From Spongilla lacustris (Eukaryota; Porifera; Demospongiae; Spongillida; Spongillidae), in NCBI GenBank assembly GCA_949361645.1, contig OX442416.1, positions 122,887-186,886 on the forward strand: a stretch of DNA of 64,000 bases, in the 5' to 3' direction. The notes below the pieces were generated by a model, which saw only the letters and a list, made by a program, of their open reading frames with translations, was not told where the DNA came from and ran no database searches. Both the position numbers and the translations under genes were made by a program. Each line of letters opens with the position of its first letter. Within the stretch, counting starts at the first letter, position 1. Below are positions 1 to 64,000 of the stretch, in pieces.

Positions 1-840
1 TTGGTAGACTATCGATCAACATGTTTCAAGCCTCCAACAAGGTTTTAGATAAGTTTTAAGAAAAAACATCTCAGATCAAAAAAAATTTAACGACTTAGAC
101 AAGCCACTCATGGTTGCATTGTCAATGTGTTACTTTGCAAGCCTGTTAGCTAGTTCCCATATCATGGTGTGCTTAAGTAAGGGTAGGGTTGATTTATGTG
201 ATTTCATGGCTTCAGTAATGGAATTTGCTTGCAACAAGTTGTAATTTTATATAGCTATTTCCTTACCATAATGTGTGCTAACTGCTGCTTATGGATATAG
301 ACCCTCTGCTTTAAGAGTTCCTTCATGCAGAGTGTGCTTAAATTTCTAATTTTGCAACCCATTAGATGATCGATTAGAGATGAATCAAAAAATCCTTTTT
401 TTAAAGCACCTACATGTAAGATGAGTGCTGTTTTTTAAGATAGGTTGTGCTTAATAAAGTCATGAGTCCTATAGCTAGTTACTACAAATGTAAATCACAA
501 TCTGTGCTGTTGCTTAAGCATGGATACTAGGCTTCCATGTCTAGGAGATACCTGTTATGATTTGAAGAATTACTTTAGTATCGACTAATGTTGCAAGTGG
601 TTTTGTGATGCTTGGATTTAAGAGTGGTGTTATTTCGCCATGTTGTGAGCAATTGTGTGTCGAATTAGTGGTAGCATAAAAAGGGTTAAATGTTTGGGAA
701 TTCAGCTGTACGTCTTAAGAAAGCATCATGTTTTGTTAGCTACATGTAGTTCACAGATTATAATATGCTTATGAGTACTACATGTACATGTACATGTACA
801 GTTGCAAGCCTAGCTTTTAAAAGTTCGAATAAAAGTGTGC
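1..840 (+). repeat. Left inverted-repeat arm of element I, non-tandem part
   Basis: Matches 13470-14310 on the opposite strand almost base for base. It contains scattered short words such as GTGTGCTTAA and TTGCAAGCCT that recur through the element and are inverted in the other arm. A TACATGTA run lies at 777-800. No ORF of note. Confidence 0.85.
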
Positions 841-3800
841 CTTCCTACCCCATCCTGTCTCCTCTTGGTCTTAAAATAATTTTCTGTATTTGATGCGTGA
901 GTGTTGCTTATGAGTACTACCTGTTGAGGACCCAGTATAGCTAACCATCTTTTCATTGGTGAACCAAGGCTTCCTTCTTTCGTACTGCTTCTTGTTCCCT
1001 CTTGATCTTTTACAATTCTCTACATGTTTGTTGTGTGAGTAGTATAGCTAACCTTTTAGTTCCTTAACTAGGCTTCCTTCTTTCCTACAGTCCCTTCCTA
1101 TCCCCCTCGATCCTTCTCTTTGTATGATGCGTGAGTGTTGCTTATGAGTACTACCTGTTGAGGACCCAGTATAGCTAACCATCTTTTCATTGCTTAACCA
1201 AGGCTTCCTTCTTTCCTACCCCTTCCTGTCCCCTCTAGATCTTAAAATCCTACCATGCAATTCTCTGTGTTTGGTATGGGTATTGCTTATGAGTACTACA
1301 TGTAAAGGGCCGACTATACATGTAGTTTTAAAACCCTCTTTTCATTGCTTAACTCAGGGTTTTTTTTTTTCCTGCCCCTTCCTCTCCCTTCATAATGTTA
1401 TAAAAAAATTCTCTGTGTTTCGTGTGCGAGTGTTGCTTATGAGTACTACCTGTTCAGGACCCAGTATAGCTATCCATCTTTTCATTGCTTAACCCAGGCT
1501 ACAATCTTTAATACCCCTTCCTGTCCCCTCTTGATCTTAAAATAATTCTCTGTGTGAGTATTGCGTATGAGTACTACCTGTTGAGGACCCAGTATAGCTA
1601 ACCATCTTTTCATTGCTTAACCCAGGCTACAATCTTTAATACCCCTTCCTATCCCCTCTTGATCTTAAAATAATTCTCTGTGTTACTGTTGCTTATGAGA
1701 ACTACCTGTTGAGGACCCAGTATAGCTAACCCTCTTTTTATTGCTTAACCAAGGCTTCCTTCTTTCGTACTGCTTCTTGTTCCCTCTTGATCTTTTACAA
1801 TTCTCTACATGTTTGTTGTGTGAGTAGTATAGCTAACCTTTTAGTTCCTTAACCTAGGCTTCCTTCTTTCCTACAGTCCCTTCCTATCCCCCTCGATCCT
1901 TCTCTTTGTATGATGCGTGAGTGTTGCTTATGAGTACTACCTGTTGAGGACCCAGTATAGCTAACCATCTTTTCATTGCTTAACCAAGGCTTCCTTCTTT
2001 CCTACCCCTTCGTGTCCCCTCTAGATCTTAAAATCCTACCATGCAATTCTCTGTGTTTGGTATGGGTATTGCTTATGAGTACTACATGTAAAGGGCCGAC
2101 TATACATGTAGTTTTAAAACCCTCTTTTCATTGCTTAACTCAGGGTTTTTTTTTTTCCTGCCCCTACCTCTCCCTTCATAATGTTATAAAAAAATTCTCT
2201 GTGTTTCATGTGCGAGTGTTGCTTATGAGTACTACCTGTTCAGGACCCAGTATAGCTATCCATCTTTTCATTGCTTAACCCAGGCTACAATCTTTAATAC
2301 CCCTTCCTGTCCCCTCTTGATCTTAAAATAATTCTCTGTGTGAGTGTTGCGTATGAGTACTACCTGTTGAAAACCCAGTATAGCTAACCATCTTTTCATT
2401 GCTTAACCCAGGCTACAATCTTTAATACCCCTTCCTATCCCCTCTTGATCTTAAAATAATTCTCTGTGTTACTGTTGCTTATGAGAACTACCTGTTGAGG
2501 ACCCAGTATAGCTAACCCTCTTTTTATTGCTTAACCAAGGCTTCCTTCTTTCGTACTGCTTCTTGTTCCGTCTTGATCTTTTACAATTCTCTACATGTTT
2601 GTTGTGTATGTGGTATAGCTAACCTTCTTTTAGTTCCTTAAACTAGGCTTCCTTCTTTCCTACGGTCCCTTCCTATCCCCCTCGATCCTTTTAATTGTAT
2701 GATGTGTTAGTGTTGCGTATGAGTACTACCTGTTGAGGGCCCAGTATAGCTAACCATCTTTTCATTGCTTAACCAAGGTTTCCTTCTTACCTACCTGTTC
2801 CTATCCCCTCTTGATCTTAAAATAATTCTCTGTGTTTGCCTGGTGTGTGAGTGTTGCTTATGAGTACTACCTGTTGAGGGCCCAGTATAGCTAACCCTCT
2901 TTTTATTACTTGAACAAGACTTCCTTCTTTCCTACCCCATCCTGTCTCCTCTTGATCTTGAAATAATTCTCTGTGTTTTTATGGTGTGTGTGTGTGTGTT
3001 TGTTGCTTATGAGTACTACCTGTTGAGGACCCAGTATGGCTATCCATCTTTTCATTGCTTAACAAAGATTTCCTTCTTTCCTACACCTAGCTTCCTGTCC
3101 CCTCTTGATCTTAAAATAATTCTCTGTGTTTGCATGGTGTGTGAGTGTTGCTTATGAGTACTACCTGTTGAGGACCCAGTATAGCTAACCATCTTTTCAT
3201 TGCTTAACCAAGGCTTCCTTCTTTCCTACCCCTTCCTGTCCCCTATTGATCTTAAAATAATTCTCTGTATTTTCATGGTGTGTGAGTGTTGCTTATGAGA
3301 CTACCTGTTGAGGAACCAGTATAGCTATCCATCTTTTCATTGCTTAACAAAGACTTCCTTCTTTCCTACACCTAGCTTCCTGTCCCCTCTTGATCTTAAA
3401 ATAGTTCTCTGTGTTTGCATGGTGTGTGAGTGTTGCTTATGAGTACTACCTGTTGAGGACCCACTACAGCTATCCATCTTTTCATTGGTTAACCAAGGCT
3501 TCCTTCTTTCCTACCCCTTCCTGTCCCCTCTTTATCTTTAAATAATTCTCTGTGTTTGCCTGGTGTGTGAGTGTTACTTATGAGTACTACCTGTTGAGGA
3601 CCCAGTATAGCTATCCATCTTTTCATCGCTTAACAAAGACTTCCTTCTATCCTACACCTAGCTTCCTGTCCCATCTTCATCTTAAGATAATTCTCTGTGT
3701 TTCGTGTGTGTGAGTGTTGCTTATGAGTACTACCTGTTGAGGACCCAGTATAGCTATGCATCTTTTCATTGGTTAACCAAGGCTTCCTTCTTTCGTACTG

Positions 3801-5034
3801 CTTCTTGTTCACTCTTGATCTTTTACAATTCTCTACATGTTTGTTGTGTGAGTGTTATAGCTAACCTTCTTTTAGTTCCTTAACCTAAGCTTCCTTCTTT
3901 CCTACAGTCCCTTCCTATCTCCCTCGATCCTTCTCTTTGTGTGATGCGTGAGTGTTGTTTATGAGTACTACCTGTTGATGGCTCAATATAGCTAACCATC
4001 ATTTCATTGCTTAACCAAGGCTTCCTACTTTTCTACCCCTTCCTGTTCCCTCTTAATTCTTTGTGTTTGCCTGGTGTGTGAGTGTTGCTACTACCTGTTG
4101 AGGACCCAGTATAGCTATCCATCTTTTCATTGCTTAACAAAGACTTTCCTACACCTAGCTTCCTGTCCCCTCTTGATCTTAAAATAATTCTCTGGTGTGT
4201 GAGTGTTGCTTATGAGTACTACCTGTTGAGGACCCAGTATAACTAACCATCTTTTCATTGGTTAACCAAGGCTTCCTTCTTTCCTAACCCTTTGATCTTA
4301 AAATAATTCTCTGTGTTTGCATGGTGTGTGAGTGTTGCTTATGAGTACTACCTGTTGAAGACCCAGTATAACTAACCATCTTTTCATTGGTTAACCAAGG
4401 CTTCCTACTTTCCCACCCCTACCTCTCCCCTCTAGATCTTAAAATCCTACCATGCAATTCTGTATCGGTGTTGCTTATGAGTACTACATGTAGAGGGCCG
4501 AATATAGTTAAAAAAAACCCTCTTTTCATTGCTTAACCCAGGGTTTTTTTTTTTCCTACCCCTTCCCAACCCTTTGTAATTTAAAAAAATTCTCTGTGTT
4601 TCGTGTGCGAGTGTTGCTTATGAGTACTACCTGTTGAGGACCCAGTATAGCTAACCATCTTTTCATACGTTAACCAAAGCTTCCTTCTTTCGTACTGCTT
4701 CTTGTTCACTCTTGATCTTTTACAATTCTCTACATGTTTGTTGTGTGAGTGGTATAGCTAACCTTCTTTTAGTTCCTTAACCTAGGCTTCCTACTTTCCT
4801 ACAGTCCCTTCCTATCCCCCTCGATCCTTCTCTTTGTATGGTGTGTGAGTGTTGCTTATGAGTACTACCTGTTGAGGGCCCAGTATAACTAACCATCTTT
4901 TTATTGCTTAACCAAGGCTTCCTTCTTTCGTTCCCCTTCCTGTCTGATCTTGATCTTAAAATAATTCTCTGTGTGAGTGTTGCATATGAGTACTAAGTCT
5001 TGAGGGCCCGGTATAGCTAACCCTCTTTTCATCA
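841..5034 (+). repeat. Tandem array of ~141-bp repeats, forward orientation
   Basis: About 30 units. Each starts near GTGAGTGTTGCTTATGAG, continues through CAGTATAGCTAACCATC and ends in a C/T-rich stretch plus AATAATTCTCTGTG. Spacing measured at 3142, 3282, 3425 and 3567 is 140-143 bp. Variant units (for example one with TTAGTTCCTTAACCTAGGC, and one with a T-run after AACCCAGGG) are interleaved, and a block of about 786 bp at 1130-1915 is repeated at 1916-2700, so there is higher-order structure. Confidence 0.9.
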
Positions 5035-6364
5035 GTATCCAAAAAGAAGTAAAATTATTGTGCATGCTTTTGAGGTGTGTAAACCTGTGGTAAGTGATGG
5101 TGTGTTTTATTTTAAAGAGCTTGTTATTACTGATAAAAGTAAAATCTCTGCATAAAATACACCTGTAGGTTTGGATATAATTGCAATTTTAAAGACAGCA
5201 TCTAGTAATGTAATCCGCAAAGATTTGTACATACGTGTATTGTTGTAATGTAGCATTCAAAACATTGTGAGCAAAGAGCTGTGTCACTTAGTGTCTTTAA
5301 AAGTAAGGTTAGATAATTACAACTGTAGATTGTTTTTAAAAGAGGTGTTATTTTCATTATGATATCAGTATCAGTCATGCATCTAGTTAAAATTTTGTTG
5401 TTGCTTGTGTATGGGTAGGCTTTCGTCTTTATACAGACACCTGTTGTGTACTTTCATTTAAAAGCATGAACTAATATTGCAAGCCTCCAGCTAATGTAGA
5501 TTTCTAATGCATCATGTTGCGAGACTTGGCCTTGAATCAGTTTTCAGGTCATAATGAGTGTGCTAAAGTATGGGTACATGTAGATGGGCTCACTACTTCA
5601 TTACACTCCTTTTGATTGTGCCTGCTTTCAAAATGTACGAACTAAATGTACATGTTTAGAAGCTCACAACTTACATCTTCTATGAAAGTACACCCTCACA
5701 TCAATGCAGTTTTTGTAAGTACCTTCAACAGAATGAACAATTACATGTATATCCGTTACATTATGCTATGAGTTGAAAATTAAAGCACACCTGACACTAT
5801 TTAAGCAGAGAGTCTCCATCCATACAAGCACTATGACCTGGGACATCATCATGCAAGCACACAACTCTTAAAAAACATCAATCGTCCCCGTACATTGTGT
5901 ATATGTATTGGAATTTTCATATGCAGAGACTAGCTGTAAGTTACACATAACCAAGACACTAAATTCAGTGAGTTCAAATGTATGAATGGATACCCAACCT
6001 TCACCTATGCTGGGCAAAACAGGACTGATAAACAAGACAGATGGTGTACACTCATATCAGTAACATCTCTCACTAGAAGGAACAATGCAAATCAAATTCA
6101 TATAAAACCTAGTCTTTTATGAATCCAATTAGGCACCTTCATGTTTGTAAAAAGCCTCTAACAGGCCAAGCACTACTATGCCAAGCAAGAGGACCCTTGA
6201 TTCTGCAAAATCCATAATAGTAGCTCACTAAAAGACATAACAGACATAACAGAATTGTAATGACTTTTAAATACTACATGTACGTTCATATCTCAATTGC
6301 AACATAATGCAAATTCATTAAAGCACACCCTGACTTAACAACAAATCAGAGCACACAAACTAAA
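5035..6364. other. Central spacer of element I
   Basis: Non-repetitive, AT-rich and without a supported ORF. Short words in the left half carry left-arm orientation (GAGTGTGCTAAAG near 5552) and those in the right half carry right-arm orientation (AAAGCACACC near 5782 and 6320), so the symmetry axis lies near 5600-5760. Confidence 0.6.
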
Positions 6365-9300
6365 AGAAAGTTAGCTATACAACTCACACAACAAACATGT
6401 AGAGAATTGTAAAAGATCAAGAGGGAACAAGAAGCAGTATGAATAAAGGAAGCCTTGGTTAACCAATGAAAAGATGGTTAGCTATGCTTGGTCCTCAACA
6501 GGTAGTACTCATAAGCAACACTCACACATGAAACACAGAGAATTATGAGGGGAGAGGTAGGGGCAGGAAAGAAAAAAACCCTGGGCTAAGCAATGAAAAG
6601 AGGGCTTTAAAACAATAGGCGGCACACTACATGTAGTACTCATAAGCAACACCTATACCAAACACAGATAATTGCATCTTAGGTTTTAAGATATAGAGGG
6701 GACAGGAAGGGGTAGAAAAGAAGGAAGCCTTGGTTAAGCAATGAAAAGATGGTTAGCTATACTGGGCCCTCAACAGGTAATACTCATAAGCAACACTCAC
6801 ACAGAGAATTATTTTATGATCAAGACGGCACAGGAAGGGTTAGGAAAATAGGAAGCCTTGGTTAACCAATGAAAAGATGGTTAGCTATGCTTGGTCCTCA
6901 ACAGGTAGTACTCATAAGCAACACTCACACATGAAACACAGAGAATTATGAGGGGAGAGGTAGGGGCAGGAAAGAAAAAAAACCCTGGGCTAAGCAATGA
7001 AAAGAGGGCTTTAAAACAATAGGCGGCACACTACATGTAGTACTCATAAGCAACACCTACACCAAACACAGATAATTGCATCTTAGGTTTTAAGATATAG
7101 AGGGGACAGGAAGGGGTAGAAAAGAAGGAAGCCTTGGTTAAGCAATGAAAAGATGGTTAGCTATACTGGGTCCTCAACAGTTAGTACTCAAATGCAACAC
7201 ACACGCATCATACAAAGAGAAGGATCGAGGGGGATAGGAAGGGACCGTAGGAAAGAAGGAAGCCTAGGTTAAGGAACTAAAAGAAGGTTAGCAAAACCAC
7301 TCACACAACAAACCTGTACAGAATTGTAAAAGATCAATAGGGAACAAGAAGCAGTAACAACGAAGGAAGCCTTGGTTAACCAATGAAAAGATGCTTAGCT
7401 ATACTGGGTCCTCAACAGGTAGTACTCATAAGCAACACTCACACAGACAATTATTTTAAGATCAAGAGGGGACAGGAAGGGGTAGGAAAGAAGGAAGCCT
7501 TGTTCAAGTAATAAAAATAGGGTTAGCTATACTGGGTCCTCAACAGGTACACTGTAGTACTCATACGCAACACTCACAAACCATGCAAACAAAGAGAATT
7601 ATTTTAAGATCAAGAGGGCACAGGAAGGGTTAGGAAAAAAGGAAGCCTTGGTTAACCAATGAAAAGATGGATAGCTATACAGGGTCCTCAACAGGTAGTA
7701 CTCAAACGCAACAGTCACGCAGACAATTATTTTAAGATCAAGAGGGGACAGGAAGCTAGGTGAAGGAAAGAAGGAAGTCTTTGTTAAGCAATGAAAAGAT
7801 GGTTAGCTATACTGGGTCCTCAATAGGTAGTACTCATAAGCAACACTCACACACCATGAAAACACAGAAAATTATTTTAAGATCAAGAGGAAATAGGATG
7901 GGGTAGGAATCAAGGAAGTCTTGTTCAAGTAATAAAAAATAGGGTTAGCTATACTGGGCCCTCAACAGGTAATACTCATAAGCAACACTCACACAGAGAA
8001 TTATTTTATGACCAAGAGGGCACAGGAAGGGTTAGGAAAAAAGGAAGCCTTGGTTAACCAATGAAAAGATGGATAGCTATACTGGGTCCTCAACAGGTAG
8101 TACTCAAACGCAACACTCACGCAGACAATTATTTTAAGATCAAGAGGGGACAGGAAGCTAGGTGAAGGAAAAAAGGAAGTCTTTGTTAAGCAATGAAAAG
8201 ATGGTTAGCTATACTGGGTCCTCAATAGGTAGTACTCATAAGCAACACTCACACACCATGAAAACACAGAAAATTATTTTAAGATCAAGAGGAGACAGGA
8301 TGGGGTAGGAAAGATGGAAGTCTTGTTCAAGTAATAAAAAGAGGGTTAGCTATACTGGGCCCTCAACAGTTAGTAGTCATAGACAACACTCACAAAGAGA
8401 ATTATTTTACGATCAAGAGGGGACAGGAAGGGGTAGGAAAGAAGGAAGCCTTGGTTAAGCAATGAAAAGATGGTTAGCTATACTGGGTCCTCAACAGGTA
8501 GTACTCATAAGCAACACTCACACACGAAACACAGAGAATTATTTTAAGATCAAGAGGGGACAGGAAGCTAAGTGTAGGAAAGATGGAAGCCTTGGTTAAC
8601 CAATGAAAAGATGGTTAGCTATATTGGGTCCTCAACAGGTAGTTCTCATAAGTAACACTCACACACCAGGCAAACACAGAAAATTATTTAAAGATCAAGA
8701 GGAAATAGGATGGGGTAGGAATCAAGGAAGTCTTGTTCAAGTAATAAAAATAGGGTTAGCTATACTGGGCCCTCAACAGGTAGTACTCATAAGCAACACT
8801 CACACAGAGAATTATTTTAAAAGATCAAGAGGGGACAGGTAGGGGTAGGAAAGAAGGAAGCCTTGGTTAACGAATGAAAAGATGGATAGCTATAGTAGGT
8901 CCTCAACAGGTAGTACTCATACTCACACACCATGCAAACACAGAGAATTATCTAGAGGGGACAGGAAGGGGTAGGAAAAAAGGAAGCCTTGGTTAAGCAA
9001 TGAAAGGATGGTTAGCTATACTGGGTCCTCAACAGGTAGCACTCATAAGCAACACTCAAACACCATGTAAACACAGAGAATTTTTTTAAGATCAAGAGGA
9101 GACAGGATGGGGTAGGAAAGATGGAAGTCTTTTTCAAGTAATAAAAAGAGGGTTAGCTAAACTGGGCCCTCAACAGTTAGTTGTCATTAGCAACACTCAC
9201 AAAGAGAATTATTTTAAGATCAAGAAGGGACAGGAAGCTAGGTGTAGGAAAGAAGGAAGTCTTTGTTAAGCAATGAAAAGATGGATAGCTATACTGGGTC

Positions 9301-12300
9301 CTCAACAGGTAGTACTCATAAGCAACACTCACACACGAAACACAGAGAATTATTTTAAGATCAAGAGGGGACAGGAAGCTAAGTGTAGGAAAGAAGGAAG
9401 CTTTGGTTAACCAATGAAAAGGTGGTTAGCTATATTGGGTCCTCAACAGGTAGTACTCATAAGTAACACTCACACACCAGGCAAACACAGAGAATTATTT
9501 AAAGATCAAGAGGGGACAGGAAGGGGTAGGAAAGTAGGAAGCCTTGGTTAACCAATGAAAAGATGCTTAGCTATACTGGGTCCTCAGCAGGTAGTAATCA
9601 TAAGCTAACACTCACACACCATGAAAACACAGAGAATTATTTTAAGATCAAGAGGAAATAGGATGGGGTAGGAATCAAGGAAGTCTTGTTCAAGTAATAA
9701 AAATAGGGTTAGCTATACCTGGCCCTCAACAGGTAATACTCATAAGCAACACTCACACAGAGAATTATTTTATGATCAAGAGGGCACAGGAAGGGTTAGG
9801 AAAAAAGGAAGCCTTGGTTAACCAATGAAAAGATGGATAGCTATACAGGGTCCTCAACAGGTAGTACTCAAACACAACACTCACGCAGACAATTATTTTA
9901 AGATCAAGAGGGGACAGGAAGCTAGGTGAAGGAAAGAAGGAAGTCTTTGTTAAGCAATGAAAAGATGGTTAGCTATACTGGGTCCTCAACAGTTAGTAGT
10001 CATAAGCAACACTCACAAAGAGAATTATTTTACGATCAAGAGGGGACAGGAAGGGGTAGGAAAGAAGGAAGCCTTGGTTAACCAATGAAAAGATGGTTAG
10101 CTATACTGGGTCCTCAATAGGTAGTACTCATAAGCAACACTCACACACCATGAAAACACAGAAAATTATTTTAAGATCAAGAGGAGACAGGATGGGGTAG
10201 GAAAGATGGAAGTCTTGTTCAAGTAATAAAAAGAGGGTTAGCTATACTGGGCCCTCAACAGTTAGTAGTCATAAGCAACACTCACAAAGAGAATTATTTT
10301 ACGATCAAGAGGGGACAGGAAGGGGTAGGAAAGAAGGAAGCCTTGGTTAACCAATGAAAAGATGGTTAGCTATACTGGGTCCTCAATAGGTAGTACTCAT
10401 AAGCAACACTCACACACCATGAAAACACAGAAAATTATTTTAAGATCAAGAGGAGACAGGATGGGGTAGGAAAGATGGAAGTATTGTTCAAGTAATAAAA
10501 AGAGGGTTAGCTATTCTGGGCCCTCAACAGTTAGTAGTCATAAGCAACAATCACAAAGAGAATTATTTTACGATCAAGTGGGGACAGGAAGGGATAGGAA
10601 TAAAGGAAGCCTTGGTTAACCAATGAAAAGATGGTTAGCTATACTGGGTCCTCAACAGGTGGTAATCATAAGCTAACACTCACACACCATGAAAACACAG
10701 AGAATTATTTTAATATCAGGAGGAAATAGGATGGGGTAGGAATCAAGGAAGTCTTGTTCAAGTAATAAAAATAGGGTTAGCTATACTGGGTCCTCAATAG
10801 GTAGTACTCATAAGCAACACTCAAACACCATGAAAACACAGAAAATTATTTTAAGATCAAGAGGAGACAGGATGGGGTAGGAAAGATGGAAGTCTTGTTC
10901 AAGTAATAAAAAGAGGGTTAGCTATACTGGGCCCTCAACAGTTAGTAGTCATAACCAACACTCACAAAGAGAATTATTTTACGATCAAGAAGGGACAGGA
11001 AGGGGTAGGAAAGAAGGAAGCCTTGGTTAACCAATGAAAAGGTGGTTAGCAATATTGGGTCCTCAACAGGTAGTATTCATAAGTAACACTCACACACCAG
11101 GCAAACACAGAGAATTATTTAAAGATCAAGAGGGGACAGGAAGGGGTAGGAAAGTAGGAAGCCTTGGTTAACCAATGAAAAGATGCTTAGCTATACTGGG
11201 TCCTCAGCAGGTAGTAATCATAAGCTAACACTCACACACCATGAAAACACAGAGAATTATTTTAAGATCAAGAGGAAATAGGATGGGGTAGGAATCAAGG
11301 AAGTCTTGTTCAAGTAATAAAAAATAGGGTTAGCTATACTGGGCCCTCAACAGGTAATACTCATAAGCAACACTCACACAGAGAATTATTTTATGATCAA
11401 GAGGGCACAGGAAGGGTTAGGAAAAAAGGAAGCCTTGGTTAACCAATGAAAAGATGGATAGCTATACTGGGTTCTCAACAGGTAGTACTCAAACGCAACA
11501 GTCACGCAGACAATTATTTTAAGATCAAGAGGGGACAGGAAGCTAGGTGAAGGAAAGAAGGAAGTCTTTGTTAAGCAATGAAAAGATGGTTAGCTATACT
11601 GGGTCCTCAATAGGTAGTACTCATAAGCAACACTCACACACCATGAAAACACAGAAAATTATTTTAAGTCCAGAGGAGACAGGATGGGGTAGGAAAGATG
11701 GAAGTCTTGTTCAAGTAATAAAAAGAGGGTTAGCTATACTGGGCCCTCAACAGTTAGTAGTCATAAGCAACACTCACAAAGAGAATTATTTTACGATCAA
11801 GAGGGGACAGGAAGGGGTAGGAAAGAAGGAAGCCTTGGTTAAGCAATGAAAAGATGGTTAGCTATACTGGGTCCTCAACAGGTAGTACTCATAAGCAACA
11901 CTCACACACAAAACACAGAGAATTACTTTAAGATCAAGAGGGGACAGGAAGCTAAGTGTAGGAAAGATGGAAGACTTGGTTAACCAATGAAATAATGGTT
12001 AGCTATATTGGGTCCTCAACAGGTAGTTCTCATAAATAACACTCACACACCAGGCAAACACAGAGAATTATTTAAAGATCAAGAGGAAATAGGATGGGGT
12101 AGGAATCAAGGAAGTCTTGTTCAAGTAATAAAAATAGGGTTAGCTATACTGAGCCCTCAACAGGTAGTACTCATAAGCAACACTCACACAGAGAATTATT
12201 TTAAGATCAAGAGGGGACAGGAAGGGGTAGGAAAGAAGGAAGCCTTGGTTAACGAATGAAAAGATGGATAGCTATAGTAGGTCCTCAACAGGTAGTACTC

Positions 12301-13469
12301 ATAAGCAACACTCACACACCATGCAAACACAGAGAATTATTTAAAGATCTAGAGGGGACAGGAAGGGGTAGGAAAAAAGGAAGCCTTGGTTAAGCAATGA
12401 AAGGATGGTTAGCTATACTGGGTCCTCAACAGGTAGTACTCATAAGCAACACTCAAACACCATGTAAACACAGAGAATTTTTTTAAGATCAAGAGGAGAC
12501 AGGATGGGGTAGGAAAGATGGAAGTCTTTTTCAAGTAATAAAAAGAGGGTTAGCTAAACTGGGCCCTCAACAGTTAGTTGTCATTAGCAACACTCACAAA
12601 GAGAATTATTTTAAGATCAAGAGGGGACAGGAAGCTAGGTGTAGGAAAGAAGGAAGCCTTTGTTAAGCAATGAAAAGATGGATAGCTATACTGGGTCCTC
12701 AACAGGTAGTACTCATTAGCAACACTCACACATGAAACACAGAGAATTATTTTAAGATCAAGAGGGGACAGGAAGCTAAGTGTAGGAAAGAAGGAAGCCT
12801 TGGTTAACCAATGAATAGGTGGTTAGCTATATTGGGTCCTCAACAGGTAGTACTCATAAGTAACACTCACACACCAGGCAAACACAGAGAATTATTTAAA
12901 GATCAAGAGGGGACAGGAAGGGGTAGGAAAGTAGGAAGCCTTGGTTAACCAATGAAAAGATGCTTAGCTATACTGGGTCCTCAGCAGGTAGTAATCATAA
13001 GCTAACACTCACACACCATGAAAACACAGAGAATTATTTTAAGATCAAGAGGAAATAGGATGGGGTAGGAATCAAGGAAGTCTTGTTCAAGTAATAAAAA
13101 TAGGGTTAGCTATACTTGGCCCTCAACAGGTAATACTCATAAGCAACACTCACACAGAGAATTATTTTATGATCAAGAGGGCACAGGAGGGGTTAGGAAA
13201 AATGGAAGCCTTGGTTAACCAATGAAAAGATGGATAGCTATACTGGGTCCTCAACACGTAGTACTCAAACGCAACACTCACGCAGAAAATTATTTTAAGA
13301 TCAAGAGGGGACAGGAAGCTAGGTGAAGGAAAGAAGGAAGTCTTTGTTAAGCAATGAAAAGATGGATAGCTATACTGGGTCCTCAACAGGTAGTACTCAT
13401 AAGCAACACTCACGCATCAAATACAGAAAATTATTTTAAGACCAAGAGGAGACAGGATGGGGTAGGAAG
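6365..13469 (-). repeat. Tandem array of the same ~141-bp repeat, inverted orientation
   Basis: About 50 units reading as reverse complements of the left array, for example GGAAGCCTTGGTTAACCAAT and CTCAACAGGTAGTACTCATA. Longer blocks recur: a section with the variant CTCAGCAGGTAGTAATCA appears near 9421, 11041 and 12818 (offsets about 1.6-1.8 kb), and shorter dimers repeat about every 269 bp near 9990-10530. Predicted ORFs of up to 100 codons are repeat artefacts. Confidence 0.9.
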
Positions 13470-14310
13470 GCACACTTTTATTCGAACTTTTAAAAGCTAG
13501 GCTTGCAACTGTACATGTAAATGTACATGTAGTACTCATAAGCATATTATAATCTGTGAACTACATGTAGCTAACAAAACATGATGCTTTCTTAAGACGT
13601 ACAGCTGAATTCCCAAACATTTAACCCTTTTTATGCTACCACTAATTCGACACACAATTGCTCACAACATGGCGAAATAACACCACTCTTAAATCCAAGC
13701 ATCACAAAACCACTTGCAACATTAGTCGATACTAAAGTAATTCTTCAAATCATAACAGGTATCTCCTAGACATGGAAGCCTAGTATCCATGCTTAAGCAA
13801 CAGCACAGATTGTGATCTACATTTGTAGTAACTAGCTATAGGACTCATGACTTTATTAAGCACAACCTATCTTAAAAAACAGCACTCATCTTAGGTGCTT
13901 TAAAAAAGGATTTTTTGATTCATCTCTAATCGATCATCTAATGGGTTGCAAAATTAGAAATTTAAGCACACTCTGCATGAAGGAACTCTTAAAGCAGAGG
14001 GTCTATATCCATAAGCAGCAGTTAGCACACATTATGGTAAGGAAATAGCTATATAAAATTACAACTTGTTGCAAGCAAATTCCATTACTGAAGCCATGAA
14101 ATCACATAAATCAACCCTACCCTTACTTAAGCACATAAGCACACCATGATATGGGAACTAGCTAACAGGCTTGCAAAGTAACACATTGACAATGCAACCA
14201 TGAGTGGCTTGTCTAAGTCGTTAAATTTTTTTTGATCTGAGATGTCTTCTCTTAAAACTTATCTAAAACCTTGTTGGAGGCTTGAAACATGTTGATCGAT
14301 AGTCTACCAA
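13470..14310 (-). repeat. Right inverted-repeat arm of element I, non-tandem part
   Basis: Reverse complement of 1-840, ending in GATCGATAGTCTACCAA. Confidence 0.85.
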
Positions 14311-15055
14311 CCAGCACATAAGCAACAGCAAGAATTTTAAACAATGATGCAAAGCACACCTTTCTTTAAACGAAAACTGCAACATTCCCCAACATCCAAA
14401 ACCTGCAGGTGTATTTTTAAACAGAGATTACCTTAACCTTACTTTCAAAGAAACAATAGACACAGCTAAAAGCTCACAGGTTTCCAAGAACATTCTTTAA
14501 CATACACTATGATCCTCTTAAATAACATTCTTCCCTATCATAGTCCGTATTGCACTTGCAACTTAATGTCAAAGGATGCTTTTGCAAATTCCAAGTACCA
14601 TAATCATTTTCTATACACAAAAGCTTGCAACATTATTAAACTACACCCTCATAAGTTGTCTTTTTAAAGGTACATAACAAGAGTCTATACTAAAGCAAAG
14701 CATCCACCAATATTTATGCACACACAGACATGATTTGAAAACCAGCTAATAGGCTCATTTGTGTGCAACAACAACAACAACAAAAAAACAAGTCATCCTA
14801 ATCATCCAAAAATTTCATTACTGAATGCCATGAAATGAAATCACATAAATCAACCATACCCAGCTAACAGGCTTGCAAAGTAATACAATGAAAATGAAAC
14901 CATCGTGCAGTGGCTTGTCTAAGTCGTTAAAAAAAATTGATGTGGGATGCCTTCTCTTTAAAGAAAAAAAACAATAACTTATCTAAAACCTAGCTGCAGG
15001 CTTGAAACATTAGTCAGATACCTAAGAATTTGATCGATAGTCTACCAACCAGCAC
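14311..15055 (-). repeat. Diverged second copy of the terminal motif of element I
   Basis: The section around 14860-15055 repeats the end of the right arm (about 14160-14320) in the same order: GGCTTGCAAAGTAA, TGGCTTGTCTAAGTCGTTAA, TTATCTAAAACC, then GATCGATAGTCTACCAACC and AGCACA. The copy is clearly diverged. Words such as AAAGCACACC near 14352 keep right-arm orientation, so the element probably extends at least to 15055. Confidence 0.7.
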
Positions 15056-15672
15056 ATTTTTGCGTGTACTGTGTAATAACAGTTTAACGTGTGCGTCTCC
15101 GTTTCCTAACTCACAGAATGGCATTACATGTCAAATTCATATCAACCCGTAGTACCTGCCGCTCGGTTTAGTGCCTGTCTGTACGATAGTGCTAATTGGT
15201 GCGCACTACATCGGATGTAAACATGTTAATTGGCACTGACTCGTAACACCCACGAAGGAGGTGGGGCATTGCATTAAAATAAAAAAGAAGATCCGCCTCC
15301 GAATTGTATCACGTGATTGAGATTGGTTATTTTATCACAGAATTAAGTCTTAGGACGAGGTCGTGTGCGCATGCGTACGCGAAGAGAAATAGGTAGAGGG
15401 TTGCAGTTTTAGTTGTAAATGTGAAAAAAATCCAATATTTTGAACGAAGCTTCACAATCGATACGTGAACACATACGAACTTTCAAAATCAGCTAATCTA
15501 TTGTGCTTATTAAAATTAATTAGCATGATTAATAATGTATCAATTAAAAGGATGGAAAAAAATTTGAGGAAACCGACCAACTCAGTTTCAAAATATGAGA
15601 TTTTTTGTTTAATCGTATCAAAAGTTATTCCCTTTCAAAAGCGTTGCGTTCTTTCGTAGACACCCTGTATAT
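15056..15672. other. Possible outer terminus of element I or an unrelated transposon end
   Basis: No gene seen; the small ORF at 15465-15659 has no recognisable motif. The segment ends in TAGACACCCTGTATA near 15659-15673, a form common at ends of large non-coding DNA transposons and reminiscent of GGACACTGTCCC at the end of element II (46311-46321). The mirror copy would lie left of the window, so this cannot be tested here. Confidence 0.3.
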
Positions 15673-16030
15673 AGATCCTGCGGTTATACGTTGCATCGCG
15701 AAGGCTTTTGGTCCACCGCCTCTGCCGCACTTCTCCACCCACTAACAGGGATGTGATATATTCTCAATCTGGGCAGTGCTTCGGCCCACCATGCAACCAG
15801 GGACGGATCTCCACACGCCCCTCGGTGGTAGCCAGACGCCCGCCTAAAGGGGAAATGGTATCCAATACTATCCATTGCCAAACCGCTCATACTGGCAAGA
15901 GTAATAAACAAAGAGATTGTATGATACATAGGCAATTGGATGAGAGGTCCTAACTTGCAGATAACCAACTGAGAGATTGAGATAACTGGGAGGTCCAAAC
16001 TAACCATAAAAAATTCCCATAACACTAATA
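15673..16030. other. Intergenic stretch without a supported gene
   Basis: Overlapping ORFs on both strands (15684-16025 minus, 15708-15953 plus) have no recognisable motif. The GC-richer part at 15700-15850 could be an old repeat fragment, but nothing decisive is visible. Confidence 0.3.
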
Positions 16031-16400
<370 letters not shown>

Positions 16401-16424
16401 TGTGTGTGTATGATCATCAACTGC

Positions 16425-16912
16425 ATGCATACATACATACATACACACACACATACATACATACATACATACATACATACATACATACATACATACATAC
16501 ATACATACATACATACATACATACATACATACATACATACATACATACATACATACATACATACATACATACATGCATGTATGCATGCATGCATACATAC
16601 ATACATACATACATACATACATACATACATACATACATACATACATACATACATACATACATACATACATACATACATACATACATACATACATACATAC
16701 ATACATACATACATACATACATAAACACACACACATACATACATACATACATACATACATACATACATACATACATACATACATACATACATACATACAT
16801 ACATACATACATACATACATACATACATACATACATACATACATACATACATACATACATACATACATACATACATACATACATACATACATGCATACAT
16901 ACATACATAAAC
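16425..16912. repeat. (CATA)n tetranucleotide microsatellite
   Basis: Roughly 490 bp of CATA repeats with a few CATG interruptions near 16571-16592 and CACACA patches near 16443 and 16724. All long ORFs here on both strands are translations of this repeat. Confidence 0.97.
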
Positions 16913-17419
16913 ACATACATAAAGTACGTAGACAAACATCAATACACAAACATCAATATTACGCAGTGGTACTGAACCGACCGCTCAGCGCGTGTGTCCC
17001 ATTCTTACGGTTTAGCAAATTGCTGTCAGAAAGGTCAAAGTTAGAGTCGTTGTTAAGGCTGCATGAGATCCAGAAGGCCAAATGGGCGATCTTCATTAGT
17101 AAAATTGTTATGACGTTATCGCCGCCATAATTGGAGCGTATTGTAAATCTTGTTCAATTAATTTTTATTAATGTATATATATATTTTTATTGCACCAAAT
17201 CATTGTCAGAAAAAAAAAAAGCAGACTTAGTCTGGTGCTAACTTGTAGCATAGCAAGAGCTATTTCGTCAAGAAGCCTGCCCCAATCATTTGAGTAGACT
17301 ATGCCTGAAACATTAGTTAGGCTTAGGTACTTTGTAGTAGTCTGTTTAATAAGCAGCTATATTTAGTGTGTTATTATGGTGTAATCATCATTGTACATGT
17401 AAATATTGTTATTGTCAAA
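16913..17419. other. Intergenic, no supported gene
   Basis: A moderately GC-rich piece at 16970-17130 is open but shows no motif and no clear splice sites. The rest is AT-rich. Confidence 0.4.
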
Positions 17420-17650
17420 TAATAAATAAACAAAAGTAAGGCCCTTCACAGGCAGAACATTCATACCCATTGCAGAAGAAACATTTGGTGGATGGGGGTT
17501 GGAGAGCAGACCAGTTTTTGCCACTCTTGTAGACAGAATGTCTGGTCGCACTGACCAGGCGTCATCAACCAATTGTACCAAAGATTGGCCATCACACTGC
17601 AGAGGCAACATGCCAGTGCAATGATTGCCATGGCTCATTGTAAATAAGAA
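17420..17650 (-). pseudogene. Possible coding fragment of unknown family
   Basis: On the minus strand this stretch is open and looks protein-like, with a run around CDGQSLVQLVDDAWSVRPD and a proline-rich end. It has no clear start and no domain that I recognise. It lies downstream of the minus-strand element fragment at 18370-18630 and could belong to the same decayed element. Low certainty. Confidence 0.25.
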
Positions 17651-17788
17651 CTTGAACATGCATGCATGAACTTTTCTTTTTAAAATGTATTTATTATAAT
17701 ACAGATTTGACATAATACACATATGCATTACAAACAAGAGGACTAATATTACTGTATTACGTATTCTGCACGTACCTTGTTTTTCCCC

Positions 17789-17812
17789 AATAATAATAAT
17801 AATAATAATAAA
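17789..17812. repeat. (AAT)n microsatellite
   Basis: About eight AAT units. Confidence 0.9.
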
Positions 17813-17844
17813 TAAGTTGTCATACGTCATAACATGCTGTGCGA

Positions 17845-18128
17845 TGTGCTTGCAGATTTCTTCCGTCAAGCCCACCAGTCCGTTGCAGTGGAAAGTTGAG
17901 CGTGGATGGGTGTGCATTCCCCTAGCTGTGGAGTCATACGGATGCTGGGGCATGGAAGCACAACAATCCTTCTTGCGGCTTGCGGCTCGTCTTTCCATCC
18001 AAATGGGATGCAACAAATCACAGGCTACCACCATCTTGTACCAGAGGCTAAGCCTTTTGCTTGTGAGAGCAAATGCTAGAGCCTTGCTCTCCCGTGCAAG
18101 GTTTCGGCATTCCGAGGAGGGGGGTTGA
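17845..18128 (+). pseudogene. Fragment of a mobile-element C-terminal domain (first copy)
   Basis: After a possible acceptor (TGCTTGCAG near 17844) the plus strand encodes a piece with GWVCIPLAVESYGCWG, then FLRLAARLS, and TILYQRLSLLLVRANARALL before a stop. The pattern (F/V-x-P-L-A-V-E-S-x-G-x-W, then R-L, then YQRLxxxLxRxNA) is familiar from the C-terminal, restriction-endonuclease-like tail of ORFs in invertebrate retroelements. That family link is from memory and not certain. The N-terminal part, including any reverse transcriptase, is absent. A second copy lies at 18370-18630 on the opposite strand. Confidence 0.45.
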
Positions 18129-18369
18129 GGTGTGGGTGTGGGGTGGTTGCTGCTGTGACTTTGATTTTTGTTGGTGTGCTGTACGGTGTATGTAATAATT
18201 CACAATGTATGTAATGTATTTATTCCCTGTATTATAACGATTAAGATTTTTGCATGTTTTTCAAGTGGTGTATATGTGTACTTGTAATTGTATTATTATT
18301 ATTATTAATTTTTTAATACAATAATACAGGATAACATTAATATCATAATAAAATAAGTAACTACCTAAT

Positions 18370-18630
18370 CTAAACAGTGTACATGTACGAGGCAAAGCAT
18401 CTAGACAGCATTGCAGTGGCATTTGCTTTAACAAGGTTAAGATTTATCCTGCCATACAGGCTATTGAGGACAGCTGCCTTTGCCTTGTTCGAACTGGTTG
18501 CTAGGCGAGAGGCCAGACACGACAATGACTCCATGGCTTCAGCACCCCAAGCCACATAAGCTTCAACGACCATGGGGACACAGACCCACCCAAGCTCCCT
18601 GCACTTTCCATCATTTGCCTCATGTTCCAA
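18370..18630 (-). pseudogene. Fragment of a mobile-element C-terminal domain (second copy, inverted)
   Basis: The minus strand encodes GWVCVPMVVEAYVAWG, CLASRLA, and LYGRINLNLVKANATAML, which aligns motif by motif with the fragment at 17845-18128 (about 40% identity by eye). Upstream on the minus strand all frames are broken by stops, so this is a decayed remnant. The two copies face each other across about 240 bp. Confidence 0.45.
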
Positions 18631-18846
18631 TTTTCAAGACTCTGGCCAGAATAGTGGCCAACAGATCAGATCAGCCAGTTTCATCAATATCTTGCTGGCT
18701 ATATCAAAGGCTTGCCATCGGTAAATATGTATGTATATAGCACTGTACTGAGTGAATAATAATACTAATGTACATGAAAACATATTATTATGTATGCTGC
18801 TCCAGAGGTGTGTATCAGCAGCGCCAAAAATATATCAACACAGTAT

Positions 18847-18858
18847 TGCGCATGCGCA
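18847..18858. promoter_or_regulatory. NRF-1-like palindromic site upstream of the HECT gene
   Basis: TGCGCATGCGCA matches the NRF-1 consensus and lies about 80 bp before the proposed start codon. An ETS-like CCGGAA follows at about 18866. Such pairs are common in animal housekeeping promoters. The match is seen directly; the function is inferred. Confidence 0.4.
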
Positions 18859-18937
18859 CCACGAACCGGAACGATGATTTAAAACGCATTCAATCAGGAT
18901 TTTTCAGTATTCAGTATACTGTTTCTTTCCGATTCAG

Positions 18938-21900
18938 ATGGCAGCGCTTAATGACCAGCAAGTGAGAAAATTTCAAGAGGGGTTGGAACTGCTTCAATCT
19001 ATTATCGCTTCTCCACCGACGGCTACTTCTCTTCCTGGACCTTCTGGGCTTCAGCATCGTGGTTAGTGCACCCCTTGAATCCTTGATAAACAGTTCTGAG
19101 CTTGATGTATGCATATGTAAAAAAAAAAAAGCATGACTTGCTAGACTGCAAATTCATGGCCGCATGCTGAATAGGCGTTAATATCTATACTGCATGCAAA
19201 CTCTTTTTCTAAATTGTTGTGGACGCTATCATGCACATACTTTTGTCGATTATTCTTCAGTTTTACCCGGCTCATGTATAGGGTAGCCGCCGCATAGGTA
19301 GTGATCACCACATGCGGTAACGTCAGGAGTGTTCGGCCACCTGTTGATTGTAAAAAGCAATGCTACTTGCGTAAAACTGTATGGTTCTAACAAAGGAGCC
19401 TATTAGGGTTATATAAAAAAAAAATCTAACCGCTTGATTCAAACTAATAACTTCAGTTTTTATACGCTATATCAGGGTTGCCGAAGGCCGCCCGACCTTT
19501 CAGGCCGACCTTTCAGGCCGGACCTTCTGGCCTGACCTTCAGGCCGGAACCCGGCCTGAAAGGCCACTTATTAAAGATGTGGTTAGATTATTAAACTTAA
19601 TAAACTTGAATAATGTTATCACAAGATTATATTATATACAATCACTGTGCATACATCAGTAAGTTGCGCAGATGAACCAGACCGCCAAGACCGGTCCAGA
19701 CTAATCTAATTGCTCAGCACCCATGCATTGTGCTTAAGCATTATCATAGATATTAATATCTATGGCATTATGCACGCCTCCAGTCGCTGAGGAAGAAGAT
19801 TCCACCTTTGAAGCTGTTGAATAAGCTTGGCTCTAGAAAATACCCGCTCAGATGGTGCAGATGAGGCAGGGATTGCCAAGTACTTTCTTGCAAGCTTAGA
19901 AATTCTTGGAAAACGCGAGTCGTGCAATTTTCATCATGCAAGTGGAGAAGTAGCATTCACAGAGGACTCAGAGGAGCCACCAGTCCCAGTGGCGGATCCA
20001 GGGGGGGGTCTAAGGGGTCTAAAGACCCCCCCCTCTCGGCCCGACCAGTTATGAATAAATTAACTTATGAATAATTAATTACATGATTGACGAGTTCAAA
20101 AACGAAGCGTTTAGTGAACGCGAGTGAACTGATTAGCGAGTTAGCATTCGACCCAAAGTGTGTGTGAGTGAGTGTGTGTGTGGGGGGGGTCTAAAGCCAA
20201 GGCACTCCAAGCGTGCAGTGTTTAATTAGTATTGTTGCTGCGCGATGGAATGGTGCGAGCAAGAAGTAGGTACATGTATGTTACAAGATTTCTCAAATTC
20301 GTTGGATTGCAAAGATTTATGCATCATTAAAAAGCTTTATACGAGTAGTATTGAAAAATATCTGATTCGTCGCTCTGTGATGAAACGTTTCAGAGTTACG
20401 ACTTTTCAAAGTGGCGAATTTCACGTAAATTTGCGCCATACATTTCAATGGACATGCGCAACTTTTTTGTGACCGGATTTTGAAACCCTATACCGTTAAC
20501 AGTTTACAAGATGTGAAAACGAAATAGGCGTCAACAAAACATGTGTGCCATGTAATACTAAAGTTTGCTAACAGACGACTGTTAGTTATGACCATTAACG
20601 ATGCATACATGTATACATGCATACATTACATAGGAATTCATTACAACAATACACACAACATCAGCTCTAAGTTCGTATTTGATCAGTTCTAAGTCTTCAG
20701 CATCATCCTACCTTTCATTTTGCTTCCAATACGCCACGACATGTGTTTTGCTCCTCAGTTTTTAGTTTCTCAAATTTTCCACTGTATACAACCTTGTTTT
20801 GACCTTCTTCATCATACCACACAGATATTTTTCAAAACTAAAAGCTTTTTAATGATGCAAAAATCGTTGCAATCCAACGAATTCGAAAATGCCTACATAC
20901 ACTTAACAAACACAATCTCTGGTTGGCTTGCACCCTCAGAACGATGCATATACACACAATCTCTGGCTGGCTTGCGCCCTAAGTCAAAAGAACAATGCAT
21001 AGACACAAAGGCCTATTGTACAAACTACTGATTGTGCATCACAGCAACAAGTTGAAGTTGTCAGGATCTTTATGTTGCATGGGAGTCCAATTGTGATCAC
21101 AGAAAGTTCCAATAACTCACAAAACTGCAGAAAGAATAAATATATAATTAGCTCTGTGCTATGTTTAGTCATACAAATGTATGTTATTCTGATTTCATGG
21201 CATCAGGCAATGACTGAATGAGGCATGCGTGCGATCGTTACACGATACATTACATTTGATATCGATCATATTCCTGCGGGAAGTAGAAAGGGGTCGGCGG
21301 GGCTTTAAATTTGCTGGAAAATCACATAAAACGTGGACTAGACAATATACTTCCAGTCTATCTATCATTCGCCAAGGTCTGCGCCCGTCTTCGGGCAAAT
21401 CGTGAAACGTTTGTAAATCATATTCGTCCCGATTATTTGTATATCGAAGAGCAAAACTCTTTTGACTAAGTTAAGACTCTTAACGAGACTTTGAACTGTC
21501 ATCTACAACAACACGGTGCTACTTTTGTAAAGGTTATATAGCATAGATCAAAAAAGGCTGTCAAAAAAGGAGTATCTCGTCCGTCCCGTAAAACATTAAA
21601 ACAGCATCATTGACCAAAAATCGGCGCCATTTTGTGGGCGTGTTGTAACATACCTACAAGAAGTAAGTGATCAAAGAAGATAGTTTACCTCAGGAAACAG
21701 GTAGAGCTAAATCAAGTAGGTATATAGTACTATTAAAGGTAAAACGTGTGTGTCGTTTAGACCAGAATACGGTCACAATGGCTTTGCGTAGAGTTTTCTA
21801 TTCGCTATCCTTATCCACATTGACTCACGCAGGCTTCTATATTAATCAGCTAGCTATCAATATTGAATACACTTTCAAAGTATGCTTATTTTCATGCTAA

Positions 21901-24900
21901 ATGAACGCAAAAGTGAAAAAGCGGCAGGGGCCCCACTGGGGGAGCGTGCAGCGCTCCCCCAGACCCCCTAGCTGTTACGGGAGGGGGCACGCCCCCTCCA
22001 GTACCCACCCCCGCTTGTGAATATAGTTATTAGACCCCCCCTTCCAGAAATCCTGGATCCGCCGCTGAGTCCCACCACAATCATCTGAAGCTGTATTCAT
22101 ATTACCGCTAGTGACGGCCAGCTGGCGGTTAACGAATGTCACGCGCGTCATAATTAATCGATTGTAAATTAATATTTAATAATTTTAACATGAAATTTAA
22201 TAATTGTATCATTCGGGTCGACCTTTCAGGCCACGGGCCGGAGCCCTGGCCTGACCTTCAGGTCTCAGGCCGGACCCTGGCCTGACTTTCGGCAACCCTG
22301 CGCTATATTAAAAGTATACGCGACTAAACTACCAGACGCTATATACATATACGCGCCAACGCTGCCAGCTCAGTGCTCTGCATGTGTGCGATACAAAGTA
22401 TAAAGTATACACGCGTGCTTGTTTAACGTTCTGTTTTGAAGTGTGGAGTGTGCATGGTGCATAGGTATATATCTATTTAATTATATAAATGTGTAATAAT
22501 TGGGACAGTGTACGCAAAAATGGCCCTTCGCTTATATTTATAAAAATGCTTCTCGTTTGAATCGCCATATCTTCCGAATGGTAAACGCTATCGACTTTCT
22601 ATTTTAAACACTTTATACGACACCACTGACTCCTGTGTGGTAAAATAGTCTTTCACTTGCTCCGTGCTAGTATTGTTGCAGCGTTCGATAACCGACCGGG
22701 TTACAACCCGCCATAACTTTAGGTATGAGTAATCAAATCGCTTCAAATTCGGTTTGTAGGTACAGAGGTCCTATACCTGTTCATTAATTTGTATATCATC
22801 CGTTACGGAGATGCAGTTGAACAAACTACGTGCACTTTTTCCTATAACAACCGCCTCCTCATATACATTGAGCGGGACGCGAATAATTGGTGCGAATCGA
22901 GCGGGAAAAAGTCAACGTACTTAGTTCAACTGCATGTTACGCGCCAAAACACGCGAAGGTCGCGCTTCGCCACCCCAACTATGTATGTTCCAACATCTTT
23001 ATTGCATGACGGCATATACATACTTACATGTATAAGAACCTTGTGCTGCAGGGAAACACCTGACCGTAATATACATCTGCATTTAGCGTTTTCCATACAT
23101 TTTGTAACTGGCATTGTGTATGAATAAAGGAAGTAGAATTTATATTTATTATTTCAATTTAAAATTCAGGGCCAGCGACTCTAGCAACACCACCCAGCTC
23201 ATTGACTGGGAGAGGTTCTTGTAGTCGTGCTTTGCACACTGTAAGAAATGTGAGGGCATCAAGAGAAGAGCAACGCAACAACTTTGCCCCATACGGCCGT
23301 TTTGCAACGTCTGTACCGAAAGGTCATAAGAGCTGGAAAGCAAGATTTGTCTGTCTTAGCCATTGTCAAGATGAACAAGTACCATGCACTTCTGCTGCTA
23401 AAAGAGCAGGCTTAGGAGAAAAAACTATTACAATACCAAATATAGACTGTAGTGGTAAAGACTTCATGGATATTATAATGGCATCATATCCTAAACTCAA
23501 AGAGTGTGGAGGATTTGAATTATTACGATGTTTACCAAACTCAAAATGTCTTGATGCTATTTCGGCCAAAATCTTACAGTGTCCTCGAATGCTTAAATCT
23601 GTCATTGGAAGCGGCAGGGTTTTCATCCGGCCCATACAACAAAATCTTAGTCTGGAAGAAGATGATGAATTGGGTACATCTTCAATGGTATGATAACACA
23701 TTGGGTATTGGTGTTTTTTGAATTTAGCACTTAGAATAAGTAAGTTTTAATTTAGATAGTAATATTATATCTAGGAATTTTTTTTTGGGTAGGGGGAGGT
23801 GGGGGATCAACAATGGGTTAATGCTTTGCTACAGAGACAGAGGAGGAGGGGGTGCTGTCAGCTTGAGGCTAGGGACAAATACTGGGGTGTGGCTCATTTA
23901 CCTCACTAACAATGTTCAATGGGATGCTTCCAAGTACTGGGCACATATAAGTGCATTTACATATGCCATTACTTTCCTTTGTGTACACTATGTGCACATA
24001 ATTATCAATGTAATTTTATGTCATTCATGACATAACTATGTTGCATTATGTTTGGTCACACATAATGGTTTTCCTGTTAAAGCATGAGTTTTTTCCCCCT
24101 TAGATTGAGGAGTGCTGTCTGAAATGCGGAATGAATATTAGGTTAAGTGATCTTAAAATTCATATTCAAAACTGTCTGTAAGTCACATATTTGATTTGAT
24201 ACATCACATTACCATTGCTTTCTCCCTAAATAAAGTGCTAGTAGTGAACCCATACCTATTTCAGATAGTGATGAGGTTAGTTGATTGTTATTTGAATAGT
24301 AATAATAACTATGTCACAGGAAGGTGATGTGGTAGCAGATGAATCAACAGCTAGTGTTTCAAAGTAAGGCTTTGTATTGCAACAGATTCATTTTCATCTT
24401 ACTTTTTTACTTTTAGAAACATATCATTAGAAGCAGTTCTACTCATGTTAAGTTCTGTAATAAACCATGACAAAGTCACTAACATTGAGGTGCGCCGAGG
24501 TTCCATTTTGATGAATGCAATAAGAGCAGTAAGAAGGCCAACATTTTGCATATCTGGTGCTTTAAAGGTAAGGTAATTAGATATTTAAATGCTTCTATGG
24601 TGAAATTGCATGTCATAGGTTGAGTTTATTGGTGAGATGCTGGTGGACCAAAGCGAGAGTTTTTCTGTATTTTGGCTAAAGATATATTGCAGACAATGTT
24701 TGAGGGGCCAGCAAATATGGTTTCATTGAAGCATGATCCTACTGGAATTGAAGTGAGATGATTTTTTTTCATAGATTGTTCATTTATGTTTACAACTATA
24801 TCTCAGAACAATACATTCTACAGTACAGGAATTCTCATGGCCATGTCTGTTGTTCAGGCTTCAACAGGTTTCCCCTATTTTTCAAATGCTATGTATCAAT

Positions 24901-26452
24901 ACATGTGCAACAATCCAGTACATCTCAATGTTGATGAAATACCGGACCAAGAAGCCAAGCAATTTGCTCAACAGGTAATCACTTGCAACTTCATTCTATC
25001 AGCTGCATGCTACTAGGAAACAAAATTGGCATACCACTATTTGATTATTCTTCTAATATTTTTTCATGGCTTAGCTAATTATAAAATTCGTTTTATCTTT
25101 GGCCTAAAACTTTGAAACCATACCCCAATTATAACAAATAAATCAAAGTAGAGGTATTTATGTACACTTGCATACATACTGGGGCACTGATGTTGTGATA
25201 ATTTGCTGTAATAGCAAGTAATACAATTGGGCTTTTCAAACCAAGAAAGAAATGATACAATTTTCTCACTCCTGTCATTGGCAGATCCAGAGTGCTACAA
25301 CAATCGAGGACATACGAACATATTCAGAAGCAACAGATTTACTACCACAAGTTGGGTACACAATACCCTTAGTCCATGTTTCCCAGAAGCGGAGCATCTG
25401 TAAATCCATCCATGAGTATTACTGTGTGAACAGGATAAAGCAGGAGTTGGACCAATTTAAGGAAGGTCTGAAATCATATGGGCTGTTGGAGGCTGTGCAA
25501 AAGCATCAGGAGCTCTTCAAGCCACTGTTTCAAGCAGATTCCAGAAGTGTTCTAACTGCTGGTAAACCTTGATGATAATAATTGCCATGGAAAGGGACTT
25601 AAATATTTTTTTTTAAATATGCTCAAATTGTTTGATAATTATTAGAGGTACCTAATTTCTCTTTTACATCGATTTGTGCTAAAAAAGGTATTGTCCAGCA
25701 AGTCGTTAATATTGTATTATCCCATATGAATAAAGTTAATTGTATAGTTGTGTTGTGGTTGAGGAGTGACTTACCAGTATACATGTACATGTGTATTGAC
25801 TGTAAAGTTTAGTCTTTTTTTTTTTTTTTCTACAGACAAGATCAAAAGCCTTTTCTTAAACATTGAATTTTCTCAAGCTGGGAGTGTTGAACGAGAAGCA
25901 GAGGAGTTAGTATATCTGATGTTCATCGATTTGTTGCATGACATTGAAGGTATGGCTAAATAGTACAGATTTTCTCATGTCATGAAATTATTTTACCTGA
26001 AGATATGTAAAAATGTGTGTGATAATCAAATATTACAATATTTCTTACAAGTTCACTGGAAATTAGTTTCTACATCCTCAAATTTCTATGAAGTATGCAT
26101 GCATACTCATTTGCACTTGTCTACTTTGTGGGGGGGGGGGGGGGGGAATGTTATAATATAGCGGCAATTTATATTGTACATTTGTTGGGATATTTTTTAC
26201 ACAGGTGGAAACGTGAATGGAGTCACACTTAAAGATGTGTTGTTCTTTTTTACCGGAACAGAAGACATACCGACTACAGGCTATGATGTGCCACCTTCAC
26301 TCGTATTCAACCACACGGACAACCCATTCCCAACTGCGTCCACTTGTGCAGTCCAACTTGTAATACCAACGGTAAACTGTGAAGATCAAGGTGCATTTTT
26401 GGAAAAAATGACCTATGCCCTCAAACATCATGGAGGATTTGGGAAGATATAA
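18938..26452 (+). CDS. G2E3-like HECT-type E3 ubiquitin ligase, 11 exons, apparent frameshift
   Basis: Proposed exons: 18938-19061, 23170-23687, 24104-24177, 24236-24275, 24320-24363, 24417-24567, 24619-24752, 24807-24974, 25285-25561, 25836-25949, 26205-26452. All introns are GT-AG and phases agree, giving about 630 residues. Domains: a Ser/Pro-rich start; a conserved region (residues ~85-210) with AGLGEK, GGFELLRC and FIRPIQ, typical of G2E3-like proteins; a UBZ4/Rad18-type zinc finger (C219, C222, H234, C238); and a C-terminal HECT-like domain (~285-630) with DAGGPKREFF, FEGPANM, FFFTGTEDIP and the catalytic-cysteine block PTASTCAVQLVIP (C596). The family transfers ubiquitin to substrates through that cysteine; substrates are unknown. 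In exon 7 the reading frame must change between FIGE and DAGGP (near 24634-24638), because the exon is one base (mod 3) short. It may be a recent pseudogene, an assembly indel, or an allele. Confidence 0.85.
19760..19930 (-). pseudogene. hAT transposase C-terminal remnant
   Basis: The minus strand reads RFPRISKLARKYLAIPASSA followed by PSERVFSRA and a short tail ending at a TAG at 19760. This matches the conserved hAT C-terminal (dimerisation) segment, whose hallmark is Y-L-A-I-P-A-x-S-A-P-S-E-R-V-F-S. About 57 codons survive. Upstream, the tryptophan that the family usually has just before this segment reads as a stop (TGA), and further upstream the sequence is interrupted by the nested element at 19987. 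It cannot encode an active transposase. Confidence 0.85.
19987..22067. mobile_element. DNA transposon nested in the hAT element
   Basis: Ends are CAGTGGCGGATCCAGG at 19987 and its reverse complement with one mismatch at 22052-22067. Both ends continue into G/C-homopolymer-rich stretches. AGTCC flanks both sides (19982-19986 and 22068-22072), a 5-bp duplication. The end sequence resembles hAT families, but 5 bp is short for hAT. Internal ORFs (20245-20472, 20720-21031, 21667-21900) show no transposase motif, so it appears non-autonomous. A short duplicated block lies at 20910-20980. Confidence 0.8.
22503..22960 (+). mobile_element. Solo or truncated terminus of the palindromic element family
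   Basis: Starts GGGACAGTGTACGCAAAAAT. It then follows the same order of blocks as the termini at 46332 and 56047: AATCGCCATATCTTCCGAA, CTCCGTGC, AATCAAATCGCTTCAAATTC, GGTTTGTAGGTA, CATCCGTTACGGAGAT, and GCGAATCGAGCGGGAAA. A short inverted copy (ATGCAGTTGAAC near 22811 against GTTCAACTGCAT near 22924) suggests two termini collapsed together. No tandem array is present. It lies in HECT intron 1. Confidence 0.7.
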
Positions 26453-27078
26453 CATTTCTAACACTCAAAAATTTACGCATTCAATTTGTATCAGTCATGT
26501 GGTGTGTACTGTACACCCTTCTGTTTTGTGGTTATTGCATTCAGAATTGATATATTTTACGACATACACCTAAAGTTTGATACTCAGAACTGCTGAGAGG
26601 TGATCATAGGAGGGTGCGATGATATCGTTAGGGAGGGGTGAGATTATCATCAAAATGGAAAAATCATATCCAGAAAGGTGTGCATTTGTCAGAGCTAGAC
26701 TTGTATTTGCCCTGGTTAGACTACAGTATCAAATTAGTGTCTAAGAGGATCTAGGGTAAAGTGGAGGAGTGGACTAGGCTTTGATGATGGGGTATCACTT
26801 ACTACAATTATGCTGTATGCCGCTTTATAGCATTTTATTAGCATTCTTTTTTGTGTTTTTCTTTGAATGTTATTCTTGTTTTGTTATGTATGTATATAAT
26901 CATTTCTAACTACATATACGTGTACATGTACGTACTAGGGCCCAAAGAAGTAAATCAGTATCAGTCAGTATCCATGTGTTGCTTTATTCTAGGTTTACTT
27001 AGATTATGGTGGGTTAAGTATAGGCCTGTAGCTTTTGTTTATCTCGTGGGCAAGATCATTTGTAGCCTATCGTGCTTG
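26453..27078. other. 3' flank of the HECT gene
   Basis: Probably includes the 3' untranslated region. No other gene is seen up to the Gypsy LTR. Confidence 0.4.
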
Positions 27079-27212
27079 TGTAGTGAGTACGAATCGAGTA
27101 ACAAATAGTTCAAACACGAGACTGCAAACACGCACACGAAAAAGGAACTAATTGCATCATGCTTCATCACGTGATACACATTTATTCTATATATTAAATT
27201 CGATGTACTACA
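27079..27212 (-). repeat. 3' LTR of the Gypsy element
   Basis: 134 bp with TGTAGT...ACTACA ends. It differs from the other LTR at one position (GAGACTGCAA against GAGACAGCAA). Confidence 0.95.
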
Positions 27213-27228
27213 TTGCTCTCCTCCTTGA
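27213..27228 (-). other. Polypurine tract of the Gypsy element
   Basis: On the minus strand AAGGAGGAGAGCAA lies directly before the 3' LTR, where plus-strand DNA synthesis is primed. Confidence 0.8.
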
Positions 27229-27262
27229 AAACTACGTCCCGTAGTTTATGGACTTTCAAACT

Positions 27263-30200
27263 TCAGTACCTAGCAGGTGGACGATGTTCACGTGCAGGAT
27301 ATCTTCGTTCCATTGCAGGTGGTGCAGGGACATCATCATCATAATCAGGGATATGAAGGTGTGTACCACAAGGTTCAACCTGAATGGGGTCTTTAGTCTT
27401 TGGTACCTGTGGTTCAGTGTTCTTAGAAGCAAAACGTGTATCAGGGTTACACTTCTTAAGACGGTCAAAGTGCACTACATAACGTTTTCTTCCATTCACG
27501 CTCTGAATTCTGTAGTTCACAGTTGACAAAACCTTTATCACCTTGTAAGGGCCAGACCAAGGATGGTGAAACTTTTTTGGCTTTCCTCGTGGAACTGCTG
27601 GAGAGTGCAGCCATACCAACTCACCAACTGCAAATGGTTTCCCATGTACCTTCTCGTCATAAAATTCTTTCTGCCTCTCATGCCTTACAGCAGTATTTTC
27701 CCTTGCCTTTGAAAATGCTTCACTTAGCCTGGATCGGAGCTCTGCAGCAAAAGTACTAGTGGACACATCTGCATTGTTACTGCTACCAAACATGATGTCT
27801 GCTGGTATCTTGGCTTCACGACCAAATGTCAAAAAAAATGGTGTATAACCTGTACTGGATTGCACACTGGTGTTATAGGCCATACATGCTGGTCTAATAC
27901 AATCTTCCCAATCAAAGTGGTGGTCCTTGATGGCAGTTGAAAGCATGTCCAAAAGTGTACGGTTGAAACGTTCAATGAGACCATCGCACTGTGGGTGATA
28001 AGCTGTAGTGTGGGACTTCTGAATCCTAAGTAGTCTGCAAATCTCAGCTATCAGCTCTGACTCAAATTGTTTGCCCTGGTCTGTGTGCAGCTGCTCAGGC
28101 AATGAAAAGCGAAAGAACCACTCATTTGTGAGTTTCCTTGCTACGGCCACTGCTTCTTGATTATGAATAGGATACGCTTCCATCCAACGGGTGAAGTAGT
28201 CACCGATAACCAACACATATTTATTCCCTGATTCACTTTCAGGTAGGGGTCCCAAAATATCCATGGCAATGATTTGCATTGGATAGCTAGCTGTGATTGT
28301 CTGTAGTGGAGCTCTTGCCTTTGGAGCTTTAGTCTTTCTTGTTGCACACACTGCACATGTTCGACACCAGTCTTGTACAGCATTCCACTGGCCAGGCCAA
28401 TAGAACCTCTCTCTTAACCGTGACATAGTCTTCTCTTCTCCAAGGTGTCCACTAGCAACCCCAGCATGCAACTCTTGAAGTAGGTCCTTCTTTAGAACAT
28501 TGGGAACAACAAGCTGAAGATGCTCTCCACTTTCCCTTGGATCCTTTGGGTCATGAAACCTTCGATACAGTTGGCTATCTTTTATTTTCAGCTGATCAAA
28601 CTGCTGAAAAAGTCTTCTGCTTTCAGGGCACATGGTTTTGATTTGTGCCGGTAGAGGCTTTTCATTTTTTTCCACAGCACGTAATACAGGCCCAATAATG
28701 TTGTCCTCTAGTTGCAATCTATGAATCTCTTCAGGGTTGTGACCACCAAGAGATCTCCTAATGTCCACTGCCAAAACATTTACTATGTCATCATTAGTGA
28801 AGTGTTCACTTCTTCCACACTGCACACAAGGGAGACGTGATAGTGCATCTGCATTTCCATGTCTTTTCCCACTTCGATGCTCAATAGTGAAGTTGTATTC
28901 CTGCAAACGCTCTAACCATCGTGCAAGTTGTCCCTCAGGGTTTTTGAAGTTTTGGAGCCATTTTAACGAACCATGATCAGTCCGTAGAGTGAAAGTGTTA
29001 CCCAGCAGGTATGGACGGAAGTGCTGAATAAACACAACAACAGCCAGCAGCTCTCGCCGCGTGACACAATACTGGCGTTCAGGTTTACTGAGCACTCTAC
29101 TAGCATAGGCTATGACACGTTCGGTACCATCCTGGACTTGAGACAGAACAGCCCCTATCCCAACATCACTGGCATCAGTGTCTAGCAAAAATGGCTTAGA
29201 GCAGTCAGGAAATGCAAGAATTGGTGTCGACACCAGTTTCTGTCTCAGATTCTCAAATGCACTTTGACATTCTGAAGTCCATCCAAAGGCTACATTTTTC
29301 TCCGTAAGGTGATGTAATGGCTTAGCAATGGATGCATAGTCACGGACGAAGCGCCGATAGTAGCTTGTGAGTCCCAAAAATCGCAGTAACTCCTGCCGGT
29401 TACTGGGAGTTGGCCACTTCGACACCTTCTCTGTTTTCTTTGGATCAGTATGCACCCCATCTGATGACACAATATGTCCCAAAAACTCTACTGTATGCTT
29501 GCATAATGCGCACTTAGAGGGCTTAAGCTTCAAGCCAGCCTTTCTCATCTGTTCAAATATGGCTCTCAAGTTCAAAAGATGGTCGTCAAAGCTTCTTCCA
29601 AGGACTATAACATCATCTATATAGACAAGGCAACTTGACCATTGCAACCCTGCAAGGACTGTGTCCATGAGGCGTTGAAATGTAGCAGGCGCATTGCACA
29701 GCCCAAATGGCATTACTTTGAATTCAAAAAGACCATCTGGGGTGCAAAATGCAGTCTTTTCTCGATCAGCTGGGCTCATCTCCACCTGCCAATAACCACT
29801 TAACATGTCTAGAGTACTGAAGAGTTTTGAGCCAGAGAGAGTGTCTAGAGCATCATCGATACGTGGTAATGGGTAGGCATCTTTCCGTGTCAGGGAGTTA
29901 ACTTTTCGATAGTCTACACAGAATCTTAGTGACCCGTCCTTTTTCCGCACTAAAACAACTGGTGAGGCCCAAGGACTATTCGTTGGATGGATGATATCAT
30001 TTTGCAACATATCACCCAGTATTGACTTCAGCTCCCCTCTAAGAGCTGGTGGCACACGACGAACTTGCTGCCTTACTGGTGGAGCACCTCCTGTGTCAAT
30101 TTGATGCTGAACCTTGTCTGTTCTACCGAAGTCATTCTTGTCCACAGCAAAGATGTCAGCATATTCAATAAGACATTCAAGCAATTTTTCTTTGTTTGCT

Positions 30201-31087
30201 TCACTTAGTGACTCACCAGTGTCCGCCACAAGTTGCTCCAATATCTTCAGGTGTGAAGCTGAGATGCTGCTCCTTGACAAAGGACTGGAAGATCTAACAT
30301 TGGCAACAGTTTCTGCTGGTAATAACGTAGCTACTTTCTTTCCCTTGTATAGAGTAATGGGTCCATCCGTACTATTCAATAAGCGTATTGGAATTTGTGT
30401 TGTTGGACCTTCCACTACAGAATGTGCGACCATGACAGCTTCATGCTCCCCTTCAGTCATCCACACACCAGACCCTAGAGGTTTTTCTAAGTTTGCCATT
30501 AGCTCCATTTCACTGAAACCAGGTATTTGGACAGTATCCTGTATGACAACCCTCACAGGAACCATGCCACCATGTGAGCCATAAAGTTCAACAGTTAAAC
30601 CCTGGTTAGCAAAGGAAATTGACCTGTCCTTGAGATCAATGTTGCACTCATTCCTCACAAGAAAGTCCAAGCCTAAGATAACCTCAAATGTCACACCACG
30701 AACAACCACAACCTGGGTAGAGAATATCTGATTCTTAATCTGAAGTGGAACTTGTGTTACACCACACACTGAAAGAGGAGTTCCTTCCACACCAATCAGA
30801 CGGTTCCCTGTCCACTCCTGTAAGAGAACACCAGGAGACTTCACTTCATTCCACATTTCCAATGACAGTAATGATACGGCTGAACCTGTATCCACCACAA
30901 GCTGGACTGGATGATTACCAATATGTCCACACACTTTATAAGCAGTAACAGGATTAACGGGAAAAATACTAATACTAGTAGCCTTGTCTGTTTCACCCTC
31001 ACACATCTGGCCAGGCATGCTGAGGGTGGTCATTTTCCCTGATCCCTTGCTCTGCATCCACGAGCTATGTGCCCCTCTCTGCCACAC
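27263..31087 (-). CDS. pol: Gypsy Pol polyprotein (protease, RT, RNase H, integrase)
   Basis: 1274 codons without interruption. Protease active site DTGS at residues 66-69. Reverse transcriptase about 370-540, with FSTLDMLSGYWQ and catalytic YIDD at 489-492. RNase H from about 636 (TDASDVGIGA). Integrase has an H/H-C/C zinc site (H874, H881, C908, C911) and the catalytic triad D943 (MDILGP), D1003 (TDQG) and E1039 (GLIERFN). A GPY/F-like module (SGPYKVI) and a basic tail follow. The frame is -1 relative to gag and overlaps it by 58 bases, so it is probably made by frameshifting at GGGAAAA; the first methionine need not be used. All catalytic residues are present, so it could be active. Confidence 0.96.
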   Translation of the reverse strand: MWQRGAHSSWMQSKGSGKMTTLSMPGQMCEGETDKATSISIFPVNPVTAYKVCGHIGNHPVQLVVDTGSAVSLLSLEMWNEVKSPGVLLQEWTGNRLIGVEGTPLSVCGVTQVPLQIKNQIFSTQVVVVRGVTFEVILGLDFLVRNECNIDLKDRSISFANQGLTVELYGSHGGMVPVRVVIQDTVQIPGFSEMELMANLEKPLGSGVWMTEGEHEAVMVAHSVVEGPTTQIPIRLLNSTDGPITLYKGKKVATLLPAETVANVRSSSPLSRSSISASHLKILEQLVADTGESLSEANKEKLLECLIEYADIFAVDKNDFGRTDKVQHQIDTGGAPPVRQQVRRVPPALRGELKSILGDMLQNDIIHPTNSPWASPVVLVRKKDGSLRFCVDYRKVNSLTRKDAYPLPRIDDALDTLSGSKLFSTLDMLSGYWQVEMSPADREKTAFCTPDGLFEFKVMPFGLCNAPATFQRLMDTVLAGLQWSSCLVYIDDVIVLGRSFDDHLLNLRAIFEQMRKAGLKLKPSKCALCKHTVEFLGHIVSSDGVHTDPKKTEKVSKWPTPSNRQELLRFLGLTSYYRRFVRDYASIAKPLHHLTEKNVAFGWTSECQSAFENLRQKLVSTPILAFPDCSKPFLLDTDASDVGIGAVLSQVQDGTERVIAYASRVLSKPERQYCVTRRELLAVVVFIQHFRPYLLGNTFTLRTDHGSLKWLQNFKNPEGQLARWLERLQEYNFTIEHRSGKRHGNADALSRLPCVQCGRSEHFTNDDIVNVLAVDIRRSLGGHNPEEIHRLQLEDNIIGPVLRAVEKNEKPLPAQIKTMCPESRRLFQQFDQLKIKDSQLYRRFHDPKDPRESGEHLQLVVPNVLKKDLLQELHAGVASGHLGEEKTMSRLRERFYWPGQWNAVQDWCRTCAVCATRKTKAPKARAPLQTITASYPMQIIAMDILGPLPESESGNKYVLVIGDYFTRWMEAYPIHNQEAVAVARKLTNEWFFRFSLPEQLHTDQGKQFESELIAEICRLLRIQKSHTTAYHPQCDGLIERFNRTLLDMLSTAIKDHHFDWEDCIRPACMAYNTSVQSSTGYTPFFLTFGREAKIPADIMFGSSNNADVSTSTFAAELRSRLSEAFSKARENTAVRHERQKEFYDEKVHGKPFAVGELVWLHSPAVPRGKPKKFHHPWSGPYKVIKVLSTVNYRIQSVNGRKRYVVHFDRLKKCNPDTRFASKNTEPQVPKTKDPIQVEPCGTHLHIPDYDDDVPAPPAMERRYPAREHRPPARY

Positions 31088-31815
31088 TTAAAACAGACAG
31101 GGATAGCAGTTGGTTGACGTCTTGGGTGGTTGAAGGTCTTTTCTGTATATGCATGTTGTTGTGAAGATGTGGATTGCTCTTTTGTTTCCAGCTTTTCTAA
31201 ACGCTCCATCATTGTTTGCATCATACTCATCAGTGCATCCTGCTTGGTCTGGACCGCTGCAACAATGTGTTCCTGCTGCAAATCCACTTGTCCGACTCGT
31301 CCCCCACCCACGATGAGGTATGACTCCATTTCGAGAGTAGTGGTAACGGCTTCATCAACGCTTTTTGGCCGCTTCTGACGCACACTGAATGCAACCTGTG
31401 GGTTGTCTATCTGTTCGAGATAGTGAGTCAGCACCAAGTGTTCTCTAGCAGCATCCTGAAGATTGGCAAATGCGCGCTCCGCCAGTGTCTTCAAGTCCTC
31501 GGCAAAAGAAGCCCAATCTTCGGCTTTACGTTTTTTCCGTGAATAGAACTCTGTTGAATACAAATCTCTCTTAGAGTCTGGTTCAAATCTTTCGTGCAGT
31601 GCTTTTGTGCACGCATCATAGGTGTCTGATGATCCGTTTGGAAGATTCTTGTAGGCTTTTTGTGCCCTACCTGTCATGCGAGCGCGCAACCACAGTAGTT
31701 TCTCTTCGTCTTTCCATTTGTTCACAGCTGCAAAACTTTCGAAATGGTCGAGCCAATCACTCCAGCTGCTTTCCCCTGAGAATGGTTCAGGTACAATAAG
31801 TGGCTTACTTGCCAT
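31030..31815 (-). CDS. gag: Gypsy Gag with CCHC zinc knuckle
   Basis: 261 residues, forming the retroelement capsid and nucleocapsid. The N-terminal part has the pattern of Gypsy gag proteins (WSDWLDHFE near residue 17, then W-x-R-A-R-M-T-G-R-A-x-x-A-Y). The zinc knuckle is C241-x2-C244-x4-H249-x4-C254. It starts 40 bases inside the 5' LTR and ends at TGA (31030-31032), immediately after the slippery heptamer. Confidence 0.93.
   Translation of the reverse strand: MASKPLIVPEPFSGESSWSDWLDHFESFAAVNKWKDEEKLLWLRARMTGRAQKAYKNLPNGSSDTYDACTKALHERFEPDSKRDLYSTEFYSRKKRKAEDWASFAEDLKTLAERAFANLQDAAREHLVLTHYLEQIDNPQVAFSVRQKRPKSVDEAVTTTLEMESYLIVGGGRVGQVDLQQEHIVAAVQTKQDALMSMMQTMMERLEKLETKEQSTSSQQHAYTEKTFNHPRRQPTAIPVCFKCGREGHIARGCRARDQGK
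31033..31039 (-). promoter_or_regulatory. -1 ribosomal frameshift heptamer between gag and pol
   Basis: On the minus strand G GGA AAA (X XXY YYZ in the gag frame) lies directly before the gag stop. Slipping back one base moves the ribosome exactly into the pol frame. Spacing and phase fit a canonical -1 site; a downstream stem or pseudoknot was not modelled. Confidence 0.75.
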
Positions 31816-31835
31816 TTCTAGCTCTCCTTAGAAGT

Positions 31836-31853
31836 ATCCTGCCGACTACGCCA
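31836..31853 (-). other. Primer-binding site, tRNA-Ser
   Basis: On the minus strand TGGCGTAGTCGGCAGGAT starts two bases after the 5' LTR. It is complementary to the 3' end of eukaryotic tRNA-Ser (...CCTGCCGACTACG plus CCA). Confidence 0.85.
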
Positions 31854-31855
31854 AT

Positions 31856-31989
31856 TGTAGTGAGTACGAATCGAGTAACAAATAGTTCAAACACGAGACA
31901 GCAAACACGCACACGAAAAAGGAACTAATTGCATCATGCTTCATCACGTGATACACATTTATTCTATATATTAAATTCGATGTACTACA
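31856..31989 (-). repeat. 5' LTR of the Gypsy element
   Basis: 134 bp, same ends as the 3' LTR. It should carry the promoter for the minus-strand transcript. Confidence 0.95.
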
Positions 31990-32431
31990 CTTGCAGCCTT
32001 TTCTCAACACTCTGAAGCCGTTGCACGTGCATACATGCTTGCGTTGTGCTGCTAATGCCACAAGGTATATCTCCCTTGTAACAAAGCTCAGGCCTTCTTT
32101 TACTATTACAGTTCAAATGCTGACAGAACGTGAGCATAAAAGTTATGTCACGCACACACAGCTACGATATATAAATAAAGCTGGTGGTTTCAGTTTGTAA
32201 AAAGGATTTAAGTCTGCTAGTTCTAGAAGGCACATACAACTCAGAAACCGTACTTAACTGCATGATTAGTGTTTTCTTGTAGATGATCATGCAGGAATTA
32301 GCACTCCATTTGGGATTCTGCCCGGCATCACTCAATGGTCCCAATGTCGTAATGAACCACATCCCTCTGGCCCAAGTTCACATGTGCCGACAGAAGTCAT
32401 GAGATCTAGCAATGGTTTCTTACATTTCAGC
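31990..32431. other. Intergenic, no supported gene
   Basis: Continues the pre-insertion sequence after the Gypsy target duplication. Small ORFs on both strands lack motifs. Confidence 0.4.
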
Positions 32432-32645
32432 TGAACTCCTGGCCACTGCCCCTGATCCTTTGCCCAAGGTGAGGCTTTTATCTGCCTCTAAAAGAATTTT
32501 ACCAGTTACATGCAGCCATGGGCCTTTCTATGGAAAGGTAACACTACCTGATGTAACTACAACCAGGCACCATCTGGATTCATTTTTAGAGGCAAATAAT
32601 AGCCTCGCCTTAGACACAGGATCAGGGGTAATGGCCAGGAGTTCA
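32432..32645. mobile_element. Small hairpin (MITE-like) element
   Basis: TGAACTCCTGGCCA... at 32432 is mirrored by ...TGGCCAGGAGTTCA ending at 32645. Arms of ~68 bp are imperfectly complementary (including TGAGGC and TGCCTCTAAAA), around a ~75-bp loop. No clear target duplication. It lies downstream of the p53-like gene. Confidence 0.7.
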
Positions 32646-33143
32646 CAATGATGTATTCATGTATGTTGGTCACAAAAAAATTATGATGTTAACAATCATG
32701 GCCTCGTGGGTAGCGCACAGGATGTGTAAAAGGGTATCAAGGACTGGTACCCCACAAATAATTAAGGATTGCATCATGAGAAGTCAGATAAGCTATTACT
32801 TGCAAGTTATCATGGCATACAAGTAAAGTACCATGCAAGGTATTTGCATGCGTGCACTGCATGAGTATTAAAAATGAAGTGCCTAATGTATAGAAGTATA
32901 AACTTGTTCCAGGATTTTGTGCATTTTCATCAGAGCATCTACCAGGGGTGGAGACACCTGCATGAGTGTAATATATTACTTAACTCGATATTGGTAAGTA
33001 TATATAACTTTAACTAACACAAAAGGTGATCCTCTTCTTTCCCGAATTCTCCATTTCAGAAGTGTTCTCCGGGTTGGCTTCTTTTGAGGCAATGGCATAT
33101 AAATTCAAGTATTTACGTATACATAAACAGGCATAACTATTAT
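32646..33143. other. 3' flank of the p53-like gene
   Basis: No gene seen. It probably contains 3' untranslated sequence of the minus-strand gene. Confidence 0.35.
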
Positions 33144-34410
33144 TCAAAACTTACTCCTCTTCGTTCCTAGACCTTGTTCATCATACGATTCCTCTGAATC
33201 AAGCGGAAACTCTTCTTTTGCTACAAGTATATACAAAGATGAAATACACAACATTCCATATATAACCCGACTTACCTTTTTTCTCTCTTACTCTGCGGTC
33301 CCTTCCCGGACTGGACCACACGCGCAGAAATGTCCAGCAGCTTCCGAGGGTTGTTCTAGTTTTTTTTCAACTGGTACTAAACCGCAACACTAGCAAACAT
33401 AACTTACCCTACTTCATTTTCTAAATTAAAAACTAATCGCAGGACGCTATCTTTCGTAACATCAGACGTATAACAGGGAAACTTCAATGTTACCTGTACC
33501 TCTGGTCTAAGAATGACTTACATTGGTGGAAGAGTCAGATGATTACCACCTTTTAAAATTATGATTAACCTTACTTGGCATTCCAACGGAGAGGTTTCCA
33601 AGTTGGTCTTGGTAGGGGATGCCGTGTATTGCCCTCACATATAGTGTGTTCATGCTGCATTGACCCACGCGAGCCGGGGCAAGGTGTTTCATACAACACT
33701 CGACCTTCGTCTTGTTGTAATTGTTCGTCGTAAAATAGCAACAGGCCTTCAATATTGCTTTTTCTTGCCGCTCAGCTTGAGTATCTGGTAACCCTAAACA
33801 AAGACATTCAAGGCCACGCAATGACTTACATATATACAAACTTGAATATATATATACCTAACAATCACTCACCATTGATAACAAAATGTATGTCTATGTC
33901 AGAATCAATTTGAACAAACAGGATGTTGCAGAGAGGAGAAAACTGAATGTACATATTATAGAGGATATACCTCGCGATTTAAATTTCATGCACATGTTTA
34001 CAGTGGGCTGGTTAGTATGTTTTGCCGTTTCTATGTAGCGGTCCAACTCAAGCTTAACATCAAGGGCGCGGGGTGTATCCTACGATTGCACGTGAAGTAA
34101 AAACACGTATACGCATGCACCATATTCCTTTACGCCGAATCGCCGCAAATTCATCTTAGTGACCTCGCCGAGGTCATGCAAGGGCTGGAACGCTGCGGTT
34201 TCCTAAATATTATTATGTACAATGGTAGTCACCGCTAAAATGATCAGCTACTTATGTGTACCTGTACTTGATGGTCTATTTCTAACGGCGGGATGAGCGA
34301 TTCCAAGTTTGCTATCTGTATTGGCTCTGAACCTTCAGCTGCATTGGGTTTCCTAACTTGTAGTACAAAAGAGTTCTCGCAACTTACATACCTGATTGAG
34401 AGAAGTCCAT
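33144..34410 (-). CDS. Divergent p53/p63/p73-family transcription factor, nine exons
   Basis: Proposed exons in transcript order: 34392-34410, 34262-34356, 34092-34202, 34002-34052, 33873-33942, 33575-33793, 33408-33516, 33276-33355, 33144-33220. Introns are GT-AG, phases all agree and the total is exactly 277 codons. Homology to the p53 DNA-binding domain: TAKHTN then FSPLCNILFVQI aligns with TAKS...YSxxLxKLYCQI; C149-x2-H152 matches the first zinc-ligand pair; LSVGMP aligns with the S-V-L-V-P block; C203 matches the third ligand; and LRVWSSPGRDRR (235-246) matches the last-strand signature, keeping the equivalents of human R273, R280 and R282. Oddities: the fourth zinc ligand is Asp (D207), the L3-loop MNRRP motif is replaced, and the protein ends about 25 acidic residues after the domain, with no tetramerisation or SAM domain. 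The N terminus (LESLIPPLEID) could be an acidic activation segment. The start codon and the ends of exons 2 and 3 are the least certain parts; further 3' exons are possible. Confidence 0.8.
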
Positions 34411-35452
34411 TGCTCCGTAACACTGAGCCTTGTAGAAAATTACAAGGCGATTTATATATCATTATTAATGATATTCATGATACGGCACAAATCATATACT
34501 GCCGTAACTCTTGATAATATATATAATTATAATTATAATTATAATTATATATATATAAAACTTGAAAATCACGCATGCGCTGAACGTGCAAAGTTAAATT
34601 TCTCCCCCAAAAAACAAGCCCATTATGTGCTCCTACAAAAATTCGTAGAAAGCAACAATTCGATTTATCGTTGCATTAAAAATTTAGCATACATCTTTCT
34701 CTTTTAGTTATTAATAATCCTTAACCATTTACTAAAGCTACATGTATACCTCTCACAGCTACATGAAGACACAGTGAATTGTATAGTACATGCACCGCGA
34801 GCAGCATGCAGGTAGCAAGGCACACAAAACCAACATGCAAACTGCACACTTGCTTGTACAATTACTTTTTATATACAAACTACCAACCTTTTTTTTTTTT
34901 CTCTAAGGGTGTATGTAGTGCTATTCATTTCTCTACTGACCTTGCAGCAAAGGGCACGCATGCTTAATTATCTGATTTCTATGTGTACTATCTACATAGT
35001 GACCTCTCAGTAGCAAAACAATGAACAAAGGGGTGTTCCAAACCGCACGCGCACTCTTCTGCACGCTTAATTATCTGATTTATTCATGCAGACGGGTAAA
35101 CAACTTATCCTTATATACAGCCATCTAAGCCAGAGGCCCAGAGCACTAAAGGTGCCGTTATGGTTCCCTTTTACCTATAATTGTATAAAAACACTGAAGT
35201 GTGCCGTTTGCTTTATATATGTTGGTTTAGTGTGCCTGTTGTTGCTCGTGCAAATATTGACTTGCTTTTATTTGTACCTTTATTAGTTTATACTAAGAGA
35301 GAGATCGTGCATGCATGTATGAAAGAAATAAAAAGTGCATGCATGCTTCATCGTAATACATGTATTTACAACGGACAGATATGCACGCTATACTGCATGA
35401 ACTGAATGGTCCGATCAGGTACCCCAACCACAAAAAAGGCTCCGAGGATGGA
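34411..35452. other. Upstream region of the p53-like gene
   Basis: No gene seen. Contains an (ATAATT)n run near 34520-34556, and a 29-bp sequence at 34465-34493 that recurs at 36718-36746. The promoter of the p53-like gene should lie here or just above the start, but no defined element is claimed. Confidence 0.4.
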
Positions 35453-35476
35453 CTCTCTCTCTCTCTCTCTCTCTAT
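35453..35476. repeat. (CT)n microsatellite
   Basis: About ten CT units directly before the long hairpin. Confidence 0.9.
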
Positions 35477-35478
35477 AT

Positions 35479-35757
35479 ACAAGATATAAAAAACATTCTC
35501 TCTGAGAAAGTTAGTGGTATATAGGATTTGAAGGCAATGGTGGTGTAAAAAGAAAGGGAACAAGGGATTCAGTGGAGATACAATGATTATTCCTATATTT
35601 AGCAACATAATTGTAATGACGTTCTATACGGTGCTAAATATAGGAATAATCATTGTATCTCCACTGAATCCCTTGTTCCCTTTCTTTTTACACCACCATT
35701 GCCTTCAAATCCTATATACCACTAACTTTCTCAGAGAGAATGTTTTTTATATCTTGT
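35479..35757. repeat. Long perfect inverted repeat (126-bp arms, 27-bp loop)
   Basis: 35479-35604 is the reverse complement of 35632-35757 without a visible mismatch, separated by a 27-base loop. It reads from ACAAGATATAAAAAAC to TTTTTTATATCTTGT. A transcript across it would form a long perfect duplex. It may be a foldback MITE or a recent local inverted duplication; the ORFs on either strand are the same sequence read in mirror image. Confidence 0.92.
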
Positions 35758-35843
35758 TTCATTCATTTTTTAAATAAGTGACTACTAGTATATAGGTGTA
35801 CATGTAGTACAATGTAGAAGTAAATACGATTGTACGATAAAAT

Positions 35844-36203
35844 CTAGCCGTTGTAATTCCCATGTTTATTGCCTAGCAACACAATGTTTACAGTTACATT
35901 TGCAGCTGTTCCATTAGTTCGATACTCACGCGCCAAGCTTTCCCTCTTAGAAGCTCGTTTCTTGTCTGAGTTCAGTTCATAACGTCGCTTCTTAGACGCG
36001 CGCGCAACAGAATTCTTTTCCTGTTGCCACCTCTTAGAAGCTTGGTTCAACTCCAGATTTGCTCTGTACATATCACGAGCAGACGCCCGCCTTTGTTCAG
36101 CATCAGCATCGTACCGAACTCGAGAGGACTCTAACTCATAGTCTCGATTTAGGAGGTATTCCTCTCGTCGCTTAGCTTTCCTCTTTCGTAGCCGTAAAGG
36201 CAT
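35844..36203 (-). CDS. Small basic repeat protein, possibly the start of a mobile-element ORF
   Basis: 119 codons from ATG to stop. Strongly Arg/Lys-rich. Residues ~25-95 contain a degenerate ~15-residue motif (R-A-S-x-R-x-x-Y-x-x-N and ASKRW, ASKKRRYELN), likely helical. Similar KRAS-x-x-x-YxxN repeats occur at the N termini of some transposon or virus-like ORFs in invertebrate genomes; this is a recollection. The last ~20 residues are unlike the rest and may be read-through into an intron. It lies ~1.4 kb upstream of the p53-like gene on the same strand. Function unknown. Confidence 0.45.
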   Translation of the reverse strand: MPLRLRKRKAKRREEYLLNRDYELESSRVRYDADAEQRRASARDMYRANLELNQASKRWQQEKNSVARASKKRRYELNSDKKRASKRESLAREYRTNGTAANVTVNIVLLGNKHGNYNG

Positions 36204-36794
36204 TTTGACAAAAACAACTTCGCTAGCTAAAAGTGGTGAGCAAAACTAAAAACACGAATGAAACTCCCACCTGTTCCATGCCAATCATACACAATACACA
36301 ATTCTGCAACACTGTCATGGAAATGGTTTTGTTTTTATATAGCGATTACGTACTTATATCTTGGCGCGTGAGAACAGCTGCAAATTACGTATATTGGTTA
36401 CATGCTTTGTTTATATATCTGATACCTGAAGATGTATTGTCAGAATTTTCTACGATTTTTGGTGTAACTGGCGCTCTTTAAAACCTTTCCTATCTCGAGT
36501 TATACTCACCCATAAAGACGACGACGACGACGACGACGACTATGGACAAATTACGGTCTGGGAACGAGAACTACGAGCGTTTTTGTTCTCTTAAAGTAAA
36601 CGGTTTGGCGACTTGAACAAAACATGAAAATGATCGTCTTTCCATTGTGGATCGATAGCAATAAAGAGCTACACTATCCGTTTCTCGGTTCGTGAGTTAT
36701 ACGCGGGACGCGTTTTTTTAATGATATTCATGATACGGCACAAATCCTATATGAGAGTTACTGCCGTAACTCTCGATATATTATATATATATAT
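36204..36794. other. Intergenic, left flank of element II
   Basis: Holds a (GAC)n microsatellite at about 36518-36540, the second copy of the 29-bp repeat (36718-36746), a small hairpin GAGAGTTACTGCCGTAACTC and a (TA)n run directly before element II. No supported gene. Confidence 0.5.
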
Positions 36795-37859
36795 GGGACA
36801 GTGTCCAGCAAAATCGGGCTTGTGGGGTTATAATTTTATCACTATAAAAATTGTACGTTACACTTAACAGCACATCTTCGCAACGGTACAACCTTTTCCT
36901 TTCAAATTTCGTACACTTGTTCCCACACCATTTCTCTCTGTGGAAATCGATTTTTGTAATCTACGTATTTTCCGTGCAGCGGGTACAGCATTCGTTAACC
37001 TCGCGGGCTAGAAATCCACATTTCTCGAGGTGCGAGTGTTGAAAACGCGTCAAATTCGGAACATACATAGTGAAGTCCTGTAGCTATTGATTTGTTCAGA
37101 TCGTTGATTTGTATATTATCCGTTACGGTAATATGGCAGTGCAAAGTTAGTGCATATTTCCCGCTCGATTCGCGCCACCAATGTATCCTAACGCGCTTCC
37201 CGTTCTTCCGAGTACATGAATATGCAATTTATATCTGGCTCCGCCTATTCTCCGCCCCAAAGACCCAGTACCACTTTTGCTTGCTGGAAATTAAAGTGGA
37301 AACAATCTCGTTACGGCTGGCTTTGACTTTACAACTAGCGATTAGCGAAGTAAAGTTAACAAGTAATCGAGGCGATCGTGCAATGCACGTGGACTCTCGT
37401 GCCAACTTGGTACGTACGCACTCATAGCCACATTATAATACATCGCAGACAGCAGGAGGGTGGTGATTGATTCATTTAGGAAAAGGCTTTCCGGGGACAA
37501 GTACGATTGCTATGCCTTACTGTATACTACATGTACTATAAGTCTTGCTGCCTTCTTTGCACAACGTTAGCAACACAAACTAGTGCTATGGTGCAGTGCC
37601 AGTTATAAGAAGTGCTGTTACTGTGCTTGTAAAGTAGTGCTATGGTGTTGTGCTTGTGAAGTAGTGCCATTGTGCAGTACCCGTTATGGTGCTGAAGTAG
37701 TGCCATGCATGGGTGAAGTAGTGCTATGGTGCTGATTGTGTAGTGCTATGGTGCTGCATTTATGAAGCAGAGTGCCTCTGTGTGACGTAGTGCTATGGTG
37801 CAGTACTAGTGAAGTAGTGCCATCGTTCTGTGCTTGTGAAGTAGTGCTATGGTGCTGAT

Positions 37860-38050
37860 TGCATATTGATATGGTGCAGTGCTTGTGACATAGTGCTATG
37901 GTGCAGTGCTTGTGACGTAGTGCTATGGTGCAGTGCTTGTGACGTAGTGCTATGGTGCAGTGCTTGTGATGTAGTGCTATGGTGCAATGCTTGTGACGTG
38001 CTATGGTGCAGTGCTTGTGACGTAGTGCTATGGTGCAGTGCTTGTGCAAG
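37860..38050 (+). repeat. 27-bp tandem repeat in element II
   Basis: Unit CAGTGCTTGTGACGTAGTGC plus TATGGTG, about seven copies. Inverted counterpart at 45060-45250. Confidence 0.9.
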
Positions 38051-38454
38051 GAAGCAAGGGCCATGGGGGCCATTACCCCCATTTTATTGTCACAGGGGGG
38101 CATTGCCCCCCCCCCCCCCCTCACCTTTATTCAGTACGATCTATACACCATCCTAAAATTTATGTCAGGTCCTCAGCCTATAGACATGCACATTTATTTG
38201 TACCCCCCACCTTTAAATACCTTACTACACACCTGATGGTGGCACCGTGCTTCTGAAGTAGTGCTATGCTTGCTGTGGTGCTTATTGTGTAGTGCTATGG
38301 TGCTGCGTTTATCAAGTAGTGATATTGTGCAGTGCTAAGCAATGCTATGGTGCTGTGTTTGTGAAGCATGTGAAGTAGTGCTATGGTGTTGTGCATGTGA
38401 AGTAGTGCCATCCCTGTTATGGTGCTGAAGTAATGCCATGGGTGAATTATGTGT

Positions 38455-38995
38455 GCTGATTGTGTAGTGCTAAGGTGCTGATTGTGTAGTGCTAAGGTGC
38501 TGATTGTGTAGTGCTATGGTGCTGATTGTGTAGTGCTATGGTGCTGATTGTGTAGTGCTATGGTGCTGATTGTGTAGTCCCATGGTGCTGATTGTGTAGT
38601 GCTATGGTGCTGATTGTGTAGTGCTATGGTGCCGATTGTGTAGTGCTATGGTGCTGATTGTGTAGTGCTATGGTGCTGATTGTGTAGTGCTATGGTGCTG
38701 ATTGTGTAGTGCCATGGTGCTGATTGTGTAGTGCTAAGGTGCTGATTGTGTAGTACTAAGGTGCTGATTGTGTAGTGCTATGGTGCTGATTGTGTAGTGC
38801 TGTGGTGCTGATTGTGTAGTGCTATGGTGCTGATTGTGTAGTGCCATGGTGCTGATTGTGTAGTGCTATGGTGCTGATTGTGTAGTGCTATGGTGCTGAT
38901 TGTGTAGTGCTATGGTGCTGATTGTGTAGTGCCATGGTGCTGATTGTGTAGTGCTATGGTGCTGATTGTGTAGTGCTGTGATGCTAATAGTGTAA
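38455..38995 (+). repeat. 22-bp tandem array in left arm of element II
   Basis: About 24 copies of a unit built from TGCTGATTGTGTAG and TGCTATGG. A shorter run follows at 39660-39850. Confidence 0.95.
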
Positions 38996-39999
38996 TGCTA
39001 TGGTTCTGCATTTATGAAGTAGGGCTATGGTGCAGTGTTTGTGACATAGTGCTATGGGTTAGCCATCCTAAAAGTTCTAATATAGATCAGATCTCTCCCC
39101 CCTCCCCCCTCGGCCTATAGACATGCTCATTTATATGCACCCCTCACCTTCCTACACGCCTGATGGTGCTGTCCTTCTGAAGTAGTGCTATGGTGCAGTG
39201 ACTGTGAAGGAGTGCTTGGTACAGTGGCTGTGATGTAGTGCTATGGTGCAAGGGCCATGGGGGCCATTGCCTCCATTTTATTGTTGTAGAGGGGCATTGC
39301 CCCCCCTCCCCCCTCACCTTTATTCTGTATGATGTTTAAAAGTATAAATGGAGGGGGGAGGGGGGGGGAAGTGCTATACACCATCCTAAGTCAGGTCCTC
39401 AACCTATAGACACACTTATTTATTTGTACCCCCCACCTTTAAATACCTTCCTACACACCTGATGGTGGCACTGTGCTTCTGAAGTAGTACCATGGTGCTA
39501 TGCTTGTGAAGTGGTGCTGTGGTGCTTATTGTGTAGTGCTATGGGCTGTGTTTATCAAGTAGTGTTTTTGTGCAATGTTATGGTGCTGTGTTTGTGAAGC
39601 ATGTGAAGTAGTGCTATAATGTTGTGCATGTGAAGTAGTGCCATCCCTGTTTAGTGCTGAAGTAGTGCTATGGTGCTGATTTTGTAGTGCTATGGTGCGA
39701 TTGTGTAGTGCTATGGTGCTGATTGTGTAGTGCTATGGTGCTGATTGTGTAGTGCTATGGTGCTGATTGTGTAGTGCTATGGTGCTGATTGTGTAGTGCT
39801 ATGGTGCTGATTGTATACTGCTATGGTGCTAATAGTGTAATGCTATGGTGCTGAATTTATGAAGTAGAGCTATGGTGCAATGCTTGTGAAGCAGTGCTTG
39901 TGAAGTTGTGCTATGGTGTTGTGCCTGTGAAGTAGTGCTATTGTGCAGCGCCTGTTAAGAAGTGCTAGTATAGTGCTGTGCTTGTGAAATAGTGCTTTT

Positions 40000-42300
40000 T
40001 ATGGTGGGCTACTACAGATCAAAGACAACTTGTTACCCATTTTGTTTCAGGAGTATTGGTAATTGCTATAGGAAGGTTAGCCCTTAATCCTCATTTAATG
40101 CTGTCTGAATGCTTCCTCATGCTTGGTAGCTACGTGCGCTCTGATCGTGATACCCATTGCACTTGACATAATTTACAGTTTGCCCAAAAGGGGGGTAGGC
40201 GACAGCCGGTCAGTCGGGTGTGCGTAAGGGTGCTGACCCCCTACCCTGAGCCTGACTGGAACCAAGGGAAACGCTGGTCCCCATTAGGTCAGCCCCACCC
40301 CTTGATGCTGGTCAAGGTAAGGTGGTTAGGTCAGGGTAGAAGCCCGAAGGGTGCCGCCTACCATTGATGTGCAAGTAAGAACACAGCAAACATGTGTACA
40401 AGTACAGTCAATGCACAGGTGGAGTGGTGGGTGGGTAAACAATGCAGCTGGCAGACTTGGCTTTGGACTGAGTGATTGCTGCCCACCCTACCATCCATTA
40501 TATACATGTGTGACCTGGAACCATATCAACCGGTGTCAATATCTTTGGGGACAGTGTGTTAGATTGGATGAGGGGATTAGTTTAATGTAAGTGAGACTTA
40601 TCCCAGACTTTAAGGCTTTAGGTTTGAATGGAGGCGAGGCTTTCCCTAGGCTCAGGTTTGAATGGAAGTGAGGCTTTCCCAGGGGGTACAACCCTGTGGA
40701 TTTTAGCATATTGCTCGCATACCCCCAAAACATTAAACCAAGTTTAGTACCTAAACCAACACTTGAAAAGACAACAGTTTGCACCACCCATCCTCATTTT
40801 AATTGGGAATGGGCTTGTGACTCATGTACACATCTGATGCTCCTTGAAATCTTCCTTTTTGAAAGCGTACTACACCTTTAATTCATGTTCATGTATAGTT
40901 TACAGCCCCCTTTTAATGGGGTGCAATGCCCAAGCAATACACATGTAGCTTCCATGGCACAAGGTGCACCTTGAACTGATGCCATGCAGGCCAGGTCACC
41001 ACTTAATGGCTGCATGGGAAATATGCTCAGATGGAAACAATAGATGGTCTTTAAGGCAAGCTATGACCACCTCGGCCATCATGCAGCTATAGTGACCACC
41101 TCAGTGTGGAGCTATGTCTCCTGACCACTCCAAAACTTGCCAAAGCTGTTATCCAACTGGTACATGGGAAAGGCAATGGCTCTAGACTTGCCCATCACTT
41201 CTCACCTCTTCATTTAACCCCCTAGCACTATTGGAAGTGAGGGTACCCAGGTCAATACATACTGCCAATAACACCTTGTGCTCTGATCTGGGGTGTGTTT
41301 GTGTGAAGCCTAAGATACGGAGGCACCAGCTATAAGCTTGCCTCACCTCTTGCCACCACCTCTAAATTCCAAAAGCTATCCTTACCCAGACTGCCAACCC
41401 TGATGTACATTAGTGATTGCTTTGATTGCTTGTGTGTGTTCTACATCTGTGATTGTGTGTGTATATGTGCCTGCATATGTGTGTGTGTGTCTGTACGTGT
41501 GTGTGTTTGCAAATTCTAAGTGGTGCCCTCATACATGGCCCCTATTTCATCTAGGGAGCTGAGCAACATACTCTGAATATTTGTATAGTAGCTCATATAG
41601 TACAAGAGCAGTGTTGAGATTTTTTTTTTAAGTCCAGGCTTCACAGGGGTAGAAGCTTTGGAAGCCTTGCATATGTTAGCAGTGAATATTATTGCTAACC
41701 TATCACTACAGATTATGGCAGGTCTGGGCCACTGGAAAGTTTACATAGACTGTGTTCACAACCAACAAGCTTGTTATTTCTTATAGTGCAGTGCTTGTAA
41801 GGTAGTGCTATGATGCAGTGTTTGTGAAGTTGTGCTATGGTGCTGTGCTTGTGAAGTGCTTTTTCACAGGCACAGCACCATAGCACTACTTCACAAGCAC
41901 TGCACCATAGCACTGCTTCACAGGCACTGCAACAATAGCACTGCAAAATAGCACTTCTTGATAAAACAGCACCATAGAAAGCACCATAGCACTACTTCAT
42001 AAGCATAGCACCAAGGCACTAACAGGTGCGAAGGAAGGTATATAAAGTTGGGGGGTGCAAAAAAAAGAGCTCACACAGTACAAGATCAGTCCAGCTTTGG
42101 AAGCCTCGCATATGGTGGCAGTGAATATTATTGTTAACCTATCACTACAGATTATGGCAGGACTGGGCCACTGGAAAGTTTACATAGACTGAATGGTAAT
42201 AGTGTTCACATACCAGCTGAATGGTAAGTGTTCACGTTCAAATACAAATACATGTACACCAACAAATTTCCCAGCTTGAACATGTATGTTATTTAAAAAA
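40000..42300. other. Centre of element II
   Basis: Mostly non-repetitive. A direct duplication of ~150 bp lies at about 41640-41770 and 42090-42230, sharing GGCCACTGGAAAGTTTACAT. Orientation of the repeat words switches from TGCTATGGTG to CACCATAGCA near 41870. ORFs here have no motif. Confidence 0.6.
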
Positions 42301-43870
42301 GCACTTCACAAGCACCATAGCACTACTTCACAGGCACAGCACCATAGCACAGCATCACAGGGACTGCACCATAGCACTATTTCACACTGTGGAGGGGGGT
42401 CCCAATGGCCCCCATACTTCCTTTGCCACTGACCATAGCACTATGTCATAAATGCAGCACCATAGCACTACACAATCAGCACCATAGCATTACTTCACAG
42501 GCACAGCACAATAGCACTACTTCAACACCATAGCATTACACTTTTAGCACCATAGCACTACTTCACAAGCACTGCATCATACCACTACACAATGGCACCA
42601 TAGCACTACACAATCAGCACCATATCAGCACCATAGTACTGCACAATCAGCACCATAGCACCACTACACTGTACTTCACAAGCATAGCACATACCATGGC
42701 ACCATAGCACTACACAATCAGCACACATAGCATTACACAATCAGCACCATAGCACTACACAATCAGCACCCTTGTACTACACAATCAGCACACATACATC
42801 ACCCATGGCATTACTTCAGCACCATAACAGGGATGGCACTACTTCACATGCACAACACCATAGCACTACTTCACATGCACAACACCATAGCACTACTTCA
42901 CATGCTTCACAAACACAGCACCATAGCATTGCTTAGCACTGCACAATATCACTACTTGATAAGTGCAGCACCATAGCACTACACAATAAGCACCACAGCA
43001 CTACTTCACTAGTATAGCACCAAGGCACTACTTCAGAAGGACAGCACCATCAGGCGTGTAGGAAGGTGGGGGGTGCAAATAAATGAGCATGTCTATAGGC
43101 TGAGGGGAGAGGGGGAGGGGGGAAGAGATCTGACCTACGTTTAGGATGGTGTGTGGCACACCCCTCCCCCCACCATTTATACTCTTATACATGGTACTGT
43201 GGAAGGGGTGGGGGGGGGGGGGGCTATGGTCCCAATGGCCCCCATACTTCTTATGCCATTGACCATAGCACTACTTCACAAACACTTAACCATAGCATGC
43301 CATAAATGCATAATCAGCACCATAGCAGTATACAATCGGCACCATAGCACTACACAATTAGCACCATGGCACTACACAATTGGCACCATAGCACTACACA
43401 ATCGGCACCATAGCACTACACAATCGGCACCATAGCACTACACAATCAGCACCATAGCACTACAAAATCAGCACCATAGCACTACACAATCAGCACCATA
43501 GAACTACACAATCAGCACCATAGCACTACACAATCAGCACTATAGCACTACACAATCAGCACCATAGCACTACACAATCAGCACCATAGCACTACACAAT
43601 CAGCACCATAGCACTACACAATCAGCACCTTAGCACATAACAAGGCACCATAGCACTACACAATCAACACCATAGCACTACACAATCAGCACCATAGCAC
43701 TACACAATCAGCACCATAGCACTACTTCACCCATGGCACTACTTCACCCATGGCACTACTTCAGCACTAAACAGGGATGGCACTAATTCACATGCTTCAC
43801 AAACACAGCACCATAGCACTACACAATAAGCACCACAGCACTATAGCACTACTTCAGAAGCACAGTGCCA
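42300..43870 (-). repeat. 22-bp tandem arrays in right arm of element II
   Basis: Reverse complement of the left-arm unit, built from CACCATAGCACTACACAATC. Densest at 43310-43640 and 43660-43725. Confidence 0.92.
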
Positions 43871-46321
43871 CCATCAGGTGTGTAGGAAGGTATTTAAAGG
43901 TGGGGGTACAAATAAATAAGCGTGTCTATAGGTTGAGGACCTGACTCAGAAATTTTAGGATGGCGTATACCACTTCCCCCCCCCCCCCCACTCCCCCCCC
44001 ACTCCCCCCTCCATTTATACTTTTATACATCATACAGAATAAAGGTGAGGGGGGGAGGGGGGCAATGGCCCCCTTATGACAATAAAATGCTCCCATGGCC
44101 CTTGCTTCCTCGCACAAGCACTGCACCATAGCACTACTTCTGAACAAACACTGCACCATAGCACTACTTCACAAACCATAGCACTACTTCATAAATGTAA
44201 CACCATAGCGCTACACAATAAACACCACAACACTACTTCACTAGTATAGCACCAAGGCACTACTTCAGAAGGACAGCACCATCAGGCGTGTAGGAAGGTG
44301 GGGGTGCAAATAAATGAGCATGTCTATAGGCCGAGGGGGGAGAGATCGGATTTTTAGGACAGCGTGTAGCACCCCCCCCCCCTCCATTTAATTGTGGTAC
44401 TGGTGGAGGGGGTGGAGGGGGGCTATGGCCCCAATGGTACTCGTACGCCCTATGCCACTGACCCATACCATTACATGTACTTCACAAACACTGCACCATA
44501 GCACTACTTCATAAATGCAGCACCATAGCAGTATACAATCAGCACCATAGCACTATACAATCAGCACCATAGCACTACACAATCAACACCCTAGCACTAC
44601 ATGTACACTGTACTTCACAAGCATAGCACATACCATGGCACCATAGCACCACAAAATCAGCACACATAATTCACCCATGGCATTACTTCGGCACCATAAC
44701 AGGGATGGCACTACTTCACATGCACAACACCATAGCACTACTTCATATGCTTCACAAACACAGCACCATAGCATTGCTTAGCACTGCACAATATCACTAC
44801 TTGATAAACGCAGCACCATAGCACTACACAATAAGCACCACAGCAAGCATAGCACTACTTCAGAAGCACGGTGCCACCATCAGGTGTGCAGTAAGGTATT
44901 TAAAGGTGGGGGGTACAAATAAATGTGCATGTCTATAGGCTGAGGACCTGACATAAATTTTAGGATGGTGTATAGATCGTACTGAATAAAGGTGAGGGGG
45001 GGGGGGGGGGCAATGCCCCCCTGTGACAATAAAATGGGGGTAATGGCCCCCATGGCCCTTGCTTCCTTGCACAAGCACTGCACCATAGCACTACGTCACA
45101 AGCACTGCACCATAGCACGTCACAAGCATTGCACCATAGCACTACATCACAAGCACTGCACCATAGCACTACGTCACAAGCACTGCACCATAGCACTACG
45201 TCACAAGCACTGCACCATAGCACTATGTCACAAGCACTGCACCATATCAATATGCAATCAGCACCATAGCACTACTTCACAAGCACAGAACGATGGCACT
45301 ACTTCACTAGTACTGCACCATAGCACTACGTCACACAGAGGCACTCTGCTTCATAAATGCAGCACCATAGCACTACACAATCAGCACCATAGCACTACTT
45401 CACCCATGCATGGCACTACTTCAGCACCATAACGGGTACTGCACAATGGCACTACTTCACAAGCACAACACCATAGCACTACTTTACAAGCACAGTAACA
45501 GCACTTCTTATAACTGGCACTGCACCATAGCACTAGTTTGTGTTGCTAACGTTGTGCAAAGAAGGCAGCAAGACTTATAGTACATGTAGTATACAGTAAG
45601 GCTTAGCAATCGTACTTGTCCCCGGAAAGCCTTTTCCTAAATGAATCAATCACCACCCTCCTGCTGTCTGCGATGTATTATAATGTGGCTATGAGTGCGT
45701 ACGTACCAAGTTGGCACGAGAGTCCACGTGCATTGCACGATCGCCTCGATTACTTGTTAACTTTACTTCGCTAATCGCTAGTTGTAAAGTCAAAGCCAGC
45801 CGTAACGAGATTGTTTCCACTTTAATTTCCAGCAAGCAAAAGTGGTACTGGGTCTTTGGGGCGGAGAATAGGCGGAGCCAGATATAAATTGCATATTCAT
45901 GTACTCGGAAGAACGGGAAGCGCGTTAGGATACATTGGTGGCGCGAATCGAGCGGGAAATATGCACTAACTTTGCACTGCCATATTACCGTAACGGATAA
46001 TATACAAATCAACGATCTGAACAAATCAATAGCTACAGGACTTCACTATGTATGTTCCGAATTTGACGCGTTTTCAACACTCGCACCTCGAGAAATGTGG
46101 ATTTCTAGCCCGCGAGGTTAACGAATGCTGTACCCGCTGCACGGAAAATACGTAGATTACAAAAATCGATTTCCACAGAGAGAAATGGTGTGGGAACAAG
46201 TGTACGAAATTTGAAAGGAAAAGGTTGTACCGTTGCGAAGATGTGCTGTTAAGTGTAACGTACAATTTTTATAGTGATAAAATTATAACCCCACAAGCCC
46301 GATTTTGCTGGACACTGTCCC

Positions 46322-46331
46322 ATATATATAT
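46322..46331. repeat. (AT)n linker between elements II and III
   Basis: Ten bases of alternating AT separate the end of II (GTCCC) from the start of III (GGAACG). Confidence 0.85.
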
Positions 46332-46959
46332 GGAACGTTCTATGCGATTTTGATGCTTGTGAATTTATATATATAACATCCAATTCAAAGCGCTATATCT
46401 TCCACACGGTTTGAGCTCTTGACTTTCTATTTTCAGCACTTCATACTACACCATTTCTGTATGCTAAAGTATAATTTAGGGTCTTGCACTTACTCCGTGC
46501 CAGTATTGCAACGTCCGATACCCCACCGGGTTCAAACCCACCATAACTTTCAGTAGGAGTAATCAAATCGCTTCAAATTCGGTTTGTAGGTAGGGAAGTC
46601 CTATACCTATTGATTTGTTCTGTTCGTTAATTTTTATGCCATCCGTTACGGAGAAACAGCTGTGCAAAGTAAGTACACGTTTCCCGCTCGAATCGCGCCT
46701 TTATATGTGCACGGAACAGTTTCCATTCTCCGGAGCGCATGAATATTCAACTATTCCTATAGGGCGTGATAACCACACCTATAAGGTCACCAAACAAACG
46801 GGCGGCTGAATTGTAGTGCTTGTTAGTATAGACTTACGGTTGTTTTTCGGTGTAGATAAACGATATGGTGACGTATAACACGAGTGAACGCGAGCTCGTC
46901 GAGTTTCACTGAATCAGTCGGCGGATGAGTTCGAACTGTACGAATACGACGATCGATAT

Positions 46960-49900
46960 TCAAGATACATTGGACGAGGATGGAGAGATTGAGAAAGGTA
47001 GTGATGGCGGTCGTACCACTGAAGATGGTGGTTGTGTTAGTGATAGGGAGTGAGCAGCCCCTAAATTACCAAAAGAGCCACCAGCCCCACCCCCACATAG
47101 CCAGGGGCTAATGGGGCTAGGCCCTTCACTGCAAGTTCCCTCAGCAGCCCTGGGGCCAAAGAGGCCATCCCCACACAGCAGAACCACAAGCCCCCTTACT
47201 GCAAGTGCGCACTATATACCTTTGGAACCATTAAGCCCCATGCTGCAATTTAAATCATTAATAATAGCCTCACATTCCAAATAGTGGAGCCAACAAGAGG
47301 AATTAACAGGCCCAATAATTCTAGCAAGGGAGCCACCAGCTAACCTGGTCAATGGAGCTAGCGTCCACAATGCCAGTGGAGACACAGCCCTCTCGCAGAT
47401 AGATCATCAGACCTCCACACTGCCAGCAGGGATGTAGCCCCCACAATAATGCCAGGGAGATGCCAGCCCTCAGGCTGCAAATGGAATCAGCATCCCCAAC
47501 CATTTCAGGGGTGCCATGAACTACATGTACCAACAACATGTGATGACCTCACTAACAGATCAACCATTAGCCCTCATTCCGCAAGTGGACTTAACAGGCC
47601 CCACACCCAGGGGCTAACTCCCCCCCCCCCCCCCCCCCCCCCTTTCGTTCAATGCAAGTTGAGTCAGCTGGGACCCCCCACACAGTAGAACAACCAGCCC
47701 CCTCACCGCAAGCTCATGAACAATAGCAGTGGAACCTGTAAAGTCTACACTGCAACTGAACTTAATAGCCTCACACTGCAGTCAGCAGCCCAGGAACCAT
47801 TCTTACAGAACACCCTCAGCTACCCAGGGCCAATGGGGTAGCCTCCACAGTGTCAGTCATGACGCCACCCCAAGTTGAGTCAGCAGCCCCCACACAAACA
47901 AGGGCCTGTAAGGCCAGCTTCGCACAGTAGAACTACCAGCCCCTCTCTGCTCACCTCAAATGGAGCCACTAAACCCTCTACCAGTATACACTGCAAGTCC
48001 AGACAGCAGCCCACACCAGTGGAGCCCTCTCACAGATGGAGCCCAGCAAGGAAGTACCAGCTGCCACACAAACAGTGGTTAATCGAGCTCCCAGAATAAT
48101 GCCAGTGGAGAAACCAGCCCTCGCACTGCAAATGGATTCAGCAACCCCAAAAATTTCAGGGGAGCCATGAACTACATGTATATGTACTTACCCCCACTAC
48201 CCGTCCTTCAATGAAAGAGGGGCCAATCAGCCAATGGGACAGTACAACCACCAACCCTCCTCATTGGTCAGGGGACATGTACCAGAACAACTTAACAGGC
48301 CCACCACACACTGGTGCCAGCCCTCGTCCCTCCCCCCCACCCCCCCTCTTCTCACTACCTGTCCTTTACTGCAAGTTGCGTCAGCAGACCAGGGGCCAAT
48401 GGGGCCAAGAACTACCACTCCCCCTCACTGCAATCACACACTACGTACCTTTGGAACCAACCAATAACCCAAGTGAAATCAATACTGCAAAACCTGACCC
48501 CCACACTACCAGCAAGGGAGCACCAGCTGCCACACAACCAGAGGATCAATGTGGCCCCCACTTAATGCCAGTGGAGAAGGCAGCCCTCACACTGCAAATG
48601 GAGTCAGTAACTCCATGCAACAATTTCAGGGGACATGTGCATGTACGCACATGTACCGATGGAATCACACATGCCCCACTAATGGAACCAGTGGAACGTT
48701 TAGCCCTCACAGCAAGTGAACTTATTATTTAGCAGTCCCCACAACACCCCCTCCCACTACCTGTCCTTCACTGAACGAGGGGGCTAATGGGACCATCCCC
48801 ACACAGTACAACTACCAGCCTTCCTCATAGCAAGCCAATGGAACCATTAACTCCCAAGCTGCAATTGAACTTAATAACCTCACACTGCAAGTCCAGTCAA
48901 AAGCGCTGCACAACCAGTGGAGCCACCAGCCCTTCCACATATGGTGTTATTAGACCATTCACTGCCAGCAGGAGGGTCAATGGGGCCCCTATAATAATGC
49001 TCATTGACCCTGGTTCAAGATACATTGGTCAAGGATGATGGCGGTCGTACCACTGACGATGGTGGTTGTGTTAGTGACAGGGAGTGAGCAGCCCCTAAAT
49101 TACCAAAAGAGCCACTAGCCCCACCCCCACATAGCCAGGGGCTAATGGGGCTAGGCCCGTCACTGCAAGTTCCCTCAGCAGCCCTGGGGCCAAAGAGGCC
49201 ATCCCCACACAGCAGAACCACAAGCCCCCTTACTGCAAGTGCACACTATATACCTTTGGAACCATTAAGCCCCATGCTGCAATTTAAATTATTAATAATA
49301 GCCTCACATTCCAAATAGTGGAGCCAACAAGTGGAATTAACAGGCCCCATAATTCCAGTAAGGGAGCCACCAGCTAACCTGGTCAATGGAGCTAGCGTCC
49401 ACAATGCCAGTGGAGACACCAGCCCTCTCGCAGACAGATCATCAGACCCCCACACTGCCAGCAGGGATGTAGCCCCCACAATAATGCCAGGGAGATGCCA
49501 GCCCTCAGGCTGCAAATGGAATCAGCATCCCCAACCATTTCAGGGGAGCCATGAACTACATGTACCAACAACACGTGATGACCTCACTACCAGATCAACC
49601 ATTAGCCCTCACTCCTCAAGTGGACTTAACAGGCCCCACACCCAGGGGCCAACCCCCCCCCTCCCCCCCCCCTTTCGTTCAATGCAAGTTGAGTCAGCTG
49701 GGACCCCCACATAGTAGAACAACCAGCCCCCTCACCGCAAGCTCATGAGCAATAGCAGTGGAACCTGTAAAGTCTACACTGCAACTGAACTTAATAGCCG
49801 CAGTCAGCAGCCCATGGAACCATTCTTACAGAACACCCTCAGCTACCCAGGGCTAATGGGGTAGCCTCCACAAAGTCAGTCAAGACGCCACCCCAAGTTG

Positions 49901-51000
49901 AGTCAGCAGCCCCCACACAAACAAGGGCCTGTAAGGCCAGCTCCGCACAGTAGAACCACCAGCCCCTCTCTGCTCACTTCAAACGGAGCCACTAAACCCT
50001 CTACCACTACACACTGCAAGTCCAGACAGCAGCCTACACCAGTGGAGCCCTCTCACAGATGGAGCCCAGCAAGGAAGTATCAGCTGCCACACAACCAGTG
50101 GTCAATCAAGCCCCCAGAATAATGCCAGTGGAGAAACCAGCCCTCACACTGCAAATGGATTCAGCAACCCCAAAAATTTCAGGGGAACCATGAACTACAT
50201 GTATATTTACTTGCCCCCACTACCTGTCCTTCAATGAAAGAGGGGCCAATCAGCCAATGGGACAGTACAACCACCAACCCTCCTCATTGGTCAGGGGACA
50301 TGTACCAAGAACAACTTAACAGGCCCACCACACACTGGTGCCAGCCCTTGCCCCTCTCACCCCCTCACCCCCCCTCTTCTCACTACCTGTCCTTTACTGC
50401 AAGTTGCGTCAGCAGACCAGGGGCCAATGGGGCCAAGAACTACCACTCCCCTTCACTGCAATCACACACTACGTACCTTTGGAACCTGCAACCAGTAACC
50501 CAAGTGAAATCAATACTGCAAAACCTGACCCCCACATGTACACTGCCAGCAAGGGAGCACCAGCTGCCACACTACCAGAGGATCAATGTGGCCCCCACTT
50601 AATGCCAGTGGAGAAGGCAGCCCTCACACTGTAAATGGAGTCAGTAACCCCATGCAACAATTTCAAGGGACATGTGCATGTACGCAATGGAATCACACAT
50701 ACCCCCCTTCAAACACTACCACTGGAACCAGTGGAACATTTAGCCTGTCCTGTAGGCAGCTCTACACAAACATTGGAGCTACCAGTCTTCTCACAAATAG
50801 AGTTATCATACCCCCACACTGCTAGCAGAAATGTGGCCCCCACAATAATGCCAGTGGAGATGCCAGCCATCACACAGCAAATGGAGTCGGCATCCCCAAC
50901 AATTTTAGGGGAGCCACTAACTACATGTATCAATAACACATGCCCTCACTACCAGATGAACCATTAACCCTCACTCCGCATGTGGACCTAGCAGGTCCCA
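46960..51000 (+). repeat. ~2-kb higher-order direct repeat in left arm of element III
   Basis: The block starting near GATACATTGG at 46962 recurs at 49018, including GGGAGTGAGCAGCCCCTAAA at 47047 and 49079 and the same order of segments for about 1.9 kb. Confidence 0.88.
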
Positions 51001-51479
51001 CGCACTGGAACCAGCCCACCCCCCACCCCCCCCCCCCCCCCACTACCTTTCTATTGCTGCATGTAAGTTGAGTCAGCAGTTGAGGGGCCACTGGGATGAG
51101 CCACCAGCCCCCTCAACTCAAGCTTGTGAACAATACCAGTGGAACCTGTAAAGTGTGCCCTACAACTGAACTTAATAGCCTCACATGTCCATGCAGTCAG
51201 CGGCCCATGCACGACTTATGGAACCATTCCAGGGCCAATGGGGTTGCCTCCACAAATCCAGTGAAGACGCCACCCCAAGTTGCATCAGCAGCCCCCACAC
51301 AAACAGGGGCCTGTAGGGGCCAGCTCCGCACAGTAGAACCACCAGCCCCTCTCTGCTCACTTCAAATGGAGCCACTAGACACACTGCAAGTCCAGCCAGC
51401 CATCTGCTGCCACATAACCAGGAGTCACCCCACAATAATGCCAGTGGAGACCCCAGCCCCCTGAACTACATGTACCAAC

Positions 51480-52050
51480 AGAGCCACACATTCCCTGCTT
51501 CCCTGCTCCTAACACAACACATGGTACCAGTGGAACCATTAGCCCTCACTGCAATTGGACTTAGCACTGGAGCTAGCCTCCCCCCCAAACTGCATATGGA
51601 CTTGGCACCCGGACACTTTTAGGGGAGCCATCATGTTTATTACCAGTCCCCATTGGAGCCACTAACAAATAGAAACACAACTACTGAAGTTGCCTTTCAT
51701 TTGCAGTGGGTTCATGTGTATACCTGTTGTCTGTATCTGTTTATCTGAGGTTTAGTGAAGCCTTGTTATTGGCGGGTGAATATCATTACCTGCCCTATCA
51801 GATTTTGGGTCATGGTAGTTGGTTTATATAGGCAAGCAAGGCATACAAGAAGGTTTGAGTTGTACATTTCTTTTCTAAAATGTACATGTACCCTCTTGCT
51901 GGAAACTAGTGCTTTATGTACATGTAGTAATAAGTACCATTTTGAATGTCATAAAAAGTAACAAGTGGAATATACAACTGCATGTAAATTGCACACGTAG
52001 ACACAGTCCATAAAGGCAACAATATTATGCATCACACCTTGCTTTCTTCC
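51480..52050. other. Centre of element III
   Basis: Less repetitive. TACCTGCCCTATC and the flanking GTGAAGCC...TATATAGGC order resemble the centre of element IV (61495-61590), linking the two elements. Repeat orientation flips on either side. Confidence 0.6.
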
Positions 52051-55000
52051 CAAGTGAAGTTAGCAGACCCCACACTTTCAGCAAAGTCACCAGCCTCCTC
52101 ACTACCAGTGTAACCCACACATTAAGGGTAACCATTTGTAGAGTATGGGCATTATTATGGTGGCCCCATTGACCCTGGTTGTGTGCAGCTGCTAGCTCCA
52201 CTGCTGGCAGTGAATGGTCTGATAACACCATATGTGAAAGGGCTGGTGGCTCCACTGGTTGTGCAGCACTTTTGACTGGACTTGAAGTGTGAGGTTATTA
52301 AGTTCACTTGCAGTGTGGGAGTTAATGGTTCCATGGGCTTGCTATGAGGAAGGCTGGTAGTTGTACTGTGTGGGGATGGTCCCATTAGCCCCCTCCTTCA
52401 GTGAAGGACAGGTATTGGGGGGGGGGGGGGGAGCGTTGTGGGGACATCTAAGTAATAAGTCCACTTGCTGTGAGGGCTAAAAGTTCCACTGGTTCCATTG
52501 GTAGTGTTTGAAGGGGGGCATGTGTGATTCCATTGGTACATGTACATGTGCGTACATGCACATGTCCCCTGAAATTGTTGCATGGGGTTACTGACTCCAT
52601 TTGCAGTGTGAGGGCTGCCTTCTCCACTGGCATTAAGTGGGGGCCACATTGATCCTCTGGTTGTGTGGCAGCTGGTGCTCCCTTGCTGGCAGTGTACATG
52701 TGGGGGTCAGGTTTTGCAGTATTGATTTCACTTGGGTTATTGGTTGCAGGTTCCAAAGGTACGTAGTGTGTGATTGCAGTGAAGGGGAGTGGTAGTTCTT
52801 GGCCCCATTGGCCCCTGGTCTGCTGACGCAACTTGCAGTAAAGGACAGGTAGTGAGAAGAGGGGGGGTGGGGGGGAGGGACGAGGGCTGGCACCAGTCAA
52901 AATGTGCCTGACACATGCATCTCCTCTTACCTCCCTCCTCCCCTTACCTCCCTCCTAAATTGCAGCATGGGGCTTAATGGTTCCAAAGGTATATAGTGTG
53001 CACTTGCAGTAAGGAGGCTTGTGGTTCTGCTGTGTGGGGATGGCCTCTTTGGCCCCAGGGCTGCTGAGGGAACTTGCAGTGAAGGGCCTAGCCCCATTAG
53101 CCCCTGGCTATGTGGGGGTGGGGCTGGTGGCTCTTTTGGTAATTTAGGGGCTGCTCACTCCCTGTCACTAACACAACCACCATCGTCAGTGTTACGACCG
53201 CCATCATCCTTGACCAATGTATCTTGAACCAGGGTCAATGAGCATTATTATAGGGGCCCCATTGACCCTCCTGCTGGCAGTGAACGGTCTGATAACACCA
53301 TATGTGGAAGGGCTGGTGGCTCCACTGGTTGTGCAGCGCTTTTGACTGGACTTGAAGTGTGAGGTTATTATGTTCAATTGCAGCTTGGGAGTTAATGGTT
53401 CCATTGGCTTGCTATGAGGAAGGCTGGTAGTTGTACTGTGTGGGGATGGTCCCATTAGCCCCCTCGTTCAGTGAAGGACAGGTAGTGGGAGGGGGTGTTG
53501 TGGGGACTGCTAAGTAATAAGTTCACTTGCTGTGAGGGCTAAACGTTCCACTGGTTCCATTGGTGGGGCATGTGTGATTCCAAATGTTGGTACATGTGCG
53601 TACATGCACATGTCCCCTGAAATTGTTGGGGCTACCGACTCAATTTACAGTCTGAGGGCTGCCTTCTCCACTGGCATTAAGTGGGGGCCACATTGATCCT
53701 CTGGTTGTGTGGCAGCTGGTGGTCCCTTGCTGGTAGTGTGGGGGTCAGGTTTTGCAGTATTGAGTTCACTTGCAGTATGGGGGTTAATGGTTGGTTCCAA
53801 AGGTAGTGTGTGATTGCAGTGATGCGGAGTGGTAGTTCTTGGCCCCATTGGCCCATGGACTGCTGACGCAACTTGCAGTGAAGGACAGGTAGTGAGCAGA
53901 GGGGGGCTGAGAGGGGGGAGGGGCGAGGGCTGGCACCAGTGTGTGGTGGGCCGGTTAAGTCCACTTGCATTGAGTGATAATGGTTCAACTGGTAGTGACA
54001 GCATGTGTTCTTGGTACATGTCCCCTGACCAATGAAGAGGGTTGGTGGTTGTACTGTCCCATTGGCTGATTGGCGGCCCTCTTTCATTGTATAGGACAGG
54101 TAGTGGGGGGGGGGGGGGGGGGAGGGGGGACTGCTACGTATTAACTATGAGGACTTAAAGTTCAACTTGTGTTTGATGGGCCTTTGGGGTTTCTTTGGTA
54201 CATGCAAGTACATTTACATGTAGTTCATGGCTCCCCTGAAATTTTTGGGGTTGCTGAATCCATTTGCAGTGCGAGGGCTGGTTTCTCCACTGGCATTATT
54301 ATGGGGGCTCAATTGACCACTGGTTGTGTGGCAGCTGGTACTTCCTTGCTGGGCTCCATCTGTGAGAGGGCTCCACTGGTGTGGCCTGCTGTCTGGACTT
54401 CCAGTGTGTACTGGTAGAGGGTCTAGTGGCTCTATTTGAAGTGAGCAGAGAGGGGCTGGTGGTTGTATTGTGTGGGGCAGGCCCTATTGGCCCTTGTTTG
54501 TGTAGGGGCTGCTGACTCATCTTGGGGTGGCATCTTCACTGACTTTGTGGAGGCTACCCCATTGGCCCTGGGTAGCTGAGGGTGTTCTGTAAGAATGGTT
54601 CCATGGGCTGCTGACTGCTGTGTGAGGCTTTATTAAGTTCAGTTCCAGTGTAGACTTTACAGGTTCCGCTGCTATTGTTCATGAGCTTGCGGTGAGGGGG
54701 CTGGTGGTTCTACTGTGTGGGGATCCCAACTGACTCAACTTGCATTGAAGGAAAGGTAGTGGGGGGGGGGGGGGGGGTTGGCCCCAGTGAGTGGGACCTG
54801 TTAAGACCCCTTGCGGAGTGAGGGCTAATGGTTGATCTGGTAGTGAGGTCATCACGTGTTGTTGGTACATGTAGTTCATGGCTCCCCTGAAATTGTTGGG
54901 GATGCTGATTCCATTTGCAGCCTTGGATCTCCATTGGCATTATTCTGGGGGCCACATCCCTCCTGGCAGTGTGGGGGTCAGATGATCTATTTGTGAGAGG

Positions 55001-55400
55001 GCTGGTGTCTCCACTGGCATTGTGGATGCTAGCTCCATTGGCCAGGTTAGCTGGTGGCTCCCTTGCTGGAATTATGGGGCCTGTTAATTCCACTTGTTGG
55101 CTCCATATTTGGAATGTGAGGCTATTTAAATTGCAGCATGGGGCTTAATGGTTCCAAAGGTATATAGTGTGCACTTGCAGTGAGGGGGCTTGTGGTTCTG
55201 GCCTCTTTGGCCCCAGGGCTGCTGAGCGAACTTGCAGTGAAGGGTCTAGCCCCATTAGCCCCTGCCTATGTGGGGGTGGGGCTGGTGGCTCTTTTGGTAA
55301 TTTAGGGGCTGCTCACTCCCTGTCACTAAAACAACATTATCGTCAGTGGTACGACCGCCATCACTACCTTTCTCAATCTCTCCATCCTCGTCCAATGTAT
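52050..55400 (-). repeat. Inverted higher-order repeats in right arm of element III
   Basis: Reverse complements of the left-arm blocks, with two copies whose boundaries lie near 53222 and 55400. Poly-G tracts near 52410, 54104 and 54760. Confidence 0.88.
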
Positions 55401-56033
55401 CTTGAATATCGATCGTCGTATTCGTACAGTTCGAACTCATCCGCCGACTGATTCAGTGAAACTCGACGAGCTCGCGTTCACTCGTGTTATACGTCACCAT
55501 ATCGTTTATCTACACCGAAAAACAACCGTAAGTCTATACTAACAAGCACTACAATTCAGCCGCCCGTTTGTTTGGTGACCTTATAGGTGTGGTTATCACG
55601 CCCTATAGGAATAGTTGAATATTCATGCGCTCCGGAGAATGGAAACTGTTCCGTGCACATATAAAGGCGCGATTCGAGCGGGAAACGTGTACTTACTTTG
55701 CACAGCTGTTTCTCCGTAACGGATGGCATAAAAATTAACGAACAGAACAAATCAATAGGTATAGGACTTCCCTACCTACAAACCGAATTTGAAGCGATTT
55801 GATTACTCCTACTGAAAGTTATGGTGGGTTTGAACCCGGTGGGGTATCGGACGTTGCAATACTGGCACGGAGTAAGTGCAAGACCCTAAATTATACTTTA
55901 GCATACAGAAATGGTGTAGTATGAAGTGCTGAAAATAGGAAGTCAAGAGCTCAAACCGTGTGGAAGATATAGCGCTTTGAATTGGATGCTATATATATAA
56001 TTTCACAAGCATCAAAATCGCATAGAACGTTCC

Positions 56034-56046
56034 ATATATATATATA
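56034..56046. repeat. (AT)n linker between elements III and IV
   Basis: Thirteen bases of alternating AT between the III end and GGGACAGTTTCC. Confidence 0.85.
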
Positions 56047-56753
56047 TGGGACAGTTTCCGAGAAAATGTCGTTTCGCATATATATTAAAAATGCTTCTCT
56101 TTTGAATCGCTATATCTTCCGAACGGTTAACGCTATCAACTTCCTATTTTCAACACTTCATACTACACCATTTCCCTATGGCAAAATATATTTTGGAGTC
56201 TTGGAATTGCTCCGTGCCAGTATTGCAACGTTCGATACCCCACCGGGTTCAAACCCGCCATAACTTTCTGTAGGGATAATCAAATCGCTTCAAATTCGGT
56301 TTGTAGGTAGAGAGGTCCTATACCTATCGATTTGTTCTGTTCGTTAATTTTTATTTCATCCGTTACGGAGATACAGCGGCGCAAAGTATGTACACGTTTC
56401 CCGCTCGAATCGCGCCGTTGTACGTGCATGAACCGCTTCCATACCAAATACATGAATATGCAACTACTTCCTGTGGGCCGAGACTTGGATAACTTATAGC
56501 CACACCCATACTGCGCAAGCTAGATCTGATGGGTAAGTATTTAATGTATTGTCCCTGTCACAGTTTTTATTCGTTATCTCCTATGTAGATAACGGATCTG
56601 GCGAAGACAACACGCTCGCTAGAGTTTCAGTCGGCGGACGAGTTCGAGCGGTACGGATACGACGATCGATATTCAAGATACATTCGACGAGGTGGGGAGA
56701 TTGAGAACGGTAGTGACGTAGATTATAGTACTGACGATGGTGGTTGTAGGGAG

Positions 56754-57272
56754 CAGTGGCGGCCTGGCTACTTTATGGCAGGGGGGGCACACATGAGAAC
56801 GGCGCCCCCCCCCCCCTTGTCTCGTACCCACAAACCAGAGGCGTTGTTAATGAATAGCTGTCCGCCTTCGGCCGATTCAACGAGCGGGGGAGGGGGGGGG
56901 GGGGGGGTGCTGTCTGCCTTCGGCCGATTCAACGAGCGGGGGGGGGGGGGGGGGGGTGCTGTCCGCCTTCGGCCGATTCAACGAGCGGGGGGGGGGGGGG
57001 GGTGCTGTCCGCCTTCGGCCGATTCAACGAGCGGGGGGGGGGGGGGGAGGTGACAGTGATTGACCGTGCACATGCACATGCGCAATACAGGCGAGTTAAT
57101 TTGTTAATTTAATCAAGATTTATAACGATTACATCGGACGATTGATCGAGCGCTAGCGCTTGATAATACATTGACCTGACGCCTGGCGCCCTTCGGTGCC
57201 CGTGGCGCCCCACGTCATAAAGCGGCAGGTGGGTTGGTGCCCCCCCTGGCCCCCCCGGCCAGGCCGCCACTG
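56754..57272. mobile_element. Short hAT-like element inserted in element IV
   Basis: Ends CAGTGGCGGCCTGGC and its exact reverse complement, flanked by a perfect 8-bp duplication GTAGGGAG (56746-56753 and 57273-57280). No transposase, 519 bp. It contains four copies of a ~55-bp unit (CCTTCGGCCGATTCAACGAG followed by a long G run) at about 56865-57045. Confidence 0.9.
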
Positions 57273-57494
57273 GTAGGGAGTAAGCAGCTCCTAAATGACT
57301 AAGAGCCAGCAGCCCTAGTCTCGTACCCAGACCCTGATTCCCACAGCTGCTGATGGCACCAGCCCCACCCCCACATATGCCTCACTACATTGCAAGTCCA
57401 GACAGCAGCCCCGCATAACCAACACCACCAACCCGCACTACCTATGGAACCACCTGCCCATATCAGACCCTACACACGAGCCACAAACTAACCA

Positions 57495-57836
57495 ATGGGG
57501 TCAGCCTATCCCTCTCGCTGCAATTGCCCCCACAATTTCAATCAATGGAAGCCACACATCCCAATGGACTTACAGCAGAACCTAGCTGACTGTGTCCGGC
57601 AGTGTGGCCAGGATGTCACTTGTGTGTCACAGCTGTACCAAGACTGGGATGCCTTCTTGGGCCAGTGGTTTGGTCCCCTGGTTGGCCTAGGACACTACCG
57701 CACATTTGAGTTTGATCAAGACCACCCTGGTGTCATGAGGAGTGAGACCTTGCCATCAGACACAAACCCCACCGAGGTAACCATGCTGAGGGCTGGAGTG
57801 GCCATAAAGGACATTAGGCTTATCAGAGCCAAGTGA
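57495..57836 (+). pseudogene. Protein-like fossil inside element IV
   Basis: 113 codons with normal protein-like composition, including LADCVRQCGQDVTCVSQLYQ, WFGPLVGLGHYRTFEFD and a following AVTVPVREGEGIYVRDP-like stretch (57860-57930) in another frame. It looks like a decayed ORF of mobile-element or captured-gene origin. I do not recognise the family. Repeat-derived ORFs elsewhere in the element do not look like this. Confidence 0.4.
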
Positions 57837-58124
57837 TGCCACCTGTTATTAGCCCCAATGGATTTCCCTGATGCGGTCACTGTACCTGTACGAGAAGGTG
57901 AGGGAATATACGTACGTGACCCCAAGAAACGGGACAAGGTGTGTCCAAAGCCTTCACAAAGCTCAGAGGCCAACTCTTCCTATCCATGCGGTAATGCTTC
58001 ATCCCATGCAGTAGCAGAACTCACTTACCTACTGTTGAGGGTCATGAGTCTGCAGATGACACTCACAGCGAATTGCAATAGCTGTGTTTCTGGCAGGAGC
58101 AAAAGCAGACCCAGGTCTGAACTA

Positions 58125-58420
58125 ATCCTTGCCTACGAGTGCACTGTACATTTATGTGGCAAGAAGTATGCCAGTAGCCAGGCCTTGTCCCTGCACAAAA
58201 AAAACACTCACAAGCAGCCTGCTGTTCCAAGTGATGAACACGGATTCCAGTGTTGACAAAGGAAGCCAGGGTCCACCCAAGCGCAGGCCGCGAGGCGTAC
58301 GCTACAATCTGAAATTGACAGACCATTTCCTGTTTGGTGTGTGGCAAGACGTACGGCACCCCAGCCGCACTGTATGCTCACAACAAGACCAACAATGGTT
58401 CATGACAAATGAACCATATT
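58125..58420 (+). pseudogene. Decayed C2H2 zinc-finger sequence inside element IV
   Basis: One finger is readable as YECTVHLCGKKYASSQALSL with HKKNTH (C-x4-C-x12-H-x4-H). About 110 bp later, in another frame, CLVCGKTYGTPAALYAH with NKTNN gives a second C-x2-C-x12-H finger whose last His is lost. A stop lies just before it. Frame changes and stops show it is broken. Confidence 0.5.
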
Positions 58421-58449
58421 GTGAGATGCATGCTTGTTTAAGGTCACCT

Positions 58450-58862
58450 CTGCAGTGTACACCATACATCTGTGTTGTTAAGGGGTTAACTTTGTATACC
58501 ATGCATCTGTGTCATCAAGGGGTTACCTGTACACCATACATCTGTGTCATCAAGGGGTTACCTGTACACCATACATGTGTGTCGTTAAGGGGTCACCTGT
58601 AAACTGTGCATCTGTGTCGTTACACTATACATCTGTGTCATCAAGGGGTTACCTGTACACCATACATCTGTGTCGTACCTCTGTATACCTTATGTATGTG
58701 TTGTTAAGGGGTTAATTACCTGTACACCATACATCTGTGTCATCAAGGGGTCACCTGTACACTGTGCATCTGTGTCGCTAAGGGGTTACCTCTGTACACC
58801 ATACATCTGTGTCATCAAGGGGTTACCTGTACACCATAGATCTGTGTCGTTAAGGGGTTTTT
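58450..58862 (+). repeat. 35-bp minisatellite in element IV
   Basis: About twelve units containing ACCATACATCTGTGTCATCA followed by AGGGGTTACCTGTAC, with variants. Confidence 0.92.
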
Positions 58863-58925
58863 ACTTTTCACGTAATAGTTATGTAATCTATCCGATGCTG
58901 TGAAAATCTGGGTCTGGGTACGAGA

Positions 58926-60680
58926 CTAGTGACGATGATGGTCCCATTTACACCCTGTACTTGTGTCTGTTGTGGGGTCAAATCCATGGTCCCATTTACA
59001 CCATGTATTTGGGTCTGTTGTGGGGTAAAATCCATAGTTCCATTTACACCCTATATTTGTGAAATCAAATCCATGGTCCCATTTATACCATGCTTTTGAG
59101 GTCAAATCCATGGTCCCGTTTACACCCTGTACTTTTGTCTGTTGTGGGGTTAAATCCATGGTCTGATTTACGTGTGATCAAATCCATGGTCCCATTTACA
59201 CCCTGTATTTGGGTCTGTTGTGGGGTCAAATCCAAAATTTCATTTACACCCTGTACTTGTGTCTGTTGTGAAATCAAATCTATGGTCCCATTTATACCAT
59301 GCACTTGTGTATGTTTTGAGGTCAAATCCATGTTCCCATTTACACCCTGTACTTTTGTCTGTTGTGGAGTCAAATCCATTGTCTGATTTACACCCTGTAC
59401 TTGTGATCAAATCCATGGTCCCATTAATACCCTGTACTTTTGTCTGTTGTTACATCCTGTACTTTTGTCTGTTGTGGGATCAAATCCATGGTCTGATTTA
59501 GACCCTGTACTTGTGATCAAATCCATGGTCCCATTTACACCATGTATTTGGGTCTGTTGTGGGGTCAAATCCATAGTTCCATTTACACCCTATATTTGTG
59601 TCTGTTGTGAAATCAAATCCATGGTCCCATTTATACCATGCTTTTGAGGTCAAATCCATGGTCCCATTTACACCCTGTACTTTTGTCTGTTGTGGGGTCA
59701 AATCCATGGCTGATTTACACCCTGTACTTGTGATCAAATCCATGGTTCCATTTACACCCTGTACTTTTGTCTGTTGTGGGGTCAAGACCATGGTCCCATT
59801 TATACCCTGTACTTTTGTCTGTTGTGGGGTCAAATCCATGGTCCCATTTACACCCTGTACTTTAGATCAAATCCATGGTTCCATTTACACCCTGTATTTG
59901 GGTCTGTTGTGGGGTCAAATCCATAATTCCATTTACACCCTGGACTTGTGATAAAATCCATGGTCCCATTTACACCATGTACATTTGTCTGTTGTGGGGT
60001 CAAATCCATGGTCCCATTTACACCCTGTACTTGAGTCTGTTGTGGGGTCAAATCCATGGTCCCATTTATACCCTGTACTTTTGTCTGTTGTGGGGTCAAA
60101 TCGATGGTCTGATTTAGACCATTTACACCCTGTACTTGTGTCTGTTGTGGGGTCAAATCCATGGTTCCATTTACTTCCTGTACTTGTGATCGAATCCATG
60201 GTCCCATTTACACCCTATACTTGTGATCAAATCCATGGTCCCATTTACACCCTGTACTTGTGTCTGTTGTGGGGTCAAATCCATGGTCCCATTTACACCC
60301 CTCAGGGTGGTTAAGGCAAGCTACACCAGCAATATATGTTGACATCATGTAAACAACATGTCGCTCGCCAGGTGCCAAGTAGCTATTTTTTAGTAGCTAC
60401 TTTTGTCTGTTGTTACACCCTGTACTTTTGTGTATTGTGGGGTCAAATCCATGGTCTGATTTACACCCTGTATATTTGATCAAATGCATGGTCCCATTTA
60501 CACCCTCTGTTGTGGGGTCAAATCTTTGATCCCATTTACACCCTGTACTTGAGTCTGTTTAGGATCAAATCCATGGTCCCATTTACACCCTGTACTTGTG
60601 TCTGTTGTGGGGTCAAATGCATGATCCCTGCATTTACACCCTGTACTTGATTCTGTTATAGGATCAAATCCATGGTCCCA
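58926..60680 (-). repeat. 48-bp (and ~37-bp) minisatellite, left arm of the element IV palindrome
   Basis: Units run ATGGTCCCATTTACACCCTG then TACTTGTGTCTGTTGTGGGG and TCAAATCC. Shorter units lack the GTCTGTTGTGG part. The 48-bp period is divisible by three, which creates artefactual ORFs on both strands. Confidence 0.94.
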
Positions 60681-60689
60681 TTTACACCC

Positions 60690-62760
60690 TGTAATGGCCC
60701 AGGGTCCAATCAGGTTGGCTCCCTCACTGCAGGCGGTCAGAATGTCCAGTGCATGGAGCAGTTGTGGATGGAGTTATCAGACTACCAGCGAGTGAGCAAC
60801 CAGGTGCTAAGAAATCCTACAGGGTCATTGGGGGCACCCACAATAATGCAGCTCTCACACTGCGATAGGAATCGGCACCCCCCACAATATTTGGGGAGCC
60901 ATCAACTGGATTCACACATGCCCCATTCGCCCCATGGCCCTATCTCCCACTACCTACATGTATCCTCCTTTACTGCAAGTTGTATCCGAGGCCCAGGCCA
61001 TCCCCTACTCAATAGCACTCTCAGTCCAAACGCAACCAGCCCTCCCACCCACCCCTAAACACCCCTCTTACATATGGTGTAATCAGGCTGCCAACTGGGG
61101 AGCTGCCAGCTGCCACTTTACCAGGGATGAATGGGGTTGTCACAAAACTAGACCCCATCATGTGGAGTAGAACCTTGAACTGGAGCTGGCCCCAACACTG
61201 GGGCCAGCCACAATGGCCCCCTATCCTAGCCCCACACAGCTCCACACTGCAAATGCAAATGAAGCCACTACCTATGAAACCATTAACCCCCACACTACAA
61301 GAGGACTTACTGGTAGGGAACCATAGTGGAGTTACCAGCTCACATTGGACAAATGGGGATACCACCACTGGAGCAGCCTCCATTTGTAGAGTGTACATGC
61401 CTATATTTTTCTCTTCACACATGTAGATCTGAACTACTGTAAGAGACTTAGACATGTACATGTTTGTGCATGTACGGAGTAAATTTTATCTGGTGTGAAG
61501 CCATGCTGTTAGTGGTGAATATAGTTACCTGCCCTATCGGTACTGATTGCGGTGGGTCTGCACCCGTGGTAGGTGTATATAGACAACCAAGGCTTGCAGA
61601 GGGCGTTTTGCCTACTGGGAACTACTACTGTACGCGAATAGCAACACATGGAATGATAATACACTACCGGTACCCGGTATAGCACATTTTTGCAGAAACA
61701 CCAGCCTAGGGCTAGGTAGTTGATGAATCCATTAAAGTTGTAGGGTCTATTAACTCCACTTGTGTGGTCATGAATTCTGATGTCTTCACCGTGCCACATT
61801 GCACCTGTGACCGTGCATGCAATTTATGTGACATTCAAAATGGCACTTTCATGTTTCGCTACTCGCGTACAGTAGTTCCCAGTAGGCAAAACGCCCTCTG
61901 CAATCCTTGGTTGTCTATATACACCTACCACGGGTGCAGACCCACCGCAATCAGTACCGATAGGGCAGGTAACTATATTCACCACTAACAGCTTGGCTTC
62001 ATACCAGATAAAATTTATTCTGTACAACACAAACTGTGAAGAGAAAAATATACTCTACAAATGGAGGCTGCTCCAGTGGTGTTATCCCCATTTGTCCAAT
62101 GCGAGCTGGTAACTCCACGATGGTTCCCTACCAGTAAGTCCTCTTGTAGTGTGGGGGTTAATGGTTTCATAGGTAGTGGCTTCATTTGCATTTGCAGTGA
62201 GGAGCTGTGTGGGGCTAGGATAGGGTGCCATTGTGGCTGGCCCCAGTGTTTGGGGCTGGCTCCAGTTCAAGGTTCCACTCCACATGCTGAGATCTAGTTT
62301 TGTGACAACCCCATTCATCCCTGGTAATGTGGCAGCTGGCAGTTCTCCGGCCTGTTGGTAGTATGATTACACCATATGTAAGAGGGGTGTTTAGGGGTGG
62401 GTGGGAGGGCTGGTTGTGTGGGGACTGAGAGTGCTATTGAGTAGGGGATGGCCTGTGCCTCGGATATAACTTGCAGTAAAGGAGGATAGGTAGTGGGAGA
62501 TAGGGCCATGGGGCGAATGGGGCATGTGTGAATCCAGTTGATGGCTCCCCAAATATTGTGGAGGGTGCCGATTCCTATCGCAGTGTGAGAGCTGCATTAT
62601 TGTGGGTGCCCCCAATGACCCTGTAGGATTTTTTAGCACCTGATTGCTCTTTTGCTGGCAGTTTGATAACTCCATCCGCAACTGCTCCATGCACTGGACA
62701 TTCTGACCGCCTGCAGTGAGGGAGCCAACCCGATTGAACCCTGGGTCATTACAGGGTGCA
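60690..62760. other. Centre of the element IV palindrome
   Basis: 60700-61640 is mirrored by about 61850-62760: CGGTACTGATTGCGGTGGGT at 61539 and its complement near 61943, and GGTCAGAATGTCCAGTGCAT at 60736 and its complement near 62691. The loop is about 61660-61845. It resembles the centre of element III. No gene. Confidence 0.75.
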
Positions 62761-63945
62761 AATGGGACCATGGATTTGATCCTAAAACAGAATCAAGTAC
62801 AGGGTGTAAATGCGTGGATCATGCATTTGACCCCACAACAGACAAAAGTACAGGGTGTAAATGGGACCATAGATTTGACCCCACCACATACACAAGTACA
62901 GGGTGTAAATGGGACCATGGATTTGATCCCAATATCATAGACACAAGTACAGGGTGCAAATGGGACCATGGATTTGATCACAAGTACAGGGTGTAAATGG
63001 AACCATGGTTATGATTACACAACAGACACCAGTACAGGTTGTAAATGGGACCATGGATTTGACCTCAAAACATAACAAGTACAGGGTGTAAATGAGACCA
63101 TGGATTTGACCCCACAACAGACACAAGTACAGGGTGTAAATGGGACCATGGATTTGACCTCAAAACATACACATGTACAGGGTGTAAATGAGACCATGGA
63201 TTAGACCCCACAACAGACAAAAGTATAGGGTGCAAATGGGACCATGGATTTGACCCCACAACAGACAAAAGTACAGGGTATAAATGGGACCATGGATTTG
63301 ACCCCACAACAGACTCAATTACAGGGTATAAATGGGACCATGGATTTGACCCCACAACAGACACAAGTACAGGGTGTAAATGGGACCATGGATTTGACCT
63401 CAAAAGCATGGTATAAATGGGACCATGGATTTGATTTCATAACAGACACAAATATAGGGTGTAAATGGAACTATGGATTTGACCCCACAACAGACCCAAA
63501 TACATGGTGTAAATGGGACCATGGATTTGATCACAAGTACAGGGTCTAAATCAGACCATGGAATTGACCCCACAACAGACAAAAGTACAGAGTACAGGGT
63601 GTTAATGGGACCATGGATTTGATCACAAGTACAGGGTGTAAATCAGACAATGGATTTGACTCCACAACAGACAAAATTACAATGTGTAAATCAGACCATG
63701 GATTTGACCCCACAACAGACAAAAGTACAGGGTGTAAATGGGACCATGGATTTGACCTCAAAAGCATGGTATAAATGGGACCATGGATTTGATTTCACAA
63801 CAGACACAAATACAGGGTGTAAATGGAACTATGGATTTTACCCCACAACAGACCCAAGTACAGGGTGTAAATGGGACCATGGATTTGACCCCACAACAGA
63901 CACAAGTACAGGGTGTAAATGGGACCACCATCGTCACTAGTCTCA
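62760..63945 (+). repeat. 48-bp minisatellite, right arm of the element IV palindrome
   Basis: Reverse complement of the left array: CAAGTACAGGGTGTAAATGG then GACCATGGATTTGACC. It is followed by 63946-64000, which mirrors 58865-58925. Confidence 0.94.
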
Positions 63946-64000
63946 TACCCAGACCCAGATTTTCACAGCATCGGATAGATTACATAACCATTACGTGAAA

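Follow-up and report, generated by a model that had tools for sequence, protein, structure and literature searches.

The roughly 10-kb palindromes in the 64,000-nucleotide stretch of Spongilla lacustris DNA analysed here (the window) are, judged by sequence, mobile DNA; they have no working gene of their own and descend from a large transposon that has thousands of recognisable ends in the genome. As an explanation of the whole, we consider it highly probable that the palindromic elements II, III and IV and a fragment at 22502 all belong to one cut-and-paste DNA transposon family as its non-autonomous members and are moved in trans by a parental DUF7869 protein whose gene they have lost, their arms having grown into palindromes. 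The parents measure some 13 kb or more, carry these same ends, sit in TA-rich targets and are flanked by 4-bp (AWWT) duplications; they encode one intronless DUF7869 protein of ~900 amino acids, which we interpret as a DDE transposase that probably belongs to Sola2. Through internal deletion the offspring would have lost the gene, and their terminal repeats would have been extended inward until the whole element was a palindrome, the foldback form. The parental transposase would mobilise all members in trans, and insertion into (TA)n, including the TA stretches that border copies already in place, would give rise to chains such as that in the window.

The three palindromic elements II, III and IV are contiguous, with only TA tracts between them, as their boundaries read from the sequence reveal. 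Element II (36795..46321, plus strand) is a complete palindromic, non-autonomous element with ends GGGACAGT...ACTGTCCC, recognised by its dispersed ends and by the identity of its arms (97.5% over 1,855 columns). The TA tract at 36782..36794 forms its left flank and target site, and its flanks are ATAT/ATAT. The ordered terminal blocks that an earlier note on this DNA had described are present in II, in a variant form (CCCGCTCGATTCGCGCC) from which the exact 17-mer of the family ends is absent. Its left arm carries a 27-bp tandem array (37781..38046, plus strand; mirror copy at 45070-45335), and its 22-bp arrays lie further inward. The 377-bp end of II matches at 98-100% in 40 of the 40 places scored from 1749 candidates in the genome, and 28 of these places form 14 plus/minus pairs 8-13 kb apart. 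Beyond the TA tract of the II/III junction (46322..46331) lies element III (46332..56033, plus strand), complete and palindromic, with variant ends GGAACGTTC...GAACGTTCC, a repeated interior and arms of 93.5% identity over 1,889 columns. The TA tract at 56034..56047 joins it to element IV (56048..64000, plus strand), whose left end, marked by GGGACAGTTTCC, and centre are in the window, with a mirror axis near 61.7 kb. The view that each complete element is a near-perfect inverted pair is borne out by II and III, the right end of IV lying beyond the window. Within IV there is also a 519-bp insertion (56754-57272) with ends CAGTGGCGGCC...GGCCGCCACTG and GTAGGGAG on both flanks, containing a G-rich tandem repeat of 46-49 bp; we take it to resemble a hAT-type MITE with an 8-bp duplication.

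The family is large. In the genome searched (248.6 Mb in 51 contigs), the exact 17-mer of the family ends has 508 forward and 484 reverse matches, against none for the reversed pattern, and with A or T allowed at one place and up to two mismatches the counts rise to 2956 and 2923, against 4 and 4 for the control. The proposal that the ends are shared and mobile and occur in many copies is supported; the earlier note had named termini unique in the genome as fatal to it, and the ends stand at thousands of sites. Among the 17-mer sites listed, the signs mostly alternate, 13 successive right-end/left-end gaps measure 686-774 bp, which is the spacing of two abutting elements, and four measure 1550-1573 bp; one of these four was read and contains an 824-bp hairpin MITE inserted in the TA tract at the end of a different copy. 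Target duplications were scored with the ends GGGACAG...CTGTCCC (or GGAACNTTC), for which L017, IV, the solo copy at 22502 and element I yielded no pair. Among the II-type pairs the 4-bp flanks are equal in 8 of 10, and among the others in 15 of 17 (23/27 pairs; AAAT, ATTT, ATAT). Most of the matching flanks are ATAT within TA tracts, and 43 of 54 flanks terminate in ATAT. The duplications of AAAT in L014 and L019 and of ATTT in L075/L076 set the length at 4 bp, unless the outer T and A are counted as part of the element, in which case it would be 2 bp. L014 is inserted in the end of another copy, and the intact form of that end represents the empty site. It is hardly credible that the palindromes are artefacts of assembly or sequencing made by inverted chimeric reads: although such chimeras are a known artefact of long reads, the arms differ by 0.1-17%, interiors and ends recur at many loci, target duplications are present in the flanks and classes of arms are common to several loci.

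It had been supposed that mobility must be supplied from elsewhere, and a search of the genome for a copy encoding a transposase succeeded. Two coding parents, L026+27 and HH (L059+60), have ends identical in kind to those of the palindromes; HH has one open frame of 907 codons with DUF7869, and in L026+27 the gene is present as three open pieces. The order in HH is terminal repeat, 48-bp array, inverted repeat, 71-bp array, gene and terminal repeat, the two copies of the terminal repeat being 90% alike over 495 columns and the inverted repeat having ~850 bp per arm and a 159-bp loop. L014 is a palindrome of the left half of HH with the same loop, and each arm of IV and L020+21, where read, holds gene remnants, the 71-bp array, the 48-bp array and an HH-type central repeat. 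The core of HH was present in all 40 places scored, and in 32 of them the second arm begins exactly as in HH. Remnants of the gene are also kept in the window. The left arm of III has a 5' remnant (46846..46943, plus strand in coding sense; 70% to the HH gene; mirror copy at 55422-55519) that translates to SADEFELYE, and IV has one (56560..56655, plus strand in coding sense; 76% to HH) that translates to SADEFERYGY. A 3' remnant covering the C2H2 finger region follows in IV (57580..58402, plus strand in coding sense; 77% to HH, with open reading frames), and then a 35/71-bp tandem array (58456..58858; 80% to HH) and a 48-bp tandem array (58938..60693; up to 93% to HH; mirror copy at 62750-63927), both common to the autonomous element. 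The central inverted repeat of IV (60932..62511) has its homologue in the internal inverted repeat that the autonomous element carries (79-81% to HH IRa). Hence III and IV, described before as non-coding, do have no working gene, but they are not purely non-coding in origin.

The genome has at least 185 matches to DUF7869 (150 scored of 239 candidates), and among the matches listed 88 are stop-free open frames of at least 880 codons, spanning 880-928 codons. The ten best-scoring matches (L029-L038) are other DUF7869 genes, and two further gene families that were read, L115 (880) and L116 (894), lie behind GGGACAG ends. The closest named proteins to the open reading frame of the parent are from Ephydatia muelleri. 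In a predicted model with moderate fold scores, the DUF7869 protein has a DDE-like core, that is, an RNase H-like core with an acidic triad, and D463, D542 and D584 are invariant among 12 relatives. Sola transposases have a DDD core. NCBIfam gave sub-threshold matches only, a profile search of PDB sequences gave no match and Foldseek gave none at E <= 0.001. Among open-licence PMC papers we found nothing on DUF7869, of which a description may exist elsewhere, and for GQNKN unrelated papers only. The family suggests a transposase function for this domain of unknown function and ties bacterial elements to animal ones, and we infer that the DUF7869 protein cuts the ends of the family. A plus/minus gene pair 18.8 kb apart on C13 was considered as a twin-gene ancestor, a single palindrome bearing both genes; this reading was rejected, because where the core repeat lies speaks rather for a pair of adjacent elements.

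The architecture was compared in 17 elements, 15 from contig 1 together with II and III from the window. All except L026+27 (21%) are inverted over 62-100% of their length, so that long terminal inverted repeats fill most of the element, as in foldback elements, in 16 of the 17. The interiors under the shared ends do differ, as had been noticed in the window, and fall into several groups: L009, L012, L013 and L015; L011, L014, L016-L019 and L026+27, with L020+21 more partially; and III, L022+23 and L024+25. L010 has an interior partly common to L022+23, and that of II stands alone among the 17. Tandem repeats, once thought to make up the interiors, occur inside the terminal repeats of II, IV, L019 and the relatives of HH and are not a fixed feature; of the three palindromes scanned outside the window, L019 is rich in tandem arrays, and in L009 and L015 they are almost absent. 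When 40 places were scored for each of three interiors, the 900-bp interior of III had 41 long matches of 94-100% (from 999 candidates), the centre of II 15 full-length and about 25 partial matches of 92-100%, and the interior of L009 176 matches. All three tested interiors are thus repeat subfamilies rather than chance captures. L022+L023 (G000:C1:20402240-20412420) is chimeric, with a III-type left end and half and a GGGACAG-type right end with an L010-like part, which suggests an exchange of halves between subfamilies. The idea of the earlier note that the ends close on whatever neighbouring DNA lies between them and mirror-amplify what they capture is accordingly improbable in our judgement; it could account for the several interior groups under the same ends and for the combination, in L022+23, of a left half of III type with a right part of L010 type, but each of the three tested interiors is a large repeat family, and the interiors of IV type, with their arrays and gene scraps, derive from the parent element.

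How the palindromes stay palindromic was assessed from their ends and arms. In 11 II-type elements the average number of differing columns is 4.4 between the two ends of one element and 7.7 between elements, and none of 10,000 shuffles was as low, a figure that gives no clean probability because the copies are related. Mirroring that followed divergence is seen in part of the copies, namely in five of the 11, where private changes are common to both ends (C10 with 3, C16 with 3, C3b with 2, C3a with 1 and C1 with 1); four have end-specific changes only (C22, C9, C2c and C13), and C2b and II of the window have no private changes. Arms were compared over 1.5 kb in 13 elements. The own arm is clearly the closest in L009 (99.9% alike; nearest other arm 93%), L019 (99.1%; 87%), L015 (97.8%; 86%) and L014 (93.6%; 87%), and also in L013 over the full length (98.1%; others 95.6-96.7 over the full length and 99.6 over 505 bp). 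It is not the closest in III, L024+25, L011 and L016; L012 and L018 are mixed, L020+21 has arms 99.8% alike and no comparator, and L017 has no second arm read. The central repeats of HH, L014 and L017 fall into two shared classes, the right arm of HH being 97.5% identical to the left arm of L014 versus 93.9% to its own left arm; in L026+27 the right arm fits the shared classes and the left arm fits neither well. Since HH, L014 and L017 have these arm classes in common, the HH-type palindromic core is older than the split between parent and offspring. One could argue from these classes, from the inherited arms of III and L024+25, from L011 and L016 with closer arms elsewhere, and from the four elements with end-specific changes only, that each palindrome was formed once per subfamily and has since been passively copied with no continuing mirroring. 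We find this unlikely, although it is the most serious of the alternatives, because the private changes at both ends of C10, C16, C3b, C3a and C1 and the closeness of the own arms in L009, L019, L015 and L014 speak against it. From sequence comparison, then, we conclude that the palindromes are inherited via transposition and are re-homogenised arm to arm in part of the copies, the arms probably being made alike through arm-to-arm conversion or template switching.

A scan of bacterial and archaeal genomes for DUF7869 relatives gave 14 loci, one of them in the cultured Desulfocicer vacuolatum, where DUF7869 is the sole long gene between perfect 43-bp terminal repeats. Eight of the 14 loci were inspected, and a script found terminal repeats in seven, L089 having 12- and 18-bp matches only; most of the repeats start with TGGGG. 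Of the 12 bacterial ends placed by rule (14 ends in total), 9 have the motif [CG]AAAA at offset 14; one end was misplaced and two were left unplaced by that rule, and by eye these three fit. Of 28 sponge ends of the GGGACAG type, a set of related copies that does not include the III-type ends, 27 have the motif at the same offset. Among the bacterial loci, L087 is flanked by AAAT and L084 by AATT on both sides, and the two flanks are unequal in L081, L082, L083, L085 and L086. Searched against three bacterial genomes, the DNA of the Desulfocicer element has one full copy in one and a partial match in each of the two others. Two relatives, L090 and L094, lie on contigs of a marine-sponge symbiont, a Cycloclasticus, and a sponge-symbiont transfer route is possible. 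We tentatively speculate, with somewhat less than even confidence, that DUF7869 represents a transposase lineage common to bacterial insertion sequences and an animal, which has kept its subterminal motif spacing and AWWT-like targets and which in the sponge drove a foldback radiation, where arm-to-arm conversion repeatedly rewrote copies as mirrors of one of their own halves, so that the palindromes evolved in concert copy by copy.

The family works like a foldback element and is probably Sola2, beside which we set it by published description only. According to the accessible text on Sola2-type elements, these have AWWT duplications (ATAT, AAAT, ATTT), an 888-aa transposase, terminal repeats of 12-21 bp and related members that are almost the same on one side and differ on the other (PMC3627910). 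The sponge family resembles them in its 4-bp AT-rich AWWT duplications, its presumed transposase would be of similar length, and it differs in terminal repeats of about 490 bp in HH and in its palindromic forms, which that text does not describe. The precedent of foldback elements has proved apt, as Galileo and Tetris are of like architecture. In the portion of the Galileo report available (PMC4168063), this Drosophila element of the P superfamily has a copy of 9,021 bp whose two terminal repeats measure 4,246 and 4,680 bp and contain tandem repeats of ~140 bp; pieces of the transposase gene were incorporated into terminal repeats, inserted elements moved arm to arm, and none of 191 copies has a functional transposase. 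Such restructuring of a foldback-like form is much the same as in the sponge, but the transposase there is of P type, whereas the sponge family has a different one with the 88 long frames listed above. Tetris of Drosophila virilis likewise has the foldback form, tandem repeats in its terminal repeats and a related MITE with the same ends (PMC4079207, as far as its available part goes). The close match to Galileo could be read to mean that the palindromes are foldback elements of Mutator or P type with DUF7869 as a passenger gene only. This seems to us very doubtful, given duplications of 4 bp instead of the 7-8 bp of Galileo (PMC4168063) and of the P superfamily, or the 8-10 bp of Tetris (PMC4079207), the long duplication of the Mutator type, and given the DDE-like core of DUF7869 and its position as the only long gene in the Desulfocicer element. 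MuTAnT is similar to the sponge family in targeting TA microsatellites and in having autonomous and non-autonomous copies, and differs in its Mutator-like transposase, in the published text at hand (PMC4486113). Foldback elements often have no known autonomous parent, and the authors of Tetris found no autonomous copy, in the part of their report available (PMC4079207). Here one genome contains parents whose genes are open, forms that are mirrored in part, palindromes and MITEs, which makes the origin of foldback palindromes directly testable.

The solo copy noticed at 22503 is indeed a family member, and proves to be a truncated hairpin MITE (22502..22935, plus strand; GGGACAGTGTAC end) that retains the left terminal repeat and centre and lacks the right half; in an alignment of 450 columns with the hairpin MITE of 824 bp in L028, its left end and centre show 68% identity. 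Element I, with a ~141-bp unit, occupies window positions 1-14310 and beyond and is another, different dispersed palindromic repeat, whose arm at 13700-14310 has matches in 40 of 40 places scored from 378 candidates, many of them minus/plus pairs 11-18 kb apart. The ends common to II, III and IV were looked for in element I and none was found; a family end proposed at 16995 turned out to be wrong. Adjoining the truncated MITE are exon-like, HECT-like frames at 23163-26450 with a sub-threshold HECT match only, which we presume to be a HECT/G2E3-like gene; that it might be a transposon gene was dropped because the adjoining solo copy is a truncated MITE. The coding region of a Gypsy-type LTR retrotransposon, with a pol frame of 1274 amino acids, lies at 27263-31827 on the minus strand.
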